Below are positions 1 through 33,430 of a stretch of 33,430 nt of DNA, one piece after another. The translations under genes were made by a program, and so were the position numbers. How positions within the stretch are numbered: position 1 is the first letter of the stretch; each line of letters opens with the position of its first letter. Source of the stretch: a virus. A model generated the notes under the pieces. That model saw only the letters and a program-made list of their open reading frames with translations, was not told where the DNA came from and did not search any database. The DNA is taken from IMG/VR virus record IMGVR_UViG_3300006917_000083, positions 1 to 33,430 of that record. One strand, given 5' to 3'.

Positions 1-380
1 TCGCGCCGGTTTGCATCTGAAAACGAGATGTGAACCCAAGTGCCCTCTTGGATCAACTGATCGAACTTGATGCCGCTAGCTGCAATGGCCTTGCAGATTT
101 TGAGTGGCGATCCGTAGCCAGGGCAGATGAAATCGACCGCCTCGCCTTTGGTATGCTGGCTATTTTTAGCCCCGCCAACGGCTTTGTTTACCTCAGGTGA
201 GCGGTAGCCGCTGCTGATGATGATGGGGGCCCCGAGGAGCGTTCTAACGCCCTCCATGCCGAACGCCGAACGAAGCAGCGCACGCATCACGGATTGGGGC
301 GGGGTATTGTCAAGACCTAGCCGCGCCGCTGTCTGGCTCGTTGTGAACTCTTGCAGGCTGAAGTGCGTTGATAGGTCCAT
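1..380 (-). CDS. Peptidase M15A-like endolysin, C-terminus cut by window edge
   Basis: Likely cleaves peptidoglycan peptide cross-links to release progeny. The 126 visible codons start with MDLSTHFSLQEF, the usual opening of phage M15A (zinc D-Ala-D-Ala carboxypeptidase-like) endolysins. The motif SSGYRSPEVN at about 56-65 precedes the zinc-ligand motif SQHTKGEAVD, giving His76 and Asp83, and WVHIS supplies His117. No signal peptide is seen, so export should depend on a holin. The gene starts inside the 3' end of the upstream membrane-protein gene (71-nt overlap, different frame), an arrangement seen in compact lysis cassettes. The frame leaves the window before any stop, so only the last residues are missing. 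The family call is firm; the exact bond cleaved is inferred from the family. Confidence 0.9.
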   Translation of the reverse strand, partial: MDLSTHFSLQEFTTSQTAARLGLDNTPPQSVMRALLRSAFGMEGVRTLLGAPIIISSGYRSPEVNKAVGGAKNSQHTKGEAVDFICPGYGSPLKICKAIAASGIKFDQLIQEGTWVHISFSDANRR

Positions 381-639
381 TTTTCGCCTTCCGTTTGCGA
401 TGGAAATAGACGACCTTCCCAGCCGTCCCGGTAGCAAACATCACCAGCCCAGCCAACATGAGCCCACAAGGCCATGTAATGCCGTCATAACGCGTGATGT
501 GAGATATCAGGCCCATGCATGCCAGCGCGGCCATAACCAGCCCCCACTGCTGCAATATGTTGTCTCGATAGGCCTTGTGAAAAATGCCCAATGTGCAAAG
601 GGCGGCAATGTAGATCAGGGCGAGGACAGCAAGCAACAT
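310..639 (-). CDS. Small three-TM membrane protein of the lysis cassette
   Basis: This 109-residue protein has three hydrophobic segments, about residues 1-20, 31-48 and 56-78, followed by a basic tail (HRKRK) and a polar C-terminus. It lies between a holin-like gene (3-nt gap upstream) and the endolysin gene, which it overlaps by 71 nt. Position and topology suggest a second holin, antiholin or lysis regulator. No family motif is recognised, so the lysis role is inferred from context. The last ~25 residues are encoded in the overlap with the endolysin start and look low in information, so the true C-terminus could be less conserved. Confidence 0.65.
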   Translation of the reverse strand: MLLAVLALIYIAALCTLGIFHKAYRDNILQQWGLVMAALACMGLISHITRYDGITWPCGLMLAGLVMFATGTAGKVVYFHRKRKAKNGPINALQPARVHNEPDSGAARS

Positions 640-642
640 GGG

Positions 643-948
643 TCAATCCTTGGAGGGCAGTTTGCTTTTGGCCCAATCGGTGATGAGTTGACCGAGTGGG
701 AACGACTGCAAGGCCTCGAACCCTTTGTTGACCACCGCAATACCGTAGACGCCGACGAATAGGCCCGCGACCGATTCAGGTATGCCCAGCTTGATTCCAA
801 GCGGACCGCCGACAAAGTAGGACATCGCGCAGCCTGCCAGCCATAAGGCAAACGCCCTCCCGGGCGATTCTTTGGTGAACAAAGCAGCAATCGCAGCGCC
901 TACAACGCCGGGTGCAGCCTTGACAACTTCGGGGGGTAGGTCTTGCAT
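643..948 (-). CDS. Holin-like membrane protein
   Basis: This 101-residue protein has hydrophobic stretches at about 12-24, 32-50 and 60-76 and a charged C-terminal tail (TDWAKSKLPSKD). That fits a holin that permeabilises the inner membrane and lets the endolysin out. The chosen start is the ATG before QDLPPEVVKAAPG. A longer frame begins at 1038, inside the end of the tailspike gene, but its extra N-terminus (CITPTSRASS...) is unlike a membrane protein and is probably untranslated. The ribosome site is weak (GAGCG about 10 nt upstream). It sits directly downstream of the tailspike gene, as the holin does in T7. The holin assignment rests on topology and context. Confidence 0.7.
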   Translation of the reverse strand: MQDLPPEVVKAAPGVVGAAIAALFTKESPGRAFALWLAGCAMSYFVGGPLGIKLGIPESVAGLFVGVYGIAVVNKGFEALQSFPLGQLITDWAKSKLPSKD

Positions 949-1025
949 GTTCGTTTTCGCTCTTTTGAGAGTTCTAGTAAATCGCCCTGATTGGGGTGTG
1001 CCGCTCGATGCGCGGGAGGTTGGGG

Positions 1026-3137
1026 TTATGCAGTCCAAGAAATCACAGTGCCATCCGTTAACCCAGCGGTAGCGGCATTCGTGAAATTGGCTGTTCGGCT
1101 TGCATTTTTGTAGACGGTGATCGCTCCGGTTAGGTAGTCAATGCCGATCATTCCCGGCGTAGATTGGTCTGCGCCGTTGTCCTTGATCGGCACGCTGAAC
1201 GCCAGCGAGAACGATGGCCTGTATTTGGCCGGAAGCACCTCGCCAAAAGTAAAACTTGGCGCTGCCGTCGCAGTTCCAGTGACACTCGGCAATCTCAGCG
1301 TCACAACAATCCCATCCTTGGTCAGGTTCCAAGCTGCGGCGGTTGTAATCGCACCCGTGCAGGCTGTAGATGAACCGCTGTACTGGTCACCAGATAACCG
1401 GTAAGTCTGCTGGTTGTGACTTCCAGAGCCGGACACGCCGAGCGGATACAGCCCAGTCACTTTGGTATCGTCTGTGACCGTGTAAGACATGGATGTGCAT
1501 GTCCAGCCGGTTGAGACGACTGCATTTGTCGGCGTGTTCGCGCTGGTCTTGATGCCGTTCGTGAACCGGGTAAGGTAGGCACCGCCACCGAATGACACCC
1601 CGTCTGTGTGATCGACATCCAAGAATGAGCCCACCCCACCGGCATTGCGACCACCCCACATGCCGCCGACAATTGTGATTTGTGGGGCACCGGCCAACGT
1701 AGTTCCATCGCGGCCAATGCGGACCATTGCGTTTGTCGCGCAGTTGGTCAGGGGCGCATCCTCACCGTAGCAACCTACCAACTGCCACCCGTAGCATTCG
1801 CGCACGACGTTGATACCAGTGGCTTCGTCCGTATCTGTTGCAATCTTCGGCCACCCCGCCCCCTCGAACGTCACGCCGACAAACATGATGCAAAGACTGG
1901 CGCCATTCGTCTGGACAAGAATTGGCGCGTTGCTGATGTACCCGCCGATCCATTTGTCGGTCGTAGCCAGTCCACCGTCATAAAGAACAGACTGCACATA
2001 GTTGCTCGTCGGGTGCATCATCTCGAACAGGTTCGAGTTCGTCGCATAGCAACGAATCCCCGTTCTAAAGCCCTGAATCCGGCAATTGCGGAACGTGCTC
2101 TTGATGATGTTGTCGATGTCAAGGCCGATGTTTGAATTTCCTGCCGCGCTTGTGCTGTTGCCCTCGATGTACAGGTTCTCGATCAAGTACCCGTCTTTGA
2201 GGATGGCAGGCGATCCGGTCGGCTGGAAGAACGACTTGACCGAAGCTGGACGGAAATTGATGCACGTCCCCGAGCGAAAGCCCATGTGGCAGTGCTCGCC
2301 CGAGATCATCGTGTGATTGGGGCCTAGCAGTGTGTCAGTGATCCGGTAGCCCTTGCCTGATGCGGTAGGGGGGACGTAGACGCGCTTATTCTGCGCAGTG
2401 GCCCAGGTGATCGCGCCCTGAAATGCCGCCGTGTCATCGGTTCCGTCATCGGCCCCCATAGTGGAGTCACCCACAGCGCCATCACTGATGCCAAGCATGG
2501 GCAAGCGCACATTGATAGCGCTATCCTTGCAGAACCATCCAATGGTGCTCAACGCGTAGTTCAGGGACTGGTCTAGGCCCAACATCCCAGCGCCCTTGCT
2601 GGCGCTTGAAGTGGTGGCTAGGTCAAGCGCCAGCGCGCTGCCGCCGTCATCCGTTCGGGTGAGCATGACCGGGGCGCCGGACGAGTTGAATCCAAGCACC
2701 CGATCCGCGCGGGATGCAGGCCCTGGCAAACTCATATCCGTGTTGTCGGATGCCGGGATCTTGAGCGCCCGCGCCACTGTGCGGATGGCCCGCTGAGCCA
2801 GCATCGTCAAACGATCAAGTGCGCGCTCATGCGTCTCTGCTGGGAATGAGTCGGTCTCTGTGTAGTCAACCTCCTGCAGCGCCTCCACCTCATTGGAGAT
2901 CGTGATGGTCCCGCCTGCAGCGTATGCCGTCACCGTGGTGACAGTCCCGCCCGATGGGTTGGCCGCCCCCGTCACGCTGTAATTCGTGGTCAGCGCCAGA
3001 GTCGTTTCAACACCGGCCGAGCTGGTGTGAATGACCTGCAAATCGGCATTGGCCAGGAAGTAAAACGGAACCGTCCATGGTCCCGTTGTGCCGTTGGTCT
3101 CGTACTGGACTCGGCTATCGGTCGTCTCTACTGTCAT
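1026..3137 (-). CDS. Tail fibre/tailspike with T7 gp17-type N-terminus and beta-helix body
   Basis: This 703-residue receptor-binding protein has an N-terminal ~120-residue part (GPWTVPFYFLANADLQVI, then LTTNYSVTGA and FPAETHERALDRLTM) that follows the pattern of the T7 gp17 tail-attachment domain. A short helical linker (about 105-150) leads into a parallel beta-helix body typical of pectate-lyase-like spikes: DDTAAFQGAITWATAQNKRVYVPP is the classic entry motif, followed by many short Gly/Asn/Thr-rich strands. The C-terminus looks like a beta-sandwich. The gene lies after the internal virion proteins and before the lysis genes, as gene 17 does in T7. It likely binds or degrades surface polysaccharide; no catalytic residues can be assigned by eye. 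Its start codon is in a predicted hairpin. Confidence 0.9.
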   Translation of the reverse strand: MTVETTDSRVQYETNGTTGPWTVPFYFLANADLQVIHTSSAGVETTLALTTNYSVTGAANPSGGTVTTVTAYAAGGTITISNEVEALQEVDYTETDSFPAETHERALDRLTMLAQRAIRTVARALKIPASDNTDMSLPGPASRADRVLGFNSSGAPVMLTRTDDGGSALALDLATTSSASKGAGMLGLDQSLNYALSTIGWFCKDSAINVRLPMLGISDGAVGDSTMGADDGTDDTAAFQGAITWATAQNKRVYVPPTASGKGYRITDTLLGPNHTMISGEHCHMGFRSGTCINFRPASVKSFFQPTGSPAILKDGYLIENLYIEGNSTSAAGNSNIGLDIDNIIKSTFRNCRIQGFRTGIRCYATNSNLFEMMHPTSNYVQSVLYDGGLATTDKWIGGYISNAPILVQTNGASLCIMFVGVTFEGAGWPKIATDTDEATGINVVRECYGWQLVGCYGEDAPLTNCATNAMVRIGRDGTTLAGAPQITIVGGMWGGRNAGGVGSFLDVDHTDGVSFGGGAYLTRFTNGIKTSANTPTNAVVSTGWTCTSMSYTVTDDTKVTGLYPLGVSGSGSHNQQTYRLSGDQYSGSSTACTGAITTAAAWNLTKDGIVVTLRLPSVTGTATAAPSFTFGEVLPAKYRPSFSLAFSVPIKDNGADQSTPGMIGIDYLTGAITVYKNASRTANFTNAATAGLTDGTVISWTA

Positions 3138-3164
3138 CGGGCGGCCCTCGAAAGATGCCCGATG
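3135..3164 (-). promoter_or_regulatory. Stem-loop holding the tailspike start codon
   Basis: On the coding strand CATCGGGC (3157-3164) pairs perfectly with GCCCGATG (3135-3142), leaving a 14-nt loop. The final ATG of the right arm is the start codon of the tailspike gene. The likely Shine-Dalgarno GAGG lies in the loop. If formed in the mRNA, the stem would hide the start codon while exposing the ribosome site. The pairing is seen directly; the effect on translation is inferred. Confidence 0.55.
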
Positions 3165-3180
3165 GTTCCGCCCTCACGGG

Positions 3181-3192
3181 GGAACGTTTTTC
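3181..3192 (-). promoter_or_regulatory. Late-region box, copy A (GAAAAACGTTCC)
   Basis: The coding strand reads GTGAAAAACGTTCCCC, beginning 5 nt after the stop of the upstream internal virion protein. It is one of three copies of the same 12-mer, all just after stop codons and all followed by a stem-loop; this one is 44 nt before the tailspike start. Function is unknown: a phage late promoter or an RNA-processing site are both possible. Confidence 0.5.
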
Positions 3193-3197
3193 ACTGG

Positions 3198-5720
3198 TTA
3201 CTGGCCGGCGATGGCGCCAAAGTCAGGGGCCCGAATGTCTCCGCTTTGCGGGTCAAAGAAGTAGTCCTGCCCCCAGTCCTTGCGCGCCTTGGACTGGATG
3301 CGCGATAGGTAACCTGGGCTCAGGTTCTCTTGCAAAGCAAACAGGCCCATGTGATCGAGCGCGGCTTTTGCGTACCAAAGGTTTACAAATGGTGTGTGTT
3401 GCCGCGCAAACTTGAACGTCTCTGCACCGATGTGAGTGTCGTCCCCGTGAGCGGCCTGGTAAGCGTTCTCAAGGCCAAGCTTGACAAACAATTGCGTCAC
3501 GTCGCCAATGGCTGGTCCCGCCAGATTTCCCACAGTGTTTGAGGCTGCATCGCCAAAACTCTCGGTTGGGTCGTTCAGCAGCAAGTCACCCAAAAACCCA
3601 AGCCCACCCCCTTGAGCCAGCGCGCGAACCCAAAACTTTTGTCCGGTTGAATCGGTTGGATTGGCGCTGACCGGATCTTTACCAGACAGGATCTGCTTGA
3701 TCTGAAAAACGATGCCGCCCATGATGGTGGTGCTGATCAGCATGGCCGAAGCATAAGCGGCCCTGTTTGCCAGTATCGGCGCGCCTTGGAGGCCTTGTGG
3801 TGTGTCAACCATACGCCGCACGTGGCGCGTGATCATAGCTATAGGAAATGACTTGAACTGCCCGATCATGCGTGCAGTCTCCCCACCAAACGTGCCGCGC
3901 TGGCTGCCGCCCGCAGTAACTGCCGCGCGTGTGGCTAGGTCAGGGTCGGGGACGGCTATTTTCGACTCATCCAGAATAATCCCCAGGAACTTTGTTGCCA
4001 CATCTTGGGCGCGCTCGTGTCCTGTCGCGTAGATAGATTCCGGCGTCATAACCTGGCGGCCATTGAATGATTCGGGTACAGCCGATCTGATCACATTCCA
4101 GTCATCCTCGGTGATGCCACGTTGCTCAAGCAAAACGCGCCTGTCAAATTCGTCAAGCGCTGCCCATTCTTTGGCGTGCATCCTGCCAAAGCTCTGCATC
4201 ATCGTCAGGCTAAACGCTTCTCTGAAAGCATTCGTCCAGGCGTTGACAATACCGACCTTCATTGTGGAATTAGCCAGCCTGCCAGACCAGTTCTGAGTGA
4301 CATTTTCCGTGGCGTAGCGATTCATTGAGGCCAGCATTGTTTCGGCCATACCCAGGTGAGCATGCAGAAAATCCTGATGCTCTTTGGTCAGCACCTTCGG
4401 AACGTTTGTAAGAGCATCCCAATACGAGAGCTTGTTGAAGCCTGTCGCAACAAAATAGTTCGGTATATCCGTAAGCGCCGAAATAACTGTTTGTTGCAGC
4501 TTGGAAAAAACTTGGATGTTTCTCACCGTGTTACCAATCTGGGCCACACGTGCATATTGCGCCTGCCCTGCCTGGCCGGACAAGACTCGCCATTGGGCCT
4601 CGGCGCCAACAAGGCTGTCTTTGACTTGCCCCACAAAAGTGCTGGGCGAATAGTCGCGCTTTGCCAAATCAAACTGCATGCGCATTTGCGCATCTGGGTT
4701 TGGCCCATACCTTTCGACCAATGCAATGTCCTTTGCAATGCCTCCGATATGGCCCGTCATCGCGTCATACATCGAGCCAGATCCGAACTCACTCAAGTAT
4801 TGAATGTAGGCCTCACCATCCTTGAAGTGGATTTCGCGCGACTCGCTGCCCCGATTGGATCTGGCTCCCGTACCGCGTGCAGAACCAGGCTCGCTTTTAT
4901 TTGCTCCTGCGCTGCTGATTGTGTTCCACGCCCCGCGAAGCATGTCGGCGATTTGTGTGTCCGGCATCCTGCTTCCGTCCTCAAGCACGTACTTGTTTTT
5001 GTCGAGAAGGGGGAATGTCTTGCTTACCCAAGCGTCAACACCTGCGGCCAAAACCTTCGCCTGGTCGTGCGCCTGCGGCAAGTATCCGTACAGCAGTTTG
5101 CCGATATCTCCACCCGCAGCGTTGAAACGTTGGCGCATTTTCTCAACCACGGCAAGCCATGCTTTTGCACCAGCAACAGCCAGTGCATTGCCTGTGCCGC
5201 CGTTTCCTTGCGCAAAAACCTCCGTCGCCAAATCTCGCGTCATCTGCGGGTTTTCCACATCGAACAGGAATGCCATTGCCCGCCCTTTGAGTGAAACACC
5301 CTCAACATCCTTGATGGCCGAAACCAAGTCCATCAGGCTTCGCGAATAGTCGTTCTTGATGGCGCTGACTTGCCCATCCGTGCGTGCCAAGTGCTCACGC
5401 AATGCCTTCGGCCTATTCGCGCCGTTGGTGGACTGGTACTGTGCAAGTTCAGCCTCAAGGCGTGCGGACGCCAGCGCCTGCTTTTGCGCGTTCTCGATCT
5501 TTCTGGAAGCTTGTGCGGCCAGGTCGGCGGATGCGGCTTGAGCAGCCAGCAGCGTTCGCTGATCAGAAGAATAACCGCGCCAGTTGGGGTCGGTTTGAGC
5601 CAGGAATCTGGCTTTCCCGGTGATCATTGACTCGATTTTGTCAGCCTGGGCAGCAGTCAAAGGCCTGCCACCCGCCGCAATTCTTGCTGCATTGATGGCC
5701 TGTTTGCATTTAGGATTCAT
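3198..5720 (-). CDS. Large internal virion/ejection protein (T7 gp16 position)
   Basis: This 840-residue protein lies between the 649-residue ejection protein and the tailspike, where T7 has gp16. Residues 1-130 are helical and rich in Ala, Gln and Lys (coiled-coil-like); the middle is polar and helical. A hydrophobic run at about 654-673 (ASAMLISTTIMGGIVF) could enter the cell envelope during DNA ejection. The C-terminus is Gly/Asp-rich. No lysozyme or transglycosylase catalytic motif is evident. The start is the ATG preceded by AAGGTGATCACCC, a good ribosome site. By position it probably travels in the capsid and helps form the DNA ejection channel. The virion role is inferred from synteny rather than a recognised domain. 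Confidence 0.75.
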   Translation of the reverse strand: MNPKCKQAINAARIAAGGRPLTAAQADKIESMITGKARFLAQTDPNWRGYSSDQRTLLAAQAASADLAAQASRKIENAQKQALASARLEAELAQYQSTNGANRPKALREHLARTDGQVSAIKNDYSRSLMDLVSAIKDVEGVSLKGRAMAFLFDVENPQMTRDLATEVFAQGNGGTGNALAVAGAKAWLAVVEKMRQRFNAAGGDIGKLLYGYLPQAHDQAKVLAAGVDAWVSKTFPLLDKNKYVLEDGSRMPDTQIADMLRGAWNTISSAGANKSEPGSARGTGARSNRGSESREIHFKDGEAYIQYLSEFGSGSMYDAMTGHIGGIAKDIALVERYGPNPDAQMRMQFDLAKRDYSPSTFVGQVKDSLVGAEAQWRVLSGQAGQAQYARVAQIGNTVRNIQVFSKLQQTVISALTDIPNYFVATGFNKLSYWDALTNVPKVLTKEHQDFLHAHLGMAETMLASMNRYATENVTQNWSGRLANSTMKVGIVNAWTNAFREAFSLTMMQSFGRMHAKEWAALDEFDRRVLLEQRGITEDDWNVIRSAVPESFNGRQVMTPESIYATGHERAQDVATKFLGIILDESKIAVPDPDLATRAAVTAGGSQRGTFGGETARMIGQFKSFPIAMITRHVRRMVDTPQGLQGAPILANRAAYASAMLISTTIMGGIVFQIKQILSGKDPVSANPTDSTGQKFWVRALAQGGGLGFLGDLLLNDPTESFGDAASNTVGNLAGPAIGDVTQLFVKLGLENAYQAAHGDDTHIGAETFKFARQHTPFVNLWYAKAALDHMGLFALQENLSPGYLSRIQSKARKDWGQDYFFDPQSGDIRAPDFGAIAGQ

Positions 5721-5722
5721 GG

Positions 5723-5914
5723 GTGATCACCTTTTTAAAGACTACCGCTGCCGTTCTCGCCTTGACCATGGTCGTGCTCGTCACGGTTGCCGCCATGTCT
5801 TCGTCATGGAAAGCCGGGTTTCGCGCCTGGTCTGAGTACATGAAAATCATGGGCAGCATGTTTCTGATCGCTGCAGCTTTCTCTGGCGTCTTCATCTTGT
5901 TATCCAAGATTTAG
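5723..5914 (+). CDS. Possible two-TM small protein, opposite to the late operon
   Basis: A 63-codon frame with a GTG start (AGGA 7 nt upstream) exactly fills the only sizeable gap between the late genes for the 649- and 840-residue proteins. It encodes two clear membrane segments, about residues 4-24 and 41-62, separated by a short polar loop (SSSWKAGFRAWSEYMK). Its stop overlaps the stop of the convergent minus-strand gene by a few bases. The third codon position is about 70% G/C, but a minus-strand frame over the same bases scores similarly (about 67%), so the strand is unresolved. If real it would be a lone antisense gene, for example a superinfection-exclusion-type protein; nothing shows that function directly. 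Confidence 0.33.
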   Translation: MITFLKTTAAVLALTMVVLVTVAAMSSSWKAGFRAWSEYMKIMGSMFLIAAAFSGVFILLSKI

Positions 5915-7860
5915 GCGCCGTTGACCAAGAAACACGACGCGGCCACCTGCATCAGCGGCGCATCGTTGGCACCAAGCTCGAAGTCTGTTCCCTCCATTGC
6001 CTCGCGTTGAACTTGCTCGAGGAAATCGGAGAGCTTGACGGGGCCATCCATCCCATCCATTTGGACGGTCAGATCCGGAAATTGCGCTTGAATGTCGGCC
6101 AGGCGCTGGCCCACCACTGTGGCTTCGGCGGCATCACCTCCGGCTCGGGAAACTCCACCTGACCCCTGCTCTCTTGCTCCTGCTGGCGCAGCGCTTCCCG
6201 CATCCGCTGCTTGCGGCTGGGCGGCTTTGGCTGGCTGCTGCGGCGCAGCACCTGCTGGTGTGTCTGCTGCTGGCTTCTGTGCGTCTTGGACATTGGCCGC
6301 CTCCTTGGTGGTGGCGGTGGTCGCACCCTGAGGGTCAGGTGCGGATTTTTCACTCAGTAGCTCATCGCCGTAGCGTTGTCGTTCACCGTTGAACCTGTCG
6401 ATTACCGCCCTTTTAACCTCTTCCCACGTCTTGAACCCGGCGCCCTTGAAATTACCCACTTCAAAGTCAGGAACACTGTGCAGTGACATCGCATTGCCGG
6501 TCTGTTGGTGATCTGCAAAACGCACCGTGACAGTGTCACCGCTTACTGGGTCGTCTATCGTCACGTAGCGTGAACCGGATTTTGACGAGCCTGATTCTTT
6601 GGTGGTTAGACCTATGGCTTCAAAATATGCGGACAGGTTTTGATGAGGGGCGTAGTGCGGCTGCGGCCCGAAACCTCGGAACGCTTCAGTGGCAGCATTT
6701 CCCTGATCCGCGCCCGTGCGCTGCTCACTATTTGGGTCGGGCTTAGTGGATTCCGACACGGCCTCAATTCTGGCAGCAAATTCGGCTGGAACGTCGCCGC
6801 GCGCCACATCCGCTACCTGCACCCGCTCACCCGCTGCCAGTTGATCCATGGCGCGGGTCATCGCCTCATCATGAGCACGCGCTCCGGCCATGTCTTCAGG
6901 CGGTGTCAGGCGGGCGCTTTCCATGTGCTGGCTCAGCATCTCCACGCGGGCGGCGTCAACCTGCTCCGGGGTTGGTCTGGGTGGGCCAATTTCCGCAGAT
7001 GCGCGATCTGATGCAATGGCCGCCTCCATCCTGGCAGAGGCCTCAGTGCTTGCGCGCTCACGGATCTTGGCACCACGAAGCGCAAACGCACCGAATCCAG
7101 CAGGAACCAGCATGGACACGGCCAGGCCTACAGGGTCGAATGGGTCGTACTGCATACCTATCTGGTCATAGCCGGCGTCCTGCAGGATCTTGCGCGTCGT
7201 TGCCTGTTGGGCCATGAATGCGCCAGGTCCACCTGTAGCCACTAGGGCCGCAGTCTGCGCAATGTTTTTACCGGCCACAGGCATCAATACGCCTGCCGCA
7301 CCAGCCACACCTGAAACGGCACCAACGGCCGTGCGCGTGTTGATGTCTACGCCCTGATCTTTCAGTTCCTGAGCAGCTGTCAAGCCTTCGTCCACGCCGG
7401 TCAACCCAGCGCCAACCACCGGCCCACCCATTGCGGTATAGCCAACCGCCTTGGTTGCGAATCGGCCAAGCCCAAATACCAGCGTCTCTGATGTGTGCGC
7501 GCTCTGCGGGTCAGGCATGAACTGCTTTGCCGCGCGGCGGAACTGATCGCCAGCATCAAACACCGGGCCAGTTTCCCGCAGCGCAGATGTGGCTTTTTCT
7601 TCCGCCTGGCGCTCGGCTTCTGTTTGGCTGGCGAACATGGCAGACCGCGAATCGGTTGCAGCCATGATCTGACCAAAAGCCCCAAGGATGTCGGCCGAAC
7701 TGCCTGTCGCTTCTGTGGCACCAACTGCCACGCCGCGAGGTGCTGCCGTTGTGAACTTCCATGCGTTGAACTTGGCTGGCGCCTGCTTTGCCGCCGGCGG
7801 TCTGGCAATCAGATCATTGACGATGGCCTCGTTTTGAGAGGCATACAGGTCATCGAGCAT
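5911..7860 (-). CDS. Internal virion/ejection protein, Gly/Ala-rich
   Basis: This 649-residue protein is encoded between two other large ejection-type genes. Residues ~110-280 contain long Gly/Ala-rich weakly hydrophobic stretches (YTAMGGPVVGAGLTGVDEG, GAVSGVAGAAGVLMPVAG, LVPAGFGAFALRG), consistent with membrane insertion during genome delivery. Residues ~280-420 are helical and charged, and ~500-570 is a Pro/Ala/Gln-rich linker (AAPQQPAKAAQPQAADAG). The start lies 11 nt inside the end of the upstream gene, with AAGGTGG as ribosome site. It probably shares the gp16-type role with the 840-residue neighbour, in effect a split or duplicated ejection gene. No enzymatic motif was seen. The assignment is by position and composition. 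Confidence 0.7.
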   Translation of the reverse strand: MLDDLYASQNEAIVNDLIARPPAAKQAPAKFNAWKFTTAAPRGVAVGATEATGSSADILGAFGQIMAATDSRSAMFASQTEAERQAEEKATSALRETGPVFDAGDQFRRAAKQFMPDPQSAHTSETLVFGLGRFATKAVGYTAMGGPVVGAGLTGVDEGLTAAQELKDQGVDINTRTAVGAVSGVAGAAGVLMPVAGKNIAQTAALVATGGPGAFMAQQATTRKILQDAGYDQIGMQYDPFDPVGLAVSMLVPAGFGAFALRGAKIRERASTEASARMEAAIASDRASAEIGPPRPTPEQVDAARVEMLSQHMESARLTPPEDMAGARAHDEAMTRAMDQLAAGERVQVADVARGDVPAEFAARIEAVSESTKPDPNSEQRTGADQGNAATEAFRGFGPQPHYAPHQNLSAYFEAIGLTTKESGSSKSGSRYVTIDDPVSGDTVTVRFADHQQTGNAMSLHSVPDFEVGNFKGAGFKTWEEVKRAVIDRFNGERQRYGDELLSEKSAPDPQGATTATTKEAANVQDAQKPAADTPAGAAPQQPAKAAQPQAADAGSAAPAGAREQGSGGVSRAGGDAAEATVVGQRLADIQAQFPDLTVQMDGMDGPVKLSDFLEQVQREAMEGTDFELGANDAPLMQVAASCFLVNGA

Positions 7861-9937
7861 CAGGAACCACCTTGATTACAAGCGGCTTGTTAGCTGTGTT
7901 GGTCACAATCCGGTTTCCGTGGAGCACGTAATATTGCCCCTCTCTCGCGTACATCAGCTGAGCGTCAGGCATGGCCTTGGCCACGTCATCAATAGGCAAC
8001 GTGGTAGATCCAACCTTGACTTTCCCATCTGGCGCTTGGCCTGAAAAATCTGCTGCAGTGATTTGGCGCAGCCTCTTTTCAATTGCATTTTGGTCGATCC
8101 CAGCTGGAACTGGGATGGGTCGGCCATTGACATCGACAATGCCACCGCGTGTAGCCAGCCTGACCGCCCTTGATGGATCGGCTTTGCCTTCTGCCGCCAA
8201 CCCGGCGTTGATCAGGTAAGCCGCCTCAATCACGTCTTTGCGCTGGTTTTCATTGGGATATGCCTCACCCACTTCTTTTGTGATGGTTGTGCGCCATCCG
8301 GCCTCTTTGTCGCTATCGACTTTGATCGCCTTATCTTTGAGTGCGGCATCCCCCTTCAGAAGGATCTCGCTTGTGTAGCGGCCTTCTGTCGTTCTGCTTG
8401 CTCCGTATTGAAGTGAAAGGGCCAGCGCCTTATCTTTCTTGTCGATTTGAGCGGCGAGGCCAGAGGCTGCCTGCGGGCCAAGACGTGTACCAAGCGATGC
8501 AACCGCTGAAGCGCGCTGAGCGGCGGGCATAGAGGAAAGCATTTGACTGAACTGATAGGCCTCGTCAGCAGTCAGAGGGGACACCGGCTTACCTGTAATC
8601 TGGTTGACCGTCTGCGATTGATTCAATCGTGGCGCCACGGTAGCCACCAGCGCATCGACAGAGGACACATCAACCGGCGCCAGCCCTTGCCGCCCAAACA
8701 CATTGCGCTCCAGGGCGGCGCGCATAGGGTCTTCCGCATACTCTTTCTGAGAGGATGTCAGGATCGACTCGCGGCGCTTGATCTCGTTTTCGAGTGCGGG
8801 GGATGTGCCATTCTGGTTGCGCCTGGCCATCAGTGCATCAAGTTCGGATCGTTGCTGTGGGATAGGCGTGCTTGCCACAGCCGCACCAGCGGCGGCGGTG
8901 CGCTGCAGTTCCACGAAGCCTGACGCATAAGGCGTGCCAGATAGCTTGCCGATCATCTGCTTGACTTCTGGATTGCTCTCGTCGGCCACCTTTCCAGCTG
9001 CAGACCACTCGCTCAACACCTTCCAGGCCTGGTCAGCTTCGCGCGCACGGCGCGCCGCCTCGATCTCGGCCATGCGAGCACGGCGCTCAGCATCGGCTGC
9101 TGCGGCGGCCTTGCGGGTCTCGCTGATCATCGTGGCGCGGTCGACCACGGAGCGCAGCTTTTCAGGCGACAGGGATGAAAGGATTGGATCGTTTTTTACC
9201 GCATCAGCCGCCCGCGCCTCGTCTTGCGGCGCCATCTTGCCGTCCTTGCCGACCTTGGCACCACGCACGCCAATAGCTTCAAGCAATCCATCAGGGTTGC
9301 GCTCGACCATGGCCGACGCCGCGTCATAGGCCAACGCCTCACGCGATGCGTCCACCATCTTGCGACGGACCTCTTCGGGTAGGTCCAGCGTTTCCGCAGC
9401 CGCCCGACGCTTGGCCAGGATCACGCTGAACTGTGATGGCTGGGCGAATACGGCCTTCCTGTCATCGTCCAGTCCGTCCGAGAAGTCGCTGACCAACTTG
9501 TCGTTGCGTGCCTTGATCTCGAACTTGAACGCATCGGCGTGCAGCCCATTGCGAAATTGCAGCATTTCTCGTTCGCCATACTTGCGGGCCTTCTCTGGCA
9601 GAGCCTTGATCTGCTCTTGCGACCAAGCGTCAAAGTCTTTGAGCGTCGATTCGGTGAAGCCGGCCGAGCCTGCGCCTGCCGTGTTCTTGGCCTGCTCCAT
9701 GCGCTCAGCCCAGGTGGCAGATGCGCGGCTGCTGAGATTGGCAGCCGACATGCGCGCCTCATCGTCTGCGACCTTCAGCGCTGCCCGCTCTTGCACCTGG
9801 CGCAGGTCGCTCTCGGCTTGGGCGAAAGAGTTGGCCGCAGCAACGGGGCCAGAAAGATCAACACCAGCGACAGCCGGGGCCCGTTGAACCTGCCCAGATG
9901 CCAAGTCTTGCGCGACGATTTGCGGGATACGTGGCAT
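7850..9937 (-). CDS. Internal virion protein (T7 gp15 position)
   Basis: This 695-residue protein is strongly helical and charged, with long Ala/Arg/Glu-rich coiled-coil-like segments, for example MAEIEAARRAREADQAWKVL at about 290-310. It has no membrane segments or signal peptide. It follows the gp14-like gene with a 3-nt gap and precedes the Gly-rich ejection protein, matching gene 15 of T7-type virions, whose product forms part of the internal core and the periplasmic ejection tube. The start is supported by AAGGGTGACAC before the ATG. The N-terminus (MPRIPQIVAQDLASGQVQRA) resembles those of many podovirus internal virion proteins. Confidence 0.75.
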   Translation of the reverse strand: MPRIPQIVAQDLASGQVQRAPAVAGVDLSGPVAAANSFAQAESDLRQVQERAALKVADDEARMSAANLSSRASATWAERMEQAKNTAGAGSAGFTESTLKDFDAWSQEQIKALPEKARKYGEREMLQFRNGLHADAFKFEIKARNDKLVSDFSDGLDDDRKAVFAQPSQFSVILAKRRAAAETLDLPEEVRRKMVDASREALAYDAASAMVERNPDGLLEAIGVRGAKVGKDGKMAPQDEARAADAVKNDPILSSLSPEKLRSVVDRATMISETRKAAAAADAERRARMAEIEAARRAREADQAWKVLSEWSAAGKVADESNPEVKQMIGKLSGTPYASGFVELQRTAAAGAAVASTPIPQQRSELDALMARRNQNGTSPALENEIKRRESILTSSQKEYAEDPMRAALERNVFGRQGLAPVDVSSVDALVATVAPRLNQSQTVNQITGKPVSPLTADEAYQFSQMLSSMPAAQRASAVASLGTRLGPQAASGLAAQIDKKDKALALSLQYGASRTTEGRYTSEILLKGDAALKDKAIKVDSDKEAGWRTTITKEVGEAYPNENQRKDVIEAAYLINAGLAAEGKADPSRAVRLATRGGIVDVNGRPIPVPAGIDQNAIEKRLRQITAADFSGQAPDGKVKVGSTTLPIDDVAKAMPDAQLMYAREGQYYVLHGNRIVTNTANKPLVIKVVPDAR

Positions 9938-9940
9938 GTG

Positions 9941-10408
9941 TCACCCTTGCGTTTTGTTGAAATCGGATATCGACTTCTGCCCGTAGTAGTTGCCGGCTGC
10001 CTTGCCTAGCGTTCCGAACACGCTGAGGTATGCGCCCTTGCGCGCATTTTTAGAGCTGGCACGCAGTGAAGACGCTTCGTTTTCGTAGCCAATGGTTTGC
10101 AGCTGTCCTTTGTAGCGCTGGGTCATGATGTCAAGTTCCGTCTCGGCGGCGCTGCGTTTTTGCAGATCAAGCAGCGAGCCAGACGACGCATCAAAACCAG
10201 ACTCAGCTGCAGCGGCGCGGACGTTTCCAAGCTCGATGGCCTGGCGGCGGCGTAAGGTTTCCTCGTTGGCATTACTTTGCAGGCGTGAGGTTTCAGCCGA
10301 GGCGCTGGCTTGCTCTGCCGCTTGGCCGTACTGCCTAGCCTGCCCTAAACCTTGGGTCAGGTCAGACACCGACTGCATGCCAGCAGCCGCCGCTTGGAAA
10401 TAACTCAT
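9941..10408 (-). CDS. Small internal virion protein (T7 gp14-like)
   Basis: This 155-residue protein has an Ala/Gln-rich helical N-terminal half (GQARQYGQAAEQASASAETSR), the motif AAAESGFDASSGSLLDLQ near residue 65-82, a helical middle and a Gly-rich, weakly hydrophobic end (GAYLSVFGTLGKAAGNYYGQK). This pattern recurs in gp14-type core proteins of podoviruses, which enter the outer membrane during ejection. Its start overlaps the stop of the gp13-like gene by 4 nt (ATGA) and has AAGGTGAAACG upstream. The order 13-14-15-16 supports the call. Confidence 0.75.
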   Translation of the reverse strand: MSYFQAAAAGMQSVSDLTQGLGQARQYGQAAEQASASAETSRLQSNANEETLRRRQAIELGNVRAAAAESGFDASSGSLLDLQKRSAAETELDIMTQRYKGQLQTIGYENEASSLRASSKNARKGAYLSVFGTLGKAAGNYYGQKSISDFNKTQG

Positions 10409-10830
10409 CGTTTCACCTTGGCGTACAAATAAGCGCTTTTGCCGTTCTCGAAAAACTTAGCCATGGGCTCAGGCGTCTCCAGATCGAACCCGATCAATTT
10501 GGCGAACCGTTGCCCCGGCAAGAATTGAGCATCGACAGCCATTTCAATGCGGGTGAATGGTGATGCGTCCAAGGTGGAACGAATTGCACGGCTGATGTGC
10601 AGCATGTAGGGCCCCGCGTCGTGGCCAAACAGGGCCCAGGCATAGGCCCGGCCTCGCCACATCTCAATAAGTCCGGCAGCCATGACGGGATGGCCATCGA
10701 CAAGAATGGCCCACCCTAGCCCTGGTGGTCGATCAAGCGACTCTAGTTCAGCCTCTTCAACCTGGCTGGGCTGCACCCTGATTTGGCGTAGATGATCGTC
10801 ACCGAGATCGACAACGGTGATCGGCATCAT
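10405..10830 (-). CDS. T7 gp13-like protein, GNAT-type fold (DUF2833-like)
   Basis: This 141-residue protein is close to the 138 residues of T7 gp13. It has the pattern of a degenerate acetyltransferase fold: LGWAILVDGHPVMAAGLIEMW (strand pair), then helical HISRAIRSTL and a late RFAKLIGFDLETPEPMAKF. No acetyl-CoA loop (Q/RxxGxG/A) is seen, so catalysis is unlikely. In T7, gp13 is needed for virion assembly or maturation. It sits between tail tubular B and the gp14-like gene with 4-nt overlaps on both sides. Either of two adjacent ATGs could start it; the first has GAGGG upstream. Confidence 0.7.
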   Translation of the reverse strand: MMPITVVDLGDDHLRQIRVQPSQVEEAELESLDRPPGLGWAILVDGHPVMAAGLIEMWRGRAYAWALFGHDAGPYMLHISRAIRSTLDASPFTRIEMAVDAQFLPGQRFAKLIGFDLETPEPMAKFFENGKSAYLYAKVKR

Positions 10831-13169
10831 CTACCCTCTTGCACAACCATCTGCGGCATGATGGCCACCACGGTCAGCGGCATGGGCCGGTCTTTGACAA
10901 TCAACACAGTGGCCTCTGTGCTGTAGTCACCTGGCCATTCGATCTCGACATCACCCGTAAATGGAGGCGGCGCGCTGTCCATCGGGACATCGGGTGTACG
11001 GTATCTGATTTCCTCGAGCAGATCAGTGCTTGGACCAGCGGTTCCACCCAATGAGTTGTCCAGCCGCAATGCCATAGCGTTGATGCGCTTAGTCTTGCCC
11101 TGGGATGTGCCGGCCGCAGCCCCGCCGTCAATGTTCAGGTTTTGCAGGTAGCCAATGCATGGCAGGCCAACCTGCACCACACTTGCCTGACGCTGTAGCG
11201 TGATTTGCCCACCTGACACTGTTCTGTTGGGGTGGCGAGCGCCATCCGCCAGAACCCAAACCTCTTTGCCTTCCAGGTAGCTCAGCCCTGAGATGGTTGT
11301 GGCTGGCGCCCCATCGTATGTGCTGGCCATGTCTGAATAGATCCAGTCCTCTTGGGCCGTCTCGTCGTCGGCCTCAGGGTGCTTGTAAGCGATATACCGC
11401 TTGGTCGATCCATTGACCGTCAGCCGGCCAATCAACCATGGGTCATCACTCTCACCGTCAGGCGCAGGGATGCATTCGACACACTCGACCGACACACCCG
11501 ACATGGGGTGCTGGTGCCAGCCGGTCACGTCCTGGTCCCGATCAAAAGTCATGGCGATCAGCGTGCCATCCGTGCGGCATGCCCAAAGGATGGACCACGG
11601 CTCTTGCTGATAGGCCATGTCCACAATCCCGGTCTTCGTGATGTGTCGGGACAGCAGCACCACGTTTGGAGACTTGAAGCCGTCTTCCGAGTACTCGTAG
11701 CGCATCGCGCGCACCTTGCGGCCCGACTTCTGCACAAACATGGCCTCATTGCCAATGCGCTGTGGCTGTACGTAGTTCGATCCGTAGGTGCTTTGCGTCT
11801 TGGCCTCGCAGTTATTGGGGCCAAATGGGTCGGTCGTCGTGGTCTTGGCAATGGCCCATTCATCACCCATCGTTCCGACTAGCAGCACATCACCGGGCGA
11901 CATCCAGCGGATAGAGTTGTTTCGGTCGCTGGACAAGGTGCGCTCAAAGCTCGCGTCGGCCGTGATGACGCTGTCGATCTCGGTGGCGAAGTTCTCAAAA
12001 TCTGCGGTGACCGAAAACCAAACGGTTCGGTCTCTGGCAAGCGTCAAGCGCTCGCGGAAAAAGGTGACAGCTGTAGGGTAGCCATCAGTGGCATTCCATG
12101 CCGAGAAGGCCCAGCGCTTGGTTGCCTTGCCAGCGGTCACAGCGCCATCTGGCAATTGAGAGATCACCGTGCCCGTCACCGTGGTGGCGTTGGTGTAGCC
12201 GGTGATCTTCACCCACCCATAGCCAGGATCGTCAAACTGCCACTGCACACCTGTGTCGCCATCGTAGGCGGCGCCTTCTGAGTGGTCTGGCTTGACACCG
12301 CCGGTGGTGGCTGCGTTGAGCGCTGAATAGTTCTTGCCATTGCTGCGGCGGATGTCGCCAATGATGACGGCCTTGCCAGCCTCCCACTGCTTGACGTCGC
12401 GCACATCCTTTTCCGTCAGCTTGATGTACTGGCCAACGTGGGCCGCAGTGAACAGAGAAGCCGATGCAGTCAAGGTCACAGCGCCAGTCTTTGCGCTTGC
12501 GTAGACAGTCGTAGTGCCGGTGTTTTCCTCAGCAAAAGGCGGCGGCGAGAAGACCACCTCTTCCATTCGCCAGTCCGTGGCGCCATAGCGCGACAGCTTG
12601 CGAGGCGCATAGGCACCATGCACCAGGTACACCACATCACCAGTCTGGACGTAGCGTATCGCAAACGACCCATCATCATTGGTCAGATCGGCTGCAGCGT
12701 AGGGGCTTGGGATTTCATAGATCGTGCCGCTGAGGGCGTACCACTTCGCCGCATCGCCCGCGAACGTGGCGCCGGCCGTGTGCGCCGTCTTGCAGTAGTA
12801 GTTTGTGCCCGCGTTGCTCACCAGTGCGCCCACAGCGTAGACCGTGCCCGTCACCCAGGCAGACACGCCAGAGACTTGCACCTGTGCGCGGTTTGTGTAA
12901 AAGCGAATGTACTGGTCACCAAACTCCAGCATGTAGGCGTCAGTGGCCGAAAACTCAAAGCGCATCAGCCATGTGCGATTCGCTGAGTTCTTAACCTCTG
13001 CGACAAACATCGTTCCCCCACGCGCAAAGGCTGGACCCTCTACGCTTGGCAGGAAATTGACCATCTGCTTGCATGCCGATGCGTACTTGCCCACATCGGT
13101 GCGGCCATACATCAGCGGCGACCATTCACCTGAGTTGAATGACGTTTGAATCGGGTTGAACTTACCCAT
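10827..13169 (-). CDS. Tail tubular protein B-like (T7 gp12 equivalent, nozzle)
   Basis: This 780-residue protein opens MGKFNPIQTSFNSGEWSPLMYGR, then VNFLPSVEGPAFARGGTMFVAEV, the hallmark N-terminus of podovirus gp12/stabilisation-type tail proteins. The rest is rich in Thr, Val, Gly and Trp and appears mainly beta-structured, with repeated short domains such as WAFSAWNATDGYPTAVTFFR and SGRKVRAMRYEYSEDG. It would form the distal tube or nozzle of the short tail. It starts 2 nt after the gp11-like stop and ends overlapping the gp13-like start. There is no sign of truncation. Confidence 0.88.
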   Translation of the reverse strand: MGKFNPIQTSFNSGEWSPLMYGRTDVGKYASACKQMVNFLPSVEGPAFARGGTMFVAEVKNSANRTWLMRFEFSATDAYMLEFGDQYIRFYTNRAQVQVSGVSAWVTGTVYAVGALVSNAGTNYYCKTAHTAGATFAGDAAKWYALSGTIYEIPSPYAAADLTNDDGSFAIRYVQTGDVVYLVHGAYAPRKLSRYGATDWRMEEVVFSPPPFAEENTGTTTVYASAKTGAVTLTASASLFTAAHVGQYIKLTEKDVRDVKQWEAGKAVIIGDIRRSNGKNYSALNAATTGGVKPDHSEGAAYDGDTGVQWQFDDPGYGWVKITGYTNATTVTGTVISQLPDGAVTAGKATKRWAFSAWNATDGYPTAVTFFRERLTLARDRTVWFSVTADFENFATEIDSVITADASFERTLSSDRNNSIRWMSPGDVLLVGTMGDEWAIAKTTTTDPFGPNNCEAKTQSTYGSNYVQPQRIGNEAMFVQKSGRKVRAMRYEYSEDGFKSPNVVLLSRHITKTGIVDMAYQQEPWSILWACRTDGTLIAMTFDRDQDVTGWHQHPMSGVSVECVECIPAPDGESDDPWLIGRLTVNGSTKRYIAYKHPEADDETAQEDWIYSDMASTYDGAPATTISGLSYLEGKEVWVLADGARHPNRTVSGGQITLQRQASVVQVGLPCIGYLQNLNIDGGAAAGTSQGKTKRINAMALRLDNSLGGTAGPSTDLLEEIRYRTPDVPMDSAPPPFTGDVEIEWPGDYSTEATVLIVKDRPMPLTVVAIMPQMVVQEGR

Positions 13170-13170
13170 G

Positions 13171-13764
13171 TCAGCCCTCAGTCATCGCGCGAACCCAGGA
13201 CAGATCCGGCACACGCTGCGGCGGGCGCTCGATTGCATTGGAGCGCTTGGCCTCACGGATGGCGTCCTTGTATTCGGCCACGGCTGCCTCACGCTTGCTT
13301 AAGTTTTGGGTAAGCTCTTCGCACACGTCGGCCGCCAGTTGAAGCGCCAGGGTCCGAACGAACAGCGCAGGGAATAGCCCAGAGTTGGTGATCCGGTAGA
13401 CGTAACGAATCTGAAGCGGGGACACCTCATCCGTCAGGATGGAGCCGCCCTCGACATCAAACAGCGCCCCAGCTTCACCGCTGTCATAGAAGGCATACGT
13501 GTCGCCAACCTGGACGACCTTCAGGTAATCGGATGGGAGCGGGTACGCCTTATCCCAGCCAAACACGGGCGCCGTGCTGCTTGCCGGGATCTCTGCCCGC
13601 TTGATGGCAAACGACCAAGGGTGCTTGGTCAGTTCAGCATCACGCACCGAATCAAAGATGGCATTGAGCGCTCGTGCCTGCTTCGTGTTGTCGCTCAAGC
13701 TGGTGATGCGCGCGGCCCCCAGCTTGGTCAATGCGATGTTGCAGATTTCAACCGATGAGGCCAT
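13171..13764 (-). CDS. Tail tubular protein A-like (T7 gp11 equivalent, adaptor)
   Basis: This 197-residue protein matches the T7 gp11 size (196). It opens with SVEICNIALTKLGAARITSL and continues with AELTKHPWSFAIKRAEIP and YPLPSDYLKVVQVGD, the characteristic pattern of the gp11/gp4-type adaptor that joins portal and nozzle. A helical section (FVRTLALQLAADVCEELTQN) precedes a basic C-terminus. AAGGAG precedes the ATG. It is directly followed by the gp12-like gene. Between it and the capsid module lie four additional genes, including a second tailspike, a difference from T7. Confidence 0.88.
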   Translation of the reverse strand: MASSVEICNIALTKLGAARITSLSDNTKQARALNAIFDSVRDAELTKHPWSFAIKRAEIPASSTAPVFGWDKAYPLPSDYLKVVQVGDTYAFYDSGEAGALFDVEGGSILTDEVSPLQIRYVYRITNSGLFPALFVRTLALQLAADVCEELTQNLSKREAAVAEYKDAIREAKRSNAIERPPQRVPDLSWVRAMTEG

Positions 13765-13819
13765 CTAGGCTCTCCTTGATGGAATTTCGCAGCGCGTAGG
13801 ATGGGCCGGAGGTCATGGC

Positions 13820-15526
13820 TTACATCAGCGAGTTGGCCGAGTCGTCAAGATAGATTGCACCGCTGGTCATGTTGGCTGTGTCAATCTCAATCGCTATGAC
13901 ATCTGACGTCATCCGAGAAGACCACGTTGGCCCTGACAACACGTCCTTCCAACCCACTCGCTCAAATTGGTTGGTACCACCAAGCGTGATGGTCTTTGTG
14001 GCTGATGAGTAGCTATTGCGGGTATCGGCTGAAACGGTGATGCCGGTTGAGCCGTCCCACTTCTGGACCACTGTGCAATCTCGTTGTTTGACGGTGATCG
14101 TTGTACCAACCCCCTGACTCACATTTAGGAACAATCCCCACTGAAACCGCCGCGATGGATCGTAGTTCGGGAAGCTGATCAGAACCTTTCCAGCTCCTGT
14201 GATCTTGAGCATATTGCCGGTGCTGTTTCTGGCGGTTACCCCGCCGTCCGTAGTGCCCACGCTCGCCACGGCAGCCGTGCCGGTCACGACAATACGCTTG
14301 CTCAACTCACTGTGCGGATCGTCAACGCCGTTGCGCTGGAAGTTGGCGCCAGGGCCGTTCGTCAAACTGATGAACGTCGGTAGGTCGTTTAGCGAGTTGT
14401 TGTGCGCGATCAAGTTGCGGCACACGACGTGACCAATCGAACCAGTTCCGTTGCTGGATGAGCCGATCACCATTTGATCGTCGTTCGTTGGCTGGCCTGT
14501 ACGCCCCAGATTTGAGCAACGCACGTCCTCAATGATGATTTCCTGCGAAGAGTTATCGCTAGAAATCATCCCGTTAAACAGGTATGTTCGCGTCGTGCTC
14601 GGCGTGCCGAAATAGCCGCCCTTCATGATCAGTTTGGTGTTCGCACCAGTCAGCCGGATCGGGCTATTGGTCTGGCCTGCGACTAACCCGTACTCCCACT
14701 CTTGGTGGCATGCGTACAGTTCGGCCACAGTACCAGCTTGTAGGTCAAGGCTCCGGTCGCTGGCAGTAATCCGTCCACCAGTTTTGTCGCCGAAATAGTC
14801 AAGGGAAACGGCTTGTAGCGTGAATCGGTGGCCCGCGAGCGACTTGATTAGCGTGTCGCAGTTGTAAATCGCACCGCCTTGGAAAGTCACGTTCTCGGCG
14901 TAGTCGGTCACGCCTGACTCAAATAGCAAGCCCGTTCCGCATGTCTTTGCGTACACCTCGTAACCCTTGAGCATGTAAGCCCGTGAGCCTACTGAGATCC
15001 CGGTCCCAAAGGAATCCACAAAAACGTTGCGCATCGCGCAGCGCACGCTCGAGTTGTTGATTGCCGTGTTGGCGCGGATGCCGACCGCGTTGTAATCGCG
15101 CGTTGAGCCGCTATTGCCTATGACATATACGTCATCAACAAACGATGAGAACGGGTATTGTGTGCCGTTGTCGCCGTTGGTCGTGTTGGTGAGCAGAATT
15201 GCCTCATTTGCCGCCGATAGGCTTTGGGCATTGAGCTTGGAGCGGTTGCCATCAACGCCTACCACTCCGGTCTCAATAGCCCAAGTGTCCCCAAGTGTGT
15301 AAGACCCAAACGGGTCCAGCTTGATGACCCCAAACGGGAACCGAGCTTGCAGCCATGCCACCGCCTCATTAAGCTCTACGTCCCCGCTACCGCTTGGCAC
15401 ATGGTAGTAGCCATAGGTCTGCCCAAGCGCCAAATCGCTCGCATCATCCAGCACGGTCTGGCCGGTTGAGTTAACCTTTTTGCGCAGCGCATTGAGCGGG
15501 TTCAATGGAAATGTGAGCCCACTCAT
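13820..15526 (-). CDS. Second beta-helix tailspike / putative depolymerase
   Basis: This 568-residue protein has a short N-terminal anchor-like part (about 1-40), then AVAWLQARFPFGVIKLDPFGSY and TWAIETGVVGVDG, an entry into a parallel beta-helix. Residues ~100-400 are repeats of short strands with conserved Asn/Gly/Val turns (FVDDVYVIGNSG, MRNVFVDSFGTGISVG, NVTFQGGAIYNCDTLIKSL), the style of polysaccharide-degrading tailspikes. The C-terminal ~150 residues look like a beta-sandwich. It lacks the T7 gp17-type N-terminus of the other spike, so it may attach through the adjacent 91-residue protein or another site. Its position between capsid and tail-tube genes is unusual. Catalytic residues cannot be assigned by eye. 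Confidence 0.8.
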   Translation of the reverse strand: MSGLTFPLNPLNALRKKVNSTGQTVLDDASDLALGQTYGYYHVPSGSGDVELNEAVAWLQARFPFGVIKLDPFGSYTLGDTWAIETGVVGVDGNRSKLNAQSLSAANEAILLTNTTNGDNGTQYPFSSFVDDVYVIGNSGSTRDYNAVGIRANTAINNSSVRCAMRNVFVDSFGTGISVGSRAYMLKGYEVYAKTCGTGLLFESGVTDYAENVTFQGGAIYNCDTLIKSLAGHRFTLQAVSLDYFGDKTGGRITASDRSLDLQAGTVAELYACHQEWEYGLVAGQTNSPIRLTGANTKLIMKGGYFGTPSTTRTYLFNGMISSDNSSQEIIIEDVRCSNLGRTGQPTNDDQMVIGSSSNGTGSIGHVVCRNLIAHNNSLNDLPTFISLTNGPGANFQRNGVDDPHSELSKRIVVTGTAAVASVGTTDGGVTARNSTGNMLKITGAGKVLISFPNYDPSRRFQWGLFLNVSQGVGTTITVKQRDCTVVQKWDGSTGITVSADTRNSYSSATKTITLGGTNQFERVGWKDVLSGPTWSSRMTSDVIAIEIDTANMTSGAIYLDDSANSLM

Positions 15527-15798
15527 TTGACCTGCTCCGCTTGCGCATACATACCAGACGGAGGGCCGCCGCTGATGGCTGCACGAATCTGGCCAGGTGG
15601 CAGCACAAAGCCGCCACCGCCATTGGCGGTCAGCGTCGTGTCAGAGCCAACAGCGACCCATGTGGAGCCATCGGGGCCAAGAAACTGCAGCGTGACAGTT
15701 GCGCCACTGAACGTGCCGCATGCAGAAAAAACACCAGCGCCACCGCCCCACTGAGCAGCAGATCCGGTGGCACTTGCGTTGCTCAGAAGTTGAGGCAT
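15523..15798 (-). CDS. Small beta-rich structural protein, unknown role
   Basis: This 91-residue protein is Gly/Ser/Thr-rich, with FSGATVTLQFLGPDGSTWVAVGS followed by GFVLPPGQIRAAISGG. This pattern is common in small phage structural proteins with a beta-sandwich-like fold. It overlaps the start of the second tailspike by 4 nt (ATGA), so the two are translationally coupled and it may serve as adaptor or chaperone for that spike. CTGGAG lies 6 nt before the ATG. The structural role is inferred; no enzymatic motif was seen. Confidence 0.65.
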   Translation of the reverse strand: MPQLLSNASATGSAAQWGGGAGVFSACGTFSGATVTLQFLGPDGSTWVAVGSDTTLTANGGGGFVLPPGQIRAAISGGPPSGMYAQAEQVK

Positions 15799-15811
15799 GC
15801 GCTACTCCAGA

Positions 15812-16006
15812 TCAAACAGGTGGGAACGTGTCTTCGACAATGCGGTACTCAATCTGCTCCAGCAGTTTGAGCGCCTCTTGCTTGGTCATGCCGGTGGCGT
15901 CATAGGTGATACGCACCTCGACACTTGCGCCGGCAGTGGTGGACGCGGTTTCAGCGACCAGCGTTTTGTCCTGCCCCAGGCTGGCGCTGTAATAACGATT
16001 GGCCAT
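15812..16006 (-). CDS. Small unknown protein between decoration and tailspike genes
   Basis: This 64-residue soluble protein (MANRYYSASLGQDKTLVAET... VEVRITYDATGMTKQEALKLLEQIEYRIVEDTFPPV) has predicted beta strands followed by one helix (TKQEALKLLEQIEYRIV). The start is well supported by AAAGGGG before the ATG. It lies 13 nt upstream of the 91-residue gene and after a GC-rich stem-loop. The family is not recognised; small proteins in this place of podovirus genomes are often virion components. Confidence 0.6.
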   Translation of the reverse strand: MANRYYSASLGQDKTLVAETASTTAGASVEVRITYDATGMTKQEALKLLEQIEYRIVEDTFPPV

Positions 16007-16026
16007 GTGTGACCCCTTTCAAGAGC

Positions 16027-16048
16027 GCGGGGCAGCGAACCGCCCCGC
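16027..16048 (-). promoter_or_regulatory. GC-rich stem-loop after the decoration gene
   Basis: The coding strand has GCGGGGC pairing perfectly with GCCCCGC around an 8-nt loop, 12 nt after the decoration-protein stop. No U-run follows, so it is not a classical intrinsic terminator. It may stabilise the upstream capsid/decoration mRNA or reduce read-through to the following small genes. The inverted repeat is seen; the function is inferred. Confidence 0.5.
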
Positions 16049-16059
16049 CGTGTGAACGA

Positions 16060-16602
16060 TCAGCGGACCACGTAGACGCGCACCAGGGCCGTGCCTGTGC
16101 CATCGCAGGCGCCAGTCAGGGTCAGTGCCACGTCGTACTCTTTGCCGGGGTCGGAGGACAGGCCGAGCATTTCCCACACACGCTTTTCAGCGTTGGTGAT
16201 CAAGCCACCTGCTGCGCCTGCCTCGAATGTCAGATCGGTGTTGGACAGCGCGCCATCCTTCAGCGACACAGACGACGCGAAAAAGTCTTGATCGACCACC
16301 GTGCCGCCATTGCTGTGGGTCAGCAAGTCGTACAGGCCAACGTCTACCACCGTGGTTGTGCCCATGTCTGCGGTGGTGTCGATGCGCACGCGGTCGATGA
16401 AGTCGTCCGAGCGGATCTTGCCAACGCGGTATGTCGATGCGCCGGCAGCCAGGGTAGCCGCTTCAGTGTTGCCACTGGTGAGCGTGACCAGGCCATTGAC
16501 AGCACGAATAACCTGACCACCTTCAATGCCAACCGTGTTCTGGGTGCGCGGGGTCGTGTTGGCGTTGGTAACCGCCGTGCTCTTGATTGCAACTTGTGCC
16601 AT
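16060..16602 (-). CDS. Putative capsid decoration / head protein
   Basis: This 180-residue Thr/Ala/Val-rich, mainly beta protein (VAIKSTAVTNANTTPRTQNTV, GKIRSDDFIDRVRIDTTADM, YDVALTLTGACDGTGTALVRVYVV) is encoded immediately after the major capsid gene. A strong AAGGAG precedes its ATG. Short beta-rich proteins directly behind the capsid gene are usually head decoration or stabilisation proteins, which bind the shell from outside. No named family is recognised, so this is inference from place and composition. Its coding is followed by a GC-rich stem-loop. Confidence 0.6.
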   Translation of the reverse strand: MAQVAIKSTAVTNANTTPRTQNTVGIEGGQVIRAVNGLVTLTSGNTEAATLAAGASTYRVGKIRSDDFIDRVRIDTTADMGTTTVVDVGLYDLLTHSNGGTVVDQDFFASSVSLKDGALSNTDLTFEAGAAGGLITNAEKRVWEMLGLSSDPGKEYDVALTLTGACDGTGTALVRVYVVR

Positions 16603-16629
16603 TTGATTTCTCCTTGTGGATCAGCCGGA

Positions 16630-17517
16630 TCAGGCTTCAGAGCACTTGATTTCGATGACCTTCTTGGCATCACGGCGAACTGCGCCAAAGTGGCCCTCTC
16701 CGTAGACTTGCCAAGGCTGGCCGCGCAGGTCTTTGCGTTGGTCAACGCTGGTCTTGATGCCACCGTCCCAGGTGCAGAAGGACATGCCCTTGCTGGTGAA
16801 GAAGGGGATGCGGCGATAGCTGGATGCGTCCGTCAGCAAGCGATTGCTGATCACCCAGTTGATGCCCATGAAGCCAGAGCCGAACATGGTGCCCTTGTCG
16901 ATGATCATCTTGGCCGTGAAGTCGGAAGAGGTCACCTCGATCTCGTTCATCAGGTTGCGCTCTTGCTTGGGGCTGATGATGCAGTTGAGCTGCTCACCTT
17001 CGACCTCGTTTTCACGCAGGATCTGCAGGGCGTTCTGGATCTTCTCGACGTTCAGGCCGGACGCGGTGCCTCCGACGTTCACGCCAACCTGATAGGACGA
17101 CGAGAACGAATCGGTGGTGCTGCCAGCTTCTCCGACATTTCGGTCAGCGAAGAATGCGCGAATGGCTTCGTCATCCATCTTGCGGTTCAGTGCAGCGATC
17201 ACGCCCTGCACATACTCGCTGGTGGGGTTGGCGTTCATTTGCATCTGCTCGATGCTGTCGAACGGGATGGCCTTGTCGAAGTGACGCGGGTACACCCATG
17301 GGCGGTTGTGCGTGACCGATCCAAAGACAATGTTGTCGTACAGAGACGAGCGTTCATCGGCCTCGAAGGCGTCGATCTGGTTGACGACAGTCGCGGCTTT
17401 GCCAACGGCGGTCATGGGGGTAAACAGCGATGCAACCTTGGGTGTCAGTTGCTGGGCCAGCAGCTCAACGGCGGAGGCGTATTGCTGGCTGTAAAAAGCA
17501 TTAGATCCGGTGGCCAT
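16630..17517 (-). CDS. Major capsid protein
   Basis: This 295-residue protein has a helical N-terminus (FYSQQYASAVELLAQQLTPKVASLF), then the extended-loop-like segment SVTHNRPWVYPRHFDKAIPFDSIEQM. The later core, from IIDKGTMFGSGFMGINWVISN to GQPWQVYGEGHFGAVRRDAKKVIEIKC, has the pattern of HK97-fold capsid proteins of podoviruses. It sits between the scaffold and decoration genes. The start has AAGGAGAG. The preceding 177 bp contain box B and a stem-loop, giving it a long leader suited to high expression. Classification as major capsid protein rests on size, place and sequence pattern. Confidence 0.85.
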   Translation of the reverse strand: MATGSNAFYSQQYASAVELLAQQLTPKVASLFTPMTAVGKAATVVNQIDAFEADERSSLYDNIVFGSVTHNRPWVYPRHFDKAIPFDSIEQMQMNANPTSEYVQGVIAALNRKMDDEAIRAFFADRNVGEAGSTTDSFSSSYQVGVNVGGTASGLNVEKIQNALQILRENEVEGEQLNCIISPKQERNLMNEIEVTSSDFTAKMIIDKGTMFGSGFMGINWVISNRLLTDASSYRRIPFFTSKGMSFCTWDGGIKTSVDQRKDLRGQPWQVYGEGHFGAVRRDAKKVIEIKCSEA

Positions 17518-17621
17518 GTTGGCTCTCCTTGGACAGTTACAGGTCAGGTTTTTGTTCGCCTGGCTTGTCCCAATCGGGGGCCTGCTTGCGCTTGTCGTGC
17601 GCCACCCGAGCCGCTTGCCGG

Positions 17622-17658
17622 CCAGCTATCGGGGCCCGTGGGCTTATCCGATGGCTGG
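17622..17658 (-). promoter_or_regulatory. Stem-loop in the major capsid leader
   Basis: The 177-bp gap 17518-17694 before the capsid gene holds no convincing gene. The coding strand has CCAGCCATCGG pairing with CCGATAGCTGG (10 of 11 positions), loop 15 nt, located 19 nt after box B and about 105 nt before the capsid ATG. It resembles the stems found behind the other two boxes and may act as a 5' mRNA stabiliser. Confidence 0.5.
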
Positions 17659-17677
17659 ACTTTCTGTCTTCAGGAGA

Positions 17678-17691
17678 GGAACGTTTTTCCC
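17678..17691 (-). promoter_or_regulatory. Late-region box, copy B (GGGAAAAACGTTCC)
   Basis: The coding strand reads AAGGGAAAAACGTTCCTC, 3 nt after the scaffold stop codon. It shares 17 consecutive bases (AGGGAAAAACGTTCCTC) with copy C and the 12-mer core with copy A. It is the only striking element upstream of the capsid gene apart from the stem-loop that follows. A phage late promoter is the favoured guess; function is not shown by the sequence. Confidence 0.5.
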
Positions 17692-17694
17692 TTG

Positions 17695-18594
17695 TTAGAG
17701 GGTGCTTGAAATAATGCGGTCGAGTCGTTGCAGCTCGGCCCATTCGGCGCTGTTGGGCACCATGGCTTTTGTGCGCCATCCAGCGTCTGCCATCAGTTGC
17801 GTGCGCTTGGCCTTGGCGCCTTCTGGCGTTGTGCCAAAGGAGCCGATCTCACCCAGGCCTTCGGCGCCGTGCTCGCGCATGAGGTCACCCACCTTGGCAA
17901 ATGCCTTCATGACCTTGGAGAAGCCGGCCACCTTTTCCATGGCGTTGACAGCCTGCTCATCCAAACCCAGGTTCAGGCATGCACGGCGAGCCAACTCACG
18001 GCGCGCGTCAGCATCAGGTCCGGTGCCCCAGTCCTTTTGTAATGCTTGGTGCTCAGCCTCAAGTGCGGCTTGCTCGGCTGCCTGCTGGGCTTCTGTCATA
18101 CCGGCGCCTGTAGCCTGATACCACTCCATCAGGCCCTTTGCCTGGCTTGCGCTGATGCCCAGTTTGTGGAACTGCTCAGCGGCAGCCTTGGAGAACGCAG
18201 GATCGGCGCCTTGCACTTCGCTGAGCTTGTAGCCATCTGGCGAGGTTGGCCGACCAAGCTTGTCATACAGGGCTCCCCACTCAGGCGCTGCGGGGTCAGT
18301 TGGCACTGTGATGGTTCGACCAGCACGATCTGCGCCAAGCAGCTTTTCCAGTTCGCGGTGGCCTTTGATGGCATCGACCGGGGATTGCCACGCCTTGTTC
18401 TGGACATGACCAACCATCTCGGCGTCGACATCGGCGGGGAGCCATGCGATGCCATGGCCTACGGGTGGTTGTGCAGCAGCGCCAGCGCCTCCACCGGGTG
18501 GCGTAGCTCCACCATCACCGGCAGGTGCGCCACCAGGGGCGCCGCCGCCGTCACTGGCTTGGTTCATCAGAATGTTTCGCTTGAAGATGTTCAT
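17695..18594 (-). CDS. Scaffolding (capsid assembly) protein
   Basis: This 299-residue protein has a disordered Gly/Pro/Ala-rich N-terminus (SDGGGAPGGAPAGDGGATPP) followed by mostly helical charged sequence and a helical C-terminus (WAELQRLDRIISSTL), the profile of T7 gp9-type scaffolds. It sits between portal/Bbp19-like genes and the major capsid gene. The segment AWLPADVDAEMVGHVQNKAW and YDKLGRPTSPDGYKL occur in many podovirus scaffolds. Its first ATG overlaps the upstream stop (ATGA); a second Met nine residues in is a possible alternative. Confidence 0.8.
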   Translation of the reverse strand: MNIFKRNILMNQASDGGGAPGGAPAGDGGATPPGGGAGAAAQPPVGHGIAWLPADVDAEMVGHVQNKAWQSPVDAIKGHRELEKLLGADRAGRTITVPTDPAAPEWGALYDKLGRPTSPDGYKLSEVQGADPAFSKAAAEQFHKLGISASQAKGLMEWYQATGAGMTEAQQAAEQAALEAEHQALQKDWGTGPDADARRELARRACLNLGLDEQAVNAMEKVAGFSKVMKAFAKVGDLMREHGAEGLGEIGSFGTTPEGAKAKRTQLMADAGWRTKAMVPNSAEWAELQRLDRIISSTL

Positions 18595-18965
18595 TCGTCA
18601 TTGCTCCTGTAGGCTGCGATTCGTTCGATCTGTTCTGTCGTGAGGTTGCACATGGCCGTGATTCGGTTGAAAACATCGCGGCGGCCTTCCGCGAATGCCA
18701 TTGCGTAGGGGTCTGTTTGCTGCGTTGAAGGGGACACCTTCATGGTGGTTTTGCCCACGTAGCAATAGGCGGCCAGGTCGCGCAGCACGATGTCTCCAGC
18801 AGGAGATAGCGCGTGCGCCTTGGGCTTGCGCCAAAAGGCCCACCATGGCGCCGTGTCAACGTCCTGTTTCCCCTCTGGTGCGCGTGTCACAAACAGCGCT
18901 TGATAGGCGAACATGCGATGGTGCATGCGAGCGCGGATGCGCTCAAACGACTCATTCCAGGCCAT
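18591..18965 (-). CDS. Bbp19-like phage protein
   Basis: This 124-residue protein has a Trp/Arg-rich middle (DTAPWWAFWRKPKAH) and the segment GDIVLRDLAAYCYVGKTTM ... DPYAMAFAEGRRDVFNRITAMCNLT, which matches the pattern of the Bbp19 domain known from Bordetella phage BPP-1 and relatives (LxDLAxFC, then AFxEGRRxVxxxI). Its molecular function is unknown. It sits between portal and scaffold, so it is probably a head-associated or assembly protein. AAGGGTAATCC precedes the ATG. Confidence 0.7.
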   Translation of the reverse strand: MAWNESFERIRARMHHRMFAYQALFVTRAPEGKQDVDTAPWWAFWRKPKAHALSPAGDIVLRDLAAYCYVGKTTMKVSPSTQQTDPYAMAFAEGRRDVFNRITAMCNLTTEQIERIAAYRSNDE

Positions 18966-18975
18966 GGATTACCCT

Positions 18976-20598
18976 TTAGAAGCCGGGGACCAGGCCGCCA
19001 GCGGCTTGCACCTTGGCCATGTTCGCGGCGGTTTGAGAAACGACGGGGGCAGCCTCAAGCAGTTGAGCGGCCTGTTGATCAGTTGCGCGCTTTTCCTTGA
19101 GCGCCTTCAGCTCTTCGATGTCCCGCAAGCACTTGGCTGGCATGCCGTTGATTTCTCCAATCTCGCGGGCGCATTCGTTGAGGTCGAACGAATCCAGCAC
19201 GCTTGGGTCAATTTGCGCCATGGGGGTGACAGCTTCCAGGGTGCGTGTGATGGCAATGGCCTCAGATGAGCGCATGGCCCGACGCATGGGGCTGGTGTAT
19301 TCGATCTTGTACTCGCCTTCAGCCTCGATCAACTCGGGCGGCATTGGTGGCAGCTGGCCAGCATGCACAAGCAAATCAAGCTCTCGCTCTGTCATTGGGC
19401 TGAAGTGCTCAGACTCATAGCGGCTGACGATGGGCGCCATGATGGTCGCGCGCTCGTTCATCAACTCCATTGTCTGGGTGGCCGTCATGTTGGGATGCTC
19501 GACCAGCACGCGGAACACGTCCATCATGAAGGCGCCCGCGATGATCTCGCGCTCTTTGTCCATCATGTCCAGGCCGATGCCGACATTGGCGCCAGTGATC
19601 AGCGGTTTTACAAGCTGGTTTCCTTGGCTGTCCAGCCCACCATAGTTCACCGCTCCGGGCACCTGCGAGAATGCAGACAGCACGCCGTCCTCTGAGGCAA
19701 GCAACGGGGGATCGACCGCCTTCTGTGCAGCCTGAAGGATCGACTTTTTCTGTGCGTTTAGCACCTTGATGGACGACAGTGCCATCCATGCAGGAGAGCG
19801 GCCATAGACCTCGCCGGGGCTGGTCATGTAGCGATGAAAGCCAAACGGCCAGGATCGATAGCCGCCCTCTTCCAGAACGAACTTGTCGTGGCCAGGAAGG
19901 TAGTAGCACGACGCCCATGGCATGCCGTGGTAACCCAAACGCTCAGGGTCTACGTCATCACGCGGGCACACGATGTGGACGATCTCCACCATGTCATCTG
20001 CGCGACTCTCCAGCTTCTGGCGCAAGGCGTCAGGGATGCTCTTGAAGCGGGATGCAATTTGGCGGATCGTCCATTCCCAGCAGCGGTACACCGTATCAAT
20101 GCGACCATCTGCACCCTCCACGATGTACGTGCGGGCCAGGCTCAGCGACTTGTAACGGAAGCAGCGTCGCTTGATGTCCTCATCAAGGAACATGCCGCCC
20201 GTGCCGAACACAAACGAGGTCAGGGCCGACTCGCTCATTTGGGACTCGAAGGCAGCGCGAGGCGAATAGCGTGCCTCGAACAGCTTGTCTGTGGCGTCAT
20301 CAAACCAGGCTTTGACGCGCTGGATTTTGTTCAGCTCTTTGTTGTTCGTGGTCAGCTTCTGATAACGCTGATTCGACGGCCAAGCAAAGGCAGCAATTGC
20401 AGACACCGCCTTTTGTGCAGCCAGGCCGGCCGTGGGGTCGAACATCTTTTCTGTCCGCTTGGCGCCCTCGGCTTGCCGCGTGTTGAAGTCAGCCATTTGA
20501 GGCATGACACGCTCGGCGATCTCCTGAAAGGTCGTGTCCCAGTTGCCGCGCTTTGCCTTGACGCGGTCAAACGCACGCATCCGCGATTCGTAGTCCAT
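18976..20598 (-). CDS. Portal protein (head-to-tail connector, T7 gp8 type)
   Basis: This 540-residue protein is close to T7 gp8 (536). Conserved connector features include RGNWDTTFQEIAERVMPQM, FDPTAGLAAQKAVSAIAAF, the Trp-rich PWASCYYLPG and YRSWPFGFHRYMTSPGEVYGRSPAWMAL, and AFMMDVFRV ... MTATQTMELMNERATIMAP. It forms the dodecameric ring through which DNA is packed and ejected. A GTG one codon upstream (20601) could also start it; GGGGGAG is close to both. It overlaps the preceding 90-residue gene by 3 nt (ATG and stop share bases). The Head-tail_con family call is confident. Confidence 0.92.
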   Translation of the reverse strand: MDYESRMRAFDRVKAKRGNWDTTFQEIAERVMPQMADFNTRQAEGAKRTEKMFDPTAGLAAQKAVSAIAAFAWPSNQRYQKLTTNNKELNKIQRVKAWFDDATDKLFEARYSPRAAFESQMSESALTSFVFGTGGMFLDEDIKRRCFRYKSLSLARTYIVEGADGRIDTVYRCWEWTIRQIASRFKSIPDALRQKLESRADDMVEIVHIVCPRDDVDPERLGYHGMPWASCYYLPGHDKFVLEEGGYRSWPFGFHRYMTSPGEVYGRSPAWMALSSIKVLNAQKKSILQAAQKAVDPPLLASEDGVLSAFSQVPGAVNYGGLDSQGNQLVKPLITGANVGIGLDMMDKEREIIAGAFMMDVFRVLVEHPNMTATQTMELMNERATIMAPIVSRYESEHFSPMTERELDLLVHAGQLPPMPPELIEAEGEYKIEYTSPMRRAMRSSEAIAITRTLEAVTPMAQIDPSVLDSFDLNECAREIGEINGMPAKCLRDIEELKALKEKRATDQQAAQLLEAAPVVSQTAANMAKVQAAGGLVPGF

Positions 20599-20870
20599 CA
20601 CTCCCCCAGCAGCTGCTTGGCTGCAGTTGTGGGTGCCGCCATCTTGTTGGGGCTCGTCAGGATGGATGCGGCGCGACCTTTGCGGCGGCGAAGCATATCG
20701 GCCTGAGCCTGAGCCTTGGCCTGAGTGTCCTCAATGACAGGCGGAGCGCCAGGGGCTTCCAGATTTGCCTCAGCGTGTTGCATAGCTTTTCCAGCCGCTA
20801 ACGCGGTCGCTCCGCCAATGCCACCGAGCCCCAGAGTTACCAGCGATTGAACAGGTTTTTTGAGTGACAT
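20598..20870 (-). CDS. Small virion/assembly protein in the T7 gp7.3 position
   Basis: This 90-residue basic protein has a Gly/Ala-rich N-terminus (LGLGGIGGATALAAGKAM) and the C-terminal motif MLRRRKGRAASILTSPNKM ... TAAKQLLG. The RRRxGRAxxILT pattern is frequent in small podovirus proteins encoded just before the portal, and is reminiscent of the basic tail of T7 gp7.3, a virion/tail assembly factor. It follows box C and a stem-loop and is coupled to the portal start. The role is inferred from position and composition. Confidence 0.6.
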   Translation of the reverse strand: MSLKKPVQSLVTLGLGGIGGATALAAGKAMQHAEANLEAPGAPPVIEDTQAKAQAQADMLRRRKGRAASILTSPNKMAAPTTAAKQLLGE

Positions 20871-20873
20871 GGG

Positions 20874-20905
20874 CCCACCATTGCGATAAACACCTGCATG
20901 GTGGG
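20874..20905 (-). promoter_or_regulatory. Stem-loop ahead of the portal block
   Basis: The coding strand has CCCACCAT pairing perfectly with ATGGTGGG around a 16-nt loop, ending 3 nt before the ATG of the 90-residue gene and starting 11 nt after box C. It repeats the box-plus-stem design seen at 3135-3192 and 17622-17691. It may protect the 5' end of the mRNA or control ribosome access. Confidence 0.5.
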
Positions 20906-20916
20906 TTTGCTGACGA

Positions 20917-20930
20917 GGAACGTTTTTCCC
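20917..20930 (-). promoter_or_regulatory. Late-region box, copy C (GGGAAAAACGTTCC)
   Basis: The coding strand reads TAGGGAAAAACGTTCCTC; the TAG is the large terminase stop codon, so the box abuts and shares one base with the gene end. It is identical to copy B over 17 bases. It lies 47 nt before the start of the portal block. Confidence 0.5.
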
Positions 20931-22408
20931 TAGGCTAGTGGGTCATAGTCCGTCACAGACATGCGCTGCCTGGAGCTGGCTATTCGGCTAGTCTTCATGT
21001 CCGACCTCTGAACTGGGCCCGCAAACGTCAGCGCCAAGGCGTCACCGTCGTCAGGTGAAGAAAGGCCCCGCCTTTTCATGTCCTCTTTCTTTTCAAGCTG
21101 GATTCGGCTGTCTTTGTCGTACCCGTACCAAACGCCAGTCAGGTCATCGAGCAGCTTTTGATCTGGCTCCAGTGCGCCCGTGGCCAGCCAATCTCGCGTC
21201 AGCCCCCACATCTCGGCGCGCTTGTTGGCGTACTTCTTTGGGTCGGATGCCGCAGAACCGAAATTCACCTCGATCACGCGGTATCCCTGAGACTTCAGGA
21301 TGTCAACCACACCGCCGCCAACGCCTCCGCCATCAATGAAGACAGCATCGGGCTGATAGCGTTGAATGGCCTTGGCCACTTCTCCGGCGCTGAACACAGT
21401 ATCCATGCCGCGCCACTTGATTGGCTTGATCACCCGCCCATCCCTGCCCTTCCGGCCACGAATGACGCTTTCGTCATCTCCAAATCGGGCTATGTCAACG
21501 CCGAGGATGAAAGGGGCCCCAGGATCTTTGAACGCCAATTCCCTGGCTTGAGCCTCTTCGACTGAGATTGTGCTGATGAACTGCGTGACCGATTGACTTG
21601 GGAACTGGCCACGGATACGAACCTTGACGATGTCGCTGTCTTCGCCATAGGTGGCCACCATCTCGTCCAGGTATTTGCGGTTGGTGCCTTCGACCGTGCG
21701 GCTGTCGATGTGCCTGGTCTTCCAAAGGTGGCGGTATTTCCCGAAGCACTCGCGGAATCGGCCCGTTGCGTTCGTTGGGTTGCCGAATGCAATCCAAATG
21801 ATTTCCGTGTCCTCGTCGGTCAGCGCACCCTCTGCAACTTCCCATACCTTGTCGGCAATGCCAGACGCTTCATCGAATATCAGGATGATCCGCTTACCCT
21901 GGTTATGCAGGCCGGCGAAGGCTTCCGTGTTGTTCTCGCTCCATGGGGTGGCGTCCGCCCGCCATGACTTCTCCCGGCCTGGCTCTTTGCTGTAGACGGA
22001 AAGCGCGGGCGTTGCCCACCACTCGGCCGTCAAGCTCAAGCGTGCCCACTTCGTGACCTCTGGCCATGTTTTTGTCCGTAGCTGGCTTTCCGTGTTGGCT
22101 GTCACAACCACGCGGCAGTCATCGCACGTTGACATGGCCCAGTTGATGATCATGCCAATCTCGGCAGACTTACCAATGCCGTGGCCAGACGCCACCGCTA
22201 TGCGCAAAGGCTGAAATCGTGTCTCCGGGTTCTGCAGATGATCCCGAATGTCGGACAACACATCGGCCTGCCATGCCCGTGGCCCTGGGTGCTTAGCCAA
22301 CTCTCCCTCACCCCACGGGAAGAAACCCTTTGCGTATTTCAGCGGGTCAAGCGCCAAGCCTTCTTGATCAATCAGAGTGATCAACTCGGCATCCACATCA
22401 TTCGCCAT
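20930..22408 (-). CDS. terL: Terminase large subunit
   Basis: The DNA-packaging motor and headful/end-cutting nuclease, 492 residues. The Walker A motif is SGHGIGKS at about 74-81, and Walker B is RIILIFDE with the acidic pair at 179-180. The RNase H-like nuclease domain shows ILGVDIARFGDD (Asp ~305), AVFIDGGGVGGGVVD (Asp ~359) and a late SPDDGDALALTFA (Asp ~459). It overlaps the small subunit gene by 11 nt and is followed at once by box C. Length and domain order are complete. Confidence 0.95.
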   Translation of the reverse strand: MANDVDAELITLIDQEGLALDPLKYAKGFFPWGEGELAKHPGPRAWQADVLSDIRDHLQNPETRFQPLRIAVASGHGIGKSAEIGMIINWAMSTCDDCRVVVTANTESQLRTKTWPEVTKWARLSLTAEWWATPALSVYSKEPGREKSWRADATPWSENNTEAFAGLHNQGKRIILIFDEASGIADKVWEVAEGALTDEDTEIIWIAFGNPTNATGRFRECFGKYRHLWKTRHIDSRTVEGTNRKYLDEMVATYGEDSDIVKVRIRGQFPSQSVTQFISTISVEEAQARELAFKDPGAPFILGVDIARFGDDESVIRGRKGRDGRVIKPIKWRGMDTVFSAGEVAKAIQRYQPDAVFIDGGGVGGGVVDILKSQGYRVIEVNFGSAASDPKKYANKRAEMWGLTRDWLATGALEPDQKLLDDLTGVWYGYDKDSRIQLEKKEDMKRRGLSSPDDGDALALTFAGPVQRSDMKTSRIASSRQRMSVTDYDPLA

Positions 22409-22907
22409 TTATGCGCTTTCTGACATCGCTCAGCAGCTGCCCGACCTTCACCGAGCCTGACACTTCCAGCTTGTCCTTGAGTAATCCCAAATGGCGCATC
22501 GCATTGGTGATGGCGCTGTTTTTGTCCGAAATCTTGTATTTCGTGATTTGCCCAAGGCCCTGCTCTGCATTGCCTATCGTAACAACCTCAATGCCGCAAA
22601 TTGCTGCGGCCGTGTCATCATCGAGCGAACTGATGTGAATGGGCATGCCATCATCGCCAAATAGCTTGCGCGGATCAAACGTCACAATACGGGCCAGCTC
22701 AAGCAAGACTCGCTCAGCGGAAAGCCCGACAGCCTCTTGACGTTTCTTCATTTGCGCTGCCAAAGCCTGGGCAATCTCTGGTTTCTTGAGGTTTTCGGAC
22801 CCAATCTTTTCGGCCGTCTTTTTGCTGTATCCGGCACGGATTGCTGCTTGGGTTGCATTCAAATCGATCAGGTATTCCCTGACGAAGTTCTCTTGCTTTG
22901 GCGTCAT
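22398..22907 (-). CDS. terS: Terminase small subunit
   Basis: This 169-residue protein starts MTPKQENFVREYLIDLNATQ followed by AAIRAGYSKKTAEKIGSENL, the signature of the Terminase_2 family: a DNA-binding helix-turn-helix with the NATQAAIRAGYS core. It recognises phage DNA and recruits the large subunit. A longer frame extends upstream, but its residues lack family similarity and overlap the preceding gene; the chosen ATG has GGTGGGGGTG upstream and matches the family start. The C-terminus (VGQLLSDVRKRINGE) probably contacts the large subunit. Confidence 0.92.
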   Translation of the reverse strand: MTPKQENFVREYLIDLNATQAAIRAGYSKKTAEKIGSENLKKPEIAQALAAQMKKRQEAVGLSAERVLLELARIVTFDPRKLFGDDGMPIHISSLDDDTAAAICGIEVVTIGNAEQGLGQITKYKISDKNSAITNAMRHLGLLKDKLEVSGSVKVGQLLSDVRKRINGE

Positions 22908-22908
22908 C

Positions 22909-23274
22909 TCACACCCCCACCGCTTCTGTCTTTTTGCTCTTGGGCTTGGTCTTTGCCTTCTCTTTTGGCACGGCCGGCCATTGAGGTAGGTTCTGCAGCC
23001 TTGGCCCTTGCTCTGGCTCTTTGCGCATGGCTCGGTGCCCACGCACAAGGTCGCACATGGGGACAGATTCGCGCGTTGATTTGGTTGTTGTGCACCATAG
23101 GGTGATAAGCAACTCTCCACGCCAGTGGGCAGGTTGAGCGCCTGAGGCGTAGTGTTTGAGCATGCGTTCGGTGAGCATCGACTGGATGCCCTGGCCGATT
23201 TGAGCAAAGGTCATGCCCTTGGCGCGCAGTTGCAAGATCATGGCGGCCCAGTCTGGGGCGCGAGTTGGTTTCAT
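22909..23274 (-). CDS. Putative HTH protein upstream of the terminase genes
   Basis: This 121-residue protein starts MKPTRAPDWAAMILQLRAKGMTFAQIGQGIQSM, a recurrent phage pattern resembling a helix-turn-helix (GMTFAQIGQGI). A middle part has HWRGELLITLW ... VPMCDLVRGHRAM, and a Lys/Pro-rich tail (KEKAKTKPKSKKTEA) could bind nucleic acid. It ends one base before the small terminase start and begins overlapping the 50-residue gene (ATGA). It may regulate late transcription or assist packaging; neither is shown by the sequence. Confidence 0.65.
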   Translation of the reverse strand: MKPTRAPDWAAMILQLRAKGMTFAQIGQGIQSMLTERMLKHYASGAQPAHWRGELLITLWCTTTKSTRESVPMCDLVRGHRAMRKEPEQGPRLQNLPQWPAVPKEKAKTKPKSKKTEAVGV

Positions 23275-23423
23275 AGGACTACCTCACAAATGCGAAACGT
23301 GATGCCGCCCATGGGCAGGAGCTGACCGACGCGAAACAGGAGAGGCAGCGCGTGGCCGCCCTCGATGCTCATGCGGGCTGTGCGCCAGTTGCCTTTGCCG
23401 GTGGGACGGAGGATCAAAGTCAT
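23271..23423 (-). CDS. 50-residue unknown protein coupled to RuvC
   Basis: This short frame, MTLILRPTGKGNWRTARMSI followed by EGGHALPLLFRVGQLLPMGG and ITFRICEVVL, fills the space between the RuvC-like gene and the HTH gene. It overlaps both by 4 nt (ATGA at each end). Double coupling and a hydrophobic beta-like composition support a real gene. Pattern suggests a small beta-fold protein. No function is recognised. Confidence 0.65.
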   Translation of the reverse strand: MTLILRPTGKGNWRTARMSIEGGHALPLLFRVGQLLPMGGITFRICEVVL

Positions 23424-23848
23424 TTGCCCACCACCAAGAGTGCGGCGTCACGGGCGTGCTCTGATGTGCGCCCTGCCCATCCGAAGGCTTTGGCGAACTG
23501 CTCAGCGCCCCACTTGGTAGCGCCAGCCTGGGGAGCTACGGCGCGGTATGCGATGCCGTGGTGGCCAAGGAAATCGGCCCAGATGGTGCAGTCGCGTTTA
23601 ACTGATCCGGCGCCCTCGCGCACAGCGGCCCCGTATTTCGCCTGCTCCCTGTCCATTTTTCCGAACCAAGTGCGCAGGCGGGCATCTTCGAAGGTAACGG
23701 AGTGCAGCAAGCCAGACGCATGCACCTCCAGCACAAATTCCATGGCCTGGTGGATCTTGAGCGTCTTGACTGCGGACAGCACCTTGCGCTCCATGTCCCA
23801 CGCTGCATAGCCTGTATGGGTGCCTGGGTCGATTCCGATGACTATCAT
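23420..23848 (-). CDS. RuvC-like Holliday junction resolvase
   Basis: This 142-residue RNase H-fold nuclease has the motif MIVIGIDPGTHTGYA (Asp7), TFEDAR (Glu54) and a C-terminal SEHARDAALL (His131, Asp134), the acidic catalytic set of RuvC-family resolvases. It would resolve branched DNA before packaging or during recombination, in line with its place just upstream of the terminase genes and with the YqaJ/RecT pair elsewhere. AGGTGG precedes the ATG. It is the first minus-strand gene after the inserted plus-strand cassette. Confidence 0.88.
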   Translation of the reverse strand: MIVIGIDPGTHTGYAAWDMERKVLSAVKTLKIHQAMEFVLEVHASGLLHSVTFEDARLRTWFGKMDREQAKYGAAVREGAGSVKRDCTIWADFLGHHGIAYRAVAPQAGATKWGAEQFAKAFGWAGRTSEHARDAALLVVGK

Positions 23849-23884
23849 GCTGCCACCTGATTTGATCGTGTTACAAAATAATTG

Positions 23885-23913
23885 TTGACTCGCTGAGTTT
23901 CTCGTATTACATT
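23885..23913 (+). promoter_or_regulatory. Sigma70-type promoter of the opposed cassette
   Basis: TTGACT (23885-23890) and TACATT (23908-23913) are spaced 17 bp. They match the consensus at 5 of 6 and 4 of 6 positions. Transcription would begin near 23920, about 40 nt before the 93-residue gene. The 113-bp gap 23849-23961 holds this promoter and the dyad below. No strong promoter toward the RuvC gene was seen. Confidence 0.6.
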
Positions 23914-23918
23914 AATAC
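23904..23918 (+). promoter_or_regulatory. Operator-like dyad over the cassette -10
   Basis: GTATTA-CAT-TAATAC is a perfect 6+6 inverted repeat with a 3-bp centre that overlaps the -10 element at 23908-23913. A repressor bound there would block the promoter. The cassette's third gene encodes a ribbon-helix-helix-like protein, a class that often autoregulates through such dyads; this link is inferred. Confidence 0.5.
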
Positions 23919-23961
23919 CCATGGACAGCGCGGTGCGGTCCAGCAAATCAAGGGGAACGAA

Positions 23962-24243
23962 ATGAGCAACTACACACACCTGATCGCCGACATCGAAGCA
24001 GCAAAGGCTGTGGATGCACTTCCGATGCCTCCCGCCAAGATCGGCGTGAACACTGGCCGCGCAATCGTCGAAGCCGCGAAGCGTGGGGCCTGGCTTGCTG
24101 TCGCAAAGCGCGCCCGCACCGCTGAAATGAACGCCGCTGAAATCTACACAGCGGAGCAAATCGACCACGAATTGACCCAGCTTGACGATGTAAGCACCAA
24201 CGCTTTGCGCGATCTGGCGCTGAGTATCGTCGGCAACGCCTGA
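23962..24243 (+). CDS. Cassette gene 1, unknown 93-residue protein
   Basis: A soluble, helical, Ala-rich protein (THLIADIEAAKAVDALPMPP, then RAIVEAAKRGAWLAVAKRAR and EIYTAEQIDHELTQLDDVST). AAGGGGA lies 7 nt before the ATG. It is the first gene after the TTGACT/TACATT promoter and runs against the surrounding minus-strand operon. The composition, start site and promoter make it a real gene. No family is recognised. Confidence 0.7.
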   Translation: MSNYTHLIADIEAAKAVDALPMPPAKIGVNTGRAIVEAAKRGAWLAVAKRARTAEMNAAEIYTAEQIDHELTQLDDVSTNALRDLALSIVGNA

Positions 24244-24267
24244 AATAAGCAAACCAAGGAGCGCACC

Positions 24268-24483
24268 ATGCAACTCAACGCCCGCTTTTCCCCGTCTGAC
24301 GCTTTTTTTGCCGACTGCGAAGCTGGCATCCAAGCCCTTGACGAGTACACAACAGCCCGCGAGCGCGGCATCGATCACGACCAGGCCACGATCATGGCCA
24401 GCAATGTCCTGCAACGCGCTGGTTACAACGTCAACGCCCGTGGCGGCGTCAGCATTGACACGGACGAGCCCACCGATGACTGA
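24268..24483 (+). CDS. Cassette gene 2, unknown 71-residue protein
   Basis: An acidic soluble protein (SPSDAFFADCEAGIQALDEY, then DHDQATIMASNVLQRAGYNV and a DTDEPTDD tail) that is probably helical. AAGGAG with 8-nt spacing precedes the ATG. It follows cassette gene 1 by 24 nt and overlaps cassette gene 3 by 8 nt. An acidic small protein in a self-contained cassette could be an inhibitor or decoy, but nothing in the sequence proves that. Confidence 0.68.
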   Translation: MQLNARFSPSDAFFADCEAGIQALDEYTTARERGIDHDQATIMASNVLQRAGYNVNARGGVSIDTDEPTDD

Positions 24484-24643
24484 CCCCAAGCCACCCGCCA
24501 AGCGCGGGCGTCCACCGGCACCGCCGGGGCACGAAGCGCCGACCAAACCACGCAGCATCCGGCTTGATGATGCGCGATGGGAAAAACTCCAAGCTCTTGG
24601 GCGGGAATGGCTGGAAAAAGCCATAGACAAAGCCCGCGCATGA
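24476..24643 (+). CDS. Cassette gene 3, AT-hook plus ribbon-helix-helix-like protein
   Basis: A 55-residue protein. Residues ~7-15 read AKRGRPPAP, an AT-hook-like core (RGRP) that binds the minor groove. Then PRSIRLDDARWEKLQALGRE has the strand-helix pattern of ribbon-helix-helix proteins. It starts 8 nt before the end of the preceding gene (translational coupling) and ends at the terminator stem. It probably binds DNA and may control the dyad over its own promoter. It is too short to be certain of the second helix (WLEKAIDKARA). Confidence 0.65.
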   Translation: MTDPKPPAKRGRPPAPPGHEAPTKPRSIRLDDARWEKLQALGREWLEKAIDKARA

Positions 24644-24664
24644 ACCCGCTTCGGCGGGTTTTTT
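24643..24664 (+). terminator. Intrinsic terminator of the opposed cassette
   Basis: AACCCGC pairs with GCGGGTT around a TTCG tetraloop, followed by a run of T residues. The stem begins at the last base of the final cassette gene's stop codon. A 24-base stretch including this stem is identical to the terminator at 28524-28545. Confidence 0.9.
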
Positions 24665-24741
24665 GTCGGCAGCTCAACCCTACAGCTACTCGACGTGTGG
24701 CCAGGCTTGCCGCAACGCAGACAGGTGTCGGGCGTGGTCAT
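24664..24741 (-). pseudogene. CCHC zinc-knuckle gene, 3' end overrun by the opposed cassette
   Basis: The frame starts by a 4-nt overlap (ATGA) with the end of the lambda-P-like gene and encodes TCLRCGKPGHTSSSC: Cys7, Cys10, His15, Cys20 in perfect CX2CX4HX4C zinc-knuckle spacing. After about 25 codons the frame passes into the cassette terminator and then stays open, antisense to the cassette genes, to 23845. That downstream part has the composition of an antisense shadow, so the natural stop seems lost. Small zinc-knuckle proteins occur in phage replication/nin-type regions. It is either a truncated gene or, less likely, a 298-residue fusion. The zinc knuckle is clear; the 3' end is not. 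Confidence 0.5.
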
Positions 24742-25310
24742 GCTGGAACCTCCATTTCGCGCGCGGGTTGCTCGGTTTCGCGTTTTGTTGGGGCTGCGCC
24801 GCCTTTGCTCAACGCAGCACGCAGATCGGGCGAATCAAACGGCGTTGCGGTATCGATGCCCTTGAGAAGCAGCTCACTGCGTAGAGCTTTGCGCCAAAAC
24901 TCACGCTGAAACTTGGTCAGTCGCTTGTCGCCATCCAGCTCACGCTGCATGAGGTTTCGGATGGGGTCAAGCCTGTCAACCGATCCACGGAAAGCCTTGG
25001 AAGCGCTTGCCAGCGCCTTGGCTGCAGCCTCCTTGTTGACCTCTGGCGCTGGAAGGGACGGCATAGGCTTAGCCGGTGACCGTCTGGCCAGATCGCGAAA
25101 CTGCAAAGCGTTGATAGGCTGATCGGCTGGGACGTTGTCAAGCGCGTAGCGGATGGCTTCAGGATGGGCCTCGAAACCGTCCAGCTTTCTTGCCCAATCG
25201 GCCTTGATCACATCGACTTCGACTCCTGGCCATTGAGACAAAAACCGGTGCCCATAGGCCAGTTGCAGTTCGGAAAAGATCCGGTCAACCCAAGAGGCGG
25301 GTAGTGCCAT
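24738..25310 (-). CDS. Lambda P-like replication protein (putative helicase loader)
   Basis: A 190-residue protein. Residues 1-75 (WVDRIFSELQLAYGHRFLSQ ... DWARKLDGFEAHPEAIRYAL ... ALQFRDLARR) follow the domain pattern of P-type replication proteins, which bring the host DnaB helicase to the origin. The C-terminal half is basic and helical (LTKFQREFWRKALRSELLLK). It begins 26 nt inside the end of the DUF1376 gene, an O-P-like pairing. There is no ATPase motif, so it is not a DnaC-type loader. The functional call is inferred from pattern and neighbour. Confidence 0.65.
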   Translation of the reverse strand: MALPASWVDRIFSELQLAYGHRFLSQWPGVEVDVIKADWARKLDGFEAHPEAIRYALDNVPADQPINALQFRDLARRSPAKPMPSLPAPEVNKEAAAKALASASKAFRGSVDRLDPIRNLMQRELDGDKRLTKFQREFWRKALRSELLLKGIDTATPFDSPDLRAALSKGGAAPTKRETEQPAREMEVPA

Positions 25311-26193
25311 TGTTGGCCTCCATGTCGATCACGTTGGTGGGGTTTTGCGCGGCCTGTTCGGCCTGCATGAGGCGTCGAACTCGCTCGTTGCAGATGTGCG
25401 GAGAGGCCTGGTAAGCGGCTCGCTCTGCCGGTGTCAATGGGCGCTCAAACTGGGCGTTTGACGGCATTTGCATCGCAGACAAGACGCGGTCCACATAGCC
25501 CGGAAGGTAGGCGATCGGCTCCTTGGATTCGGCCTTTGCCTTGGCAACCGCCTTGCGCATTTGGCCCACAGTGACCTTGGCGTTGATCCAGCCTTGAGCC
25601 AATGGCCTGAACTTCGATCGGTCTTGCTGCGAGTACGGGTCATGCTCAAGGCCGTACTCGTCCTGAAACCAGATTCGCCAAGCCTCCCACTTCTGGGGGG
25701 CAAAATCATCCGAAAGGGATCGGGCATTGAAATCGTCGTCGGGAGCCTCGTGACGAATACTCTCGGTATGACGATTACTCTCGGTATTAGTCTGGTGTCT
25801 GGTGTCTGGTGTCTGGTTAGGTTGATCGTTCGTTGCACGATTCGTGCTCTGTTCGTTGCTTGCGCGTGATGACTTTCGTTTGGCTTCTCGTGCTTGTGCG
25901 ATGGCTCGATTCGTTTCTGCTTGCGCACTGGCTTTCGTGATCTCGACGTCTGCACGTTCGTTGACCAAACCGTCTGGCGTTTCAGTCCAGAACTGAGCCA
26001 CGATTGCATCGATCGCATCGCGCTCTGCCTTGTCTTGAGCCCTCAACATGCGGTGCAAAGCCTTACCAACAGGCAAAGGCTTTTCCGTTGCGTAGTAGTG
26101 CTGCAGCATCAGCAAATAGGCGCCGTGCTCAGTCACCGACAGATGTGCTGTGTCGCGCTGGTAATCGCCGATGTAGAGTTTGAAGAAGTTCAC
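25285..26193 (-). CDS. DUF1376/YdaU-type replication initiation protein (lambda O-like role)
   Basis: A 302-residue protein. The N-terminal domain (NFFKLYIGDYQRDTAHLSVT, EHGAYLLMLQHYYATEKPLP) matches DUF1376, a winged-helix family of phage replication initiators. Residues ~105-150 form a polar linker with repeated Thr/Asn/His/Glu, encoded by two tandem DNA repeats. The C-terminal part (RIWFQDEYGLEHDPYSQQDR ... GWINAKVTVGQMRKAVAKAK) is a second helical domain. The GTG start overlaps the upstream stop (GTGTGA) and has GGGGG nearby; longer N-termini lack family similarity. It is followed by the P-like gene, so the pair likely initiates phage DNA replication. Confidence 0.8.
   Translation of the reverse strand: MNFFKLYIGDYQRDTAHLSVTEHGAYLLMLQHYYATEKPLPVGKALHRMLRAQDKAERDAIDAIVAQFWTETPDGLVNERADVEITKASAQAETNRAIAQAREAKRKSSRASNEQSTNRATNDQPNQTPDTRHQTNTESNRHTESIRHEAPDDDFNARSLSDDFAPQKWEAWRIWFQDEYGLEHDPYSQQDRSKFRPLAQGWINAKVTVGQMRKAVAKAKAESKEPIAYLPGYVDRVLSAMQMPSNAQFERPLTPAERAAYQASPHICNERVRRLMQAEQAAQNPTNVIDMEANNGTTRLLG
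25752..25787. repeat. 18-bp tandem repeat, two copies, in the DUF1376 linker
   Basis: GACGAATACTCTCGGTAT is followed directly by GACGATTACTCTCGGTAT (17 of 18 identical). The unit is six codons, so copy changes keep the frame; it encodes the repeated HTES-type segment of the linker. It lies next to the heptamer repeat. Confidence 0.8.
25790..25817. repeat. 7-bp tandem repeat, four copies (GTCTGGT), in the DUF1376 linker
   Basis: Four perfect copies of GTCTGGT occur in the linker of the replication gene. Seven is not a multiple of three, so gain or loss of a unit would shift the frame near residue 120 and cut the C-terminal domain. The present copy number keeps the frame open. Confidence 0.85.
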
Positions 26194-26612
26194 ACGGCCC
26201 CCATGCTGAAGATGGAGGCCGGCGCCACCGGGTGATCGATGCGCCACTGGCCGGCTGGGATCATGCGTTTGATGACTGGCATCGAAAACGAGTCATCGAA
26301 CTTGGCATCCCGCCTGGTTCTGCGGGAATAGTTCTGCTCGACCTCATCCGCAGAAAGGCGAGGCAACTCATTCAGGGCCATTGGCTTGTTGGCCCAAATG
26401 ATTGGCGATGTTCCTTCGATGCGGAAAGCCTCACCATAGGTGCGCAGCAGTTCCAGGTGACCACGAGCGCAACGTGGAGCCATGCAGGCATCCTTGGCAA
26501 GCTGGGCGACAGTCTGGGGACCACGATTTGCAAGCAGGTTCAGCAGCAAGTCTTTGCTTGGTCTTTCTTGCTGATGGACTGGACGACTGGTTTGGATTTT
26601 GCGAGCTGTCAT
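26190..26612 (-). CDS. Winged-helix-like DNA-binding protein
   Basis: A 140-residue protein. Residues ~17-70 (SKDLLLNLLANRGPQTVAQL, AKDACMAPRCARGHLELLRT, then FRIEGTSPIIWANK) show a helix-turn-helix followed by a beta wing, as in small winged-helix regulators. The C-terminal half is polar and lacks a recognised motif. It overlaps the upstream microprotein (ATGA) and the downstream GTG of the replication gene. It may regulate the early operon or act at the origin; neither is certain. Confidence 0.65.
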   Translation of the reverse strand: MTARKIQTSRPVHQQERPSKDLLLNLLANRGPQTVAQLAKDACMAPRCARGHLELLRTYGEAFRIEGTSPIIWANKPMALNELPRLSADEVEQNYSRRTRRDAKFDDSFSMPVIKRMIPAGQWRIDHPVAPASIFSMGAV

Positions 26613-26716
26613 GCTGCGGCCCTCATGGCTTGCAGCTCTTCCATCACGGTCAGGCGTGCTTGGGCTGCGTGGCGCTGGACAGGCTTCCAGTCCACGACCA
26701 AGGTGTATTCATTCAT
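26609..26716 (-). CDS. 35-residue microprotein, coupled on both sides
   Basis: MNEYTLVVDWKPVQRHAAQA followed by RLTVMEELQAMRAAA. A full AGGAGG ribosome site lies 8 nt before the ATG, and the stop overlaps the start of the winged-helix gene (ATGA). It is probably a short beta strand plus an amphipathic helix. The strong initiation site argues for real translation. Function is unknown. Confidence 0.6.
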   Translation of the reverse strand: MNEYTLVVDWKPVQRHAAQARLTVMEELQAMRAAA

Positions 26717-26844
26717 ATCAACGCCTCCTGTTTTGGGAAGTCAAAAGCCCCGCGCACCTCATCAGCGCAAAGCAAGCGCTCAGGGAGGACGGCGCCCGAC
26801 TCTGGAGTCGTGGACACGCTGATGGTGGTAGTGCGCGGGGACAT
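26713..26844 (-). CDS. 43-residue small protein, unknown
   Basis: MSPRTTTISVSTTPESGAVL followed by PERLLCADEVRGAFDFPKQE and ALI. It begins 6 nt after the Tad2-like gene and overlaps the 35-residue gene by 4 nt, so it fits the packed operon. There is no clear ribosome site of its own, so translation probably depends on coupling. The sequence has no recognised motif. Confidence 0.5.
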   Translation of the reverse strand: MSPRTTTISVSTTPESGAVLPERLLCADEVRGAFDFPKQEALI

Positions 26845-26850
26845 AGCGGG

Positions 26851-27342
26851 TCAAAACTCGATCACAGCCCAGTCGTCGGCCAGCATGTCGGTTTGACTTG
26901 CGAGCCAAGGCACCACCTTGTCGTCGGCGGTCTTCATGTCGATGTGTGGGCAGTAGTTGACCGTGTGGCCTTCGGGGTAGATGCCCAGCAGAGGCGCGCG
27001 GCTCACCTGGAATGTGGAGCCGGGCACCAAGAACAGGAACATCCCCTTGCCGTTCCAGCCTGCACGGGCCAGCTTCTTGCCTTCCTTCAGGAAGATCAGC
27101 GCATCACCGAACGTCATGCGCTCAGTCTTGCGGTAGGCCTTCTCAAAGACACCTTCCGGCGACCAGGACACATACCCGGCATAACCGGGCACGTTCGCTG
27201 CGCCGCCATCCAGGTACTCGACCAGATAGCCGGCATCAGATGGGTTCTCATCTTCTGGCACAGCCCAGCCGCGCAGGTCGTTGTAGGCCTGACGCGTCAT
27301 GGGTTGCGCGTTGATGATCTTGGTTCCGATGTAGGTTTTCAT
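26851..27342 (-). CDS. Tad2/DUF2829-type anti-Thoeris protein with extra N-terminal domain
   Basis: A 163-residue protein. Residues ~76-163 (MTFGDALIFLKEGKKLARAG, WNGKGMFLFLVPGS, NYCPHIDMKTADDKVVPWLA, SQTDMLADDWAVIEF) are a clear DUF2829 domain. That family includes Tad2, which sequesters the signalling nucleotide of the Thoeris defence system. Residues 1-75 (MKTYIGTKIINAQPMTRQAY ... GYLVEYLDG ... GYVSWSPEGVFEKAYR) form a separate module often found at the N-terminus of phage proteins. The start at MKTYIG fits the family; a longer frame to 27372 adds unrelated residues. A GC-rich stem-loop lies 19 nt upstream. Anti-defence activity is inferred from the family. Confidence 0.8.
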   Translation of the reverse strand: MKTYIGTKIINAQPMTRQAYNDLRGWAVPEDENPSDAGYLVEYLDGGAANVPGYAGYVSWSPEGVFEKAYRKTERMTFGDALIFLKEGKKLARAGWNGKGMFLFLVPGSTFQVSRAPLLGIYPEGHTVNYCPHIDMKTADDKVVPWLASQTDMLADDWAVIEF

Positions 27343-27360
27343 TGGATTGGTTCTCAATGC

Positions 27361-27382
27361 GCCGCCAAGCACCCAGGGCGGC
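27361..27382 (-). promoter_or_regulatory. Stem-loop ahead of the Tad2-like gene
   Basis: The coding strand has GCCGCC pairing with GGCGGC around a 10-nt loop, in the 48-bp gap between the small membrane protein gene and the Tad2-like gene. No U-run follows. It may modulate expression of the Tad2-like gene within the operon. Confidence 0.4.
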
Positions 27383-27390
27383 TAACTGGG

Positions 27391-27519
27391 TTACTTAAAA
27401 GCGTCGGGCTCGTCAGGCGTCAGCGTGACGTTGCGCAGGCTGTACAGGCCCAGGCCAAAGCAAATGGCCATACCAGCGACAAGCAGCGCCAGGCCAATGA
27501 GGATGTGATGGGGTTGCAT
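27391..27519 (-). CDS. 42-residue single-pass membrane protein
   Basis: MQPHHILIGLALLVAGMAIC followed by FGLGLYSLRN and TLTPDEPDAFK. One hydrophobic helix spans about residues 5-25, with a short polar C-terminal tail. AAAGG lies 7 nt before the ATG. The gene lies 3 nt after the methyltransferase-like gene. It resembles the many unnamed small phage membrane proteins; an exclusion or signalling role is possible but unproven. Confidence 0.6.
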   Translation of the reverse strand: MQPHHILIGLALLVAGMAICFGLGLYSLRNVTLTPDEPDAFK

Positions 27520-27522
27520 GGG

Positions 27523-28128
27523 TCAACCTTTCTTGCAGCGCTGTGCCAAATCAACGAGCCACGCGGCAAGCTGTGGGGGGGTGTGCTCGAGCTCTGCTTT
27601 TGTCACTTCAGGACGCCATCCAGGCATGCCTTTGCGAAGGCGCCGCCCATCCTTTCGGCGGTTGCGGCTCTGGGCAATCACATGCGTGGCGTGCCCAAGG
27701 TGAAGAGGGATCGGTGGGATATCGTTGGGTTCGCATCCCACGATGTACAGATAAGTGAGCTTTTCGGCTCGGTGCCCCCACCAGTGCTGACTGATCAACA
27801 GAGTCCATCCGCCAAATTCGTCTCGTTCACCAGGTACTGGCAAAGGAAGGTTGAGCGTAGGCCAGAGTTTGGATCGGAAGGGGTGCTCAAGTACACCGCC
27901 AAACTGGCGGACGTGGGCGACAGCTTGAATTGCCAAGTCCTTTTCGCCTTCACGCGGCTTAGCGAAATAGCTAAGCCGCCCCCAAGCGCGGCATGGTGGA
28001 TGTGCAACAACTGGGTTGCCGCCTGGCCACTTGCGCGCATCGCGCTCTATGTCCCAGACGTCACAACCTGCTATTGCTTTGTAATGCGAGTCGGACCTGG
28101 CAAAGAGTATGGCTACTTGCTGCGTCAT
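27523..28128 (-). CDS. Methyltransferase-like phage protein (PPCRAWG motif)
   Basis: A 201-residue protein starting VAILFARSDSHYKAIAGCDV, then ARKWPGGNPVVAHPPCRAWG and FGGVLEHPFRSKLW. The Pro-Pro-Cys motif after a strand, followed by a later helix and strand, recalls the catalytic loop of DNA-modifying methyltransferases, but the S-adenosylmethionine-binding Gly-rich motif is not obvious. It is recognised only as a recurrent phage family. AGGAGG lies in the end of the Cro-like gene, 12 nt before the ATG. As the second gene of the early operon it might modify phage DNA against host restriction; this is inference. Confidence 0.6.
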   Translation of the reverse strand: MTQQVAILFARSDSHYKAIAGCDVWDIERDARKWPGGNPVVAHPPCRAWGRLSYFAKPREGEKDLAIQAVAHVRQFGGVLEHPFRSKLWPTLNLPLPVPGERDEFGGWTLLISQHWWGHRAEKLTYLYIVGCEPNDIPPIPLHLGHATHVIAQSRNRRKDGRRLRKGMPGWRPEVTKAELEHTPPQLAAWLVDLAQRCKKG

Positions 28129-28131
28129 GGC

Positions 28132-28359
28132 TCAGACCTCCTGCGCGGTGGCCGGGGCCTTGGCGGCGCGGGTCTTGCGGGGCTTCTTCATCGAGCGAAC
28201 AAGCTGCTCAATCTTCAAGGCATCGTCTGCAACAGCCGGGGCTTCCTGCTCCCAGCGAGACAACCTCGGCTGAGGAATTCCAGTACGCTTGGAAATCTCG
28301 GTTTGAGTAAGCTGGAACTCAGTTCGCAGCAGCTTGAGGAGTTCTGTTGTCGTGCTCAT
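28132..28359 (-). CDS. Cro-like XRE-family HTH regulator
   Basis: A 75-residue protein with a helix-turn-helix at about 18-37 (LTQTEISKRTGIPQPRLSRW) and a basic C-terminal tail (SMKKPRKTRAAKAP). Small size, HTH near the N-terminus and position as first gene of the replication operon fit Cro. The chosen start, MSTTTELLK, lies 7 nt after the -10 box, which would make the mRNA leaderless; a start at 28395 is possible but lies in the -35. It probably binds the 16-bp dyads at 28371, 28619 and 28644. Because the opposing cI-like frame is broken, this may be the only switch protein left here. Confidence 0.8.
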   Translation of the reverse strand: MSTTTELLKLLRTEFQLTQTEISKRTGIPQPRLSRWEQEAPAVADDALKIEQLVRSMKKPRKTRAAKAPATAQEV

Positions 28360-28366
28360 GCTGTGC

Positions 28367-28395
28367 ATTCTATTCGCTGCCGTATAGAAATGCAA
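28367..28395 (-). promoter_or_regulatory. Promoter of the cro-like/replication operon (PR-like)
   Basis: The minus strand has TTGCAT (28395-28390), a 17-bp spacer and TAGAAT (28372-28367), matching the consensus at 4 of 6 and 5 of 6 positions. Transcription should start within a base or two of the Cro-like ATG at 28359. Operator O1 lies in the spacer. Confidence 0.7.
28371..28386. promoter_or_regulatory. Operator-like dyad O1
   Basis: TATTCG-CTGC-CGTATA fits the half-site pattern TATNCG-N4-CGNATA. It lies between the -10 and -35 of the cro-like promoter, suiting repression. A 12-bp relative without spacer, TATTCGCGCATA, occurs at 28413-28424, and a degenerate copy may lie at 28394-28409. Confidence 0.6.
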
Positions 28396-28433
28396 TGCCC
28401 TGGCGTATTATTTATTCGCGCATAGTTACGCTC

Positions 28434-28565
28434 ATGGAACCGAGACAGTTACTTCAGGCTTTGATGGATGCAGAGGGTCTAAACCCGAATGCTCTAGCCA
28501 AAAAGCTGAACAACAATCCACCAAACCCGCTTCGGCGGGTTTTTTGTTGCGTATCGCACACCTGA
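28434..28565 (+). pseudogene. Truncated cI-like repressor gene
   Basis: MEPRQLLQALMDAEGLNPNA followed by LAKKLNNN is the start of a phage-repressor HTH domain (helix 1 and the LNPNALAKKL second helix). The recognition helix and all of the remaining protein are absent. After about 28 codons the frame enters an intrinsic terminator stem and ends as NPLRRVFCCVSHT. It runs opposite to the Cro-like gene, exactly where cI stands in lambda-type immunity regions. No ribosome site is seen. It is either a remnant left by deletion of the repressor body, or a short peptide gene; the former is more likely. Confidence 0.65.
28524..28545 (+). terminator. Intrinsic terminator after the cI remnant
   Basis: AACCCGC pairs with GCGGGTT around TTCG, followed by T residues. 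It is the same element as at 24643-24664 and is embedded in the remnant frame. It would stop rightward transcription before the next promoter at 28633. Confidence 0.9.
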
Positions 28566-28618
28566 TGCCCACTTCGTTCTAGGGGGCTATACGGTTAATT
28601 TGTAACAGTCGAACAAAT

Positions 28619-28634
28619 TATTCGCCTGCGTATT
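28619..28634. promoter_or_regulatory. Operator-like dyad O2
   Basis: TATTCG-CCTG-CGTATT differs from the O1 pattern TATNCG-N4-CGNATA at one position. It overlaps the -35 box of the promoter at 28633. Confidence 0.55.
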
Positions 28635-28661
28635 GACAGGCTCTATACGCTGCCGCATACT
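28633..28661 (+). promoter_or_regulatory. Promoter of the recombination operon (PL-like)
   Basis: A perfect TTGACA (28633-28638), a 17-bp spacer and CATACT (28656-28661, 4 of 6). The predicted start near 28668 leaves a 28-nt leader to the ATG at 28696. Dyads O2 and O3 cover the -35 and -10. Confidence 0.75.
28644..28659. promoter_or_regulatory. Operator-like dyad O3
   Basis: TATACG-CTGC-CGCATA is an exact match to TATNCG-N4-CGNATA. Its centre is 25 bp from that of O2, and it overlaps the -10 box of the promoter at 28633. Confidence 0.6.
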
Positions 28662-28695
28662 CCATCTCAACGCACAAACCAACCTGGAGCAAGAG

Positions 28696-29403
28696 ATGGT
28701 TTACACGACACTGAATCGAATCCGCGAGCACTCACCGTGCGCGAAAGGCTGGACCAAGCTGCTCAAGCACTTGGGCAAGACAAAGCCTGACGACGAGCCC
28801 CTGTCGTTCGCCACAATCCTTGACAGCAACGGCCTAGACGATGCGCTGTGGTGCTGCCGCGCAGAACCCGAGCAAGCATCGCTGTGGCGTCACTTTGCAG
28901 TCGATTGCGCCGAATCTGTTCGCCACTTGATGCAAGACAAGCACAGCACAAACGCGCTTGATGTGGCTCGTCGTCATGCAAATGGCCAAGCCACTGATGA
29001 AGCGTTGGGCGCTGCCAGGGACGCTGCCTGGGACGCTGCCAGGGCCGCTGCCTGGGACGCTGCCAGGGACGACGCTGCCAGGGACGCTGCCATGGCCGCT
29101 GCCAGGGACGCTGCCTGGGCCGCTGCCAGGGACGCTGCCTGGGACGCTGCCAGGGACGCTGCCATGGCCGACGCTGCCATGGCCGCTGCCTGGGACGCTG
29201 CCAGGGACGCTGCCCTGGCCGCTGCCATGGCCGCTGCCTGGGCCGCTGCCTGGGGCGCTGCCAGGGACGCTGCCTGGGCCGCTGCCAGGGACGCTGCCTG
29301 GGCCGCTGCCAGGGCCGCTATGGCTCAACGCTTCCGCCACATCGTGACCGTTGGCGCTTGGACTCCTGTCGAGGAAGTTGAAGCTGAAAAGGTGGAGGCT
29401 TGA
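28696..29403 (+). CDS. Phage protein with Ala-rich four-residue repeat array
   Basis: A 235-residue protein. Residues 1-105 ([60 protein letters not shown]) form a conserved globular domain often seen in phages. Residues 106-207 are 25 units of the pattern Ala-Ala-(Arg/Trp/Met/Leu)-(Asp/Ala/Gly), with two one-residue insertions, probably a long helix. The end ([20 protein letters not shown]) is unique. GGAG lies 6 nt before the ATG. It is the first gene of the operon under the PL-like promoter. Function is unknown. The DNA of the array is a 12-bp tandem repeat, so length may vary between relatives. Confidence 0.8.
29011..29316. repeat. 12-bp tandem repeat array, 25 units
   Basis: The units follow GCTGCCWGGGMC, with variants ending ATGGCC or CTGGCC, and two 3-bp insertions (GAC). 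Twenty-one units contain a CCWGG site and the other four contain CCATGG. The array is open in several frames on both strands, which creates long spurious reading frames. Confidence 0.95.
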
Positions 29404-29405
29404 TC

Positions 29406-29783
29406 ATGGATGCACACGTGGTGATTGGCGGGGACGTTCCCTGCTTCAACAGTCTGGCCGCCGCGCAGTACGAACGGGCCAACGAAGCGCGAGTCAAGCG
29501 CGAAGGTTTGGCGGCTGCCTACTTGCACAGCGAGTTTGTGAATGCGCTGCGCACGGGGCCCCAGACCAAGATTTCTACCCCTGGCTTTGCCAAATCCACA
29601 TGGACCGTGGCCGATGTGATCGCGGATTCCTTTGCTGGTGAGACCGGTGACGCGGATCTGAACGAGCTGCTTGTGATCCTCAATGAAGTGTCGAAGCAGT
29701 CCAGCGACGTCGGCATGCGAGCCTCTGCGCTCATCGCCAAGATGGCCGCGCGTCACGCCGCCTTCCACAAGGGGGACATGTGA
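29406..29783 (+). CDS. Unknown 125-residue early protein
   Basis: A soluble, mixed helix protein (MDAHVVIGGDVPCFNSLAAA, then YERANEARVKREGLAAAYLH and a C-terminal helical stretch SDVGMRASALIAKMAARHAA). GGAGG lies 7 nt before the ATG. It lies 2 nt after the Ala-rich gene and overlaps the next by 1 nt. No motif is recognised. It belongs to the run of small genes between the PL-like promoter and the recombination pair. Confidence 0.75.
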   Translation: MDAHVVIGGDVPCFNSLAAAQYERANEARVKREGLAAAYLHSEFVNALRTGPQTKISTPGFAKSTWTVADVIADSFAGETGDADLNELLVILNEVSKQSSDVGMRASALIAKMAARHAAFHKGDM

Positions 29784-30064
29784 TGAGCCATGCAAAGCAC
29801 ACGCCGGACCTCAGCGAGCGTGCCGACATCATCCGTATGGCACTAGCTGCCTATGCGGCCCGCACTCTCGGTAGAGAAAAGACCCTCGCCGAAGAATTGA
29901 CCATCACAGCGCCAGCGTCGTTTGATGATGCGCCTGAGTTGCTTGAGGCACTTACTCGCCTTCTGGCTCAGTGCGAGCGCTTGCGGTTACCTGGCCAGTC
30001 AGCATCGGATGCTGAAAAGAATGCTGCTTCTGTAATCGCCAAAGCCACGGGGGTGAAGCCATGA
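29783..30064 (+). CDS. Unknown 93-residue early protein
   Basis: A helical soluble protein (DLSERADIIRMALAAYAART, then DAPELLEALTRLLAQCERLR and SDAEKNAASVIAKATGVKP). The first ATG shares a base with the preceding stop (TGATG), and the stop overlaps the next start (ATGA). The DDAPELLEALTRLL pattern is common among small phage proteins of unknown role. No DNA-binding or catalytic motif is seen. Confidence 0.7.
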   Translation: MSHAKHTPDLSERADIIRMALAAYAARTLGREKTLAEELTITAPASFDDAPELLEALTRLLAQCERLRLPGQSASDAEKNAASVIAKATGVKP

Positions 30065-30429
30065 GCCGCCCCTACACACGCACCTGGTGGGCTGCGATGG
30101 CTGCCGTGTCGGTCGCTGCTGTGGCCGCGATTGTGGCGACTGAGCCAGCAAAGGCTGACGAGTGGACCGGAGCAGACAAAGGCTTGCACGTCATGGGATC
30201 TGCTGGCATCGGCACGGTGGCCGGTTTGGTCATCAAGGACAAGTGGGCCGCGTTTGCTGTGTCCATGGTGCCTGGTGTGCTCAAGGAAGTCTATGACGCC
30301 AAGCACCCAGACAAGCACACGGCTTCTTTCAAAGACCTCGCCGCCGATGCCGTTGGCGCTGCTGTCGGGGTCTACATGGGCAATTGCGTCATTCGTGATC
30401 GCTCGGTTACCTGCCGCGTGGAGTTTTGA
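30061..30429 (+). CDS. Exported YfiM/DUF2279-like protein
   Basis: A 122-residue protein. Residues 1-32 form a signal peptide (hydrophobic AAMAAVSVAAVAAIVA, then AxA site PAKA before DEW). The mature part has DKGLHVMGSAGIGTVAGLVI, GVLKEVYDAKHPDKHTASFK and DLAADAVGAAVGVYMG, the Asp-Lys-His, Lys-Glu-x-x-Asp and Asp-x-x-Ala-Asp pattern of the YfiM-like family. It would act in the periplasm or membrane. Its role in phages is unknown; possible roles include lysis control or exclusion. It overlaps the preceding gene by 4 nt. Confidence 0.7.
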   Translation: MSRPYTRTWWAAMAAVSVAAVAAIVATEPAKADEWTGADKGLHVMGSAGIGTVAGLVIKDKWAAFAVSMVPGVLKEVYDAKHPDKHTASFKDLAADAVGAAVGVYMGNCVIRDRSVTCRVEF

Positions 30430-30431
30430 TC

Positions 30432-30707
30432 ATGTGCGTACTACCCGAACTCGAACAAGACGCCGCCATGGATGACATGGGCGCTCACCTCGATGCAAAG
30501 GCCGCCGCTTTCATGGCCGCTCACCCGGTCAACGAAGACAACGTCATCCAGATGCACCGCCGTGATGAGCTTGAGCAGCACTGCAAGCCCGAGCAAAAGC
30601 GCTTGGATATCACCGTGCCGGTCATCGCTCTGGTCATGTTTGCCGCCCTGCTTTCCTTCTACTGGCTGATCGATCACGGCCTGCCGATTGTGGGGCCGCT
30701 GCCATGA
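30432..30707 (+). CDS. C-terminally anchored small membrane protein
   Basis: A 91-residue protein with a polar N-terminal part (LPELEQDAAMDDMGAHLDAK, then MHRRDELEQHCKPEQKRLD) and one hydrophobic helix at about 62-80 (TVPVIALVMFAALLSFYWLI) near the end. The bulk should face the cytoplasm. It starts 2 nt after the exported protein and overlaps the 17-residue frame by 4 nt. No family is recognised. Confidence 0.7.
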   Translation: MCVLPELEQDAAMDDMGAHLDAKAAAFMAAHPVNEDNVIQMHRRDELEQHCKPEQKRLDITVPVIALVMFAALLSFYWLIDHGLPIVGPLP

Positions 30708-30757
30708 ACGCAGAAGAACGCATCCCGCCCAACGAAGTTCCATATCTGAAGCCATGA
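30704..30757 (+). CDS. 17-codon frame linking membrane protein and YqaJ genes
   Basis: MNAEERIPPNEVPYLKP overlaps the upstream stop and the downstream YqaJ start by ATGA at each end. Such a chain lets ribosomes pass to the YqaJ gene, which has only a weak ribosome site. It may be a coupling peptide rather than a functional protein. Confidence 0.4.
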   Translation: MNAEERIPPNEVPYLKP

Positions 30758-31734
30758 ACACACCTATCCAAACCCATCCTGACCGCTCACTGTTCCTTGG
30801 TGGCTCTGACGCTGCTGCGGTCATGGGCCTGAGCCCTTGGGCTACCCCCGTTGAACTGTGGGAGCAAAAGACAGGCCGCAAGAAGAAGGACGCCCCCTCT
30901 CCCAGCATGCAAAAGGTCTATGACCGTGGCCACCGCCTGGAGCCTTTCATACGTGACATGGTGGTCGACAAGCTGCGGGCCAATGGCCTGGATGTCGAGC
31001 TGGTCACATACAACGAACGGTATGTTGACCCGGAGCATGACTTTCTTTCTTGCGAGATCGACTTTGAACTGCGCTTGACTGGCGAGGTCGTCATCGGTGA
31101 TGAAGTGGTCATGCTGGATGGTGAGCATGTCAACGGCGATGCCAAGAGCGTGACCGGCTTTGCCCGAAAGAAGTGGGGCGAGGAAGACACCGAAGACGTG
31201 CCCATTGAGTACGCCGCGCAGTTCATGCATGGCCTGATGATCACAGGCCGCCGCCTTTGCCTTGTTGCTGCTCTCAAGTCGTTTGACGATGTGGGCATCT
31301 ATTGGGTGCGCCGCGATGACGAAACCATCGACGGCATGCGCCAAAAGCTGGTGTCGTTCTGGGTTGATCACGTCCTGGCAGATGTTCCACCTGACCCACT
31401 TGATTTTGACGACATCAAAGCGCTATTCCCCAGCGACAACGGCAAGGCTGTAGAGGCCACCGTTGACGTGGCCACCAAGGTCCGTGATCTTGCTGAGATC
31501 AAGAAGCGCATCAAAGGCCTTGAAGAAGACGCCGAGTTTTTGCAGTTTGCGATTGCTGACTTCATCAGCCCTCATGCCCTGCTGACCTACCAAGGCAAAG
31601 AGATTGCCTTGTGGAAGGGCCAATCAACCACCCGACTGGACGGCAAAGCCCTGGAAGAAGCACATCCGGAGATCGCAGCCAAGTTCAAGAAAACCACCAC
31701 CGTGCGCGTGTTGCGCCTGAAAAAAGGAGCCTGA
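30754..31734 (+). CDS. YqaJ-type viral recombinase exonuclease
   Basis: A 326-residue lambda-Exo-like 5'-3' exonuclease. It shows GGSDAAAVMGLSPWATPVEL and KVYDRGHRLEPFI, then the nuclease core CEIDFELRLTGE and VNGDAKSVTGFA (acidic residues plus Lys), followed by YAAQFMHGLMITGRRLCL. It makes 3' single-stranded ends for the annealing protein encoded next. The C-terminal half (EIKKRIKGLEEDAEFLQFAI) is a helical extension usual in this family. The start is the ATG overlapping the 17-codon frame; an earlier in-frame start would add residues lying in that frame and is less likely. Confidence 0.9.
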   Translation: MNTPIQTHPDRSLFLGGSDAAAVMGLSPWATPVELWEQKTGRKKKDAPSPSMQKVYDRGHRLEPFIRDMVVDKLRANGLDVELVTYNERYVDPEHDFLSCEIDFELRLTGEVVIGDEVVMLDGEHVNGDAKSVTGFARKKWGEEDTEDVPIEYAAQFMHGLMITGRRLCLVAALKSFDDVGIYWVRRDDETIDGMRQKLVSFWVDHVLADVPPDPLDFDDIKALFPSDNGKAVEATVDVATKVRDLAEIKKRIKGLEEDAEFLQFAIADFISPHALLTYQGKEIALWKGQSTTRLDGKALEEAHPEIAAKFKKTTTVRVLRLKKGA

Positions 31735-31737
31735 TTT

Positions 31738-32703
31738 ATGTCCGCATCTGCTTTGAAGGTCGCTGCCACTGGCCGCGCCGTTGCCAAGAAAGAAGATCCA
31801 GTCGCAAGCCTGATCGAAAAGCTCAAGCCCCAGATGGCTTTGGCCTTGCCCAAGCACCTGAACCCAGAGCGCATGGGCCGGATCATGCTGACCGAGATGC
31901 GCCGGGTTCCAAAACTGGCCGAGTGCGGAAGGGACTCCCTGATGGGCGCTTTGATGATGTGCAGCCAGTTGGGCTTAGAGCCAGGTAATGGCCTGGGTCA
32001 CGCCTACCTGTTGCCATTCGAGCGCCGCGCCAAAGTCGGTGGCCAATGGCAAACGGTAGGGATTGATTGCCAGTTAATCATTGGCTATCGCGGGATGATC
32101 GACCTGGCCCGCCGCTCTGGCCAGATCGTGAGCCTTGCCGCCCGTGCAGTGCATGCCAATGACCACTTTGTCTATCGCCTGGGCCTGGACGAAACCATTG
32201 AGCACATCCCTGCTGATGGTGAGCGGGGTGAACTGACTCACGTTTACGCGGTCGCCAAGCTGAAAGACGGTGGCGTGCAGTTTGAAGTGATGAGCCGACA
32301 CGATGTGGACAAGGTGCGCTTGCAATCGAAAGCCAAGGACACCGGTCCATGGACAACGCACTTTGACGAGATGGCCAAGAAGACCGCCATTCGCCGCTTG
32401 TTTAAGTACCTGCCCGTGAGCATCGAAATGCAGCGCGCCGTGACATTGGATGAGCAGGCTGATGCTGGCATCTTGCAAGACCACAACGTGGTCGACATGG
32501 AGACGGGTGAATACACACCGCCTCCAGAGCTGGAGCACAGCCCATCCGTGTCTTTCGATTACTTCAGCAACGTGATTGCTCAAGCCACCGACCTCAAGAC
32601 CCTGCAGGAAATCGGAGAGTCGATGGATGCACTACCAGACGGTGCCGAGAAAGAAGCGCTGGCCGCCGCACTGCTGGCCCGCGAAGACGAGATCACGAAG
32701 TAA
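31738..32703 (+). CDS. recT: RecT single-strand annealing protein
   Basis: A 321-residue recombinase that anneals complementary strands and works with the YqaJ exonuclease. The core RecT pattern runs from LALPKHLNPERMGRIMLTEM through LMGALMMCSQLGLEPGNGLG (residues ~68-87) to CQLIIGYRGMIDLARRSGQI (about 111-130), with PWTTHFDEMAKKTAIRRLFK near 210-230. AAGGAG precedes the ATG. It starts 3 nt after the YqaJ gene, forming the usual two-gene recombination module under the PL-like promoter. Confidence 0.95.
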   Translation: MSASALKVAATGRAVAKKEDPVASLIEKLKPQMALALPKHLNPERMGRIMLTEMRRVPKLAECGRDSLMGALMMCSQLGLEPGNGLGHAYLLPFERRAKVGGQWQTVGIDCQLIIGYRGMIDLARRSGQIVSLAARAVHANDHFVYRLGLDETIEHIPADGERGELTHVYAVAKLKDGGVQFEVMSRHDVDKVRLQSKAKDTGPWTTHFDEMAKKTAIRRLFKYLPVSIEMQRAVTLDEQADAGILQDHNVVDMETGEYTPPPELEHSPSVSFDYFSNVIAQATDLKTLQEIGESMDALPDGAEKEALAAALLAREDEITK

Positions 32704-32712
32704 GGAAACGTC

Positions 32713-33030
32713 ATGAGAACAGTTCAAGGCACAGCCGCCGCATGGATCATCGAGTATTGCCCGATCACCCCGCAAGACCTGAAATCAGGTGATGGCGACA
32801 AACTCGTTCAAAACATCCTTTTGAGTCGCCCCAACCAAAAAATGGAGCAGCACGGTTGGGTACGCATCGGCGATGCCCAGATCACGCTAACCATCCGCGA
32901 AGCCAATGAGATCGTTGGTGGCCAGGTCGAGGCGCTCAAGGCCCAAAAGCAAAAGGTCATTGCTGATGCCGAGGTTGAGGCCAACAAGATCGAGCAGCGC
33001 ATTCAGTCTTTGCTGGCGATCACAGCCTAA
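32713..33030 (+). CDS. Unknown protein following RecT, C-terminal coiled coil
   Basis: A 105-residue protein. The N-terminal half (AAWIIEYCPITPQDLKSGDG, HGWVRIGDAQITLTIREANE) is beta-rich; residues ~72-100 (VEALKAQKQKVIADAEVEAN KIEQRI) form a coiled coil. AAGGAAACGTC precedes the ATG, 9 nt after the recT stop. Proteins with this WVRxGDAxITxT pattern are often found beside phage recombination genes, but their function is unknown. Confidence 0.75.
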   Translation: MRTVQGTAAAWIIEYCPITPQDLKSGDGDKLVQNILLSRPNQKMEQHGWVRIGDAQITLTIREANEIVGGQVEALKAQKQKVIADAEVEANKIEQRIQSLLAITA

Positions 33031-33038
33031 CCCAGTTT

Positions 33039-33091
33039 GACCCGCCGCGCCTTGCATTAGAGGTTGCCGCAGTTAGGTGGCGCGGTGGGTC
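33039..33091 (+). promoter_or_regulatory. 13-bp stem-loop between early genes
   Basis: GACCCGCCGCGCC pairs with GGCGCGGTGGGTC (12 Watson-Crick pairs and one G-U in RNA) around a 27-nt loop. It occupies most of the 80-bp gap after the post-RecT gene and ends 19 nt before the next GTG start. No long U-run follows, so a regulatory or stabilising hairpin fits better than a classical terminator. Confidence 0.6.
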
Positions 33092-33110
33092 GCCTATTTT
33101 GGAGAGAGAT

Positions 33111-33430
33111 GTGTCAACACAACCAGCACGCAAGTTCCCGTTTCCTGTCGCAAAGCGCGCAGCTATTGAGGTAGACCCGTCAATGCTGTCGGTTGAGCAT
33201 GACGTCGAGCCTCCAGCCTGGAGAAGCAACATAGAATCCAAGTATGACGCGGTGTTTCGTCAGCTCAAGCCTGGATCGTGCGTGAAGTGTGAGCCGTCAG
33301 AGGTCGCCAAGATCGCAGGATCGTTGCGCAAGGGCTTGTCTCAGAAGAAATTCAAGGCCTTGGCTGGATGCAAGGTGCTGAGCCGTGAGCGCTGTGACGA
33401 TGGGCATGGCCGCGTCTGGGCTATTGCGAA
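33111..33430 (+). CDS. Unknown phage protein, cut by window end
   Basis: A GTG start with GGAG 6 nt upstream; 106 codons are visible, starting STQPARKFPFPVAKRAAIEV and continuing SKYDAVFRQLKPGSCVKCEP, then SLRKGLSQKKFKALAGCKVL and RERCDDGHGRVWAIA. The Cys/Lys/Arg-rich pattern of LKPGxCVxC and the C-terminal RCDDGHGRVW recurs in phage early genes of unknown function; nucleic-acid binding is possible. No in-frame stop occurs before the window end. Confidence 0.65.
   Translation, partial: MSTQPARKFPFPVAKRAAIEVDPSMLSVEHDVEPPAWRSNIESKYDAVFRQLKPGSCVKCEPSEVAKIAGSLRKGLSQKKFKALAGCKVLSRERCDDGHGRVWAIA

Follow-up and report, generated by a model that had tools for sequence, protein, structure and literature searches.

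A genome-specific box and a -10-like hexamer at fixed spacing mark putative late promoters in a group of short-tailed phages

Boxes at the late gene borders

The window (the whole 33,430-nucleotide stretch of viral DNA analysed here) had no match in a megablast search for its nearest phage DNA. One short sequence, GAAAAACGTTCC, occurs in it exactly three times, always on the minus strand (3181-3192, 17678-17689 and 20917-20928), as an earlier note on this DNA had counted; the reversed pattern has no match anywhere in the window. Each copy adjoins the stop codon of the preceding gene, the stops ending at 3198, 17695 and 20930. The copy at putative late promoter C (box GGGAAAAACGTTCC, 20917-20930; core AAAACG at 20921-20926) directly follows the terL stop and is followed by the portal gene. 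The copy at putative late promoter B (box GGGAAAAACGTTCC, 17678-17691; core at 17682-17687) lies a few bases past the stop of the protease gene, upstream of the major capsid gene. The copy at putative late promoter A (box GAAAAACGTTCC, 3181-3192; core at 3185-3190) begins five bases past the stop of a gene encoding an 840-amino-acid virion protein and is followed by the tail fibre gene. The neighbouring genes, identified by PHROG matches, are those claimed earlier, as is the agreement of copies B and C over 17 bases (both AGGGAAAAACGTTCCTC).

Six first-order Markov genomes modelled on the window contained no 10-mer that was present three times on one strand with a shared NANNNT hexamer downstream. 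The same search of the window itself recovered the GAAAAACGTTCC-type box and nothing else, and a chance origin of the three boxes is excluded.

A -10-like hexamer 17 nt past the box

In the window, a hexamer of the form NANNNT lies 17 nt past each box core on the minus strand: CACCAT at promoter C (20898-20903; predicted +1 at about 20891), GAAAGT at promoter B (17659-17664; predicted +1 at about 17652) and AACCAT at promoter A (3162-3167; predicted +1 at about 3155). Among 38 non-redundant elements from 13 genomes, 36 have NANNNT at exactly this distance, as compared to four or fewer at each of the other offsets between 3 and 44 and a background of 2.7%. By site, the rule holds for 13/14 C, 13/13 B, 6/6 A and 3/3 D elements (site D is described below). 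The C sites were located from gene position alone. For six of the B sites, the initial search used a pattern that contained part of the hexamer; searches with the box alone recover the same sites. Two one-mismatch box matches were left out of the set: one in G003, on the opposite strand and lacking the hexamer, and one in G005 that has it.

The A at position 2 and the T at position 6 correspond to A-11 and T-7, the two most conserved bases of the bacterial -10 element, and -35 and -10 elements are usually spaced 17 bp apart. An A is nearly always found at position 4 or 5 as well. The hexamers typically match TATAAT at three of six positions (a poor -10 match), and T-12, which is present in BPP-1, is almost never found in the window family, where G, C or A takes its place. 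The hexamers of this family would therefore be weak -10 elements. The idea that the hexamer is a mere complement of the AUG was rejected, as all 13 B sites have the hexamer with no start codon nearby.

When the entire window is scanned with a weight matrix, A, B and C score 27-31 bits, a weaker site D scores 13.4 bits and the next match scores 7.7 bits. Site D (10557-10585, minus strand; core AATTCG, hexamer CACCAT) is located inside the coding sequence 10405-10830. It ranks fourth among the matches in G003, G012 and G014 as well, and third in G008. As this site falls within a conserved stretch of protein, the conservation of its position may be due in part to protein coding. The conserved part of the element as a whole is a box of 12-16 bp plus a -10-like hexamer at fixed spacing. 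Judged from its sequence, this is the anatomy of a sigma70-family promoter in which the -35 element is replaced by a phage-specific box.

Related phages have their own boxes at the same borders

The earlier note had proposed a search of relatives, and such a search shows the boxes to be conserved in place. Relatives with approximately 55-67% portal identity have boxes at these three borders too, namely past the end of terL and ahead of the major capsid and tail fibre genes. G003, G012, G014 and G008, which are partial to near-complete records (that of G008 stops near the third site), have GGGAAAAACGTTCG or a near-identical box at the three borders and no match to the reversed pattern. More distant relatives have other boxes at these borders: GGAATCCGTTCC in G027, GGGAAATCCGTTTCC in G028, CCCAAACCCTTCC in G029 and GCGCAAACCCTTTCC in G030. 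Further boxes of their own are found in G031 (ACAAACCCTTGT), G006 (CGGCAAAACGTTGCCG), G010 (GTGCAATCCGTTTC) and G005 (GGGCAATCCGCGCCC). No relative was confirmed within a bacterial genome.

The box core AA-WMCS-TT is common to all of these genomes except G005, which has CG instead of TT. The arms on either side of it are genome-specific and form an imperfect inverted repeat in most genomes, G029 and G030 being the exceptions. Arm similarity is 0.93 between copies within a genome versus 0.60 when copies are permuted among genomes (P<0.0002). The spacer and upstream flanks, which score 0.30-0.31 in this comparison and have an identity between copies of 0.28-0.35, are as unlike within genomes as between them. 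Only the box is thus kept uniform within each genome, as a trans-acting reader would enforce.

Cultured phages with the same layout

The layout is also found in cultured phages. BcepC6B has the sequence CGCAC[GT]AT[CT]CTGCG exactly three times (2775, 5546 and 18982), and the hexamers 17 nt downstream (TAGTCT, CAATCT and CAGCAT) all conform to NANNNT. BPP-1 has GGGTGCCCGTGCC exactly four times on the late strand (26295, 24133, 20748 and 6186). One copy lies at terS, one past terL, one ahead of the protease/capsid genes and one ahead of bbp9-mtd-avd-brt. The BPP-1 hexamers (AAAACT, TACTGT, TAGAGT and TAGCCT) are all NANNNT at one common spacing. A motif search made without prior knowledge recovers both the BPP-1 and the window motifs, with Markov controls nearly empty. 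Alcaligenes phage Piluca, in which boxes were found after the candidate HTH family described below had been detected, has four CACCCAACAAA boxes with a less strict layout: at 17 nt, three are followed by NANNNT and one by TATATA. At the last of the BPP-1 places (L186 6186), the box and a perfect terminator-like stem-loop precede the bbp9-mtd-avd-brt operon, with the -10-like TAGCCT in the loop.

The earlier note knew of no described element with this sequence. Consistent with this, no published description of it, and no account of BcepC6B or BPP-1 late promoters, was found among open-licence PMC papers. On the same literature, the layout in well-known phages such as BPP-1 is apparently undescribed, as is late-gene activation in BPP-1-like and BcepC6B-like podoviruses in general, even though BPP-1 is the model for diversity-generating retroelements.

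A candidate regulator encoded next to terS

The proposed reader of the box is a 121-amino-acid helix-turn-helix (HTH) protein whose gene (22909-23274, minus strand) immediately precedes terS. An HTH gene of this kind is found upstream of terS in 11 of the 11 genomes searched (29-47% identity over the aligned stretches). Among the early-region genes of the window that were tested, it is the sole regulator-like gene found in all relatives. The protein is basic (pI 10.3) and matches only phrog_16553 and phrog_17493, in the PHROG category "transcription regulation" with the label "transcriptional repressor". It has no Pfam match and by sequence belongs to none of the RinA, ArpU and Ltr families. 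Its predicted fold is lambda-repressor/Xre-like (mean pLDDT 80.5, with the helix-turn-helix part clearly higher), with modest fold matches. BPP-1 does not have this HTH family; a different HTH gene, bbp27, is found at that place, which fits the differently built box of this phage.

Distances between boxes and distances between HTH proteins are correlated (r 0.44). Coevolution of the two beyond phylogeny is not supported (partial Mantel r 0.12, P 0.17). From the position, universality and kind of the protein, we infer that it is paired with the box and is the likely box reader. An RNA polymerase or sigma-like gene outside the window had previously been proposed for this part; the partner is instead probably this HTH gene inside the window.

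Proposed mechanism of late gene activation

The boxes are probably the -35-position elements of three to four HTH-activated late promoters that would be transcribed by the host RNA polymerase. The phage-specific late promoter suggested in the earlier note is thus strongly supported by the rigid spacing of box, 17 nt and NANNNT, by the conserved sites and by the genome-specific boxes. The proposed model is as follows. The HTH protein, expressed from the early operon just before terS, would bind the genome-specific box, centred near -31. The bound protein would place sigma70-holoenzyme on the degenerate -10 element (NANNNT), which follows the core at a distance of exactly 17 bp. The portal, capsid/tail and tail-fibre blocks would each be transcribed from a start point of their own. 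Since an inverted repeat would enclose the -10/+1 region, read-through RNA would carry a whole stem-loop, which at some sites would hide the AUG of the next gene. RNA started at the promoter would lack the 5' arm, leaving the start site exposed.

The box and HTH protein could also act in the opposite direction. The boxes would then be repressor operators, for lysogeny or for late timing, located over ordinary sigma70 promoters, and the HTH protein would shut the late genes off. The PHROG label of the HTH family agrees with this reading, and the integrase of several relatives shows them to be temperate. A parallel is found in epsilon15 and phiV10, which have a repeated TTACCT..AAGGTAA dyad (L188 2931-2947 and 19895-19911; L187 3252 and 20877) at borders homologous to C and A. 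In epsilon15 this dyad is annotated "repressor" and is found ahead of terS and the tail fibre gene, past terL and in the early region. However, the 17-nt rule fails in both epsilon15 and phiV10, and their dyad, unlike the box, extends to the early region; at these borders, the two phages have another solution. In BcepC6B and BPP-1, the cI/cro regions contain no exact box (a role as cI operator was rejected for this reason), and in the larger relatives the box is confined to the late gene region. Furthermore, the box occupies the -35 position and leaves no TTGACA-like element, so that the promoter should be weak unaided. Repression by the HTH protein is therefore unlikely, and we infer activation instead.

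Stem-loops at the putative promoters

The stems described in the earlier note were confirmed letter by letter (3157-3164/3135-3142; 17648-17658/17622-17633, with one mismatch or bulge; 20898-20905/20874-20881). Stem-loop C (20874-20905, minus strand) has 8 bp and a 16-nt loop and spans the predicted +1; it does not sequester the start codon of the following gene, located just past it at 20870. Stem-loop B (17622-17658, minus strand) follows promoter B and forms the first domain of the long capsid-gene leader. Stem-loop A (3135-3164, minus strand; arms CATCGGGC/GCCCGATG) has a Shine-Dalgarno-like GAGGG in its loop and the tail-fibre AUG in its 3' arm.

At the usual distance from -10 to +1, transcription would start within the stem-loop and give leaders of mostly 16-23 nt, Shine-Dalgarno sequence included. 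If +1 is as predicted, stem-loop A would form only in read-through RNA. If the elements are promoters, the hairpin is not the 5' mRNA stabiliser proposed earlier: with the predicted +1 inside it, RNA born at the promoter would be without the 5' arm. A hairpin spanning +1 is also not a distinctive mark and was rejected as such, since 205 of 258 random windows of GC-rich genomes do likewise.

When compared to shuffled sequences, read-through RNA is predicted to have a fully paired AUG at 12 of 22 A and C sites (combined P 5e-9, the sequences being related). The mean unpaired value for the start codon is 0.28 in read-through RNA, 0.52 in shuffled RNA and 0.68 in promoter RNA. Sequestration is found at window A and is missing at approximately 10 of the 22 sites, including window C. 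In the leaders of T4 gene e, soc, 49 and I-TevI, read-through RNA similarly folds over the start site, and the late promoter starts transcription in the 5' side of the hairpin so that promoter RNA is open (PMC3014915). Unlike in T4 gene e, the predicted hiding of the AUG is not universal here, and the genes are structural, for which the benefit would be less evident. A U run follows the stem-loop of BPP-1 A and of Piluca, with the -10 in or beside the stem-loop; with this U run, the structure resembles an intrinsic terminator.

These structures raise the question of whether the whole element is an RNA signal, in which a box hairpin and the second stem-loop would act on polymerase or translation, for example by put- or nut-like antitermination. 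The box arms are imperfect inverted repeats that covary in several genomes (such as G028 and G006), every copy is oriented along transcription and the second hairpins fold at low energy (z averaging approximately -1.8 to -1.9), all of which would be expected of such a signal. In contrast, an NANNNT at a fixed 17 nt would have no role in it, the boxes of G029, G030 and BPP-1 lack self-complementarity, and several sites (G005 C and G029 C) have a weak second hairpin or none. Rfam has no match at the elements (to E 5). RNAalifold gives no common fold for the C hairpins; for the A hairpins, it predicts 12 pairs, two with double changes. An RNA signal is accordingly a quite improbable explanation.

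For the promoter reading, a broader form can be put forward tentatively, as possible but not quite probable: a late-gene switch may be common to a large group of short-tailed temperate phages, BPP-1 and BcepC6B among them. An exchangeable HTH gene beside terS would read a phage-specific box at several promoters dispersed over the late genes, these promoters would lie inside hairpins that silence or terminate read-through RNA, and late genes would be translated only from their own promoters. If so, the mtd/diversity-generating retroelement operon of BPP-1 would be under the control of this switch too.

Comparison with known systems

In T7, the late promoters phi6.5, phi10 and phi17 precede the connector, capsid and tail-fibre genes. 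T7 encodes its own single-subunit polymerase, which uses a 23-bp promoter. Although the boxes are placed much as T7 late promoters are, it is hardly credible that a T7-like RNA polymerase or a phage-encoded sigma factor uses them as promoters, since hexamer and spacing are those of a host-type holoenzyme and nothing is conserved upstream of the box (identity 0.28-0.30). The T7-type promoter to which the earlier note had compared the elements would be a single continuous conserved sequence of approximately 23 bp up to the start, and this is absent, given the low spacer and upstream identity noted above. PF00940 (single-subunit RNA polymerase) gave no match in 11 records, with a control search that was also silent, and none of the early ORFs conserved in relatives is long enough for such a polymerase. 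A phage sigma factor was rejected as the reader because no Sigma70_r2 domain (sigma region 2) was found in ten genomes, in a search in which the controls matched.

In T4 middle promoters, a MotA box centred at -30 replaces the -35 element and the sigma70 -10 element is kept (PMC2988021), a mode known as sigma appropriation. The shared features are a phage box near -30 in place of -35, a -10 at a fixed distance and several copies per genome. In contrast to T4, the box here differs from phage to phage, the proposed reader is an Xre-like HTH protein rather than the double wing of MotA, the genes are late, and the -10 element is weak where that of T4 is an excellent match. The placement of the HTH gene resembles that of late regulators such as RinA and Ltr of Gram-positive phages (PMC13123087). 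Like RinA, Ltr and Alt, the HTH protein is small, basic and encoded directly upstream of terS. Those proteins act on one promoter for a single late transcript, via direct repeats upstream of -32, whereas here there are three to four promoters along the late region, the box overlaps -35 and the host group is different. By analogy, the elements would work like T4 middle promoters with a regulator placed like RinA/Ltr; by sequence, they belong to neither system.

The rule of box, 17 nt and NANNNT gives exact coordinates for putative promoters in cultured phages, together with a predicted regulator. It also predicts that box and HTH gene are exchangeable as a pair. Fast change of the box with conserved spacing provides a natural series for the study of regulator/site co-evolution.

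The capsid-gene leader and other genes of the window

Past promoter B, a conserved structured RNA (17554-17626, minus strand; core GGCGCACGACACGCGCAAGCGAGGCCCCCGNAAGGGACANGCCAGGCGA) is found in the leader of the major capsid gene. The same RNA is found in other phages (L107 13240-13314; L119 4171-4245). The leader is 160-195 nt long and has a strongly conserved and covarying fold with 26 predicted pairs, nine with double changes. This RNA has no Rfam match (to E 1); a covariance model additionally recognises it, with a weaker match, in a phage whose portal shows only 39% identity. On the other side of the capsid gene, a 91-amino-acid protein (15523-15798, minus strand) is conserved at 46-68% in nine relatives and has no PHROG match.

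A 608-amino-acid ORF (26599-28425, plus strand) has no family match and is probably not a gene. A Cro/CI-like HTH gene (28132-28368, minus strand) is located in the early control region, which suggests a temperate ancestry; no integrase is encoded within the window. A RecE-like exonuclease and a RecT-like annealing protein are encoded at 30688-32703 (plus strand), with close relatives in G012 (54-67% identity). The protein encoded at 26851-27372 (minus strand) has a Tad2-like domain (Thoeris anti-defence 2; Pfam PF11195, E-value: 4e-27).
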